A stretch of DNA of 64,000 nt from assembly GCA_921293015.1 (NCBI GenBank), contig OV121084.1, positions 18,852,960-18,916,959 on the forward strand, given 5' to 3'. The notes under the pieces were generated by a model. The model searched no databases. It saw only the letters and a list, made by a program, of their open reading frames with translations, and was not told the origin of the DNA. Of the stretch, positions 1-64,000 are shown in pieces (the first letter of the stretch is position 1; each line of letters begins with the position of its first letter). This DNA comes from Phorcus lineatus (taxonomy: Eukaryota > Mollusca > Gastropoda > Trochida > Trochidae). The position numbers and the translations under genes are program-made.

Positions 1-1507
1 ATTGTCAAGGACTTTTGAATCTTATTCATGAAGTTTTAATTGAGAGATCAAACGCCATCTTTATTTGTAAGTCATTCTTTATTGAGCCCACTTGTTGATA
101 TTGTAACTTTTCTGTACTAAAATTAGGTAGTAATGACTTTCAATACCAAGATGACATTTCTGTGAAGACTGTAAATATTCTCTTATTGATTTATTAAGTA
201 TTTAAGTACATGTAAGTTAACGTCAGTTACTCTCTTATTTTCTATACAGGAGTTTACAACTTGTAATTTTATAATATCTCGTCTGTAGAAAATTACATAT
301 CATAAATACTAGCATTGATCAAAATTACTTGTTTGATTATTATGTAAGTAACTTAATGTATTGTACACATTAATTTTGAGCGGAATAACAACTCCCTGAT
401 CTTTTACCACCTTTTATTGAACCGATTGTGAACAATACATTAAAATGTTGCAAAACAAATTCCGAGGACATTTAGAAAATACTGAATATATATGTATATT
501 ATTCAAATACTGACAAAAATCTGTCAGGGACAAATGCGATTTTTCAAAAACAATACTGACACTTCAACGGTCGTTAACCTGTGTTTTCAATCCGTCCAAA
601 ATTGATTTTACGAGAATACGCAATACTAACACCAAATCAACAGTTCCCGGGAGCCCCGGGTATTCCAAACCAATCTTACAATACGTCTCCCTGTGCAATT
701 AACTACAGCATAAAGTCCTTGGGTAAACATGTTAAGAATACTGCACTTTACAGAGGTGACATTGCATCTACATATATCACATAGAATAGTTGTTTAGATA
801 GTTGATATTGAACCCAGTATAGGTCTTTGCAAACAGCATTTGATACTAATGAGATGGTAACATGTCACACACTTTCCATTGGATAAGGAGACTGAAACGC
901 TTAAGCACATAATTGTATTGCCATGCTAAATAAAAGTAATATAAAACCAGATATTCCCACTGAAGATCAAATTGTCGCATAAATCCAACGACGACAAGAT
1001 TGCATGAGTGTATATGTGTTGATTTCAGTAGAATATCTCCTTGTATGAAATATCGTGTTAAATTAGCGTATTCATTCTGATAGACGCTGACTTTGTACAC
1101 GAGGCTCTTGTTTAACATGTGAATGCCAGATTCAGCATATGAAGAAAATGTGTTGGTAAATAAACATTTATTTTCTCTGAAATACTGTAGTCGACAGAGA
1201 ATTCTATCCGTATTGTTGACTTTAAAGTAAAGATGTTTTATACTTTACTAAGGCTTTACTATTATTCTTATTCTTCAACATGTCTTTCAATGAAAATCTT
1301 AAATAAACAAATTTACTTTTCAACATGCAGTGGTTTTTTAAAATCTTTGTTTGCTGAAAGTGTCTTTCTTTACATTTGAAAGTGTCCAGAGATACCGTTA
1401 GCTTCATCAGCTGAATGATATTAAAGGAAAACACTTCTGTATTTTAATCATTTGGAGAGGCGCTTAAAAATAGTTCCATAGGTTTCAATATGATCATCTC
1501 AATAACG

Positions 1508-1510
<3 letters not shown>
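1..1510. other. AT-rich intergenic stretch, nothing recognised
   Basis: The open frames here are short, AT-rich and lack any recognisable protein motif or convincing splice-site pair. I see no RNA gene or clear repeat in this stretch. Confidence 0.6.

Positions 1511-1544
<34 letters not shown>
1511..1544. repeat. (TA)n microsatellite
   Basis: About 17 perfect TA dinucleotides are seen directly. A short GA run follows near 1588-1600. Confidence 0.95.
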
Positions 1545-1547
<3 letters not shown>

Positions 1548-1794
1548 AATAATTCTCAACGGGAGCTCTTATTAGGTTTTCTCGTCAAAGAGAGAGAGAG
1601 GTTTTTTCACGAATGTAAGACTCTAGGATATAAAACAATAATGCTCTAACTCAAGTACAGAAGAAGTATGTAACAGTACTGTATATCGTATACATAATCT
1701 ATCCGGGATTACTTCGCCCCTTAAACTTTACATTGAAAAATATTAATAATAAGGATATAATAAATTGCGCTAATTCACGTCACTAAGGGATATG

Positions 1795-1965
1795 CTCTAA
1801 GCGCATTGTGCATTATTACCCTGCTCTAACCAAAGCTGCCGGTTACAGCGCTCAAGGTCACCTCCTTGTCACTCTCTACACCAGGTACCCATTAGTACTG
1901 CTGGGTGAACAGAGGCACAATTTCAATAAAGTACGTTATACCTTGCCTGAGAAAACACCACAAGT
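1795..1965 (-). repeat. SINE fragment (body and 3' part)
   Basis: Read on the - strand, the segment contains a GGCAC...TGTTCACCCAG block, then AATGGGTACCTGG, and ends in an AGCGC-rich stretch. This resembles the body of a tRNA-headed SINE family widespread in invertebrates. The element at 61356-61650 has a related block (GGCAAGGCACTTCAT...CCACCCAG). No tRNA head with intact A and B boxes is visible next to this copy. Family assignment is from memory. Confidence 0.45.
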
Positions 1966-2649
1966 TTTTCACTTGTGCTTCAGTGAGGGGTAGGGAATTA
2001 TCCTTCAAACTCTCAGATGATACAGCAATTATCGGGTAACCCACCCATTCGGCAAGCCACGCCAGTTATTGCTGAACTTCACTGATAGCAGTCATCTGAG
2101 CTACGTACAGGACCAAGTGACACCACCTGAAGAGAAGTTGACAAGTTCTGCTCCGTTAAAAAAATGGGTTATTGATACAGTTTAGATTCTAATCGTTACC
2201 AAAACAATATAAAAGAAAATAACATAGTAAGCCTTGCATTTAAAACAATTTATCATTAACTTGCTGTTAGTCTTAGGGAAATCGTTCAGATACATGTGTT
2301 CATATACGGCTCCTATATGCTCAATGAAACGCTGGAGCAAGAAGTGACCTGCTAAGCGTTGCATTATTGTTGAAAATTATTTCATAGACCAACTTATAAT
2401 CAGTGAAAAATCGTTACTGTTTGAACTTACCTCTCCAAATCCTCATAAAAACTCGCTCGTGAAAGAAAGCCTACGGAGTACATATTTTAAAAAATAATCG
2501 AATATACGAATTTTTATATTTAGATTTCCTTACATGATAGAACCACTACTCCCAAGTTTTCTGTATGAGAAAAAAAGCATGACTTGAAGTCCACGGAATT
2601 GGCCCTCCGATAATGTTTTTCTTAAGTTCCTATACTCATCCTTGTGATA

Positions 2650-3290
2650 CGAGCGCTTCTAGGACTTCCGACAAATTCTCTTCAGCGAAAAATTATAGCA
2701 ACACAAACTATCCGCGAAATTTCAGCCAATGAAAACACTGCATACATAGGTAGCTTTTTTTACCGAGGCCTTTGAGAAGATAATAATAACGACATTTATA
2801 TAGCGCACATCAGGGGCATGCTGTATGCGCTATAAAGATTTTTTTTTAAATGTTTCAATATCTTCTAAAAAGATAAGTAAGATTTCTTTTAAAGATATCT
2901 GGAAACGGAAAGTGTCTCAGATCATAGGAAGAGAATTCCATATATCAGTGAATGCATTCTGAAAAATTCTGGCACCAAACGACACAGAGAGAATGAGCTG
3001 ATCACCAGAGCGTAGAGTTTTTGTATGAAATTGTAGACAGATGTTAAGTTTTCAATGTATGGCGGAAAAGTATTATGGGCGGATTTGTAGGTCACCAAGT
3101 TCACTTTCCAGAAGTAAAAGGAAATAGCTTGGGCTTTTCGAATAACAATCTTTGAAGCGGCATGGCTGATTGCAAATCTTCATTTGATTACATGAAATCA
3201 GACTTTTTCGTTTCTTGACCGGGAAACGATAATAATTAGGACCGAGACTAGTACGGGACTTAACGACGGAGCTACCTCTGTGGTGAGAGA
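2650..3290. repeat. Degenerate MITE-like copy related to 31933-32359
   Basis: The stretch near 2726-2745 (ATTTCAGCCAATGAAAACAC) is also found near 32052-32071, and the end near 3271-3285 (GAGCTACCTCTGTGG...GAGA) matches the right end of that element. A segment around 2780-2845, with ATTTATATAGCGCACAT and a mirrored ATGCGCTATA, looks like a separate short insertion or SINE/LINE tail. Edges are approximate. Confidence 0.4.
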
Positions 3291-3879
3291 ACGATCGCAG
3301 TCCTTCGTAGTATGTCTATGATCACTAAGTTATAAGAGTAACACATTTAACTTATTGATTGTTTACTATATCTAAAATCATAAGATTTGCTCATGAAATT
3401 ATGTAGGTTAAAATCTTGTTAGGGTTTGTGGAGTAGTAAAACAGATATTAGGTTACGTTGAAGTACTTTAAGTTTTATGTTGAAAAGTCCTCGTATCAAA
3501 TGATAAACGAGGCTGTGTGGCAATAAACTTGATTTATACAGGATCTCCGGTCACACAATACAAACACAGGATAAAGAGATTTACCTTACTATCTTATGTT
3601 GTCAGTCCAATGGAAAAGGTTGCCAACCTTAATATGAGAATTAAAGCCACCTCTATATCCAAATTTGAAACATTAAATAGATAATTCTATGAACTCATAA
3701 ATATAAAGCAGAAAAATCGTAGGAGGAAGTAATACGTAAGAAGAAATCCCTGTAGGAGGAAATCGGCGTTTTATTCTTTTAATAATCATTTGAATATGTT
3801 GTCTGTACACCTGACGACACCTAATTATAAATATTTATCAATTTAGATATATAAGATAGGAGTGATCGTGTTTCTTAAC

Positions 3880-4200
3880 GTACAGAGATACAAGAGAGAC
3901 GGGAGATAGGAGTGTAAGAAGAAGTGGAATGATAGAGATACTTGAAACAGAGATGACTGGCAGAGAAAGAGGTGACAAGAGAAGAGTGAGAGAAAGAATA
4001 GTTACAAGAGAGGGAGAATGATAGAGAGAGGGAGAGAGTTAAATCAAGAAGGGGGATACAATTGGCGGAGATATAGAGTGAGAGGAGAGTGAGAGATAGC
4101 TTACTAAGAGAGAAGTGAAAGTTAGAGGTGAAATAGGCATGATATTGGGGTGACAAAGACAGGTGACAGAAAGAGGAGTAACAGAGAGAGGGTACTGAAA
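3880..4200. repeat. GA-rich (purine) low-complexity tract
   Basis: A long run of GAGA, GAGAG and GGAGA variants occupies the + strand. The 133-residue open frame on the - strand here is a by-product of the CT-rich complement (Ser/Leu/Phe-rich). Confidence 0.85.
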
Positions 4201-4203
4201 GAT

Positions 4204-4966
4204 ATGGAAGGGGATGTGTGCCAAAAATGAAATCATGTAAACTCTTAATTCGCAAGTTGTAACATGTCGTTCTCAACCATGCAATTCTCGAAAAGACAAG
4301 TCCAAGTATGCAAACCTAACTTTTCAATCCTGTAAAACTCAACTTGCTGTTCTCAACTTTACAAAGTTCAAATGTAATTCTAGAAATGTCAAAGTCGAAA
4401 CTCATTTTTGTATTTCAAATAAGAGGGATATACACATTTAGCAATGCTACAAGTTACGTTTTACAAATGGTAAATAAAAATGAAGAGTTGTAAAATCAGC
4501 CTTACGAAACAGACTCGTTGTTGTCAAATACCGATCATCCTCGGAAATCATCGTCAGTCCACTTCCAAATATGGTCAATGCGAAATCGTGTACAGATGTA
4601 TTTCGGAACATTGCAATCATAACCGTGCAACTCATGTAAAACTCGAAATGCAAAAGTCTGTTTCGTAGGCTGATTTTACAACTCTTCATTTTTTATTTAC
4701 CATTTGTAAAACGTAACTTGTAGCATTGCTAAATGTATATATCCCTCTTATTTGAAACAAAAAAATTAGTTTCGACTTTGACATTTCTAGAATTACATTT
4801 GAACTTTGTAAAGTTGAGAACAGCAAGTTGAGTTTTACAGGATTGAAATGTTAGGTCTACATACTTGGACTTCTCTTTTCGAGAATTGCATGGTTGAGAA
4901 CGACATGTTACAACTTGCGAATTAAGAGTTTACATGATTTCATTTTTGGCACACATCCCCTTCCAT
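4204..4966. mobile_element. Foldback element: 311-bp inverted repeat around a 141-bp loop
   Basis: The left arm (4204-4514) and right arm (4656-4966) are reverse complements over their whole 311-nt length, with only scattered substitutions and a few single-base indels. The arms begin ATGGAAGGGGATGTGTGCC and end at GTCTGTTTCG next to the 4515-4655 loop. No coding capacity is apparent. The flanks resemble each other as direct repeats (GATATTG...GACAAA...AGAGGAGTAA on both sides), which may reflect the neighbouring purine tract. It is most likely a non-autonomous foldback/MITE-type element; transcription would give a long hairpin RNA. Confidence 0.85.
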
Positions 4967-6169
4967 AGAAAGAGACGTGATATTGTGACAGTGACAAACA
5001 GAGGAGTAAGAAAACGAAGTATTTGATGAATGTATTTTCACGTATGTAAGCACAACTAAAATAATTTTGATTAATATGTTAATGCTATTGTGGGACGGGA
5101 GTGCAAAATACAAAAATGTTAAAGCGATTGAGTTTGCATTTTGACCGGTTTGTCGTCAAAGACTTTGTCAAACTCTTGTATTTCAGAACATGTTTAAGCT
5201 TTAACAATAAACATTTGATATTAAGAACATCTTAGTGCCGCAACTTGTAAATATTATTACCTGACTTGTGTGTTAAAGTAAAAGCCAAAACCTCCAAAAA
5301 AAAATCTATATAACAAATCGTTTCTGATAAGTTCAGTGTGTGTAGATAAGGGTACAACAATAGACCTGGTACATTTGCTGACAATAATGTATTATGACAC
5401 TTAAATGAGATCAGGTCTTTCAACGGGGACATTATCACGAGGTAAAATCACATTAAATGTTCAACTCTTATGAAGTTTTATCTATCGAACAGTTATATTA
5501 ATCGTTACATGTTTATGAGAGTTCGAATTTGAAAAACCTCTCAATACAAATGTTGATCTAAGGGCCTATTAAGTTTTTTTTAAATTGTAAAATTAAAGAT
5601 AAGAACTTCGATTCATTCCTGTTCATGACTATTGTTTGCTCGAGGTGGAAGGTAAGAGTTTTGATTTCTGTGTAGGATAGAATTGTTTTGAAACGAAAAT
5701 TTAAAGAGAGGTTATATAGTGGTTCAGTTGAGAAATCTTTTTATTTTTCTGGATATTCAATTTATCACAGTTTTAATTTCGAATAATTTCAATGAAAATC
5801 TTATTGAAAATCATTTTATTCGACCGTGGAAGGTTCATGTAATTGGCAAAAGTTTTCTACAGAACTACCTTTCTAGATATTTACAACATGTATCGTACAA
5901 CAATATACATCATAAGACTGGCAGTCTATTTAGATATTTACATGAAAAATAAATATATTAACATCTGCAATAATTTTAATTTGGAAATTCTTTTATTGGG
6001 ACCTGCATTCATCATAATTTCGGCATTTGAGGCATGAAGTTGCAAGTTTTGCGAGATGATTTACACCTCACGATCTACCCTGGCAATTTAGCATTTCTGC
6101 AACATTATATCATTACACTGAAGAGAATCCGTTAGTCGTCTAAATGTGACTATATTTCCATTTACAAAG
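4967..6169. other. Intergenic DNA upstream of the large gene
   Basis: No gene, RNA or clear repeat is supported here. The open frames around 5719-6037 are AT-rich and lack motifs. The promoter and any 5' non-coding exon of the large gene probably lie in this interval, but I could not identify a core promoter. Confidence 0.5.
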
Positions 6170-6201
6170 ATTTATTTCCAGAATGTTATAAAAGGAAGGC
6201 G
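6170..6201 (+). promoter_or_regulatory. Probable splice acceptor before the first coding exon
   Basis: A pyrimidine-rich TTTATTTCCAG ends at 6181, 20 nt before the first ATG. It suggests a 5' non-coding exon further upstream. TTATAAAAGG at 6187-6196 looks like a TATA box but is too close to the ATG to be the sole promoter, so a spliced leader exon is the better reading. Confidence 0.45.
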
Positions 6202-9200
6202 ATGATGCTACTAAAAGTACTAACTCTTGGAGTTTTATTTGTCTCCACGAGGACTTGGGATTACCATTTCACTGGGGGTGCCATCAGTTTCAAATTCATT
6301 GACACATCAACAAACATGTTCAAGGTAAACCTCAAAACCTCAAGGGAATGTGCTCAAAATTTTCTAGAGTTTTGATTCAGTTGACTGGTCACCGTTGGTA
6401 TGGATTTTGTGAGGTTGTTTTGCTTTTAATGGTAACAATATGCCACAATGCAAGGGCAATAATATGGTTGCACAAATACCATATTAACCTTTTAACGGGT
6501 GCTTGTTGTTCTGCTTTTTTGTTTCGAATGCCATTGTTTTGTTAAAAGGTTAAATATTATAGATATACCAAAGTTCCTTTTTGTGATAAATCTATTGTAA
6601 TGCAACATTTTGGTAAAATATTTTCTCCTTACGATAAAGTAACACAAAATTCATGGTTCGCTATTTCAGCTTAAACTTACCGTTATCACTGGCTGGAAAC
6701 TAGAACAAGGTCCGTGTGGGTCCGGATGTACGTTGCAAGATGTTGGACGATCAACGCGAGATTCAAGAAATCAAGTGACAACAAAGAATGGCAAATACTA
6801 CTTTGGAAATTGGACAGGTGAAACCAAACACTCTCATCAGAATGCCATTTATCAAAATCTTTTGAATCAATTTTCATCAAATATGTCCGGAGTTGTTGCT
6901 GCAGTGAACAAACCTATGGAGTGGGAACAGGAAGTAGCAGAAATCATAACAGAGATTGATCCGATCTCGACCTACATGGACATAAGGTATGATCAAAACA
7001 TAATGGTGCTATATGTCCAAACCCCAAAGCAGTATTCGCTCCATAAGGCTACGCGCGGATATATAACTGGCAACTCTCATATACGCTCATAAGTTATACA
7101 ACTTTCATATACCTAATCCATTTTAAACTTTATTGTGTTCAGTACAAATTAGTTTGTCAATATATAATCACCCAAAAAAGAAACGCACGGGCGAAATGCA
7201 AATTTAAGAAAGGTTAGTTTTAAAGACATTCAATCGATTAAATATGTTTGTGTTCTAATGACAATGAATATATGAATGTATATGCAGTAATCAAATCACT
7301 AAAACACACCATGTCCATGTACATGAACCCTTGACGCCATTGTCCTCTAAAATATCAAAACATAACATAAAATAGGAAATGACCACGGTTTTTTATTAAG
7401 TATTCCCCAAAATCAGCAATGGAAACACATTGTATCGTCGTGTAACTATTTCAGATTTTATGCGAGAACAAGAACAACAGATATTCATTTTATATTGTGA
7501 TCAAAATAAGAAAATACCGCCAATAAAAATTTACAGATCTAAAAATTCGTCCTTTAATCTTGAAGACAGGGACGTAGCCCAGTGAATAGAGCGCCCGCTT
7601 GTCACACGGGACGCAGGGGTTCGATTCCCAGTCGCGTCTTACCAAAAGACGTTAAAAGGTCGGAGATGTTGTTTCATTGCTTGACGTTCAGTAATATATT
7701 AGGGTAGAACATCGTTTGAATTAAAGCTGCACGGTCGTTGCCGGTTGCTGAGAGCACCAAAAAAAATGTTCAATGTACAGTCACATCAATAAAGTGACAT
7801 TTCCATTGAATCATTAATTATTGAAACAAAATGTGTATACATATATATAGTAGCGCGTGTCCATTATATATAAACATCTAAATTTTGAGGAAATACATAA
7901 ACATGTTTTATGTGTGTACAGGTAGCATAACACCCAATAGGGGAATTTAATAACTTACGGAATTTAGTTCTTATGTAATAAAACGTTTTCACTTTACATA
8001 CTACTTATAGTATATTTTACTCGACAGATTTTGTGAAAGGCTTTGCGCCTAAACTTCGATAATAATAAGAACATAATAACCTTGACGTTAGTAATGACCT
8101 TTGACGTTTCATTATTCTACCGGAAAATCTCATTGGAATCAGCTCTAAACTTGTCCCGCGTACTTCGCTGCGTTTCTTGGTGTCAGACGGCCTTGACCAT
8201 GACCTTTTACCTTCAATTAATGCAACCAATCACAGATTGCGTAAAAGTTTGAAATGAGGGACGCTCTGAAACTTTTTGCCAAGTTTTGAATAAATTGCAT
8301 TAAAATTAACACCATTGTTGTTGTAACGGAGATCGTATCATATTGAGTTGTATGATCAGCCTAGGGTGTCTTCCATTTTCGGTCGATAATCCAGGGGGGT
8401 GGGGGGAGGGGGTGGGAGAGGGATGAATCCTCCACCACTGCACATTTTCTGAGTTTTAAATATGAAGCGGTACGTCATTTATCATTATTTTATGGCAAAT
8501 GTTTCTGTTAATGCTTAAGTTGATTTATACATCTGGCCCCATTCAGAGAAATTCTTACTTTGAAATTCAAAAATATAAAAGAATTCATAAAGATCCTTTG
8601 CCAAAATGAGAAAAAGAACAACCTAAACTGGCACTGTTTTTATGTTGGTACGGTGAATAAGGTACCCACTGTCAGTCCCCTTTGAAATTTAAGCAAACAC
8701 TACATACCCTATCCTTTAAACATTATGCACTTATTTACTATTTTTTGTTATCGCTGTCAGTTTGAATTATTCCAATAGTTTTTATAAGTATTCAAATACA
8801 AAGATTAATGTTAACAAAAAAATATATTTCAGCTTGAAAGGAAAATATTGGCGACGCTATGATTATAATTCCATACCAGGAAAAGGTATCAAGTACTACT
8901 TGCAGGTCAAAATCTGGCCGGGTATAAGAAGTGACACTGGGCAACCCAACAACAGTCCAGTTGCGATGTTCAAACCAGTGTACAAGTAAGAACAACCTTC
9001 AGTTTAGCTGTCATTATAAACGTTAAGACAGTAAATGATAATGTAAGAAATGAAATTTAATAATTGAAGCCGTGTACGTCAAAATTAGAAGTACATGTAT
9101 TGTGTAGAAATGTAAAATATGTTGAACATGGTATCCTATTATCATTGCTATAAATCTTAGGAAAGGCAAATTTAAAATAATATGAAATACAGCAGATTTT

Positions 9201-12114
9201 CATGAATTTAACTTTCATGTTTCTAACGCAAACGATGTGTGGGAGAATACGCTTACTTCTTTGTCTGATTAATGAGATATTAACTCGGAAACAGATTTAC
9301 AGATGTTCACAATGACTAAGTTGTCTTGTACATAATATTGATTAAATGTCTAAATGACCTTCGATTGCTTGTTACATATCACAAATGGCTAAAGCATTAA
9401 AATTTTAACACTTGTCATGAATAAAAGGAAAATTATCTATTTCAAATTCTTAGCGAGAATATTGAAATTTGACTAATCAAGTATGCCATATTCGGATTCT
9501 TTTTAATCAGGTTTCTTCTGAATTCGGTGTCCTTGATAACCTTTTCAACAGTGGATTATGACAACGACAACGTGTTTTGTTATGAAGCAGGATTTGTTGC
9601 ACTGGGGGAACTGAAAATAATGCCTAATGTTACAATACACCAGGTAAAGACAACCGTAACTAGGACTGTCGAGGCAGTACTTAGGTCTTCAAGACTTCCT
9701 CTTTGACCTCCACACAGTGTTTTACCTTCACATGCTTTTTTAAGCTAGTGGTAAATTGTAACTTATTCATGTGACCAAATCTCATAACCACACTGTGATT
9801 ATTGCAAAAAAGAAGTTGTTAATGCGAAAAAACTATGCTAGTTATGAATTCGTTATATTTTACTTTTTTGTTTGTACTGTTACGACGCGTCATTCAAAAC
9901 AAGTTTCAAGTCTCTAGTTGCATTTTGAAAAATTACCCCATGTTAAGTTTTATCAAAAGATGTTTCCAGATTTTGATCCTTGATTGTGAATCGATCGATG
10001 TTTTAACAGTTTCGTCAAGTCCAGATAAAGGTCTTACATTTCTCAAAAAAGGTGCAATTGTGAGTCTAAAATTTTTAGTTCTCTCTTTGAACATGCTTAC
10101 ATGTCGGCGATTTCAAAATTTTGGTCAACTTTGAAAGGTCACATCAACAAAAGGATTAACGTTGAGACATTCTCTTGCTGGAATTCATAACTACAATGCT
10201 TCAGCTACATTAAGTATGAATTTCAGCTCTCCACTGCAAGTATCTTCAGAGAAGAAGATTCTCAAAGGTGCATGGGGTCCGGAAATTTGAAAAAAATATA
10301 AAAAAGCGATATTGCGGCGAAACAATGCATGCTACGCATTCGGCATGATTTACTTTTTTGCTCCTAATGTAATTGCCTAACTGTTAAATCAGGTCAGGTC
10401 TCTAGGTGCATTTTAAAAAAATAATTCCCATGTTTATTTTCGAAAATTTAAGTGGGACTGTGCCTTTAACGCATGATCAGATTAAGCCCAAAAGCTTCGC
10501 GTGTCTATTCCTCAGTAAGGGCTATCAGCAAACCAAATTTGGTCGAATTTGAAGCAGCCGTTTTGGCTGTATCAAGTTCAGAAAAAAAGTACAAATTATA
10601 AGAAGAACTTGAAGAAATCGGATAATAACAATAGTTCTTCAAGACTTCAAGACTTCAAGACTTAATACCTAATATAAGACATCTTAATCGTTGTATTTTA
10701 ACTTTCATTTGTGTAGATAACACTCATTTCAACAGACACTTGTTTCTAACTTTATGGTGACATTTTAATCAAGTGAACATCCTACATAGAAAAACATTTT
10801 GATAAAAACAACACATCACACACACAAGCACGTTTTCATGTTGGTTTTATTTGTATGTTGAATGTATTTTGTCTATACGCACTGGTATAGTGAATATGAT
10901 GTCAAATGATTGACTTATGAATTGTGTTGCACAAATAGAGATAAATACTCAAGCAAAGATGTTTTTACAACATGAGTGACTGTAAGCGAGAACGAGGGTA
11001 ATATCACTCAATGGCACGGGTGTTGTAAAAAAAATATGGCATCTCGCAATTGTGTTATATCATCCAAAGCGCCAGAAGGTAAGAATTTCGAGCATCGGGG
11101 TGCTGTTCCACAAAATGGTTGTAGACTTACGATCATTGTAGCCTATTGAATATTCTGTTAACATCACTTAGTTGATTGTAAGTGTTTGTGTTTCCGAACC
11201 CAGAACAGTAAACGGCATCATCTTTGGAGTACTCATTCGTGGCAACGCGTTTGGGTACATCTGTAAATAGTATGTATCAGAAAGCACAGCTAAAATGCCA
11301 ACAATGTGGCGTTATTTTCAAATATGTTTCAAACGCAATAACCGTTATTTTGATGTATGTATCGGTTTCAATACATGGAGATATCACTTGTAACAGAGTT
11401 AACAGTCTCACATATTAAAATTCGAAACTTTTACGAAACTAGATCGAATTTATGTACACCCCTCGCTTTCCCTCGGGTAATAATAACCATTCACACTTGT
11501 TTCGGCATAATCATTTGACACGCTTCCTTGGGTAATAATCTCAATTATGTAATGACTTACTTGCACGTTATTGAATAATATACTCGTGTCTCTGATATCT
11601 TCATAAATCACAGTCAACTGTACTTATTTCAATTGCCGGTAACGATTTAATTCAAAGCGAAGACTTACGCAATTTCCCAGCTAGCTTTTGATTAAGTTAC
11701 ATTTGGACCTACCTACCTCAATTTCCTCAAATGAATAGGTTTTTTCAGCCTCTTCTGTTCAAAAGGTATAAATTGGTTATTTAATATAAAAATTTAACAT
11801 CGTAACCTACGTTGAACATTCATATCATTACAATGTATTGTATATATTCAAACATGCAAATTTATCCCTTAGTCATTTCAAGACGCTTTCATTCATAAGC
11901 AACGGCCGACATGATATTGTTAGACAATATAATGTTCTTGCAGAACTGCAGCATCGAAGTTAAAACTTTTGAGAAGGATGGTTTCAAGGATGGTGGATGG
12001 GGAGCTATTGCTGTCAGGATCAGTGACTACAACACGAAGGATATTACCGTTGGTGGAACCGAGCAGCGTCCAGGGGGGTCGTCAGATAGACAATTGAGTG
12101 ACATTCCTGTTCAG
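6202..12114 (+). CDS. Exons 1-5: signal peptide and N-terminal region
   Basis: Exons: 6202-6324, 6670-6986, 8833-8985, 9511-9643, 11944-12114 (phases 0, 2, 2, 0, 0 at their 3' ends). Exon 1 gives a hydrophobic signal sequence followed by a YHFTGGAISFKF stretch. Exon 2 carries PCGSGC, a likely local disulphide, then a region rich in Asn and Trp. Exon 3 has KGKYWRRYDY and exon 4 VFCYEAGFVALG. I recognise no standard domain. The pattern 'GG-[AST]-I-x-[FW] ... PCGxxCT' is, from memory, seen at the N-terminus of uncharacterised invertebrate surface proteins. The B/C-like strand pattern of the later modules is not obvious here. Confidence 0.8.
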
Positions 12115-15100
12115 GTACAGACTATTTTACTGTACGAAGCATAAGGATCCACAAAAACATACATCCTTATAATCTATTAAGTAAGGGAAGTTGCTACTGT
12201 ACTGTGTGATGGTTGGTTAAATAACGAAAAAGGTGATATGGGTATAGAAACTTTTTCGTCAATGCTGGCTTTGTTCCTAATGAGGCGTGAGATCTTGTGG
12301 CTTAGGGGATGATGCAGGGAATTTTTTGTGATGGCTAAGGCTAGTTGAACGATGTTTAGAGTTTGTTGAATTGCTCCACAAGCCGTCACCTTTTCAAGTG
12401 ACAGGACCCTCAAACAGCTACTCAACGCAAAGAGGACGTATCACTGAAAGACCCAACCCAATGGGATGTATCTACAAAATCCCATGTCACTGTGTACAAC
12501 AGTACACTAGAGATGCGCTTCGTCTAATCAATAGAAAAGCATTAAAGAACCGTGCATGTCCTAAAGAACAAGGCCCACATCATGAACTGGAAGGAACCCT
12601 AGGTACAACCAGCCATCAACAACAACTGGCGCCAAAGGAACCTTTATGAAGCCATAGACATACGACGGGAACAACCTGCAGTAAACGTTTTGGGATCCTT
12701 TGCATGTCAGGGTTCAAGGTTTGAGTTGAGAAATAAGTGAGATGGTTCGGGTTTAACGAGTTTTGAACAATATTTCAGTTATTAAACGCGTGGATAACAA
12801 ACATCCGAAGGAGTTTAGGCAGATCAGCGAGAAAAGAAAGACGGAGGTGAAAGACGGAATGAAAGGCATAGCGAGAGATAGACAGCAGGTTTCAGAACAA
12901 CACAAATTTGGTCTGGCTTCTACCCGTCGACCTGTCCAGCTTGGGTAACCCTTACAGGAGCATGTGGGTTCTCGGGGTCTCTGAAGCACGCAAAACGCCA
13001 CACCACAATAGGGTATTAAGTCAAGTGGTGGAAGACAGTAGTGAGTGAGTGAATTGGGGTTTAACGTTCTTTCAACAATGTTTCAGTCCTTAAACACGTG
13101 GATGACAAGCATCCAAAAGAGAGTGGACAGATCAGGGAGAAAGGGATCGAAAAGATAAGGGAAAAGACGGAAAGAAAGGCATAGTGAGAGATAGAAAGTA
13201 GGTGGAAGACAGTGAAATTAATTCTTAACCGTGAACAACAGAGGCAACTTACTGGACAGCAACATAATCCTGACGATCTACTAATCATGGACAGACAAGA
13301 TGAGCAGCGTTGCCGAGATAGGGTTCGAGAGCGGGCGCGGGATAATGCTTTTCCAAATATTTAACCACTGAATATCAAACAAACAATATTTCAAAAGAGT
13401 CATCCAACAAGAAAAATTAAAATTAACAGATTTTGAACATTAAAAAAACGCTCTGCAATGAATACTATACACAAATTTAATTTGGGTCCACTGCGTCCAA
13501 GATCGGTCGTAATGTGAGTTTTTGATAAGTACCTGAATAAGTTGAAGGCAGTTATTGTTAACTGAATGTTTATGAAATTATGAATGCTCGAAAATGATGC
13601 CATATTTAATTCCCTTACGAATTGTTTTGACTTCAAGATTGTAGCCAGAATATACTTATTTTTATCTAAAATCCTTCATTGACAATTATCCCTTGCAAAA
13701 TCATGATAATTTTAATAGTGATTAAGAGTTCCATAGCTTTTCAATACATATGTTAACTTAAATCGAACAGCAATCCGGCTTTGGTTAATTAAGTAGCCGA
13801 TCAAAGGATTTATACCTTCATCGGTGCATTATCAGTTTCTTTTGACTCAACTGCTACTAACACATTCGAAATCAAATTTATGTAGCAGAAGTATGTGGGT
13901 TTTTTTAAATTTGGTGAAATGTCATTTACCCCTTAATGACTGGGTTTACTTTCTAGCTTATGATACAGACGTTGAAAAACATCAGTGCACCACTGTTTGT
14001 GGATCCAACGACAGAGAGTCAACATGAATTTACAGTTTATGCTGGCTCGACACTTACAATCATGCTTTGTGCCAAGCCTTTTGACATAGCCTCTCCGTGA
14101 GTACTATTATAAGGTCTTCAGACGAAAGTCAGAAGACCTACTGTTATTATCCTGATTATTTTTTCTTATTATTATTATTATTTTCCACGATTGTGTGGCT
14201 CAAATTGCTGTAAAACTACTAACGCAAATTCAACGAAACTTTCAGGCATGATAGCCTCTCGGCTGAAATTGATACAATTGAAATCCAATTTCCACTTCCG
14301 CCTTCCGTGGAGGAGTTACAGCCCCTTTAAATTTCGGAAATTAACATGGGCCAAATTTTCAAAATGCACTTAGAGATTTGCAACTAGCTTTAAAAGATGC
14401 GCATTAAAACTGAGAAGAAAAAAATAAATCGTGACAAAGTTGTAGGTCACGTGCTTTAGACGCCATCTTGCTTTTAGTGCATTTTTCAGCATTTTCGACC
14501 CTATGCGTCTTTGAAAATCTTCTCCTCTGAAGTTACTTGCACGAAAGAGCTGATCTTGTACATAACGCAGCTGATGCATTGTCCTATTCAGGATACTCAT
14601 CAGAACTGCGTAACCCAAATACATTTTTCACAGTGACCATTCGAAATTGTCAAAAACTGAAAAATCGCCAACATCAAGGGCACTGAACTCTAAAACTAAG
14701 GTCACGAATTGCATGATTTTTACAGGACGGCAAGACCTCATCTACAAGAATCGATAATAAAATCGAAGCGAAGAGTCATTTACGGTTTTTATTAAGGATC
14801 AAAAATGCACAATTTCAATTTTGAACAAATTAACATTGGGTCATTTCTAGAAATGAATCTAGAGACTTGCAAATAGATTCAAAAGATACGCATTTACATG
14901 AAGCCAAAAAAGTCAATCATGATGACTTCGTAGGTCACGTGCTTTGGCCGCCATTTTCCTTTTTTGTGTGACTTTGCAGTTTAAGGTTACCCTATTTCTT
15001 AGGCATTCAGTTTTTCCAATATAGGATTTTTACACTTTTATTTCAAATGTTTTGTCATTGTCAAATGTGAAAGACGAGCCTTCTAATAAATGGGGACATG

Positions 15101-18100
15101 TGCCACATCTTTTATATGAACATTTGAAAACTGAAGGTATTTCTGTTGGGTTTTGGATACCATCATATTTAGCCCTTGTTAAGATGTGTTTAAGATTTTT
15201 TGGCTGTCTTTTGCTTTTAATGATTTTATTTCTTCTCAACATGTGGCCTAACCTCTTGGCTTGACTATGCATAGGTAAGTTCCTATGTATAACTGGAAAT
15301 AATTCCGCATTGTTGTTATTATGTGTTGTCACGAAAGTGATTGTGTTTTGGTCCTCATTTATCTTATCTTTAGGAGTACGTAACTCTTCAAGAGTGAGTG
15401 CCTGTGCTTTACTTACTCCATCTTTGATAAGAGGTTCTGGATAGCCTCGCTGCAATAGCGACAACTTAGAGACCTGAGGCTTTCATTGCTAATTATGACA
15501 CAGACACGTCTAGCTAGACCATAGGGCAAGTTTGTTTTGACATGTCGATCATGTGCGCTTTTGAAATGGAGATATCGTTTTGTGTCTGTTGTCTTGTGGA
15601 AAATATCAGTTATGATGTGAGTATTATCCTTCTTGATAAGTATGTCTAAGAAAGGTAACTCTGTCTCGCTTGTTTCCATTGTGAATTTGATGTTGGGATG
15701 CATGTTTTGTAGAATGTCATATATTTGATATATATCCCCTTTAGATTTTTCCCAAAAAGTGAAACAATCATCTAGGTATCTTTTCCATTTAAAGATGAAT
15801 TCATTTGCAAAGTCCTTGTCAAATTTTTCCTCTATGGTAGTATAGAGATTTTCTTCGAGGTAGGCTAGTACTAAATTGGCATAGAGTGGCGCAAATTTTG
15901 TCCCCATTGCCGTACCTAGAATTTGGAGATATGAATTTTGATTGAATTGAAATGTGTTGTTTTCTAGAATAAATTCAGCTGACTTAAGGATGAAATCTTT
16001 GCTAAAACGTGGATAGATTGACTCAGGATGATTGTCAATCCAGAATTCTAGTGCAGTTTTGCCTAGATCATATGGGATATATCCGCTAAGAAAAAAGATG
16101 GTATAACAATGCGAGTGCGTTGAAATCGTAAAGAAAAACATATTTTGTCTTCCAATTGATAAATCAGATTAATTGAATCATGTAATAAAACAGAGTAAGG
16201 TCACGATCAGCTTTGTCTTTGTTGACAGAGATGTTGAATCTTTTCACGTGAGGTCTGTGCCTACCAAAGTCTTCACAGTTCCAGCTCCAAGGGCCAACAC
16301 ATCTCGCTCGGCCGAGAGAGTGAAATGCACAACAGTTACCTGGACATCGAGGACAGACGACGTAGGGAGATATGTGCTTAGTGCCCTTATCACCGACACA
16401 AGCGGGTACTGTTTATCTTTTTTTAATGTTTTTCTCCACACTTTATGAAGTAACCAACCAAAACAATTCTTGAGTGACAGGAATCTCAACCCGAAATGTC
16501 AGTATGTTTGGTCAGGTGCTGTTTTTTTCGAAAGGAATAAGAAATATAATAATTTTATAGGAAACATGAAATGTATTTGTAATTTTACAGAAGATACGAT
16601 ATCACAAAGCACTATGGTAATTGAAGAAGAAATCTGTAAAGGTACCGTTAAGTGGCAAATGTAGTTGGTGTTGAAGCAAGTAATTTACCATAAAAAATTA
16701 AACGGAAATTGTAAATAAAGACATTTACAATGAAGACAAGGTTATCGCTTTTGAATTCAGTCTCAAAATTTGTTAATGTTTTCATTTTCTACAAAATATA
16801 CGCTATTGATTGTTTCAGAGCTGATGGCGATGACCGAAACTACAAGGTGAACGTAAAATGTAAAGATCAAGTTATTGAGATGATATTTCTTTAACTGTAT
16901 GAGGTTAACATCTTCTTCTGAATTCCCTTAAAAATATCTTTTTAAGACAACCTTTTGGAAGAAGAAAAAAGTGGCCACCTTCACATTTTATGTTGTCTTT
17001 ATTTCAGCTTTGAACTTCAAGAAGTCTTCGGGCATTCACGGTGTAAGGAAGATACATTTGTTTTATTTAGTATAGTTGTTTCTGAAGTTATTACTTTTCA
17101 GGAAACATAACCACTCATACTCTTACCACATAAATTAATGTATAACGGGCATACTGTTTATATAGTTTAGACTACAAAAAAAGAAAATGATTATTTACTT
17201 ATTTTCTACAAATGCTCTTGTTCATGCTTCGCAAACGTTTCATAAAGGCATCCACTAATACCCCCATTCCACCGAGCTTACGACCTCAATGCGACGCAAA
17301 TGTCGTAATGTGGTCTCACTTGATCGCACCAAGCATCGCAACGGACGCCAGTCGATCGTAACTCGATGGCATGCTGATCGCAGAAACTGTAGCTGTGGTC
17401 TCAGCTTGGTCCTACTCACTCGCATGAATAATCGCCAATACGGTTGTGTGATTGTCTGGGGACCTACATACGATCTATCCGACCTGTCATAACAAACGCA
17501 ACTCTGTCTCAATATGCTCGCTACTAGAAGGATATGTGATCACTTTTTTGTCGCAGTGGAATCGTACAAGTAGTTTGGTGGAAAGGCAAACGCTAAATTG
17601 TTGAAAATTGGTCGCTAAAAAGTCTGCGATCGCTGCGATCAACGTGATCGCGGTGATCAGGGACAGTCGCTTATCGGTCGCGGTTTGGTGGAAGGGGGGC
17701 ATAATGGACAAACGATTCAATTGCAGACTGTCTAATATATAGAGAATCTCACCCTCGTGTCTTCTGATATCAAATATCAGTTGATTAAAGGTACATATAT
17801 CACACAGGTGTCAAGTTTTTCATGATGCCAGTCAATTGTCGACTGTAGCTTATGACATAGTATATCTCAACCATGACGTCGTTTACGTCAATACATAGCA
17901 TTGGTATTGATTCTATATTTGAATGTTTTTTATACACTAGGGAAACATGGTAAAGATCCCTGGATCTAAACCAGTTTCTATCTGCTCATAACTTCTTCGA
18001 AAATTATGCGACGTTATGAAATGTCAAAGGTCATTACCAACGTCATCAGACCCGGTTGACAAAGATCGTCTATAATGAATACAATTAAGTATAATATCCA

Positions 18101-21100
18101 AATATTTACAACGACGTGAACGTCGTTCAATGTACTGGCTGTTGAGGAAGTACATGAAAATATTCTGTATAAAGTCTGTGATAATTCCCCGAAAAAATAT
18201 GTCTCTATCACTCATTTACTGAAAGGGTGTAACAAAAGTGAGATCTATCTTTAGTTTGATTGGTGGTTAAATTGCCTTGTACTTGCACCTGGAAGGATGT
18301 GATGTCGCACGAAATGTTCATAATCGACTTGTAATGCACTGTCTGTCCATATGAGCATCCAAGTTAAGGGTGTAAAGCGTTTTCAAAATCTGTCGACTTG
18401 AATTTTACAATCAGTAGTAGGCAAAGTGGAAACGTCGCTAAATTCTTCATAAAGCAACACGCTACCAGTATACACATTGATGTGTTTGCCCTAAATTTCG
18501 AAACACAATATCTTTTTGCACATCACCGATTTCCTCAATCAAATTAATAACCTTTGTGTAGAGTGTGTCTGTAGCCCTGACATTTGTTCAACAATATCAG
18601 ATGCCAATAGCCAACCGTGCATCGATTGAAAAGTATACTGTCACAAATTTGTGAGTGTTATGGTAGTTCTGAAGTGGATTAAAACTGTTATTTTTGATTT
18701 CCAAGTCGTTTCAAATGAATAAAATTTGATTGGCGATAATTTCGTATTTTGATTAGTAATTGTTTTTATTTGCGCGTAAAATGCAAAATACATCCATATA
18801 ATTGGACGGCAGCACATTCATCTATTTATCGTCATTCACCATACGTTTGCTTATTTTAAATTAAAACACACCTTTTTAAAAATTGAATTTAAGCCGTGCG
18901 TTTCTTTTTGGTTTAGTATATTTTTATTTTATCAACGACTGTATTTGATAACAGAGAACACGTGGGCATATCTGTTTTATATGGATGTAAATCACTTTTT
19001 ACCATTTGATATCAAGACCACAAAAAATGTATATGAATCTTTTCATTTTAGAAAAAAACTGACCGTTATTCATCTTTTTCAGGGTGCTCCATATCTTGCG
19101 TTCTTTCCCGAAGCTTCATCCATTGTGTGTCTTCAAAATTCAACATGCTCTTTCCCGGTTTATTCAGCTGTCAAAACTAAAGGGTAGATCGATTTAACAC
19201 CATCTTTCCAGACGAATTACTCAAAACATATCTTCGCACGTCACCGCTGTTAAACTATTTTTGGCTTGAAACAGAGAATCTAGAGAAGTTGTTTCAAAGA
19301 AAGCTGTTTCAATCTGAGCACAATGTTCCCGTTATAGTCGAGATGATATTTGTTCTCAGACACAAATATAAGTCGACATTCGATAGTACAGACATCAGGA
19401 TGCGAGGGGACTGTGATTAACCTGTTCTGGCAAAGAATGTACTAAAACCATTGAAAATCAAGAATGTACCACTAACGTCTTAACTGTTGCCAAAAAAATT
19501 AAATCAAGAAAATATATATCATTATTTCTAGAGAGACGTATGGAATATAACCTTTAGTTTTAGCTTACTCATACATGACTCGTATTTGCCGAAAACATTG
19601 TCTATTTAGAAGAGACTCTCCTTAAACATGTATATTTTTTGTGAATTTTGGATAGTGGATGTAAATATCTTTAAATCTCTGATGATTTATGTAGATAGTA
19701 GTTTAAAGGAGTAAATCTTACTGAGTTTGTAATGTATTGTTTATAGTGTATAACTTTAAATCTAATAAAAACAATTTAACCTGTTACTGTCTAAAACAAC
19801 ATTCTATCCTCTATTTCTATTCAGCACGAATAATCACTATTTACCATAAACTGACCTGTTTTATGTGGAAATTGAAATTGCAAAATCTGAATTTCCCAAC
19901 CAAAAGCAGATGAATTATTCTCGCTATTAAGAGGATTTTCTCTTGTGTTTATAAGTAAACTTTACGTATCACAATATGCATAAGACTCAATTTATATTCC
20001 TTTACATTCAAATGTTGTTTTCTAAATACATTCAGTCAGAACACAAATTGTCCAAATGTATAAGGTCAATATGCTGAAATTCTGCTGTAAATATTGAGCA
20101 TCACATTGTATATATTCAACTTAACTGTTTGTTTATATTTATATGCTATACTGTTCCCGTTGGTTGTTGTGTATCAAGTTGACGGTGATAAAGGAAATAT
20201 AGAAAAATAAATACTGTGGAAGATGTAAATATAAATGGTAATAATTTTTCTGAATTTCATTTTTTAAAGACGTTCCATAACACAAGTACGTCAATCATCA
20301 CCAACATCACAAACGATCGACATTTCCTCACCAAAAGCTACATCGAAAAACGGCATTGATGTTTTCCTGACTGACATCAGTCTGGCATCATGCCTACCTG
20401 GGTCACAAAGATTGTGTCTTGAAGCAGTTGACGATTTACGGTAAGCCGTTATTATATATTTAAAATAAAATATGACCAAAGTTGTGGTAAATTGATAGTG
20501 GACGTGGTAAATACAGAAAATGTTTAATATCAACTTTAAATAAAGATTTTAGTTACTAATTATGGTAACTGTATTACGAAAGCGTATCAATGTCACGTTG
20601 AAAATGAACATCTGTCAACTGACTCCTACGTGGAAGAACGTATCTCCAATGCAGATTTTTCTATCTTCTCCGTAGGAGATGATATGTGTCAAGCCATGGT
20701 CACTTTCATGCTATTTCATTGTGAAAATGTTCTACTAAGGCTATACTGAGTTTCAATATAGGAGATACTCAATCCTACGTAGGAGATAGTATTTTCTCCG
20801 TAGGGTTATATAGATTTTGCTAAAGGGACACTTAGTAGTTGTTTACACATTTTAGTCTTCATTTTTCAGGGCAGCTTCGGAAGTCGAATGCCTTAACATC
20901 ACGGTGGAATATCGAGGTCGTTATTTGCTTTATAAAAGTAGTTGATATCAATTCATGCACACTATTAAAAAGATGATAGATACACGTGTGATCCACAAAT
21001 AAATTTAAATCTAAAATATTTGAAAGAAAAAAGTTATTACAGAAGATGTTAATACTTTATGGAGAAATTTAGATAGGTTTTCTGTATTCATTAGATTCCT

Positions 21101-24100
21101 GCAAATCGGCTCCATGTTTGAACGGTGGAAGATGCATTCAAGACAAGGGCTCTTTCATCTGTACTTGTCCTATTACACACTCTGGTGTATTGTGCGAATT
21201 AGGTATGTCATGTATCAGAAATAGAACACATCCACATAAGATTAAGAAAATAGCATTCTATGAATAACCGTAATTAAAAGTAGAAATGAGTTAACTTTTA
21301 GTTTACGATTTTGGAAAGTGCATTATTCTCCATGTTTTGTATAACGTAAATCCGTTGCGAAAAGAAGTACGTATGTGGGAAAAGGTCTCCAAAATTAACA
21401 AATCGAGGAATTATTACGAACTTACGAAGCGACCCAATTAAAAAAATTATCATTTAGATGTAAGGACCTACCTGGATTCCGGAAGTCTGTTTTCCAGTAT
21501 GTTAGTGCAAGTATCATGTTATCTAAATTTCATAAGGACTTCAGTACAGCAAGTTTTCGGACTTTAACAAAATGATATAGAAATACAAATCGTGTTTTTA
21601 TTTTTTGAATTTGTAATTACATCGGTTTAGTAAATAGTTAACGTTTTCTTACAATTTTTAAGAATTATTTATACAAAGAAAAATTAGAGCTTCGTCGATT
21701 TAACGAGCTGCAAAAACATTACGTTTTAATTCGAGGTAAATGCGGGACAGTCAATTGTCAATAGTGAAATGATGTCACTACTATGCTACCAAACTTAAAA
21801 AATATAATTATATTTCACTGCCATCTTACCATAAGGGTTAAGGGTTAAGGCCCATGCCCTAGGCGACGGCAGTATGCAGTCACTGTCAACCGTTTTTTTC
21901 GATTGATCGTTGTTTATCATTTGATTAACCATTTTGGAACCAAGCATTGTTGTAAAATAACGGGGTTTTTTTTTTAAATGATGACGATTGCAAACTATAA
22001 AATACGCGCGGTTTTGGCCCTTTAAAGATGACCCTAACCTTTTTCAATAATTACAAACGCATTACCCAGTACTAGCAGAGAGAATGCATCCTGCTACATC
22101 AGCGATTTGTATCCGTAGAGATCCTACACCACCCTGATGTCTATCACGTAAAAGTCTCGTATTGGTGACGGCTAATGAATCATTAATAACATGTTTAGCA
22201 TAAAAAAAATTTCATCCAATGAAATGTCGTTATAAGAGCAACTTAAATATCTTAAATTCCGCGGTCTGAGATACGACGCATGTGGCTGATATGACAGGAT
22301 GAATAGAATACGCATATGGCTAACTCGATGAAAAGAACATATAGCATTATGGTTGAAATATAACGAAACATTTGATTTGATACAACGATAGTGTTTATAA
22401 TTTTCTTTTCAAATGAACATGAGAATAAGAATGTTTGAATGTTTTAACCATATCTGTGGGAAAAAAACATCTGAAGTAAGAAGTGCCAATGTGGTTGTTT
22501 CTTTCAGAAATTGATTACTGTGGAAGTGAACCATGCTTAAATGGAGGAAGTTGTTATGCCTTTAGTCCTCCATATATCTGTGCATGTGCAGCTGGTTATA
22601 CGGGCAGGAACTGCGAGATGAGTAAGTTCAAGATCACGTCAATAACAAAGTACCTTTAAACACAAATCATGTTCAGACTTAAATATCGACTCGGACAAAT
22701 TGGTAGCACACATTTGATCGACAAACAATTACATTTTGTAATAATGGTAGTATATGATTTCTTAACATTAGCTTATGTTGATCATATGATTTCATAAGAG
22801 TTTAAAGTTGTAAAGTATAGTAAAAAGAATTTTAATGAGATAATATTCAATATGTATCATATTGTCATATTACATATGTAATATGTAATTTGTACACATG
22901 TCATTTGTTTACATTTCCTATGAATAAAACGTTTGAGAACTGAAAAAGATTATTGTTAATTAATATACATGAAATACATCATGCGTCATACAGACAATCA
23001 TCAGCTGTCGAATCATGTTAAGTTTAATTCACAATCTTAATTTACAAATAACTCACTGACCATGATGGAACAACTGTCAAGCTTTAAGACACAAGTAAAC
23101 GGTGTCTTATTTTCAAGATGTCCCATATGCTTCTCAAAAGAATTGTTCAAAAATGTTGTAGATATCGCTATTTTAATTCTCGATTTTTATCCTTGATATA
23201 CAGGTTTACCTTGTACTAATGGATCATGTCTCAACAACGGCGTATGTCTGAATAAGAAGTGTATTTGCGATTTCGGGCACGAGGGAAGCCGATGCGAAAA
23301 AGGTACAGCTTATGGTTAACCCTCTGAATGAATTCACAATACATTGACTGTATCAACGCTCTCTCGGATATTCGTGGAATACCGTAATCAATGATTAAGT
23401 TCGAACGAAAGATGACGAGTTTGACACCAAATCCTTCATGTGTTTAATGAACAAAGTTTTCGTGCACCTTGGAGGAGAGGCGCAGTGCTAGATTAGACAT
23501 CTTTAAAAGCTTGAATGAAGTTCATATCTCTATATAAGGTAATATTAGTCCATATCTCAAGGCATAACTCGCTCAAGTGTCATTAAGTGGCTAAAATAAG
23601 CCTTGCAAGATTTCCCCAACTTCTGTTTCTACTGCGGTATATTTTGATAGCCTCTTCATAAACATTATGAAACTTGTCGCCAAAGCAGATGCTTTGCTTA
23701 AACCGTGTCTTATATCTTGCAGGGGGCGGTTTACTTTGTCATTTTTTCAGATAAAAATTTTCCCGGCCTTTATTTTGGGGCTAAATTCTATGTTTCTTCT
23801 GAAATTAATTTTCAATTAAATCCATTCGATCTGAATAGAAACATCTGATTTTGGAGGTATGAACCGCTCTGCGTTATGGGAGGTCATCGGGGGGTTCACT
23901 TGTTTGCTTGTTTTGTATGAGTTGGCTAACCTTATGAATCAGACTTTACATAAAGCTCGGTGTATATGTTGAAATGGTTTCATAGCGTGATAAAAAGAAA
24001 TCCTACATTACGTGATTTGTTTACTACAGATCGCCTCCTTTGGAACACGGTGAGTTGATGTTTCTATTTCACAAATCATATACAATTAAGTATATCGATT

Positions 24101-27100
24101 ATATTATTGAATGCTAAACTTATCATGATCTCATTTTTAAATGAAGACTTATTGTCAATGAGATAAAGGGATAAATGATTGCATTAGTAAACCTTATGGG
24201 TTGAGCATTTATCAGGGATTCTCAGCCCAAAGTTCGAAACACTAATACTTGATTTACATGTATAATATAATTTAATGCAAACGGTACTATAAGTTATCTT
24301 CTGCATGTACAGCGGCAACATACCTAAGGCAAGTGAAACAGTTTCAACAATGTCAGTATAATATTGAGAGATGAATGGATGGATTTTATTAATATTTAAG
24401 ATAATCAAACTATTTCTTGATAACAGTATTCTAAGAGGCTGCAGTAAGAAAAAAGGTAAGCCTGAGTAAAACTGAATCCGAATGATTAAATGGTTGTCTT
24501 CATTTAAAATATTTTCTGGGATGCAAAAAATCAAGGTTCAAATCTTTTTCAGAGCGGATTAGTATCCCCATCACTGAAAAATGGAGCGCTTTTGCAGTGT
24601 CAAGTAAATAAGAAATGTGTGATTCCTATATATATCGTAGGATCTAGGTGAGTATGACTACTAAGATAACTAATTCTACATTTACACATAATAAACACTC
24701 TGGAGAGTATATATTTGAGAGCAGCAGTTAATAGTAATATTTATTGATAACAAATTCTTTATCATAAACGACGTCTAAACGAATCTGATTAGAATCGACC
24801 GTGTTCCTATGAATGAAAGTTTTAAAATATTGACTTTATGGAGATTCGAACTCGTTCTGTCTAGGTCTTTCTTCAGAAAGGTGAAATTCATAAGAACAGC
24901 AACGTGTTCTCGATAACAAATTATTTAATGTGAAAATCACGACGTTTCGGATATATTTTGTATTGATTGTATTGTTCTGAGATGCACAGAAAACGAGTTT
25001 GTATTATGTAGGGTTTAAATGCTCATCTAGGTATCAAAAACTTCATTTGGTGAATTGAAAACATAGTTCTTAAAATGAGTTTACACAATGTAGTACACAT
25101 TTCCAAACTGCCTGTCGAAATTGTACAAGCCTAATCTTACAAAAGTTTGGCAACCTGGTGATATGTGTAAGTCGTTGTCCAGAAATATGTGTTTCAAATG
25201 GATTTCACTTTAAAATTGATTGAAATACATTTAATTCATTCCCGAAAAACAATTAGCACACTAAAAAAGCCCTTTCCCTCTCTTCATCCTTCAAAGAATT
25301 CAACTTTCAACATGTTTCAGTCTTATATTTCATCCAAAGTTACGATTTTTGCTGCTGGTAAAATATTATAACAGACTAACTCAACTTCATTCAAATTTGA
25401 TTTAAACCATGCTGTTATATTTGCAGTGGGTCAAATAGTATAACTATTGGACCAAAAAGTCTTAACGTGAATGTAACCATTGTCGATCCGACACTCAACA
25501 CAACAGTTCCTGGTGTTAAACAAGGGAGTATTGAACTTGTAGCAAAGTCTACGGGACCACAGCGGATCTGCGTGAAAAGTCCACTTAAAAGTCACGAGTA
25601 AATGTTTAATTATATTTTGTATATTATTCTTTCCAACTGATATTACTGCCTAATCCTTTTATTAAAAGATCTGTTTTTCATACACACAAGTTTAAATGAA
25701 GCATGAACATTAACATTTGCAAAATATTATGACAATTGCTTGAAACAAATAGGTTATGCCAATAGGTTATCTAAATCTTGCAGTGTCTGTAATACTGGAG
25801 TTGAATTGTCTTATTTTTACTACAGACTGAAGACGGTGTGTTACCATCTCCAGATTTCAAATGGTATGTTAAGGAAAATTTGTGAAGATGCATGTTTACA
25901 TAGTGAGCCATGTATGCGTAACTGAGAATTCGAGAAATGAAATAATAACCATAATATTCGTCTAACCCCTATTAAATCAACGATATTAGGAGAGGTTGTG
26001 AAAATTTGCTTCATTTTGAAAATGCCATTAAGGTATTTATTGTGAAGAGGTCATTTGAGGACAGAACTATTCAATTTAACCATTCATACTCTCAATGTGT
26101 AATACAACTCAACAATCAATTCCCCGATCGCTTTCTCCATCACGTAAATATGATATGATATGATCTTAATTCATGTCTCGATATAAAGCTGTCATTATTG
26201 GATTATTGTTATCCTGTTTATCACATGCTCATCTATAGAAGACTATGAATATTATAAACACGTTTTTTTCGTCTTATAAATTAAAAGATATTCCAAATGC
26301 CTTAACCAAGACTCATTTAATTCAAATCAATGTCTCTATTACAGCACGGGAAATAAGGGTACGTAATACCTTATTTTATAGCATTTTATTGTATACAAGG
26401 ACGCAATTTTCTATTTTCTCAAGGTCATGGCAATGAAAGTTTTCTTTATCGTTTTAGTGAAACAACTATTGGTTGAAATTGGATGATAAATCACGATATG
26501 CTATATATCGAATGTTTAAAACCTTACTCAAAATGTTTGTTGCATTTAACTTAAAGAGGCTTAGGCTTAGACCGTGAAACTTAATGATTAATGAGGGAAG
26601 TCGTTCGGGAGAAACGATAATAATAACCTATTATGTAAAAATGGTATCGAAGACGAAATACACTTTTTTATTTGTTCTTAACCAAACGACAATTTGTGGA
26701 AACAGTACACCCGAGATTGTTATCTTTTAAAGGCTCCTAATAACTTTTAATCAAATTCTTTCTTCTGATAATAATGCTTGCATTCTTAAGCTTTCACAGT
26801 ATGTTACCTGTGCCATTCCTCATTAACGATAAATACTTTATAATTGAAATATTGAACTCCAATATATACTGGCCTGATGCCTTACTTACATATGTACAAT
26901 AACCGATTTTTACTCCGACATGATATGTTAACCATTTTTAAGGTTATTTATGTTCAACCCCCTTAGATAATGATGTAAAGGCTAATAAACCAGGCTAACT
27001 ATTATCTAGTTTGTGCTTCACATCTAGACCCTAGACAAATTCTTGGAACCAACACCAACCCCTGGCAGCTTCATTCCCTGTAAAGACTCGTGTCGTCTTC

Positions 27101-30100
27101 TCTTATACACGAAAATCAACAATGGTGTTTGGTAAGCATGTTGTTTCATTTTGATTACTTTTTACAATTTAACAATCTATTTATTTCTGTCGTCTAACCG
27201 TATTCTCCTCATCGTAAGTACGAGAGAAAGATCCGGTGAAATGAAACTGGCCACTGTCAAGACATGACCATTATTGTGTTGATTATTTGGTGCTATCCTT
27301 GTATCATATTGAGAGTAATTCACCGTAATAAAGTATTATACACCTATATCGTTATTATTCTTTCACCACAGCCGTACGGGGACTTAAATAAGAATTGTTA
27401 CCCAAGACGTGGATTGAAATTGAAATTGTAATGTTATTGTGAAAATATGTGACCCTTACAAAATAATAACTAATCCTATTCTAAAAGTATATATTGTAAT
27501 TCTGTTCCTATTCCAGTGGCCAGGTTACTTCTAACGGTACCCATAATATGCATGAACACGTCTTTACCACTACTGAGGTTGATGGGAAATGCATGACAGA
27601 GGTTTATTTACAAACTTCGAACGCATCAAGAATTGGTAATATATGTCTGAAATCGAGGTAAGATAAACTACAAAACGATATTAGCGATCATGATTTGTTG
27701 AAAATGGACATAAATATCCTCATCATCACATTTCCTTAAGAACAAATTTGATTCTTTTGCAGCTCAAGTGAAACCACCCAAAGATGTTTTGATGTCAGTG
27801 GACATAAATCCGGTAAGATGAGACACTCATCATAAGTCATCAACAATAGAAACCACTGTTATATAATTTTTTAAGTTATTACACATTGAATCATGACCTT
27901 GCGTGCTGACCAATTAGCATGATGTCATTATCTTAAAGTTTGACGTCGCACTGGTCATGTCGGTGATTCATTACAGTCTAATCAGCAGCTTATGAATAAG
28001 ATACTAACCCATTTTTATGAAACTCGTGATTGATGAAACTCATGAAATACCAAACCACTCATTCGTTCATGCTATTACACAGGACGTCATTTAATATTCA
28101 TTAAGTAATACATGTGCAAGTATCAATCAATCTGTTATTGCCCATACATATATGACACAATGCCAATTTACAACATCTCCTGATGACGAACAAACACAAA
28201 ACATGTAGTTCAACTGTTTGCTTCAGAGCCTTGCAGAAACATGACCTGCAATTACGGAGCTTGTATCGTAGAAAAGAATCAAACAGCTTCTTGTGTTTGC
28301 GATGACATCCACGATGGACAAAACTGTGAAACAGGTTAGTTTATTCATTATTGCTTTTCAAGTGCCCTCTACTGAAACCATTGTTGCAGACTCATTCATT
28401 GGCATTTTGTACTTAAGTCACTGTAATTTATTCCACATATTTGAAAAATGGTCTTTGCCAAATCTAGATGCTCCCTGCAAATCTTCACCTTGTGAAAATG
28501 GTGGACTATGTGAAACCAAAGGGAAGACCTTCGTTTGTCACTGTCCCTTTGGATTCACAGGATTGTCTTGTCATACTTGTAAGTATGTAATCAATAGCGA
28601 AGAGGAAGGTCTTTAAAAACGTAACTTTTTAATCTGAAACCATTTTAAAACCACAAAACCAAATGTCAGTTTTATATAGAGTGCATTTCTGCTTATTCAT
28701 TCAATTTTTTTTATTTTTTCAGCATCTTCGACAATGTCATCAAAGGTAAGATTTCCCCGACAGACTTTGAAATAGGTAAAATTATACGAAGGTAATGTTT
28801 AAAGTTTTAAGACTTTTTAAAAAACCTGTGTAATACATGTTTATACAAAAGTCTATTGATCTTGAATCTAAACTTTGAAGTGTATCTTTTCAGGCAACAT
28901 TTAGTCAACCCGGACTACTCAATGGTGCAACAGTACGTTGTGTGAAGAACAATCCTTGCAAAATACCAATAGCAATTTACAAAAGTTCGGGGTTTGTACA
29001 TTTACTTCTATATTTACTCACTTTAAGCCAGTACATCAATATTGTTAAGAATCTAGATGAGTCACAATTTAAAAACGAAAATGAACACAATAAAATGTTT
29101 GGGTTTGTTTATCTTTAATGAATATAGTGTTTTAATATGTTTATCTCTTACCTTAGGTATGCATACATGTACAGTTTATACGTCTAAAACATAATTTTTA
29201 TATTGTGATTGTTTTATCAATTTTCTTTCGTAATCGTTTAATTCCTGTTCTTGTCTCAAGTTATTGAAAAGTAAAATTGATTCATTTCTTTTTTGATAAA
29301 ATTCATTCCTTAACAACTAAGATACAGGAATGCTTTCCAAAAAGTACGTGTTTATTCAATAAAAAAGCTGTCATATTTGACAAAAATTTATGAAATAATA
29401 ACAAGTTGCATCTACGTGATGACGTCTCCAGGGCAAAACCAACTCTGCAAGTAGGACCTCATAGTGATGGAATGACAGCTGAGGTCAAAATGGAACAATA
29501 TCCTACTTTACTAGGCAACGGAAATATTTACATTGGAACGCTAGACGTCACACCTACCGAAGGCGGGGGAAATAAAGTCTGTGTTAAAGTTGATATAGCG
29601 TTTGGAAGGTACATAAGAAAAAGAGCTATAGCGATAGGATATACAATTCAATGTTATCAAAAATAAGTTTTAAATTAAATATCTGATTTTGGCTCAATAA
29701 TGCTGATAAACATTGGCAATATTATAATTAATCATGTGTTACACATTTGGTCAATGGCACAAATGCGACCGGTCATGCGCTATATTACGTGGCAGAAAAT
29801 GAATGCGTTATAATAATTTTGCCAGTTGAAAAATTAATGGGTTTTTTTACAAGTAAATATCATGAAATATTTCAATATTCACTTTTTCAAGTGTACCCCA
29901 TGCAATTATGGGGGCTTAAACAACTTGATGAGGTTCTCGGGAACATTTTCCCTTTTCATAAAAAGTAAACATCGGAATGTATGGGGAAACATTGTTTAGT
30001 TGAAAGTGACTATTTTGAAATTTTCACCGTGTGTCCAAATGGAAACGAATTTCATGCTACATGTATGTTGGTATGTTTTCAGATCTCAGGGTGATACCGT

Positions 30101-33100
30101 TTGTTATCATATGGACGTCACTGATAATAGTAAGACCCTCCTTAACATGTCAATCTTTGTATTGAAATTACCCTTCGGATTCCATCATGATTTTTTGTTT
30201 TGTCTCGTAAAGACTTCCATATTGTTATAATATTTCAGAACTTATCCAATGTGATCATGTACATTTACTTGTATACAATATACATTGTACTACGCTCTGA
30301 TTTCAAAACGTTAAACAATTTATTTCAGGTCCCAAAGACAACGTGAGTAGATATTGTCACCTTGTTTTAATATGTAAATGGCATTTGTATGACTTAACAA
30401 TAATTGGATATTGATTTTTCTTATCATATATCTCAAAATACCTTTGGTTGAATTCGGGAATTCGATTAGAACCCAACTGCCATCACATTCGAGCAAATAT
30501 GCAAATAGAGACACAAAAAGAATATATATTAATGATTCCAGAATCATTAAAAAACGATGTACATGTGTAATTTGGGACCAAATGCGTTTTAAATAACCCA
30601 ATCTATTTATAAATTCAATTTGGCATTACATTTGTTTTCTTGTTACTTTGTAGACCTAAATAATTCTTATTGTTATCCAAACAATATACATGAGTGTTTG
30701 AAATGCGAAAATAATTATGTTTCTCGTACGACTGCCCTACAGTTATGTTTAATGAAATATTTTGTTCCTTTACACACTGAGAACTGAAATGATGCCTCAG
30801 CTATCGGTTACATTAATGTGATACTAGACACAAAAATTACAATAAAATACTAAAATATTTTTCAATGTGTATCTAGTTTAAATGTATATAAAACATCCGA
30901 TATAGCAGTAGTTGTAAAACTTTATTCAGAAATATAATTTTACATACATGTACATTTTATAACCTGTTAATGTAATTTGTTGTATTCAACTATGTATCAG
31001 ATGCCCTTCATGGATCCCACTCTCCCTAGTAATAGCTCTCTGCAGTGTTATGATGGTGTCGACTGTCATATAATGGTGTATACGAAACCTAGCAGCACAA
31101 ATACCTGGTTGGTACCTATATTTAGAGTTTATTTGATGAAGTTTTTGTGTGATGTGGTGAGTATTGGAGGGTTGTTGGTTGTGTGTTGTCTTTTTGTTGG
31201 CTGTTTTCTTTTGTGGTGTTTTGTTTTACTTGCTGGGTTTTTATAATCTAGAAGAGGAAAGAGAACGATGACCTCGTAGATGGTCCCTAAAACAAACACT
31301 TTTTATCCCAATAGGCATCATCCACCGCATGCCTTTTAATTGCACCACACTTTACCACTGGCCTAGTTAGCATGTCATTGGGGCCAGCGCAAGTTGAGGC
31401 CATGCGTGGGAAGATGTCCAACGGTATGTGATACCTTAAAGGAATTTCATCACCATATCTTCCCATCCATCCGTCTCGTTTTTTAAGATGAAATCTAGTT
31501 ATTATCATCTCTATGGAGTGAGTGAGTGAGTTGGTGTTTCACGCCGCTTTCAAGATTATTTCACTTATATCGCGGCTGCTAGTATTATTGCAGGGATAAA
31601 GCCCGCAACACCATTGTGGCTATGCATTGCGGTGAAACCTGCGAGCATCGGCTGGAACTAGCGAACCATGGGTGGTACTGCGCTGAATTTCAGTGTAGCA
31701 TTGCATCTCTATGGAAGTAAAATTGTTAAACGTATAGGGCAGATGCAACGCGTAACGTGTATCTGGTTCTTTACATCTTTTTTATGTGTTTGTTCGAAAC
31801 AACTTCTTTCGCTCTGTTAACATGTTATGTTTCTGATGAAATTAGGCAGCATATGGTAACCATTGCTGATATTTGAAAGTAAAAATTCAAACAACTATGA
31901 ACAATGCATATATTCAGAAGCTAAGGTTATCTCATTCTATCACAACAGAGGTTGTTCTGTCATAAATTCCTATACAACCTCTGTCTTTTTCTCGGGCTTC
32001 CGGCAGTTTTCCCTAACGGTTGAATATTGCAACTTAAACTACCTGGCAATATTTCAGCCAATGAAAACACCAAATGCAATGTTGTCACACAAGCCTATGC
32101 AATGATGCAGTCGCAAAATTAGGCGTATGTGTTCTGTAAAGACTGAAAGTGCAAGTTCTATATTCGAATAAAGTGTAACTTTTGGAAAGCTTAGGCGAAT
32201 ATATAACTAAGGCGATTTGGATGATAACTTTTGAAACAGCGTCGCTGATAGTTCAAGTAGCTTTGATTGCATCCAGTCAGTGTTCTACATTCCTAGATAA
32301 GGAAACTATCGTATTGTACAGGAATTTTTGACTGAGCTACCTCTGTTTGGAGAGAATGGGGTTATCTGGACTTAGTATTTACTGTCCAGATTTAAGACGT
32401 CTCATTCAATGTTTGCTGCAAACTTTGGATGTCAGGCTCCGCTATGTTGAGCAAGCAACGTTAAATAACTCATTCATCATCGATGTTAGACTACAGTCGG
32501 CTATAGTCCCAACCAAGTGGCCAAAGTGTGAAATCTATTGACCCATAAGTATTAATTTGTATTTTAGATAAACCCTTAATAACTCATATTCTATTTGACA
32601 ACTCTTCTAAGTAGATCATTGTTAAAGAATATATCTTTCAGAAGATTATTCAATATGGTCCTCAATTTGTTTGCACTTAGTGTTAAGGTTTTAAGATTCT
32701 ACCCTGGAAACAGCCAAAATAAAATTATGAAGAATCGAAAAAACCCAAAAGGCTGTTGCTTTTATGCGTCTTTATTCTGTCTTTGTCAGCCCCGCAATAA
32801 CGAAGTCTGGATCATCAGGGGCGGAGGTGAATGTATTTCCTTCCACGCTTGACGAAAAACGTATTCCACCTGTCTGTACTACTGACCTGTCGTTCACTCC
32901 TGGATCTCAAAGCACTGACCAAGCCTGCATTCAGGTGGAAAATGGGTAAGCTATATACGTTTATACTTGTATGAAATGTGCTAAATACGAATATGTAATT
33001 GTAATTTGGTTTTCTTTTTAAAAAATTTTGGATTTTTTCAGTTACATGTAATCTTAAATAAAATTTCATCATGAAAGTACTGATTTATGATTTCATATTT

Positions 33101-36100
33101 GATAGAAATGTTAAACAAACTTTTTGGTACGAAGTTTACATATAGATAATGTTTCTAGTTCTGTATCAAATAAATAGATGATAATTGATATTTCACGTCG
33201 AAATCATGGATATCTCATTGAGTGTAAAAATATAAATATCACCAGTAGCACATTTATGTTTGCAGATATACATATTTGGTGATATATACATGATGAGAAT
33301 CGGCAATTATTCTACTTATCATATTTCCTAAATTCTCATTCAACGACACTAATTTCATAATAGGAGTAGTAGCAAATCGCGAACATCTCGCGACGTCATT
33401 CGATTTTTTTCATGACGTCAAGGATGCTTGCATGACCTTCGTGCTATTTAACAGAGTACAATCGCATGCCATTTCACTAAGCGAAATTTTGGATTTTCTT
33501 TTAACCGATGAATGTCGTATTTCTCTATGTAGAATATAATAGTGATGATTTATTGCAATTGTTTGTTCAAATGCAGTAAACAGATGACAACAAGATGCTT
33601 CAAGGTGAAATATAACAGTAATCAAGGTGGGTAATACAATATTACATTTCTCATCAAATGTGCTCGTTTAAAACAGTGATTGTTTTATTGATAGCTTCTT
33701 CCCAGCAGGCAATATGACGTTGTATAAACGTTGAAACGACGTCGTTTACCAACGTTGAAATAACGTTGAAATTTGATTGGATTTGAAATTTGCGGCGACG
33801 TCGAAATCCGACGTTATTTCGACGTCGGTTCAACGTTGAAGCCAAGACGTTGTATTGACGTTGAAAAGACATCATTTCGACGTCAAAGCTTGTTGATCAG
33901 TCAGGTTGTGTAAGGTTTGTTTCGTTATTATATTTGAAGCAATGCATCATCTGTGAGGCTATGCTTTCAACTTCAGCAGTATCAAATGCCTCGCATCAAG
34001 ACTTCGATGGCTGCTCGTGTGTACTTATCCTAGTTATGAAAATTAAAAATGGAGTGAGGGTACCAATGTTTATATGACACTGCAACGATTTAGACTAAAG
34101 TGTCACCAAAAAAATGTTTGTTACAAAGGCACAATTACCGTTTTGTAAGAACTACTAAATTTATGCAAATCGAAAATTTATGTTTTCAGTTGTGAACATA
34201 ATTGAAAAAAAAAAACTGTTGAAAAATACCATTTACCTTGTTTATTCTAATCAGACATAAGGACAGAGTTACTTCCCTTTATTGTGAAATTGAAAGAAAA
34301 TAACCTTTATTCATCTAAATCCAATATCAATAACACTTTTAAATGTCGAGGATAGCTGTTCGTTTTTGCATTTTATATTTCATTCTTTAAAACAATCCCT
34401 AACTCATTTGATGTTATTAATAATAATGAAATGTTATAAAAGTAATGACATGTCAGTTTTAAGTTGTTCTGATGACGTTGAAACAACGTCAAACCACCAA
34501 CAAAATTTCAACGTCAGTTAAAAAACGTTGTTCCGACGTCGAAAATTGGTTGATCGACGTCCTGACCTAAAATCAACCAAATTTCGACGTCGAAATGACG
34601 TCAGATGCCTGCTGGGTTATTAATGTTAAATACATCCTTTCCTTACTACAGATCCTTGCCTAAAGAAAAACTGCAATAACGGATCCTGCCTGCCCGATGA
34701 TAGTGTGGCTAGTTGTATCTGTGATAGAGGCTTCAGTGTCGTGGACGATTGCTATGGTATGGATTAATAGTTAATGAACAAAATATGAATATTCTGTATT
34801 TAAAGATTGCTAAAAACATGTAAGTAGTTAATTTCTGTAAAAATAGATCGACATATAGATTTGTTTAAGTCTTTTGTGTTTATTAGCGTTAACAACAACA
34901 TCTACCACAACAACTACAACTACAACTCCAACAACTACTACCACTCCAACAACAACTACTACAAATACTCCAACAACAACGATATCAACTACCACCTCCA
35001 CTGCCAGTACTCCAACACCTTCTACTTCTGCTACTCCAACTACAGCCACAACTTCAATATCTTCTACTCAAAAAACAGCCTCACCATCGACGACATTTTC
35101 CTCTACAACATCTTCATCAACTTCTACTTCTGCAACTTCTACTATTAAAACAACAACCACAACAACTGAAATACGTACGCAATCGACAACCACTCCAACG
35201 ATCGCCTCAACTCAGTCAGCAAGCAAACTGCCCTGCATTGTAGATATTACTGGGGCCTTCTGTGATATATGTATGTATGAATTCTTACCATTTTCTTTTG
35301 CTCTATATGAATTAACGCGCTTTGTATCCGGTATCACTTCATATGAGACATTTTGAAAGCTAAATCGTGGAAGGTACAAAAACAATATTGCATGTATTGT
35401 CAACAACATTGAAACAATTGATATGGATTCCATTTCATTATTGCCAATATAGATTTACGGGTTTATACGTTCAATATTTTGATTTTGCCATCTCAAACAT
35501 GTCTTCCTCTGTAATAGCGCAAATCAAATTTAACTTCACTTTTCAGACAATGTTGGCCCATTACATCAGCTACCAACGACTGTAGGTACGCTTGCGATTC
35601 AAACAAAACAACTTCAAGTCTGTCACAATCATTTGAAAAATTTGAAACACTAACAGTGTAATAACTTTGTTTGAAATGAAAATGCTTGCTTTTGGTTTGT
35701 AAGTTTATATTTAAAACCGCTTGTCTTATGAAAAAGATTGAATGATATATTATAAACTTTCTCTGTTACTACCTTTTCTGTATTTACATCGCATAATGCA
35801 TTCTCTCCCAACCTTTGTATTAAGAAAGAGGTTGTATGGGAATTTATGACGGAGCTAACTCTTTGGGGAGAGAATGTGAAACATTGGGTTACACACGAAA
35901 ATGCCTTTGTCAAGACACTGTCGTTACACTGTTACTGTATTTATGAATGGATAATGAGTTTTAAGTTTAAACATATTTTATTCACATGAAAAGGATTAGG
36001 AACAAGTTCTCCAACTTAGGATACCCTCACCTTGAGATATACAATGGTAATTTACATATTTTAAAGACAGATGGCAGAAAGTTAACAAGAGTAGAGCATG

Positions 36101-39100
36101 GAAAAAGAACAGAAGATATTGAGAAGAATATTGGTTTACATGTGTTCAAATCACTTTGACGCACTAATGAATGATTGTATTAACTTATATACAGTTTTGC
36201 TTTGACATAGTGATAGGTCTGCACTTCCTTCTAGGAAAATGTTATGATTAACTGCAATTCCTACTAATGTACAAATGCGCTCAATAGGTGACAAGAATTT
36301 TAATCTCTGTTGTTTATACAACGGACATTCAAAGAAATAATGATATGAGTTCTCAACAATATTACCACATACACAACCAGGATCAGTTTTAATCCCAAAT
36401 CTATACAAATCAAAGTTCAAACTACTAACTGAATACCGCAACTTGGTATGAATTCTATTAGGATTTATTTTACCGTACTAGTAGTACATATGTGCATGTG
36501 CCCCCAAGTTGGATATTGATGATTTAAACGCAGAAATATTTTGCGAGTTACGAACGTTGGTAAGTAAGTTATTCCAAGAACTTATTGTGGATGGGAAAAA
36601 AGATTCTTTTGAATGTTTAAGTTTAGAGAAAGGAATTGATATATTGTGCGAGCTGCGTAAATTATAATTTGATTTAGAACCCACGTTCATGGGAAGTAAT
36701 TCGTTCAAGTTTCATTTTGAGAGAGATCTATTCGATGTATATTTCGGTAAACAAGTCACTATTCTCGCTGCTTGATTAACCATTTTTACCCCATATATTT
36801 AGTTTACATAAACTGGAATTCAAGTTAATTTCAATGAGTCTATTGTCAGTTGAGGAATATCCAAGAGACGAATCATCAGCAAATAGACGCGTTAAGCAGT
36901 CTAATTCATCATAATGTCATTAATGAATACAGTGAATAGGAAAGGGCCCAGCACTGGCCTCTGTGGGACACCAGCACTTAGAGTTCTCAGCTTTGAAAAA
37001 GATCCATTGACAAATACACTCTGACTGCGATTTGTTATATAACTACTTAACCAACCCAATAACTGTCCGCTTATTCCATAATTTTCAAGTTATGATAATG
37101 AGTATACAATGAGGTTTAGCTAAATTAAATGGGGAAAAGAGGACCAAATCACAGAGAATTTATCAAAGTGACAACATGACTACTCAAGAGTTACTTAACA
37201 TGAAAAAGTATATATCATTTAACAAATCTTTAAAAACCTTTCCTTTATCCAGAATTGCTTCAATCCCTTGGCGTAGATGAGACAAGGGTGAGTATTAATA
37301 CAATTGTATACGAGACACATATCGAGAGTTTTATAAATGAACTTCTAACTATTACTTGCTATATATCATCTCTACTCATTATCCGTCCGCGGGAGATGCT
37401 GCATTTTTTAAATATTTGATATACAATATAAAACAGTATTCCACTTGTGTTATTGTATGATATCATAACGGTTTAAATGGTTGATTCAGAATGCCAGTGG
37501 TGACATAAACATGATATGCGTCTATTTCAACTTATTGTTGGTGAAAATGTTGTTTAGCATAAAGTTGTTCGATGCCAATTTTGAACAATGATGTTATACA
37601 GGGGATCATATTGTGTGTATTATATCAACACTTAACGGTGTGTATAGGTAATATTTCTTATGTGGTCAAGATTTCAGGGACGCCGAGTAATTCATTCCAC
37701 ATTTTATAAGCATACCTGTTTTACCTTTATTTCTTTTACTTTGTTACTCATTTAGTATAGAAATAATTAGTTAGATAAAACCGAAGTTCTTATGATCATT
37801 TTCGTTATCATAACCTGCTGTTCCAGCCACATATCATCGAACCGACCATTTCTAACGGGTCCTTCCTAGAATGTGAACATGGGCAGACATGTACCCTTCC
37901 TGTAACAGCATTTTCAGGATCAGAAAGGTGATCATATGTACAATATTTAATATCTGCAATTCCTATGTTTTATCAAAGTGAATATGATATATTCTGATAT
38001 ACTTGTCAATGATATGAGATGTTTTGCATACGTTATAAAGGTGAGGCAAACCATCAATATTGCTGCCTGGTCCACAAATCAATATCATTAACAGCCTGGG
38101 GGGATGTTTGAATATGATTCTCTCTCTTTGCATTGTAACGTCATCAGCAACCTAGAGTGGAACTTGTGCGTTTTCGTCGCAAAACAAAATGTTGTAGATG
38201 CGTGTAACTGTAAATATTCTTCCAAAACATGAAAATAATCAAATGTGGTACTGAATGTTAAGTATTATGAATGACGCTGTAAGAAACACTTTTTCTTACA
38301 AACTTGGCTCTTTGAAAGCACATTTGTAAATTAGCAAAACTTAGTATCATGTAACCATATTAATGACATGACATTATTAATGAAATTTTTTAGCTTTAGA
38401 ACAGTTGATGATAGAATGTTACAACATGTAGCTATTTACATCATACTTCATCATACTTCATGTCAGCCTTCGACACATATCAGCCCTCGGGTATGATATG
38501 AAATGTGATGTTTCATATCTTTGTCTGCAGAACCTGTCATGAACATATCCTATTCCTCCGACTTTATTACTATAAAACGTTTTTCCCATAAGTTGTTATA
38601 GTTCATGTTCAATAAACTACAAGTTCAATTGGAACAAGTTCTAAGTCTATAAAAGATTGCATCTTACTTTCAAGAATGGTGTTGACAATGTGTTTTAATC
38701 TCCGCATTGTTGCAGGCTTTATCGCCTCGCCCTTCCCAGGATCAGTCATAAAGTAACAAGTAGTAATGAATTCTGAAAACATTGGTTACAATTATCTGTA
38801 TCCCTACAGTCGACTTAAAATGTTGATTGTAACGGCACCCTGGATTGTTTTCTCTTGATTTATTGATACGTATAGTCATACCATGAATATTCTAATGTTC
38901 CAAAAATTACCCGTGATTAAATTTATTTTGATTATATTTGTTTACTACTCCAGAGATAAATATTAACATATACACAAATCCACATTTGGCTCCTTCACTT
39001 CATTTTGCTAACAAAACAAGACTATCTACCTAGTAATAAATGTAAAGTTGACCAATATCGAAAAAACATTTCTTCTGTTGCAGTTGACTAAAAACCTAAC

Positions 39101-42100
39101 CTTGATCAATCGTAGTAACGTACAATTTCCGTTTTAAGGTATTTCAAATTTGGTTTAAAACCATAAATGCTGCATCCGTATTTACACTGTTTGACTAATA
39201 AAATGATTGCATTTATAGGATTATTGTTTTTACCCTTTTAAGAACTTTTTTATTATCTTTTCAGTCCTCTACAACAAGTGTTAATAGATGGAAAACCAGA
39301 CCCTCATTTAAGCCTTCTTTCTGGCGCGCCTAAGGGAGAAAAACTCAAGATGAATATAGTCCTTCCTAATCCTAAAGGAAAGGAAAAACATTGCATTTCC
39401 TTGAAATCTCATGATGGGTATACTCTTGATATTTTCTTTCTAATAATAGATAATATCTATTCTTAAAGATAGTTAAACAACTTTTCATCTAATGTTAAAT
39501 TCTCGAACTACGAAGGATGGTAATTTACTCCATAAGGAAACACAGCACATTTATATCTCTTATACTAAAAGCTTTCACTGCCGTCTCTGTACATATCCGA
39601 TAACTCTGTCTGTCACTTGATGTCCATTTTTGTAAGATAATGCTGTAAAATCTGCAAAGGGCTTTTGGATAACTTGTACACAGTCAATTTCTAGTATAAA
39701 TAAACTATGATTCAATCAATCAAAATCTTATGATCGATTTCAATGTTTATAGAAAAATCAGCAGTCCTTGGTGTTTCGTGACCAATAAAGTAGCATGTAA
39801 GTAACAGGAATCCATCATCGTCACCATTGTATTGAGTAAACAAATTAAATTCAAGAGCAGTGACGAAATACTTGTAGAGATAACATGAGAATAACAACAA
39901 TCAGAATATCATCATAGTATGCATCTTCCTACGCAAAGCTTAACTATTGCCAGTCTCGAACTGTCCAAGTTAACCCTTGCTGCCGAGATAAGACTTTCCT
40001 GTGCTAGCTCTCTAGCTCACTGCAAAGGAATTAGATAGTCCAATCAGAAAGCTCCTAGCAAAAGCTACATCCGGGGACTCGAACAAACATGGCTGCGCCC
40101 ATGTCGCAGTCCGTCGACTGAAAGATTTGTAAAGAGAAAGTGCAGCCTCCAAAGTGATGAACAATATATTCAAGTTCATTTATGTTTATAGTCAATTTGC
40201 GTCATTATTTTTCTACAACCCTATAGCGGACAGCGGCCTGTCAAAGAATTTATTCTTAAATTGCTTGGGTAAACTAATCAAGCTCGATAAAATTGACCAT
40301 GATTTGAAGCACCGACTCGATGCACTACGCCCGGCAAGACTTTATTAATTGTTTTATCTTTTGTGCTTGCAAAAACTTTATTGAATACCCGTTGAACCGA
40401 AACATTGATTAAATTTTACATAAATTAACCGATAAAATTTGAACATCTCGCGATGTCATAACACTCGAAATGTAGTAGCCTGCGACCTCGTTGTATCGCG
40501 GTAGTAAACGTTACTCTCAACAAACTTTACTTCTTGCAGTCAAAAACCAGGTATGTTGACGTGTACCATTTAAATATCATGTCGTCAATAAAAAAAAAAT
40601 TTTAAAAGTAAAACAATTGCTATATTTACTTCCATTTTCACTGATTTCACAGGGTCATTTTCATTTTTGAAAATATTACTTTGGTACTTGGTATGTGCTT
40701 TGATATAAAAATTATTCTCTGTCCGTGAAATATTTCCCGTTTGGCTTGTACGTGTGTTTGTGAACAGTTGGATAATAAAAAATGAGACTTGTGCACATGA
40801 TAAAGATAGACAATTGTTATGTTCTTGATATAGTGTCAAAGCTTACCAACTAAAAAGGTGTGCCCGGTAAAACTAAGACAAGTTAAGTCCATTTTTGTAG
40901 TAATTGTACTAGAATATTTTTCGTAGTTTTGCAAATGCTTTTATCTAATCTTAATATCAACTAAAATTAAATTAAATTTATTGTAATGATAATATTACTT
41001 TGTTTCGCTCACAGATATTAATTTATCAATTAAATCATAATTGCCCTGAAAATAGGGCACCTCTATTAATATACATTGCATAGACAATATATACTATTCA
41101 TTGTATGTCTAAAAATATTTTCTTCCCTATAAATTTGATTTTCACATATTTTCCAGGATAATTTTTCAGCTATTTAAAAATAAACAATGTGTAAACTGTA
41201 CTTATTTGATGATAAAATACAATTATATATTGGTAACGACCACGATAAATGGGCCTACATACTTCCCTTTGAAAAATATAAAGGGCGCAGTCATATGTTA
41301 TTTTTTTTACCAAAACCGGTCCTAATAACAACAAAAACATCTTTTCCGTCCATCAATACATTTATAAACTGAATCTTCTTGTTTGAAAGGTTTGCAATGC
41401 CAACTTCTTTATAACCTGATCAAACAGGTCACTTTCAATGGGCGCGGCCATTTTGATTATATCGCAAATGACACGGCGTCGCCGATTGGCCATAGTAAGG
41501 GAGGTAACTGGAGATAACTAAAACTCGCCAGTGTGGGCGCTGGTATCAAGCCAGAAAAGTCTTATCTCGGCAGCAAGGGTTAACTTGGACAGTTCGAGAC
41601 TGGCAATAGTTAAGCTTTGCGTAGGAAGATGCATAGTATGAATAATAAACAATTTGAACCCCGAACAGTTTCACACTATCAAACTTTCAAAAGGTCCTAA
41701 AACTAAATGAGAATTAATTGCATGACAGTTATTTGAACTCTGTGAAGAAACTTGGATTGCTCAAAAGACTTGCCATTTCTGTTTCAGTTAAACCAGGCGT
41801 CAAGGTACGTCTATTGTTTCTTATCAGTTTGGAATCGTGGTTTTATGAATTGCTAAAAGTCCCAATAGAAAGACATACGCTATTGCTTAGATAGAAATAA
41901 TTCTTGTAAGAAAACGAGGTTTTGTTTACCTAGAAAAACATTTAAATCCTTTTATCATCCGTTTATTTACATCAACTTCATAAGAATGTACAAATGTGCA
42001 AGTAATATCCATGAAAGTAATTTTTATTACAGAGTGGTATCAGCTCCGAATCTTTACCCGGCGGTTCCGTCATACCGTGTGTTGCTGGTGAAACGTGTAC

Positions 42101-45100
42101 TATTCCCATTGTTACTGATGGAAGTGTACAGTAAGTCCATATAACAATTTGGCATTTCCACAAAATCATTAATTAGATTTCAATACAATTTGCATTAATA
42201 ATTTAATTACTTCTTCAAACATATGTATTTTGAAAAATAAACCTTTATCTGGAACCATGTTAAATTTCTTAAACATGTAATCAAAAGTATTGACTTAAAC
42301 GTTAGCATTGTAACATTTTCATTAACTTTCCTTTATATACTTAAGATCTTGAGTTTGCTATTAGAATCTCCACCAAAGATTAAGACATTTGATAATATTT
42401 TGTTCGCCCATTTCAGGATAACAGTTGACAGTTCTGAACTATCTAGCATCATAACAACAAATCCAACTGAACCAAAGATAAGGGATATTGTTGTGAAAAC
42501 TGATATCAAGGATCTAGGCCCAAAAAACGTCTGTATTGATACGTAAGTTCACATCCAAATAATATCATACCTTACACTGACGTTCTATGAATTAAAAACA
42601 CAACAGATTTAGATTGCATTTTGCATCGATAAATGTTATTTATTTATAAACTTAGTTTTCCATAACATCATGATTATAATTACATATTTTCTATTTCAAG
42701 TTACATAGGGAGAAAGGGAAGTCTTTTCTTTGGTTTCAGTGAACCAAGAAGTGAGAAGAAGTGCTATGTGATACGCGTTGACCGACCTCCAGGTAGCGAC
42801 AGTCGTTGATTCCAGAGTTATATTGGGCAAATTATTTTCATTGCTTCCATTTTTAATGGGCAGTAGCAAGACGTTTTAACATGGATTTCGTAAAAGAGAA
42901 CATAATAACAACATATGCACATTGTCTTATATTAAAGATAGAGAGAATGAGGTAACAATATTATGCTACAACTTTCCAACAAATAGTTATGATGATATCC
43001 CTTTTGACCAAAGCCTACATGTATACCGTCTTACATGATGATAGAACCAGATGTTTCTGTTATAGCAGTCAGTAAGTTCTTGATTACGTCAAATCATTAT
43101 TATTCATTGAACTTTTTTAACAGATCAACTTGGATCGGCTGTTACCCTTACAAAGGTAGGTTGATACGATCCTAATTTAAACATGAACGTTTGATATGTA
43201 GAGATAATTGGTAGATTATAGAAGTTATTTCTCCAAAGAATATATATAATAATTATTTCATTTTATCATGACGAAAACACAATCCATTTGCAGCCAACGA
43301 TAATCGGTCCCTTTGAGAAGAACGGAACAACAATTCAGTGTCCTGGTACAGAATGCAACCTCAAAATGATAATGAGGACACCACCTGGATTAGATGGGTA
43401 ATATAAATAATATTTCAAAACCCTGTGTATACGTCTTCATTTTGTTGTCTAAGATAACATTTTACCCTTTTCATATGCCTTCGGCAAACTACAGGTATAT
43501 GTCATCCAACCCGTGTTCAACTTGGGATAATGCTTAAGATTTAAATGACTTCGAGTTCTTCACTTTCACTAAAGAAAATCTAAAAAGTCATCAAGTAAAA
43601 GGATTTCTTTGCTTTAACACTTGTCATGTTGTTGTGTTGTACTGTTAATACGATTTCTGATTTTTATGGTGAGATTGTCAAGGCGTGTCGTCTAAAGACT
43701 GTCATGGCTGTGGTGAAAATAATATTGTATGGCAGTATCACATATCTTTCAAAAAGAAGACTTTCAAATTCATGTTCATTGTAAGGTTCTTCTTTATATG
43801 AATTATATGAAATCGTCTGTGTAATTCACCATGATATCAGAGCATTGTCTTTCTAGAGTCATAACACATGTTGCAACCCTTCCTGGAACATCAGGATCAG
43901 TGCAACTTGTTGATAACCAGACTGCAACCGGAACGAATCTCCATAATCTGAACATTAAAGTGAAGCCGGATCTTTCAGGACCTGATCTGCAAACCATTTG
44001 TATTGACTTTCACTCTTCATCTGGGTACTGTTTTCCTACTAAATAGTTTACAGGATAAATATAAAATAACACAAATACTATAATCGATAAAAAAAATACC
44101 AAACATAAACCGATGGGATATCCTTGAAATTATAACCAGCATGATTAATAATTGAAATGATAATGAGTTTCCATTGCACTGGTTCAGGATTGCGACATAC
44201 TTTGATTTCAGGAAGGCCAGTGATCCATGGTGTGTGAATGTTGATAGAAAACCTCCAGGTAATCTTTCCATTAAGAGTAGGTATCCTGCCATGCGTAGGT
44301 ATACATGTCACATATTGATATCGCTTTATCGACGCATACATGCTCTTGATTATTCTATAATGAAATGTCACAACCTTTCCCGTCTTAAACACTTAGAAAT
44401 ATGCCAGGTACGTTTGTTATGAACTTACGAATGAAGATAGTGAAGATATATGGATGAATGGATGAAGAGGATGTTAGGACCATGAAGCTTTATTTGTTGT
44501 GAAAGCAAATTTTTTCAGGGGTAAATTGACAGTAGCGCTGTTACCTTGATATAGCGCCACATCAATAATCAATATGTATTATCAACAAGGCTCGCAGCTC
44601 CTTAGTTTCGTAATAAAAAGTTTGTACCTTGATGAAGGTGTTAGTACTTAAATGTGCATATATCATTGTCTACTAAAATGTGTTTTACAGTGTGTGCGTC
44701 TGGAACCATAATATATACAATAATCTACTACACATGGACGGTTCAGAAAAACAATATTGTTGAAGTAGTTTACCAGTAACCTACTTTTACACCTTATTTA
44801 CACAAGTCATAATCAGGGATATTCATTTAACCTAATTTTGAGAAATAAAACAAAGTAATAGTAAAGTTATAAAATGGACTGGTACAGGTGTTGCAATCGA
44901 ATGAGTAAAATTTCAGTATTGAAACAAGAGTGGTTTTCAACTTTCATTTGGCCTGTATCCATACATCATTTTAAAGGTAAAGTAAAAGTAGAGCAACATG
45001 TAAATCGTTTTAAGTGTAATTTCTTTCTTTTGAAGGTAACCAGGAAAAGGTAATAGTCCCATGTTCCCTGGGATCGACGTGCTTTATTCCCATCGCAACA

Positions 45101-48100
45101 AAAAGGTAATTTGACACAAATGTATTATAACTATGAATGTGAAATCCAAACTCTTTTGATCATTGTGACAAAACGTTCTATCGCAGTTGTCACCAATTCC
45201 TGTGAGAAAATGTTGGTTTATTGCTGTTTGGCACGTCTGGTATGAAATGAATTTTACAAGACCAATTATCGGTATTATTGAAAGTGTAAGTTTAAGGTTT
45301 AGTTTCAAACGATTACCAGTTGCCACAAATACTACAACCTGTCGTTCAAGACATAACGTTGTACATAATGTCGGTACAAAATATATAAATTGAAATAAAT
45401 TATAGGTGATTTTACTATGAGGGTAATGCCATAAAGTAGGTCATGTATACATTAACTTTTACATTTATCTTCAAACTCGATGTTGTGTACCAAATTTTAT
45501 GCATATGAATATTTTTGTCTACTTCTCAATGATGAATGAAGGTTTTGTGCATTTAAGCAAAACTGTTTGGAAAGGTAACAATTTCTCTTCTTGCTACTCG
45601 GGTCCATTAGTCGTCATAATCTATGCGTTTGCCTCTACACCATCGCTATTATTGAACTATTTATAAATGTACATGTACATGGAAGATGAATTCATAGCAA
45701 TGGCTTTTAAACTTTACTAACTCATCATCTCCATTATCGTCAAAGCGATTTATGTCATTGCCCAAAGCGTACTTCAGCGTTATAAAATTTAAAAACCATA
45801 TTTTTCACTTATAATATTTTGCAAAATCCCAAAATGAGTTTGATACATGCCAACTTCTAGTTTCATTCCACAGCCCTCTTCTTATGCCTAAAACTGACGA
45901 GACGACGGTGCAAGGGTCCATGCTATCCCCTGATGGTAAGACAGTGGAGCACATTGTAGCATACAAACCCTCCGGATCAGCGACAGGATTAAAGAATGTT
46001 TGTTTAACAGAGCAAACCTCAATCATGAGCAGGTAAATCTTAACATATGTCCGTTAATGTACGCTTTGTAAGTTGAACGATTTTGGGATGAATTTCACTT
46101 TTATTCCCGAAATTAAAATTAGAAAAGATACATATTTTCAAAACATTTTCAATTATATTAGGCCAAATATGTACACAATGAACACCCTTATTTATAATAA
46201 AATGCTAGGAACTTTAATAAAACTGACAATATTTTGAAAAGTTATCACGTTCCCTTTGAAAGAAATTTTATATCGTTAACGTCTAAACACACCTCAATTC
46301 ACTGATCAAAACGTAAACTTTGTATTGCATTTTATGACATATATTTGCATGTATGTTCATGTAGCTCATATACTGCAGCGTGAGTTAAATGTACAGTATT
46401 GATCGGAAGATTTTTTCTTTGTTCATTATTTTTGTTCAAATAAGATCTCATTAAAATTAATTGATTTAGCAGGAATGATATATTCTTTTCTTTGAAATTA
46501 TATTTGATTTTAACATTAGGAGAACATAACTGATTTTGAAATGAAAAAAGGTATGAAAGATTAATTTTCTGTTTAAAGTGACATTACAATGAGCATATTT
46601 TGAGTGAATTAAATTCACGGATATTTATTAAAGGGTCATCTTAACGATGAAATGAATTCCACATTAGAAAATAAGATTTTAATAATAATTTTGTTAAAAG
46701 CATACGTTTATGACAATGGTATAGGCATTATGAGACAGACAGTAGATTTCTGATTGATTCGGGCAATTGTTTCAGTTTACAAAAGAGTAAAACTAGATAG
46801 ACATAGCATTCTTTAAGCACTAAGAACGTATTAACCTTCCTTAAAAAACTATGAATATATTTCTGAGGTATTTGAACCCTTTACTAGGTTTCTATGACTA
46901 TCATTTTTTTTCAGTGGTAGAGACAAATGTATACTGATAGATGTAATTCCAGAAGGTAGGAAATCATTTTAAAATAATCATGACTCAAAGATTGTTCGGA
47001 CATACTTTTCATGTTATAATATTATATGAAATGGGTGAAAGTAAAAATTTAGTACATTTTGATTGTGCATTTACGATTTGAATATTCATGTATACAAAAA
47101 GTAACTTTATACTTTTCGATGGTTTCTTTAATGTGATATCTGAATTATGAATACATTGAATGATACATTTTCTTTTTCTCTAGTTTCCACTGCTCCAGTA
47201 ATAACGCTGCCTCATCCTACAGGTACGAAAAGTAGTAAAGCGTTGTCAGAAACGTACAAAGCAGGATGTATGCTAATTATTTTGATGTGATTTAAAGTAA
47301 ATATTTGTGATTTGTTGTTGAATTGCCGAGGAAGACATGTTCGCACTTTTTTGACGGAATGGCAATATTTTATATGGCAACATATTTTGTTTCTTAAGCC
47401 CCAGAACAACAGCTACCACAGTGTAGGAAACCGAGTGAGTTCTTCATTTACATATATATCAATATTTATAATAATAATTATCATTATAATAATAAATCAA
47501 TGAGATACTAATTTCAAATAGGAAAGTATGCAGTTTAATTGTTTTTGTGTTTTTTTAACAAGATTTTAAACAACTGATGCTTTCTTCATTTTTCTATTTA
47601 CAGCCAAAACAATGATGGTAGGTACTGATATGTTTTAATTTGATTTGTACGTTTAATTCATAATGGAAACGCGCTTCTATATTTTTTGGGATTCAATAAT
47701 TGATGATTTTATGGAAATGTTTTTATTTTTCTGTGAAACATTGTAAACGATAGAATAAGCATTTGTCTCTGAGAGAGTACATGAACGTTTAGTGTTTACC
47801 TTTTCATGGTACAGGTATCAGTGTTGTGAACCTATTAATGAATCAGTTCTTCCAATAGGAAATGTTCGAATTGAAATTGAAAAATTTTCTACACAATAAG
47901 TTTTGAAAAACTTGCGTCAAGTGTGTAATGAATCTGGTTTTGGTCTATGATAGTTAACTTTGTCATAACTTAAACACGGGTACGGTTTTTATCCATTACC
48001 ATTATTTTATACAGGAATCAGCAAACGAGGCAGGAAAATTACAATGCGCATGCGTGGATGCTAAAAGCCAATCAACGACGATAGTTATACGACCTAGGAC

Positions 48101-48266
48101 GACTACTGGTGTCTTGCTTAGGGCTGCCTCGATCGGGTTTGGATCTGGTGTAGCATTCCAGGCTCTTATTGGGCTTATGTATCTAGCATTGACTAAGTTC
48201 TCTAAAGGCAAGTCGAAACCCTCGAGAACAAGAGTGTTAGATCTACGTTTGGGTAAACCCAACTGA
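6202..48266 (+). CDS. Large modular EGF-containing type I membrane protein, 54 coding exons
   Basis: I assembled 54 exons by hand. Every intron begins GT and ends AG, all phases agree, and the total is 5,523 nt (about 1,840 residues plus TGA). Order: signal peptide (MMLLKVLTLGVLFVS), an N-terminal region to residue ~299, ten ~100-residue modules, EGF-like domains after module 1 (three), module 3 (two) and module 5 (one), a Thr-rich region (~1171-1298), a short stalk, a transmembrane helix (~1794-1816) and a ~24-residue basic tail. The protein should be extracellular and anchored at the cell surface. Adhesion, recognition or receptor roles are possible, but no ligand or pathway can be read from the sequence. 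The first ATG (6202) is followed by a second at 6205; either gives a good signal peptide. No recognised named homologue; an uncharacterised molluscan family is likely. Separate entries give exon coordinates. Confidence 0.85.
7571..7745 (+). repeat. tRNA-Asp-headed SINE in intron 2
   Basis: The first ~70 nt form a tRNA-like head with A box GTAGCCCAGTG, an anticodon-loop region containing GTC, and B box GGTTCGATTCC. The acceptor stem pairs imperfectly, the anticodon stem has a C-A mismatch and the T stem has two mismatches. The downstream sequence (CCAAAAGACGTTAAAAG, then TTGACGTTCAG) matches the body of a common mollusc SINE as I remember it. A working tRNA gene is unlikely. Confidence 0.7.
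8394..8422 (+). other. G-quadruplex-capable G-run cluster
   Basis: Five runs of three or more G (lengths 6, 6, 5, 3, 3) are separated by one to three bases, in a setting that is otherwise AT-rich. It lies in intron 2 (6987-8832). A role is not known. Confidence 0.7.
9644..11943 (+). other. Intron 4: no gene, short tandem repeat
   Basis: The intron holds a triplicated 8-mer CTTCAAGA at about 10637-10660, with a related CTTCAAGACTTCC at about 9687. I see no coding or mobile-element signature otherwise. Confidence 0.5.
12371..12600 (+). pseudogene. GIY-YIG endonuclease fragment of a retroelement
   Basis: The frame contains MGCIYKIPCHC followed by QQYTRDALRLINRK. This fits the opening of a GIY-YIG domain as found at the C-terminus of Penelope-like and some other retroelements (G-x-I-Y-x-I-P-C-x-C ... 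Y-x-G-x-T-x-R-x-L-x-x-R). The catalytic Y-I-G step is altered and the neighbouring frame is broken. It sits in intron 5 (12115-13956) of the large gene. A short decayed stretch before it (LKQLLNAKR in another frame) fits the pre-GIY region. Probably a dead fragment. Confidence 0.5.
12736..13026 (-). repeat. R1 dispersed repeat, copy a
   Basis: The copy shares the blocks TTTCAGTTATTAAAC, AAGACGGA, TCTGGCTTCTACCCGTCGAC and CAGCTTGGG with copies at 13040, 52748, 58272 and 61786. I orient R1 on the - strand because the ACTCAC-type tail, typical of SINE/LINE 3' ends, then falls last. This copy is more diverged than the others. Confidence 0.75.
13040..13200 (-). repeat. R1 repeat, copy b, 5'-truncated, with 13-bp target duplication
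   Basis: The copy is flanked by GGTGGAAGACAGT at 13027-13039 and 13201-13213. The left flank belongs to the 5' end of copy a, so copy b inserted next to or within copy a. The 5' (here right-hand) half of R1 is missing. Truncation plus a long target duplication points to target-primed reverse transcription. Confidence 0.75.
13957..16846 (+). CDS. Module 0 (exons 6-8)
   Basis: Exons: A0 13957-14096, B0 16229-16405, and a 28-nt exon 16819-16846 that serves as C plus linker (phase 2 to 0). A0 has the GSTLTIMLCAKPF strand but only one of the usual two cysteines. B0 has VKCTTVTWTSR and ends SALITDTSG. This is the most divergent module and no EGF follows it. Reading through the donor of the last exon gives KVNVKCKDQ and a stop at 16892-16894, a possible alternative short ending. 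The A0-B0 intron (14097-16228) is packed with transposon debris. Confidence 0.75.
14110..14970. repeat. Repeat region with an internal direct duplication
   Basis: Two related blocks, near 14350-14475 and 14830-14955, share the order 'agagaYttgcaa', 'aaaagatRcgcatt' and 'gtaggtcacgtgcttt' plus 'cgccat'. A 'ggtcttcag...agaagacct' inverted pair lies near 14112-14140. The origin was not identified; the arrangement looks like an old duplicated repeat within the A0-B0 intron. Confidence 0.55.
15030..16141 (-). pseudogene. Penelope-like element: reverse transcriptase fragment
   Basis: The - strand frame 16141-15413 carries LQILGTAMGTKFAPLYANL, KRYLDDCFTFW (catalytic DD) and ETELPFLDILI, in the order typical of Penelope-like reverse transcriptases. 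A second frame (15464-15030) continues with the thumb-like NRNLPMHS/RNKIIKS region and ends at CGTCPHLLEGSSFTF, the cysteine motif that precedes the GIY-YIG nuclease. The frame shifts near 15465, the N-terminal RT part is missing, and the GIY-YIG domain is absent. It lies antisense in the A0-B0 intron, ending only ~88 bp before exon B0. It is a dead fragment. Confidence 0.85.
16847..19082 (+). other. Intron between modules 0 and 1
   Basis: Apart from the terminal-inverted-repeat element at 17261-17699, I see no gene. A stretch at ~18020-18050 (TGTCAAAGGTCATTACCAACGTCA) is the near reverse complement of ~8083-8113 in intron 2, indicating a shared decayed repeat in opposite orientation. A possible small exon (CTTTGAACTTCAAG... 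near 17009) was considered but is out of frame. Confidence 0.5.
17261..17699. mobile_element. Small DNA transposon with CCCCC-TTCCACC terminal inverted repeats
   Basis: The left end reads CCCCCATTCCACCGAGC. The right end, reversed and complemented, reads CCCCCCTTCCACCAAAC, and both continue to CGACC. The 439-bp interior is rich in GATCG and GCGATC motifs, unlike its surroundings. There is no coding capacity. I could not fix the target duplication, so the superfamily stays open. Confidence 0.6.
19083..24049 (+). CDS. Module 1, EGF1-3 and linker (exons 9-15)
   Basis: Exons: A1 19083-19183, B1 20270-20440, C1 20870-20916, EGF1 21095-21202, EGF2 22508-22621, EGF3 23204-23302, L1 24030-24049. A1 shows the standard IVCLQNSTCSFPV core; B1 ends RLCLEAV; C1 has VECLNITV. 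Each EGF has six cysteines in C-C-C-C-x-C-C order (EGF1 APCLNGGRC, EGF2 EPCLNGGSC, EGF3 GSCLNNGVC) and is encoded by a single phase 1-1 exon. The Asp/Asn-Glu signature of calcium-binding EGFs is absent. L1 is a 20-nt mini-exon that turns phase 1 back to phase 0. Confidence 0.88.
24553..26358 (+). CDS. Module 2 and linker (exons 16-19)
   Basis: Exons: A2 24553-24647, B2 25427-25597 (171 nt, the same length as B1), C2 25826-25863, L2 26345-26358 (14 nt). A2 core: LLQCQVNKKCVIPIY. B2 ends RICVKS. C2 core: TVCYHLQI. No EGF exon separates C2 and L2. If the C2 donor is ignored, the open frame continues for ~20 codons with DACLHSEPC, which resembles the start of an EGF, and then stops. L2 is short, so it is the weakest exon of this set. 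Confidence 0.78.
27028..28745 (+). CDS. Module 3, EGF4-5 and linker (exons 20-25)
   Basis: Exons: A3 27028-27131, B3 27517-27657, C3 27763-27812, EGF4 28227-28334, EGF5 28468-28578, L3 28723-28745. A3 core: SFIPCKDSCRLLLY. B3 has an extra cysteine (DGKCMTEV) and ends NICLKS. C3 has TQRCFDV. EGF4 (MTCNYGACIV) and EGF5 (SPCENGGLCET) each have six cysteines and 1-1 phase. L3 gives SSTMSSK. Confidence 0.87.
28894..30342 (+). CDS. Module 4 and linker (exons 26-29)
   Basis: Exons: A4 28894-28991, B4 29432-29608, C4 30083-30129 (47 nt, as C1 and C8), L4 30329-30342 (14 nt). A4 core: TVRCVKNNPCKIPIAI. B4 ends KVCVKVDI. C4 has TVCYHMDV. The B4 acceptor (TCTCCAG at 29431) has a weak pyrimidine tract, but it is the one that keeps phase. 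No EGF domain follows. Confidence 0.82.
31001..37287 (+). CDS. Module 5, EGF6, Thr-rich exon and linkers (exons 30-36)
   Basis: Exons: A5 31001-31107, B5 32790-32945, C5 33577-33626, EGF6 34652-34756, Thr-rich 34887-35270, 35547-35585, L5 37253-37287. A5 core: LQCYDGVDCHIMVY (the usual P after the second Cys is lost). B5 has an extra Cys (PPVCTTD) and ends QACIQV. C5 has TRCFKV. EGF6 (KNCNNGSCL) has six cysteines. The small exon 35547 (39 nt, 1-1) equals the length of exon 47184-47222, and both encode a Pro/Thr-rich spacer. The introns hold a SINE, MITEs, a TIR element and a LINE fragment. Confidence 0.82.
31518..31703 (-). repeat. 5'-truncated tRNA-Arg SINE copy with 12-bp target duplication
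   Basis: The body matches 52879-53197, with the shared TATCGCGGCTGCTAGTATTA and GCGGTGAAACCTGCGAGCAT blocks and an ACTCACTCAC-type tail on the - strand. The tRNA head is missing. CATCTCTATGGA occurs at 31506-31517 and again at 31704-31715, a 12-bp target duplication that marks the insertion as an independent retrotransposition. It lies in the A5-B5 intron. Confidence 0.88.
31933..32359. mobile_element. MITE with CATTCT...AACAGAGG inverted ends
   Basis: The left end (CATTCTATCACAACAGAGG) and the reversed right end (CATTCTCTCCAAACAGAGG) are imperfect inverted repeats that continue for about 45 bp. A related short palindromic copy lies at 35799-35876 and a degenerate one at 2650-3290. No coding sequence is present. 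Confidence 0.6.
33701..34616. mobile_element. 916-bp TIR element with arrays of ACGTTG/ACGTCG motifs
   Basis: It begins CCCAGCAGGCA and ends TGCCTGCTGGG, an 11-bp perfect inverted repeat. Inside each end (33711-33890 and 34470-34605) are many copies of AACGTTGAA, GACGTCGAAA and related palindromic motifs, while the centre is ordinary AT-rich DNA. No transposase is encoded. The target duplication is unclear (only TT on both sides). It occupies most of the C5-EGF6 intron and ends 35 bp before EGF6. Confidence 0.75.
34887..35270 (+). CDS. Thr-rich mucin-like exon 34 of the large gene
   Basis: This single 384-nt phase 1-1 exon encodes ~128 residues dominated by Thr with Ser and Pro (TTTTTTT, TPTTTTT and STSTSATST runs), ending with KLPCIVDITGAFCDI. 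It should be heavily O-glycosylated and act as a rigid extended spacer between EGF6 and module 6. ACA/ACT codons make the DNA a cryptic ACN microsatellite, so length variation between alleles is likely. The antisense Val-rich frame is an artefact. Confidence 0.9.
35799..35876. repeat. Short palindromic MITE derivative
   Basis: The segment starts CATTCTCTCCCAA and ends TTGGGGAGAGAATG, with GGGAATTTATGACGGAGCTA inside, as in the 31933-32359 element. It probably represents an internal deletion copy. Confidence 0.5.
36150..37085 (-). pseudogene. Non-LTR retrotransposon (LINE) 3' fragment
   Basis: On the - strand, several frames give, in order: SYITNRSQSVFVNG, GVPQRPVLGPFLFTVFINDI, RLFADDSSLGYS (catalytic FADD), YNLRSSHNISIPFSK followed by STISSWNNLL, and a C-terminal cysteine-rich segment CVCGNIVENSYHYFFECP. 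This is the order of CR1/L2/Jockey-type reverse transcriptases. Stops and frameshifts separate the pieces and the endonuclease is missing. The fragment lies antisense in the intron before exon L5. Confidence 0.85.
37827..41804 (+). CDS. Module 6 and linker (exons 37-40)
   Basis: Exons: A6 37827-37927, B6 39265-39417, C6 39753-39796, L6 41788-41804. A6 core: FLECEHGQTCTLPV. B6 ends KHCISLKS. C6 (SSPWCFVTNK) resembles C8 (SDPWCVNVDRK). L6 is 17 nt. A 1.7-kb DNA transposon separates C6 and L6, so this intron has recently grown. Confidence 0.83.
39922..41631. mobile_element. MULE-like non-autonomous DNA transposon, 76-bp TIRs, 9-bp TSD
   Basis: The left TIR (39922-39997) and right TIR (41556-41631) are perfect inverted repeats over 76 bp and start CATCTTCCTACGCAAAGC. 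CATAGTATG at 39913-39921 and 41632-41640 is a 9-bp target duplication. Long TIRs plus a 9-bp duplication fit Mutator-like elements better than hAT (8 bp). The 1,710-bp body has no transposase frame. It is inserted 126 bp after exon C6. Identity of the TIRs and intact duplication suggest recent activity. Confidence 0.85.
42033..43155 (+). CDS. Module 7 and linker (exons 41-44)
   Basis: Exons: A7 42033-42130, B7 42417-42542 (126 nt, the shortest B), C7 42740-42792, L7 43124-43155 (32 nt). A7 core: VIPCVAGETCTIPIV. B7 ends KNVCIDT. C7 has KKCYVIRVDRPPG, and its RPPG ending recurs in C8 (KPPG), marking modules 7 and 8 as close relatives. Confidence 0.88.
43294..44258 (+). CDS. Module 8 (exons 45-47)
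   Basis: Exons: A8 43294-43397, B8 43857-44024, C8 44212-44258. A8 core: TIQCPGTECNLKMIM. B8 ends QTICIDF. C8 has PWCVNVDRKPPG. No separate linker mini-exon follows; the linker has merged with A9. Confidence 0.87.
45036..46955 (+). CDS. Module 9 (exons 48-50), fused linker-A exon
   Basis: Exons: L+A9 45036-45105 (70 nt, phase 1 to 2), B9 45874-46032, C9 46915-46955. The first exon starts with GNQEK, as a linker would, and runs directly into VIVPCSLGSTCFIPI, the A core, so the linker-A intron seen in other modules is missing. B9 ends KNVCLTEQ. C9 has DKCILIDVIPEG. Confidence 0.83.
47184..48266 (+). CDS. C-terminal stalk, transmembrane helix and tail (exons 51-54)
   Basis: Exons: 47184-47222, 47399-47434, 47604-47617, 48015-48266. 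The first three encode a Pro/Thr/Gln-rich spacer (TAPVITLPHPT, PEQQLPQCRKP). The last exon has a CAC motif, then a hydrophobic segment of ~23 residues (AASIGFGSGVAFQ followed by ALIGLMYLALT) and a basic tail (KFSKGKSKPSR...). This is a type I membrane topology with a ~24-residue cytoplasmic tail and no obvious signalling motif. The 47399 acceptor (TTCTTAAG) and the 14-nt 47604 exon are the least certain. Confidence 0.8.
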
Positions 48267-48662
48267 CGTTAGAATCATGCGGATTAACGAATATGAAGTG
48301 CTGTGTCCTTTTATCGACCTTGGTCAAAATATCAATGATCTAAAATGTTCATGTTAAATCCAAGACAGTTAGTTAGCTAGGGACTAATGGCATTAACCAG
48401 TTTGTTTATTGTATATATTATGTATGTATATATTGTTTATTGTTATTTATTGTTATGAATTATTCAACAAATTTGTCAAACATCAAGTTGGCTTTATATT
48501 GTAAAAATGATCACTTGAACGTGTACTACTCGGGGAAATAGCCTCTTCTTTTTCGCAACAACATTATTCTTAGATTATGAATTATTATGTGCAACATGTA
48601 AAGAAGTTTTAACTACGATAAATTCTATGTGAGAAAACAGGAATTATCATAGTGAACATTAC

Positions 48663-48773
48663 AATAAAATTTTGAACGGATCCGTAATATAAGTCCTTTA
48701 TCAATTCCGTGTCTACCAATGTTGATCTCAAGTGATTAATGATATGTGTCCAGTTGAGCTATATCTCAATAAA
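48663..48773 (+). terminator. Polyadenylation signals of the large gene
   Basis: AATAAA occurs at 48663-48668 and at 48768-48773, about 400 and 500 nt after the stop codon. The second is followed by a T/G-containing stretch. Either could define the 3' end. Confidence 0.5.
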
Positions 48774-50549
48774 AGACTCTGCATGCAAATACAGGGATAT
48801 CTTGTCATCACTTATTATATCCGACAAATGATTTTCTCTACATTGTCCTTTTCACTATTTTAGTTTAAAACATTGATAACACCATTGATGTACATTGATT
48901 AAGTACTTAAGTAAATTACTATTGTAATTCCAAAGTAACCACACAGATTGCAATGTGTGATATAAAACTCCTAGCATCCGTTTTCACGCTTATATACTAA
49001 CAATAAGTAGCGAAAAATTACAAATAAAAATTGGAAATGTTGTTAAAATAATTTTATGCTATTCTTAAATAGTAAATGCATTTTACCGTCTCAAAATTAC
49101 CCTCACCCTGAGCATAAAACTGTTAATTTGACAGAATACATTATGTTTCCTATACTTTCTTGATTCGCCTTTATTTTAGTGTTAAATATACATTAATAAC
49201 AGTTTTATCACTTGACCTGTCTGACTTAAAACAATCAATTCTCCCAGGTGGATATATTCTTCCAATGGGCTGTTAAATTTTTTTAACAACCAATTTTCCC
49301 TTTTAGTAGAGCGGAACTACAGTAATATAATCTCAAATAACCTATCGCGAATGGAAACGTGCATTGCCATTTACGCATAAACGTAAGACAATACGTTTTC
49401 TGGATAACAATATCTTGCTGTCTAAAATCGACAAACATGGATACGCTTACATGAATGTATTCCATTATGAAACGTCCATATACTTCTTGTTCAAATTCAT
49501 TGGTATTAAATGTCAAAGTTTTCTTTTGGCAATTTACGCACATTTATTTGAAAATAATTCAATTCACAAATGACATTGACTTTACCAATAAAAGGTACAA
49601 CCCTTCCTATACTCAACATGACATGGTTTTGTTGAGGACATTCCTGAAAAAGAAATAGTCAAGAACGAAGAAAATGAATTTTGCAACCATTTTTATCAAA
49701 ATGAATGGTACCTTAACAAGAGACGTACCTGATTCATAAGAAAGGTATTTTGCTACACATATAAATAATTTAGACATACGTTTCGTGTTATATAGTTATA
49801 CTCAGCATATATATTTCATATATCCCTATACATCTGATTTTTCTTATAAACAAAATAAGTCAATATAGATATATAATACACGATGGATGGATTGATGTGA
49901 TGAATATGATCATGCATTGGTCGGACAAAATATTCACAAATCACAACATCTAAACAGTCGTAAATCTGTCATAAAAATGGTATTAAAGCAAATGCAATAA
50001 ATCTATATAATATCAAATCAAGAAACAAATATTGCAAAAAGGGTAATGACAGTAGTGCGTACAATACTAAGTAACATACTACATGAATGATTTTCATTAT
50101 AAATTCAAAAATGATTAAACTAAAACCATAGCACTGCATTCTTGTCGTAGCAAAAGACACTGTACTTTCTTTTCAGTTATTACCATATGTACGACTTTTT
50201 TGTGATATTAAAATGAGATTATGTGTAAATTAAATCATTTAACACTTAAATAAAATTCATGTGTAATGTCTATCAAATCAATGAAATGCCTAGCTTTACA
50301 GTCATTTAACATCAACTTTCTTTTTACATGTAATCGATTTCCTGAGGTAACGTTAACAATTTGAAACTTCAAGCGTAACATTGGTTCTTTTTCAAAAGAC
50401 ATACCTAATATACGATTTACATTTTTAATTATGTAACACATTACTTTACTGTAAGTACTATTAGTCTTATACGAATAAATCAAGCCTCTAACGCCTGAAA
50501 GCCTCTAAAAGTATTTTAGTGAGAAAATTGGAATAATGATATATCTTAC
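48774..50549. other. Intergenic or 3' intronic DNA between convergent genes
   Basis: No repeat or RNA gene is recognised. The 3' exons of the - strand EGF gene should lie here if it is complete, but apart from the weak candidate at 49342-49398 I found none. Confidence 0.5.
49342..49398 (-). CDS. Weak candidate for an A-type module exon on the - strand
   Basis: Between an acceptor-like TTATCCAG and a donor-like GGTTATT, the - strand frame reads KTYCLTFMRKWQCTFPFAI. Its C-x(7)-C-x-F-P spacing is like the module A core (C-x(4,5)-C-x-[IL]-P). At 57 nt it is shorter than other A exons (70-140 nt) and its end phase (1) does not fit. It could be chance or a decayed exon of a paralogue. Confidence 0.2.
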   Translation of the reverse strand, partial: KRIVLRLCVNGNARFHSR

Positions 50550-52108
50550 TTTCACACTGGCTACCAGTTAACCCAACGGGACACTGACACATGTGAGCTG
50601 TTTCGTCACAGAAACCACCATTGTGGCATGATCCGTTCGTACATGGCGAATCTATGGAAACCAGTTTTCTTTTGATTATTGTCGGAAAACTTCCTATCGT
50701 TGAGACTTTTAAAAAAAAAATTCACATTATCAGACAATATTTCAATCTATTGGATATAGTTTAAGCACATATATCATCTTATAGTTTTCAACTGTGTATT
50801 AATTGTTTTGTTTTAATACCCAAGGTTGTTATTGCAATCCTATGAAGAAACTGCAGTGCAAGATAATGTCTATAATCATACAACATATGCTTAATGAATA
50901 AAAGGGACGATGGAGAAAGGATATTATTACTTCCATGGTGTTAAACCTCTTGCTGATCGTATAATGGTTGTTAACAAACATAAACGTCTCTTCCTTGAAA
51001 ACTTAAAATATCCGTTCATTATTTAATTCATTCAATTCAAATAATAATATGAGCGATTACGTAATAATCAACTCTTGACAGTGAATCACAGATTAAACAT
51101 ATAAAACGCGTTGCTACTTCAATTGAGTTAACCTTTCGGTAAAATAAAACAATACATTCATATGCTCATTTCAGCTAAGAATCACGTATGTGGCACTGAA
51201 AGATTTTTCTATTGTATCAAAATGTTTTCAGAGTAATATTATAAAATATACTAACAACTGCCAACTTACTGAGTTCACATCTGCTTCCCGTGTATCCCGG
51301 TTTGCAAACACAAACAATTAGAACTCTACCCGGAACCGTCATACACCGTCCATTATTGAGACACGGGTCACTTGTACACAGGTCAATGGCTGAAGTAGAA
51401 ATAAGAAAATAAATGCAATGCAGTTCACACATAACCACCACAATATTATATATGTTGGCCTTTTGCAATGAACAAGTTTTAAATAGATTGAACAAGGAAT
51501 AAAAAAACTCCGTCACTTTTGAAACATTGTGCAAATGCAGAATCTAAAAATTAATGGTTGTCGCAAATGCTGAACAAACTATATGGATTGTTATAAACCG
51601 TAACAAACTAAAATGCTCATCATAATTGTTTAAAAATAAGCGAAAATTTTTAATTAATATTTTGATAAAGATCAGAACAATCGTTCAATTAAAGTAAATT
51701 ACGTAGACAATTCTAATAATCTTAAAATATCCTTGGACATTGGAGCATTCGTAAAGTTTGTTACTTTTACAATTGAATATTTTTACAACTTGTAATTGTT
51801 ATGTTTTAGCGAATTATTCGTTGATTTTCTTTTTGAGTTACTGCTGCTTTACATATGGTGCTACAAAGACGATTTGTATCATTCTCACTGTACCAATAGA
51901 CATAGATAATGTAACACACCCACGCTATACTTCACGTTACATTAAAAAAATTCGTGAGGTGAATGTCTGATCCGCAGCTATTTTGTATATCCCGACTTAC
52001 CTGTCTCACAAATGTCTCCAGAAAATAAAGCTGAACAACTACATGTGAAATTTCCGGCATGGCTCGTGCATCTTCCGCCATTAAGGCAAGGGTAAAATCT
52101 GCAGGGAT
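50550..52108 (-). CDS. Second EGF-domain gene, partial (three EGF exons)
   Basis: Three - strand exons, each with AG acceptor and GT donor and phase 1-1: 52108-52001, 51389-51270, 50651-50550. Their cores are YPCLNGGRCTSHAG, DPCLNNGRCMTVPG and GSCHNGGFCDETAH, each with the six EGF cysteines. The phase class matches the EGF cassettes of the large gene, and orientation is convergent, so this could be a paralogue or an EGF-only protein. I found neither a signal peptide exon nor a C-terminal exon; the upstream side runs into the composite transposon at 52256. It may be incomplete or a remnant. Confidence 0.75.
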
Positions 52109-52250
52109 CTGAATCATAAATTTGTAAAGTGAATGGTGCATCACAGTTCGTTGACAAACTTCACACTGTGCCGAATTTCAAAAACCGAATTTGGTAATGT
52201 GCGATGCGATGTCGAGGAACGAAGACAACAGGGCCATTTGTGAAACCATT

Positions 52251-52267
52251 TTATGGGGTATAGTCTA
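52251..52267 (+). repeat. Left terminus of the composite transposon (TTAT + GGGTATAGTCTA)
   Basis: GGGTATAGTCTA (52256-52267) is the reverse complement of 63934-63945. TTAT lies at 52251-52254, one base outside the repeat, where TTAA would be expected. Confidence 0.5.
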
Positions 52268-52526
52268 GGCACCAAAGAGCACGACTGCGCATGTCTAAAA
52301 TGTCTTAAAGTAGAATGACGACAACTTTACAACGCGATAACATGAGCTAAAGATGCATAATTTCCCTTTAATTGTTCATATTTTCGTTTGAATGAGTGAA
52401 TTGATACCAAGCAATAAGAAAATGAAGTATCAAAAACAATATATACATAATTTAATGACAACAGAACGAAATCCGGCATTTGTTTACTAACGCTGATCAG
52501 CTGATTTCACGGCCACTGATCATGAT

Positions 52527-52747
52527 TTGGTATCTACTAAATCGGGAAGATTTTCAACAAAGGCAAGTGTTCGAAGAAAAAACATCATACAAAGCAAGAC
52601 AAAAAGTAAGACAGAACAAGTGTCCTCGGTTTTACAAGACCATTCGTACCCGGCTAGTCAGCCGAACAAGGAAGTGCGCGGTGAGTTTCAGATAATCGGG
52701 CCCGAGGATACGGTTGTTCTAACCCAACATCTTCATGACTGGAAGGG
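52527..52747 (+). pseudogene. Possible N-terminal exon of the composite transposase
   Basis: An open frame starts MVSTKSGRFSTKAS, is basic (KSKTKSK) and ends with VVLTQHLHDWKG just where R1 copy c begins. It is the only plausible coding block between the left terminus and the retroelement, and its Lys/Arg-rich start is common in transposases. I recognise no zinc finger or THAP motif in it. Assignment is by position only. Confidence 0.3.
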
Positions 52748-53395
52748 TGTGAGTGAGTGAGTTGGGGTTTAATGTGCTTTGAACAGTATTACAGTTATTA
52801 AACACGTGGATGGCAAGCATCCAAAAGAGAGTGGACAGATCAGGGGAAAGGGATCGATAGGATGAGGGAAAAGACGGAGGTGAGGTGAGGTGAGTTGGAG
52901 TTTAACGCCGCTTTCAAGAAATATTTCACTTATATCGCGGCTGCTAGTATTATTGCAGGGAGAAAGCCCGCAACACTATTGTGGGTATGTATTGCGGTGA
53001 AACCTGCGAGCATCGGCTGGAACTAGCGAACCATAGGTGGTACTGCTCTGAATTTCAGTGTAGCATAGCACCCAAACCTGACTGCGTGTAGAAATATTCT
53101 CTACTGCAGACAAAGTTGCCGAGCCCCTAGCGGGATTCGAACCACGGACCTCCTGATCCGTAGCCGAACGCGCTAACCACTGCGCTATCCCGCCCCCGGA
53201 AAAGACGGAAAGAAAAGCATAGTGAGAGATAGAAAGCAGTTTTAGAAGGGCTTAAGTTGGGTCTGGCTTCTACCCGTCGACCTGTCTAGCTTGGGTGTCC
53301 CTACCAGGAGCATATACGCTTTGGCTGGCATAGCTCTCGGGGTATCTGAAGCACGCAAACCACCACACCACGATAAGGTATTGGAAGGAGGGGAG
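52748..53395 (-). repeat. R1 repeat, copy c, split by a SINE
   Basis: R1 sequence occupies 52748-52878 and resumes at 53198-53395. In uninterrupted copies (58272, 61786) the block GGGAAAAGACGGAAAG is continuous; here it is broken by the 319-bp SINE. The insertion order is therefore R1 first, SINE second. Confidence 0.85.
52879..53197 (-). repeat. Full-length tRNA-Arg-headed SINE with 12-bp target duplication
   Basis: On the - strand the element opens with a tRNA-like head (A box ATAGCGCAGTGGTTAG, anticodon region CTACGGATC, B box GTTCGAATCCC) closest to tRNA-Arg(ACG). It continues with a conserved body and ends in an ACTCACCTCACC tail. GGAAAAGACGGA at 52867-52878 and 53198-53209 is the target duplication. 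The anticodon stem is poorly paired, so it is not a working tRNA gene. Confidence 0.88.
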
Positions 53396-54136
53396 GCGAG
53401 TGGTGGACCTGTTTTTTTCTCGCCAAGCAATTGGATAACTGTTATCAGTGCAGTTTGCCACTAAGGTAAGTTATTCAGACTGATAGAAAAATCTTTCAGC
53501 CGTGTAAGATACACTGAAACTAATAGAAGCTGACTGAATCCACTGTATGATATGTAGATTTCTTCCTTAGTATATTTCATACTTTTAAAAATATCAGGAT
53601 GTGTTATAGGGCAAAAAAGAATTAGTGTACTAGAGTATCACTTTATTTCACTTCACCACACAGAACATTTTGTTCAAATTATTTAAAATGGTAATTAAAA
53701 ATCAAAACTAATATATATAAATATACTGAATAAATGCCAATAACTTTTTTACATTATTATGAAATACTTAGATATTAGATATAAATTGGGCATGATATTT
53801 GTTTTACACTCATTTTTACTCATTTGTTCAATATAAAATTGTAAATTAGAATATGTGTGATTGGTTAATAATTTCATTTAGTGCTTTACACTAAATATAT
53901 TTATCAAAGCCATTGCACCTTTCACTTACCTCATTCTTATTTTCCATTTCTGGTACCCTTGCTTTGTTGCGCTGCGCGCAATCGACCCGGGGAACCGAGC
54001 TTTTCTTCCGCGCTTGCTACGTCACTTAGTTACCAATGACGTCACTTTTATTCATCCAACGGCTTCCTGCTTCATTCGCTCACTTTCTGCCGCCGCGCAA
54101 ACATCTTTTCAATCTATTTAGATCTATCATCTAAAT

Positions 54137-55204
54137 ATGCCTGGAAAAAGGAAGGCCGCTCTAAATCACCGGCTGGTACGCTCCAAAGGGCAGAAGCGGA
54201 GTGCTGCGAGTTTTGCGAGGGAAGATAAAGATAAAGGTGAGTCTTTTGATATAAATGCATCAACCCCATCTGTACCTATTCACATTGCCGATTTCACAAC
54301 TCCTTCTGCCGATTTCGCATCCTCTTCCACTTCAAATCCTACAATTTCGGGGCAGCTTGATGCCATTCTTGCTCTCCTATCAAATAATGCAAGCAACAAT
54401 CCCCCGCCCGTTTCTCTTCCCGTTGCACCGGATTTCTCAATCGCTGCTTCGGCCACTACAGCTTTGACATTCGAAGCTCAGGAAATCGGGGCACATGTGA
54501 AGCAGCAAACCCGTGACAAAATATTTAAAGGTGAGTATGTTGATTTATCCTTGTTACTCCCAAATGTAAACACGGGCGTTGACAATCAGTCAAAGATGGA
54601 GCTCGTCACTGAGAGCAATGGAAGTGTCTCCCTCGTCGCTCGACAGCAAACGCACAGTAAGCCAATCTCTCTTGGTGCATGGACATCTGCATTTCACATT
54701 TTCATGTCCATATTTTTGACTAAACATAGCTCACCCAGTGTATTACAGGGATTGTTGTCATATGCTGAATCCATACGCAATGCTGCCTGGCGCTTCGGGG
54801 GAGATGGGTGGAGAGTGTATGATCAACAATTCCGTCACAGAATGGCAAGGGACCCTACTCGTCAGTGGGGATGCGTGGACGGGGAACTCTGGCTGCAACA
54901 TATGCTGACACCGCAACAGAATAAACCACGCACCGGTTCGGGGATAAGTTTCTCACGGAATACCTCTCGTGACTTGCCACTTAATATATGTTGGGATTTC
55001 AACAAAGGTAACTGTCAACGACAGTCATGTAAGTACCCGCACAAGTGTGGTAAGTGTGGAGAGGCTGACCACAATGTGCAGAGCTGTTTTCGTTCCAATG
55101 GGTCATTCAGAGCACCAGCTGTTTCGGGCACCAGTTACCAGTCCCGAACACCCCAGCAGTACAGACCCAATGTCTCTGGCCCCAACACCGGTCAGCGTAA
55201 GTAA
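54137..55204 (+). CDS. Gag-like protein of the DIRS/Ngaro-type element
   Basis: The 355-residue frame begins MPGKRKAALNHR, a basic start. A Ser/Thr/Pro-rich stretch follows (~40-115), then a mid-region with a conserved look (SLGAWTSAFHIFMSIFL). The C-terminus has a CCCH-like finger (ICWDFNKGNCQRQSCKYPH) followed at once by a CCHC knuckle CGKCGEADHNVQSC (C-x2-C-x4-H-x4-C), typical of nucleic-acid-binding Gag in these elements. It should package the element's RNA. The frame is intact. Confidence 0.85.
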   Translation: MPGKRKAALNHRLVRSKGQKRSAASFAREDKDKGESFDINASTPSVPIHIADFTTPSADFASSSTSNPTISGQLDAILALLSNNASNNPPPVSLPVAPDFSIAASATTALTFEAQEIGAHVKQQTRDKIFKGEYVDLSLLLPNVNTGVDNQSKMELVTESNGSVSLVARQQTHSKPISLGAWTSAFHIFMSIFLTKHSSPSVLQGLLSYAESIRNAAWRFGGDGWRVYDQQFRHRMARDPTRQWGCVDGELWLQHMLTPQQNKPRTGSGISFSRNTSRDLPLNICWDFNKGNCQRQSCKYPHKCGKCGEADHNVQSCFRSNGSFRAPAVSGTSYQSRTPQQYRPNVSGPNTGQRK

Positions 55205-56768
55205 AATGTTGGACTACCTTCACCCCTATTCACTTGTTAACCCCGTTGACGCGCATTCACTTCATGATGGTTTTCTTCATGGTTTTAAGCTTAAGTTCCA
55301 GGGTGCCAGGGTAAGCAGAATGTCTAAAAATCTGTCATCAGCGACAGACTCAATTGGTGTTGAGGTTGTTAGGGAAAAACTGAATAAAGAGGTCAATCTT
55401 GGAAGAATTGGTGGCCCCTTCCAGAATCCACCAATTGGCCTTGTTCCAAAGAAAGTTGACCGAGACGCAATCGGTAAGTTCTCAGACAATTTTCGTTTAA
55501 TCCACCATTTATCATATCCACAGGGTGTCTCTATAAATGATAACATAAATCATCAAGACTGTTCTGTTTCATATTCATGTTTCGACGAAGCTGTGGAGAT
55601 GGTTCACAGGCTGGGAACCGGTGCACTCTTGGCAAAGTTTGACATCAAATCGGCATTTCGCATCATCCTGGTCCATCCCCATGACTTCGAGCTCCTCGGC
55701 ATTCACTTTAACGGCAAGTACTATTTTGACAAATGTTTACCTTTTGGGTGCTCTATTTCCTGTGCTATATTTGAAAGGTTCAGCACATTTTTGCAATGGT
55801 GCATTCTCCGCAATCTCCCGAATAAGCACTTAATGCATTATCTTGATGACTTCCTCACAGGGGGTGTGGCCGGCACCAATGACTGTCATTACAACTTGCA
55901 GGTTTGCATGCAGGTACTTAGTCAATTTAATGTTCCAGTGGCACCTGAGAAAACGGTTCAACCTACGACAAAGCTCACCTTTCTGGGTTTGGAGATCGAC
56001 TCAGTGGCAGGACACGTTCGAATCCCGAATGATAAGATCGTCGAGACGACGGCACAAATCAGGGGCTGGCTGTGTGAGGGTCGCAAGAAAGTTACCAAAC
56101 GGGAGCTCCAATCTCTTGTGGGTAAACTGAATTTTATGTGTCGGGCTATTCCCATGGGACGGGCATTTTGCCGACGACTCATCGATGAGATGTGTAAGTT
56201 ACAGTTTCCATTTCACAGGTGCCGACTGACAATGGGCATCAAGGATGACTTGGTCATGTGGTTACAATTTCTTGATAGTTTTAATGGCATTTCAGTTTTT
56301 CAGAATTTATCGTGGACATCAAACACAGTACTGCAGCTTTTCACAGACGCGGCTGGCAGCGCAGGTTTTGGTGCTTATAACCATGGCAAGTGGGCATGTG
56401 GAAGGTGGCCACAGCAGTGGGTGCAAGAAGGCGTAACAAGGGACATGACGCTGTTAGAATTGTTCCCTATTGTATTATCTGTGCAACTTTGGGGTAAGTC
56501 CTTATCCAACAAGAAAATATTGTTTCATTGCGACAATCAAGCTGTCGTACATATCATCAACAAGCAGTCTTGCCGCGGGCCTCGTACAATGTCCCTTCTC
56601 AGACGCCTTGTTCTGTCCTGCTTACAGTACAACATTACATTCAAAGCTGTATATATAAACACTCATGACAATGTTATTGCTGACTCTATTTCGAGATTTC
56701 AGATAAACAAGTTCCGCAAATTGGCACCAGCCCCCTTCCGGACGGTCTTTGGAATTTCTAGATATTGA
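54969..56768 (+). CDS. Reverse transcriptase-RNase H of the DIRS/Ngaro-type element
   Basis: The 599-residue frame overlaps gag; its first ~80 codons mirror the gag zinc fingers in another frame, so translation probably begins near 55200 or by frameshift or re-initiation. RT motifs: FDIKSAFRIILV (~223), HYLDDFLTGG (catalytic DD, ~291). RNase H motifs: LFTDAAGSAGFGA (~457), LLELFPIV, FHCDNQAVVHIIN (~519) and the final HDNVIADSISRF. Key acidic residues are present and no stop interrupts the frame. It copies element RNA into DNA. Confidence 0.92.
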   Translation: MTCHLIYVGISTKVTVNDSHVSTRTSVVSVERLTTMCRAVFVPMGHSEHQLFRAPVTSPEHPSSTDPMSLAPTPVSVSKMLDYLHPYSLVNPVDAHSLHDGFLHGFKLKFQGARVSRMSKNLSSATDSIGVEVVREKLNKEVNLGRIGGPFQNPPIGLVPKKVDRDAIGKFSDNFRLIHHLSYPQGVSINDNINHQDCSVSYSCFDEAVEMVHRLGTGALLAKFDIKSAFRIILVHPHDFELLGIHFNGKYYFDKCLPFGCSISCAIFERFSTFLQWCILRNLPNKHLMHYLDDFLTGGVAGTNDCHYNLQVCMQVLSQFNVPVAPEKTVQPTTKLTFLGLEIDSVAGHVRIPNDKIVETTAQIRGWLCEGRKKVTKRELQSLVGKLNFMCRAIPMGRAFCRRLIDEMCKLQFPFHRCRLTMGIKDDLVMWLQFLDSFNGISVFQNLSWTSNTVLQLFTDAAGSAGFGAYNHGKWACGRWPQQWVQEGVTRDMTLLELFPIVLSVQLWGKSLSNKKILFHCDNQAVVHIINKQSCRGPRTMSLLRRLVLSCLQYNITFKAVYINTHDNVIADSISRFQINKFRKLAPAPFRTVFGISRY

Positions 56769-57659
56769 ATCCCAGCGTTTATTACGCACATCCCTGTCGA
56801 GGAATACCTGGTCGACATATAACACCAGCTTACAGACGTTCAACTCCTTCAGACGAGATCACATGCTGCCCACAGTTTGGCCCGCCACGATAGACCAGGT
56901 TGTACATTTCATTTCGTATCTTTCAGTTAACCATTACTCAAGCAGTACAGCGAAAACTTATATTTCTGCTCTATCATCCTTTCATAAGTTAAATGGGTGG
57001 CAAGATTGCACCGATCACTTCTTGATTTCTAAGCTACTTGCTGGTATGTCTCGGGATCAGTCACGACGTGACACACGTAAACCAATCACCGTCGATTTAT
57101 TGAAACTCATAATCCGCAATCTATCAGCCGTGTGTACAAACGTATATGAACAAAATCTATTTGCTGCTGTTTTCTGTGCCGCTTTCTTTTGGGTTTTTTC
57201 AGAGTGGGGGAGCTTGTACAGACCACGGTTAATCAGCCTGGCATTGTCGTCAACGATGTGAAGCTGGATACATCTGCCGGGCGAGTACAATTTACATTGA
57301 GACACTCCAAATCAGATAGGCTTAACAAATGCGTGATCATTACCGTTCCCTCACTCCCTTCCAACCCCTTGTGTCCCGTCGCTGCCTTACATTCTTACCT
57401 AAAATTTCGCCTCAATGGGCCAATACAGGCCTTTGTCCATTTTGACCACTCCCCCCTGACAAGGTACCAGTCTCAGGCTGTATTAAAGAAGGCATTAGCT
57501 CACAGCCACGTAGACACCACTGCCTTTTCCTCCCATTCTTTTCGGATTGGTGCTGCAACTACAGCTGCTGCCAATGGCGTAAATGAGCATACTATTATAA
57601 AATACGGTAGATGGGGCTCTGATGCTTACAAATCTTATATTAGGTTACCTCTCTTTTAA
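56749..57659 (+). pseudogene. Tyrosine recombinase with one frameshift
   Basis: Frame 56749-57261 gives the SAM-like N-terminal domain (SRNTWSTYNTSLQTFNSF, VVHFISYLSV, TYISALSSFH). The catalytic part continues in the next frame to 57659: FFRVGELV (first Arg), HSFRIGAAT (H-x-x-R) and GRWGSDAYKSYIR (terminal Tyr region). The break lies in a T/G homopolymer-rich stretch near 57184-57200 and looks like one extra base. All catalytic residues can be seen, so the copy became inactive only recently, or the break is a sequencing artefact. Confidence 0.85.
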
Positions 57660-57959
57660 CAACATTCTTCAATACTTCTATTTTGTCCCCCACTTCTCAG
57701 TGGTTGGGACTATTTTAGCATATAATACATTTCCTGCTTATCAGCGGGAGCATATCTATCTATAAATAATATTAAATATTACCTTTCATTTTCTCTGCTG
57801 CTGCTGCTGCAACTTCGTTTGCTACATTTTAATATGCTGCTGCTGGTGTCTACTCCGTAGTCGCCCATTTAACTCATTCTATATAGGTTAGGGCCTCCAA
57901 GAACCGCCACGCCCATGACCTTAACCCACAACAATTCTTTCTTTTTCTTTATGTTGCAT

Positions 57960-58271
57960 GCGCAACGTCAACTCGCAATGTGTTGATGCCGCGCGTCCAA
58001 CAAAATGTGTTTTGATAATATGTAATTATTTTCTCCGTGCTATCCCACTGTATTGGTGAGACGAGGATAGAGTTAGGAGGCTGGCTCCATGTTCCGTGTG
58101 GAAATCCAGCCTGTGGCTCGGTGAAGAGAATTGGCCTCGGCAGTCGCCATGGGCACAACCAAAAAATATGGGATGTCAACACCAAGTTGGCCATGGGTAA
58201 GTGTAGAAGATGTTCGTGAAATATAATCATAATATCTTCTGGTTTAACTTTTCTGATTTCTATTGCAGATA
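57960..58271 (+). other. Spacer between DIRS-like element and R1 copy d
   Basis: No coding signature. The higher GC content fades by about 58200 into AT-rich sequence. The terminal repeats of the retroelement may lie here, but I could not match them. Confidence 0.4.
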
Positions 58272-58566
58272 GTGAGTGAGTGAGTTGGGGTTTAGTTAAC
58301 GTGCTTTCAACAATATTTCAGTTATTAAACACGTTGATGACAAGCATCCAAAAGAGAGTAGATAGATCAGGGAGAAAGGGATCGATAGGATGAGGGAAAA
58401 GACGGAAAGAAAGGCATAGTGAGAGATAGAAAGCTGGTTTTAGAAGGACTCAAATTTGGTCTGGCTTCTACCCGTCGACCTGTCCAGCTTGGGTGTCCCT
58501 ACCAGGAGCATGTACGCTCCGGCTGGCATAGCTCTCGGGTCTCTGAAGCACTCAAACCACCACACA
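58272..58566 (-). repeat. R1 repeat, copy d
   Basis: A nearly complete copy in the same orientation as the others: GTGAGTGAGTGAGTTGGGG at the left, CTCTGAAGCACTCAAACCACC at the right. It lies about 100 bp before the first recognised transposase exon, inside a probable intron. Confidence 0.85.
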
Positions 58567-59295
58567 TGTACTCAGTATCTGACATGTAATGTCTAATGTA
58601 ATGTAATGTTTGTTTTGCAAACCAATTTCAGAGTTGTTATATATATCATTATTAAACCTATATGCAGGAATGATTAACAGTGGCCTAGGCGAGACTCAAG
58701 TGAACAACTTAATCACAGCCATCAACATTCCGCCAGTGTCCAATCAGACTCTGAAGGACAGGGATTTTGAATCAGGTCTTGCTATCGAGCAAGTAGCCGG
58801 CAGTTCCGTGGAGGAGACTATTGAAGAAGAAAAGCAGGCCACTGCAAACAGGTATTTACATTATAAATAGTTATACGTGAGGGATTTAAGTGTTATTTAA
58901 TAAGAAGCACTAGTTAATAATTGCTTAGTTTGACCTTTTAGTTATTTGTGAAATGATTAAGTTTTGAAATGATTCATACACTGATCACTTAAATTGACTG
59001 AATTATTGCTTAGGTAAACAAAATAAAAAGACAGTTCAAACTAGGTGGTCAGTGAAAAAGCATTGTCTTTTTACTCTTCATAATGTTTTAGCTCAATACT
59101 GGCAATGTAGGAGTTACTCTGAACAATGTTGAGAGAAGCAGTACTTTGATCATCTGTATCTAATTCATCATACATATATGTTAACACTAAGCCATTAAAA
59201 CATTGTTGCAGGCAAATCACAGATTCAAGTGAGGTCGAGCTTACCGCTAGTATTGACGGGGGTTTGCAGTCGAGGGAAAGTGGAAGGAACTACAA

Positions 59296-61061
59296 GGCCT
59301 GTAAGTTCGAAGCTGGTTTTAAGGTGGTTTAAGCTAGTCTGGGTTTAAATTTAGAGATAAACTTGGTTTGGTAATTTCAAAGCTGGTTTGCCTTAAACCT
59401 GGTTTAAAATGCCCTAAACCACCTTGACTTCAGAGCCAAATTTAAACCAACAAGGGGGGTAGTTAAACATGACTTTTCCTACTTGATATTGTGATACCAA
59501 ATGTCATTAGAATACCAATTTGTCTACACATGGAATTATGTATAATTTTCACATGGAATCCATTTTCTCATTCTCTTAAATTAACATTTTAAATACATTT
59601 TCTGTATAAATGTATCTGTACCAAGTTATTGGTTACCCAACTCATAACATAACGTAAGGTTAGGAAGTTAGCCAGCTCCTTTAGGTCAATCTTAATATAA
59701 TAAGATCTATAGCTTTGATCTAATACACAACCTGTTGACTTCATGAAGTTAACATGGTGAAACCTAAATAAAGGTTACGTGCAACTTGCACCAAAGTGAA
59801 TAAGATATCTCAAATATTTACCGGTTCTCTTGTTTCTGAGATGGGAAATAATCTCAGTTTTGAAATAAAAAGTAGAGAGATAGGTTCTTGATAAGAATAA
59901 ACTTGCTTTTCATAATACTACAGAATACAACAAACACTTGTTAAATTGAACACATTTTATTCCTACAAAACTCAAATGAGTAGGATTATATAATTTTGAA
60001 CAACAACAAAACAAGATGAAAATATAGGAACAAGTTTGAAATGCTGACTTTAGGTTCGGTTGCATGATAACATGCATGACAGTCTGTGACATCATCATGA
60101 TCATTGCCACCTTCTCTTGAACCAGCCTCTTTTCCACAAGAAGAAAGTCATTGTTGATAGGAAAATGGCAATAGGATGAAGGTTAGGCCTTAGTCTAAGT
60201 TAAGGACCATTCATGAACACTCGCTCTATAAGAGCTTGTCTCTCTCTTACACCCTGTCGTCGAAGTCGAATCTGGTCATTGTCAACTATCTTCCTCGTTA
60301 TCACTGTCATCATCACTCTCTCCATTTGCATTAAAATCAGGATCATTGTTGATAACAGCAATGTTCTAGATAACAGCACATGCAATGATAATCGAGAAAA
60401 CTGTTGGAAGTTTGACTCGAAGACCAAATGACAAGCAAGGAAATCGCCGTTTCCTAATTCCAAATAACCTTTCGACTATCCCACGTGATTTTCGTTGTGC
60501 TGCATTGTATCGTCTTTCAGCATGGGTTCGGGGGTTATTAATCGGGGTCAGTAAATATGGTAGAGATGGGTACCCAGGATCACCTAATAGGTAACCATTT
60601 AAGTCACCATTTTCAAACTTGTAATTGGCCCTACTTTCTTGTAATATTCTAGAGTCATGACTGCATCCTGGCCACCTAGCTACAATGTCGGAAATGAGGG
60701 GCATATCGTCACAAATTACCTGAGTGTTGATTGAACTATATCCCTTAATTCCTATTGATAAACCTAGCAGCGTCATGTCTACTTTGAGTTGCATCTCTGC
60801 ATGATGTCAACCTCCTGGACTAGTTAACTATGTGCTTTGACAGGAAATGCCAACAGAGCATGCTCATACATTGGTTTATACAAAATCAGGAGTGGAAAAT
60901 TAATGAAACTTAATTGATACATTTAAACTTGGTCTTAATCCTAGTTTAACTAAACTACCTTTCCATATTACAGTTTAACTTAACCCGATGGTCTTAGTTT
61001 AACTAAACCAGGACTGGCACTAAACCTGGTCTAGGAAAAACCAGCTTCGAACTTACGGGCC
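59296..61061 (-). mobile_element. PIF/Harbinger-type transposon with matching ends
   Basis: The left end (from 59296) reads GGCCTGTAAGTTCGAAGC and the right end (to 61061), reversed, GGCCCGTAAGTTCGAAGC; the inverted match continues through TGGTTTT with one mismatch in about 25 bp. Subterminal GGTTTA/TAAACC repeats follow at both ends. A Harbinger transposase fragment lies inside on the - strand. A clean 3-bp target duplication is not visible (CAA on the left, CTAA on the right). Confidence 0.75.
60200..60794 (-). pseudogene. Harbinger (HARBI1-like) transposase, C-terminal half
   Basis: The frame 60794-60366 has KGYSSINTQVICDDMPLI, ARWPGCSHDSRI, GYLLGDPGYPSLPYLLTP and RGIVERLFGIRKRRFPCL, the middle and last parts of the Harbinger nuclease domain, including the Asp of GDPGY and the Glu of VERLFG. 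The first catalytic Asp region is missing. A stop replaces the usual L-H-N after ACAVI, and an acidic tail (NGESDDDSDNEEDS) follows in the same frame. The copy is 5'-truncated and inactive. Confidence 0.88.
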
Positions 61062-61355
61062 CTAACAGTTTGTCATGTCCGTACTTTTTTTATTTTTGAT
61101 ACCTCATGTAGAATCTAATACCATGTAAAGAGGAGTTTAGTTTACATAATTTTAAATTAATAATGAAATTAATTCACAGACGAAAAAGGTTTTAACTTTC
61201 CTGGAATTCAAGAATAGAATCGCATGTATATTGATATACCCCTGTCATATCTAAATAAACTTGTGTTTTTCTAGTGAGCATATTTATCATATTATTCAAG
61301 CTTTATGTTCCTTAACAGGTCATGTTTCTATGATTGGCATAGAAACAGAGCATGG

Positions 61356-61650
61356 TTGTGTACAGGTCAGCGAGCTGGCCTCTCACGCTAACGGCCCGGG
61401 TTCGAATCCAGGTGGAGACACCAAACATTTGTGACCTAGGCTTTACACTGTGTTGTTTACTTGGGCAAGGCACTTCATCCACATTGCACTCAGTCCACCC
61501 AGCTTTACACCTGAATACGGGCTGTATGGACCTATATGGTCGCGCGAAGCGCTTAGTAGCAGCATAGTAAGTATAATTCCCTCATGGTTATGAATGTTCA
61601 GCGATTTGAGCTTGTGCATTGTAACGGAAAAAGCGCCATACAAATGCACA
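61356..61650 (+). repeat. tRNA-headed SINE in the transposase gene
   Basis: The head has an A-box-like GGTCAGCGAGCTGG and a B box GGGTTCGAATCC. The body holds GGGCAAGGCACTTCAT and CCACCCAGCT, and the 3' part ends AGCGCCATACAAATGCACA before TTATTA repeats. These blocks are shared with the fragment at 1795-1965. It fills nearly all of the gap between two transposase exons. Confidence 0.7.
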
Positions 61651-61785
61651 TTTATTATATTTATTATTTTAAGTTATTGGTTATGATGTGCGTTCGAAAA
61701 CATGTTCCCAGTGCCAGATTAACCCGAATAAGTGCCATGTGTGTAGAAAAAATTGGAACGGTAGCTCAAAAGCTATGGAAGCAGA

Positions 61786-62081
61786 GTGAGTGAGTTGGTG
61801 TTTAACGTGTTTTAAACAATATTTCAGTTATTAAACACGTGGATGACAAGCATCCAAAAGAGAGTGGACAGACAAGGGAGAGAGGGATCGAAAGGATGAG
61901 GGAAAAGACGGAAAGAAAGGCATTGTGAGAGATAGAAAGCAGGTTTTAGAAGGACTCAAATTTGGTCTGGCTTCTACCCGTCGACCTGCCCAGCTTTGGT
62001 GCCCCTACCAGGAGCATGTTAGCTCCGGCTGGCATAGCTCTTGGGGTCTCTAAAGTACGCAGACCACCACACCACGATAAG
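61786..62081 (-). repeat. R1 repeat, copy e, inserted into transposase coding sequence
   Basis: The element runs from GTGAGTGAGTTGG to ACCACGATAAG. Flanks are GCAGA (61781-61785) and GTAGA (62082-62086), a possible 5-bp duplication with one change. Family alignment from memory puts AME-A-D-M-V-V-E across the junction, so the element cut the frame between the codons for A and M. Its left end GTGAGT looks like a splice donor, but splicing to the AG at its right end would not restore the frame. Confidence 0.8.
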
Positions 62082-63241
62082 GTAGACATGGTTGTAGAAA
62101 TTCTTAAATGTGCTTTAGCAAAGGACACCAAAGTTAAACAAATTATACGTGGTGAAGATTCTGCAACTATTTCCAGAGTAAAAAGAGAAGTGAGCAGTGA
62201 CATTTAAAAACTGTCAGACAGTAATCATATAAAGAAAAACCTATCCAACTTCCTATATGCTCTTAAAAAGGGTCACAAGCAGCTTTCTGTCTCTGTAATA
62301 AAATACATTTTGAGAAACTTTTCATATATGTTTATCGAAAACAAAGGTAGGCCAGAAATAATAAGAGTAGGTCTGGACGCTTTATCGCACCATCCATTTG
62401 GAGACCATGTCAGATGCAGTCCTAGCTGCTGAGGCTACCTCCAGAAACCGGACGGCTACAGTCATAAGTCCCTCCAACACAAGCGCCCGCTTACGGACCC
62501 AGCACTCAAGCAGAGTCTCAGCGATGTGTTTGCTGGTTATCAACCACATGTTGACAAACTGGCAGACATGTCAAGCTCACAACCAAATGAGGCTTTAAAC
62601 AGCACTATTGCAAGTAAAGCCCCTAAAGACAAATGCTACAGCAAGAGTGCAAGTCTCAACTTCAGGGCAGGGGCAGGAGTTGCTCAAACGAACATGGGAA
62701 ATGCATACATAACTGTGTGAGTAGAGTCAAGATCTTAAAGAGTCGGTTTTAAAAGGGTTTTTAAGTTGAAATTTAGATTATTAAAGAAATTGAATTTTAG
62801 ATTTTATTTTACAGGGACTGCAATATTGGATTTTTGCGAATCATATTTCAGGAGATATCAAACAGAATTAAAACTTGCTATGGTCATGTGTTAGGATAGC
62901 TTTATTTTGTATATTTGTCGGTTTATTTCCATCAGAATATCAAAATGCACATGAGTGAGGAATGCAGCACCATCAGAGATAAATATGAAAAATGTGAAAA
63001 GTCTGACTTTGCATGTAATTATGTTAACTGGCTGCACGTAAATAGACGACTTCTTCTATCTCCTGGCAAAATGACTTCATCAAGGGTAAGTCTTTTAGAC
63101 AGACAAACCAGGAGACTCCGTGCCATGAGACGTAGCATAAAAGGGAAGCGTAGACGCATCCAGTTGAAGACTAAGATTGTAGCTTCTAACAATAGCTCAG
63201 AGATACGAGAAGGCTTCACATATGAATCTAATCTAAACTAA

Positions 63242-63933
63242 ACAGCAAGGAAGAATTTTATTCTCTGGTTTTTAGATGAAAAAAAAAATAAAAATGAAAA
63301 TCATATTTCATAAATGCAAGCATTTCTTACAAGTTTTCATAATGATTAATTCTTCATATTCCATCATATACCAATATATGAAAATTCTATACTTTAAAAC
63401 AATGCTCACAGAAAATGTGATTCATCTGAACTAATTTGCCCTTATTCATTATTTCATGCAACGATACCTTTGCTCATCAAAATGAACGCAAGCTAATATA
63501 TTTTTTCAGATGCACATGACAATGAGAACATTCAAGAAAACACCCTCCAACCTTTCCCAAGTGAAGTGGAGAATGTTGGCCAAGCTCACAAGATTTTCTA
63601 TGTGTGAAAAATCTGCTTTAAAATTCGGAAAGTTAAAACCTCGATTTTGTTTTGTCATAAGATAATTTTTTATAATTTTTAAGAATAAATATACAACATG
63701 TTAATACTTTAAGCTAATAAATTAAACTTAATTGTAATTGAACGATTTTTTTAACATATAACCTGATAACTCGCATTATGCATTTTACATCTATTTTGTG
63801 TAATTATTTAAATGGCTTCTAACTCTTTAAATCGTCCGGTTACCCTCATATATTCGTTCAATTTTAAATCAGCACATTGAAAAGTACCTATAAACCAAAA
63901 ATTAGAAAATTCTTGAAACTTTTAATTTCTGGG
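63242..63933. other. AT-rich 3' flank of the transposase inside the composite element
   Basis: AATAAATAT near 63684 could serve as polyadenylation signal. No other feature is seen. Confidence 0.4.
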
Positions 63934-63949
63934 TAGACTATACCCTTAA
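63934..63949 (-). repeat. Right terminus of the composite transposon with TTAA
   Basis: TAGACTATACCC (63934-63945) is the exact reverse complement of the left terminus and is followed directly by TTAA (63946-63949), the target site expected for Kolobok-type insertion. Confidence 0.55.
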
Positions 63950-64000
63950 GCAGCCTTTGGCCGCTGAACATTAGATGGCATGTCAATTTTTTGCAAAGTT

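Follow-up and report, generated by a model that had tools for sequence, protein, structure and literature searches.

A predicted cell-surface protein gene of Phorcus lineatus built from EGF exons and a repeated class 1-1 module that reaches no Pfam cut-off and has no related PDB chain

The window, i.e. the whole stretch of 64,000 nucleotides that was analysed, appears to contain a single, complete gene whose predicted product is a cell-surface protein. We rebuilt the predicted frame as 53 exons encoding 1710 residues (6202-48266, + strand), one exon fewer than the 54 of the original prediction, with the following order in the predicted protein: a signal peptide, five N-terminal exons, ten modules together with six EGF exons, and a transmembrane tail. 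The interpretation that we favour, and hold to be rather probable, is that this is one gene of a large and partly clustered family and encodes a type I membrane protein, in which an N-terminal region with M1 would be followed by nine mainly-beta, four-cysteine modules that are uncatalogued in the searched libraries, with EGF domains between some of them. The shuffled unit would be the exon set L-A-B-C and the assembled protein a rod for adhesion or recognition. The features are:

6202-6324 (+): E1; holds the start codon, the predicted signal peptide and the opening N-terminal residues (GGAISFKF); homologous first exons also in genes X and Z and in L022
6670-6986 (+): E2 (0-2); N-terminal region (CGSGC..DVG; WEQEVAE); covered by 23 of the 112 genome matches of the N-terminal query, itself included
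8833-8985 (+): E3 (2-2), RSDTGQPNNSPV; acceptor picked by homology to X and Z, outscored by another candidate site
9511-9643 (+): E4 (2-0)
11944-12114 (+): E5 (0-0), DGFKDGGWGAIAV; ends picked by homology to X
13957-17042 including L1 (+): M1, cysteine-poor; A1 13957-14096, B1 16229-16405, C1 16819-16859
17008-17042 (+): L1, opening unit 2, after M1
19083-20916 (+): M2; A 19083-19183, B 20270-20440, C 20870-20916
21095-21202, 22508-22621, 23204-23302 (+): EGF exons 1-3 (all 1-1); PF00008 above cut-off
24030-25863 (+): M3 unit; L 24030-24049, A 24553-24647, B 25427-25597, C 25826-25863
26345-27812 (+): M4 unit, six-cysteine type; L 26345-26358, A 27028-27131, B 27517-27657, C 27763-27812
28227-28578 (+): EGF exons 4-5 (1-1), 28227-28334 and 28468-28578; PF00008 above cut-off
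28723-30129 (+): M5 unit; L 28723-28745, A 28894-28991, B 29432-29608, C 30083-30129
30329-33617 (+): M6 unit, six-cysteine type; L 30329-30342, A 31001-31107, B 32790-32945, C 33577-33617 (donor ranks 4/4)
34652-34756 (+): EGF exon 6 (1-1); alone just under the PF00008 cut-off
34887-35353 (+): Thr/Ser-rich open frame, placed where the C12 paralogue has its mucin exon; use here uncertain, outside the 53-exon count
37253-39796 (+): M7 unit; L 37253-37287, A 37827-37927, B 39265-39417, C 39753-39796
41788-42792 (+): M8 unit; L 41788-41804, A 42033-42130, B 42417-42542, C 42740-42792
43124-44258 (+): M9 unit; L 43124-43155, A 43294-43397, B 43857-44024, C 44212-44258
45036-46955 (+): M10 unit; fused L+A 45036-45105 (1-2), B 45874-46032, C 46915-46955
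47184-48266 (+): T1-T4, C-terminal, 47184-47222, 47405-47434, 47604-47617 and 48015-48266; predicted transmembrane segment, basic tail, stop; homologous tail in gene X

All ten A-B-C sets that had been proposed between 13957 and 46955 were located, and the final exon lengths (A 70-140, B 126-177, C 38-53 and L 14-35 nt) fall within the ranges given for them. The choice of exons was partly steered by the motif and phases of the original prediction and further tests were added for that reason. In a free-phase splice test the frame and exon core were fixed and the top-scoring acceptor and donor were compared with the planned phase, which was recovered at acceptor and donor, respectively, in 8/10 and 9/10 cases for A, 8/10 and 9/10 for B, 8/10 and 7/10 for C and 6/6 and 6/6 for the EGF exons, where random phases would give about one third; one of the two exceptions among the A acceptors is A10, whose true start phase is 1. 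The fixed A-B-C-linker plan stood as far as the exon phases are concerned and was revised in its register, as the unit reads L-A-B-C (1-1) and M10 has no separate L exon, its first exon beginning in phase 1, likewise in gene X. The shuffling register should be read as L-A-B-C, class 1-1, rather than as A-B-C-L, class 0-0: C ends in phase 1, L (or the fused L+A) starts in phase 1 and all nine modelled L-A-B-C units are divisible by three, so that they have the phase-1 introns on both sides and the length that characterize a class 1-1 extracellular module. The EGF exons (6/6 of them 1-1) are all located in C|L introns, and the introns internal to the unit have phases 0 and 2. Module exons of the same phase classes were also recovered at neighbouring and distant loci, in searches that imposed these phases.

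Against the PF00008 cut-off of 21.5 bits two of the three EGF pieces scored above (EGF1-3, 53 bits; EGF4-5, 34 bits), and EGF6 alone reached 19.2. While these six exons of the gene encode EGF domains of class 1-1, the repeated module differs from EGF in its cysteine spacing, its three to four exons and the lack of an EGF match in the Pfam scan. According to a review (PMC8001218), the multidomain proteins of animals arose by shuffling of a few dozen types of domain, every one of them class 1-1. The L-A-B-C unit resembles the modules described there in its phase-1 flanks, its length in multiples of three, its probably extracellular and mainly-beta nature and its mixing with EGF, and it differs from them in its internal phase 0/2 introns and in having, by sequence, neither a Pfam match above cut-off nor a related PDB chain. 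Its position between phase-1 introns would allow in-frame duplication and interleaving with EGF exons, and in one relative a mucin exon would join them. Another module of class 1-1 that has no such match, sharing phase-1 introns with EGF and mucin exons, would enlarge the set of shuffled domains, and it would link a family in which exon E2 was matched 23 times in one genome. From the 20-module profile and the exon plan one can directly predict transcripts and structure and search other animals.

The claim of ten tandem copies holds for nine of them. M2 to M10 are mutually homologous, with leave-one-out profile scores of 17.6-41.5 bits that were reached by none of 2000 shuffles in each case. 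M1 scored 1.2 bits, a value reached by 374 of 2000 shuffles, and its status as an equal tenth copy was rejected on this single-profile test. In a profile-profile comparison (hhalign) M1 aligns end to end with the modules (E=3.8e-4, probability 36%, column shuffles 0/200), and because of this comparison and the phases we kept it as a relative: M1 is only a distant, cysteine-poor one, which closes a conserved N-terminal region. Single-exon profiles were weaker, with left-out A exons ranking 9-23 among 11,326 open segments (with which the eight training exons and upstream homologues compete) and left-out B exons ranking 13-612. The four cysteines of the proposed shared pattern are invariant in 20/20 aligned modules, rows that had been chosen with the guidance of the motif and that omit the gene X modules without complete A+B+C, the L019 module (B at 1672) and two sets of L021 exons, one without A (B at 1764) and one without C (A at 8718); a third cysteine pair is present in 8/20. 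The copies are not equivalent, being partly position-specific between genes. Strand-like amphipathic segments, computed without a shuffle control, are compatible with a small beta-sandwich, as had been suggested, and we infer a fold of about six strands and two disulphides. The outer part of the protein would consist of the conserved N-terminal region ending in M1 and nine modules of ~100 residues, which probably form a rod of disulphide-stabilised beta domains, and this rod would expose surfaces for binding on the outside of the cell, in adhesion or recognition.

The judgement that the module is not a named domain agrees with our searches. No Pfam family (Ig, FN3, cadherin, HYR and CUB included) reached its cut-off for any scanned module or M1, nor did any Pfam model for the N-terminal region, and the PDB sequence search gave no related chain for the modules (two module profiles), M1 or the N-terminal region. 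A motif scan of 233 kb for VWD, EGF, Sushi, TIL, HYR, AMOP and NIDO yielded EGF exons and nothing else usable. The gene differs from VWD-containing proteins such as VWDE in that neither window 1-20000, read in its three + strand frames, nor the assembled N-terminus matched VWD. A description of the module was not found in a literature search that covered few subscription papers, which is no proof of unpublished status. A new family does not imply a new fold, and we give even chances to the module being a divergent offshoot of the cadherin/PKD/Ig-like beta-sandwich superfamily, with M1 less derived. The end-to-end alignment of the modules to M1 points this way, as do the last two strand-like segments, which bear IC[VIL] and C[YF]x[IV], and the W-x-P...D-V-G-x-Y...D-x-x-G pattern of M1, which is known from cadherin/PKD/Ig-like domains; the resemblance is a putative one, and no Ig, FN3, cadherin, PKD or HYR model was listed for the modules or M1 even below cut-off, in a search in which the HMMER filters drop most weak matches. 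PapD_N, which has an Ig-like fold, gave the one near-significant Pfam match in the N-terminal region of gene X (E=0.0013) that also favours such an origin; as a name for this region it was rejected (19.1 bits, cut-off 23; found in X and not in Y or Z, i.e. 1/3). The match falls outside M1.

The window gene is flanked by two homologous genes, and the family, as these and the other genome matches show (module places from query M3-M6), extends beyond the window locus and is large and partly clustered. The N-terminal exons are homologous in genes X and Z, and the partly assembled gene X contains homologues of all the exon types (first, N-terminal, module, EGF and tail), its tail at 47% identity (E=2.7e-14); tail matches were found at seven genome places, itself included. 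A search of viral contigs, for which the alignment of exon E2 was the sole query, gave 16 pattern matches, none of which encodes a relative. A wider proposal, which we make with some reserve, is that the unnamed class 1-1 domain and the uncatalogued N-terminal region define a family of some two dozen or more membrane-anchored proteins, clustered in the genome and diverging fast, some with giant mucin exons, that would provide a variable cell-surface repertoire for recognition or adhesion.

The comparison with the paralogue on contig C12 showed identical lengths for 7/10 compared exons (EGF1, EGF2, EGF3, B3, A6, B6, EGF6), and the DNA matches within window 21000-38000 fall on exons with flanks of at most about 20 bases, the sole exception being one Thr-rich repeat. 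In nine of the ten exon pairs pN is smaller than pS, with a dN/dS of 0.13 for the EGF exons and of 0.55 for six module exons, the latter pooling M3 pairs that are possibly non-orthologous (A3 alone has pN = pS). The C12 relative further contains a 1192-codon Thr/Ser/Pro-rich frame (85% T/S/P), then a tail exon. With its EGF exons, long T/S/P frame and window-like tail exon it has, by layout and predicted splicing, the organization of membrane mucins with EGF domains, presumably of the MUC3/12/17 type; it differs from these in that SEA and VWD Pfam domains had no match in the scanned stretches, and the window gene may lack a mucin part. Its frame at 34887-35353 has weak donors only, and among those that stay in frame with L6 the highest score is 0.1; the donor at 35270 was rejected, as it creates a stop with L6. 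The mucin frame and tail exon of C12, and the tandem EGF-containing shell-matrix genes reported for molluscs (PMC4759782), would suit a structural part of mucus, glycocalyx or shell/extracellular matrix instead of a recognition molecule; we consider this less likely for the window gene, whose only Thr-rich exon, if it is used at all, is short. A membrane-anchored protein for adhesion or recognition is probably the better description.

That the exons belong to one gene, as proposed, is in line with the single open frame from signal peptide to transmembrane tail and with the homologous exon types of gene X. The predicted signal peptide of E1 is the leading hydrophobic segment (hydropathy and inspection) and the most hydrophobic segment of the whole protein lies in the tail, where the top 19-residue window has a mean of 1.59, borderline for the usual membrane-helix threshold; the tail is basic and by inspection without a signalling motif. 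The protein, if expressed, would be anchored in the membrane by this segment. The modelled splice sites are not always the top-scoring ones (C6 donor 4/4, B9 and EGF5 acceptors third), and the ends of E3 and E5 were set by homology. Such weak sites and the retroelement-like frames in the introns would fit remnants of several genes or a decaying array that does not encode a single expressed protein, which is nevertheless very improbable given 1710 codons over 53 exons without an internal stop, the homologous first and tail exons of gene X and the synonymous excess relative to the C12 paralogue. Least credible is a GOLD domain as in p24/TMED proteins (PF01105), rejected although the module is similar in size, probably beta and has a cysteine near a late strand, PF01105 is the sole family matched by more than one module (3/20 at E<=10, best E=0.023) and the third module cysteine lands on the second GOLD cysteine in the profile alignment, because no listed match reaches the cut-off of 25.9 bits, the scores of 13.1 (M3) and 13.9 (a shorter L020 module) lying far below it, and the profile-profile comparison with four TMED sequences is near chance (E=0.074; column shuffles scoring as high 2/200, reaching that E 3/200). 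A doubtful mini-exon at 44281-44294 was dropped.

Module exons were located by a motif scan followed by exon enumeration with splice sites, and all ten A-B-C exon sets of the original prediction (A, B, C and the mini-exon L being the exon types of one module) were recovered in the window gene. The final model comprises 53 exons and 1710 residues with no internal stops, and its frame ends at 48266. The predicted exon lengths stood for all modules (A 70-140, B 126-177, C 38-53 and L 14-35 nt), and so did the phases (A 0-2, B 2-2, C 2-1, L 1-0) except in the last module, M10, whose first exon is 1-2. As the exon choice was guided in part by the predicted motif and phases, controls were run with the phase left free and with left-out profiles. 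With the phase free, the planned phase was found at the top-scoring acceptor and donor, respectively, for 8/10 and 9/10 of the A exons, 8/10 and 9/10 of the B exons, 8/10 and 7/10 of the C exons, and 6/6 and 6/6 of the EGF exons. The mutual homology of M2-M10 was recovered with leave-one-out profile scores of 17.6-41.5 bits, matched by 0/2000 shuffles for each module; M1 scored 1.2 bits, equalled by 374/2000. Single B exons are weak alone (rank 13-612 among 11,326 segments) and the module homology therefore rests on whole modules. The exon series was as proposed but its register was not: L-A-B-C, rather than A-B-C-L, gives phase 1 at both ends and a length divisible by three, as seen in nine units of 90-118 residues. 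Each of the six EGF exons is of class 1-1 and falls in a C/L intron (three after M2, two after M4 and one after M6), and in M10 L and A are fused into one exon, both here and in the upstream homologue, gene X.

Twenty modules from the window and other loci were aligned. Four cysteines are invariant in 20/20, the modules having been picked partly by that motif, and two additional cysteines occur in 8/20: M4, M6 and 6 of the 11 modules from other loci. In this six-cysteine subtype one extra cysteine lies at the A/B junction and one within the motif C-[VITAM]-T-[DEK]. Along M3-M6 the six- and four-cysteine subtypes alternate. The averaged hydrophobicity, computed without a shuffle control, contains about six segments with strand-type periodicity. 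The view that the module lies outside the named domain families was supported: the ten window modules, further pieces, all 20 aligned members and six M1 sequences gave no Pfam match above the cut-off, and PDB profile searches with the modules, M1 and the N-terminal part found nothing related, listing just a designed helical repeat at E=0.23 and an oxidoreductase at E=1. Among Pfam families, PF01105 (GOLD) alone was matched by more than one module (3/20, best E=0.023), and a profile comparison of the modules with TMED sequences was near chance (E=0.074; 2/200 shuffles score as high). No description of the module was found in the literature searched. By these searches, the module is an uncatalogued domain within a known kind of protein.

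M1 closes the N-terminal region in the window gene, in X, in the downstream homologue Z and in two further loci; its first exon is also present in a third. Its A-B-C-L phases in the window model are those of the modules; in X the A and B phases agree with them, and C and L were read there by eye. The profiles of the 20 modules and the six M1 sequences aligned over 100 columns (E=3.8e-4, which refers to that single comparison; probability 36%), with a score reached by 0/200 column shuffles. We read M1 as a distant relative of the modules, and perhaps as their ancestral form, an order that we infer.

The genome searched comprises 957.8 Mb in 74 contigs, the window being C7:18852960-18916959; its gene content suggests an animal. 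An M3-M6 query recovered 24 places, of which 10 belong to the window gene and 14 lie outside it (6/14 at E<0.01), the latter including:

C7, 18.44-18.60 Mb: module places
C7, 26.81 Mb: module place
C12, 14.19 Mb: module place
C32 and C5: weak module places

An N-terminal query matched the genome 112 times; 23 of these matches, those at X, Y and Z among them, cover the N-terminal exon E2 (6670-6986; 22/23 at E<0.01). They mark candidate gene places: 18 on C7 in several clusters, three on C32 and one each on C12 and C39. A tail query hit 7 places, the window gene itself being one. From gene to gene the modules agree partly in position. For 5/9 A exons of X the best match was the window exon in the equivalent position (A1, A2, A3, A7, A8; A3 by one point only), and for 4/9 it was another exon; 3/7 B exons corresponded (B1, B2, B10), while 4/7 matched another position or were weak or ambiguous. 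The first module of Z matches M2, as does, by its A exon, that of another locus (L022). Against a paralogue on C12, dN/dS was 0.13 for the EGF exons (dN 0.15, dS 1.21) and 0.55 for six module exons (dN 0.52, dS 0.95), the M3 pairs being possibly non-orthologous.

The neighbourhood examined took in 109 kb of upstream and 60 kb of downstream sequence and contained X on the same strand and Z on the opposite strand. The N-terminal exon series is common to all three genes (3/3), and with its help the start codon was placed at 6202, along with a hydrophobic segment at the beginning of the protein. The tail of X is homologous to that of the window gene (47% identity, E=2.7e-14); the latter has its best hydropathy window near residue 1667 (mean 1.59), the maximum of the protein yet borderline for a membrane helix, and inspection revealed no signalling motif in it. 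Z and the window gene have the N-terminal exons, M1 and M2 in common. The stretch from 47 to 51 kb yielded no tail exon belonging to Z, so that this gene may be truncated or its product secreted. Frames pertinent to these genes are:

50590-52160 (50.6-52.2 kb), minus strand: three EGF exons that fit gene Z, which continues downstream to about 75300
34887-35353: open frame rich in Thr/Ser, placed where the C12 paralogue has its mucin exon
C12, locus L018 6900-9000 into locus L025: 1192-codon Thr/Ser/Pro-rich open frame (85%) with short repeats, between the EGF6 exon and the tail exon of the paralogue

The C12 paralogue, with EGF6 followed by the Thr/Ser/Pro-rich frame and the tail exon, has the same layout as a membrane mucin. 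The window frame has no good in-frame donor, so that its use is uncertain, and it is apparently short or partly decayed. The window gene product is most likely a membrane-anchored modular protein, a rod of disulphide-bonded beta modules presenting adhesion or recognition surfaces. A putative recognition role would fit the family, given its clustering, its copy number and modules that change faster than the EGF exons; a putative role in glycocalyx or matrix fits too.

The window further contains frames of putative mobile elements and a dispersed repeat, the first frames being presumably Penelope-like and the second probably of a kind resembling a DIRS-type element:

15030-16168, minus strand: frames resembling a retroelement reverse transcriptase, located in the intron between A1 and B1
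54122-57659, plus strand: overlapping gag-like, reverse transcriptase/RNase H and tyrosine recombinase frames, within the span of gene Z
12757-13400, 52770-53330, 58280-58550 and 61806-62200 (approximate): dispersed repeat copies
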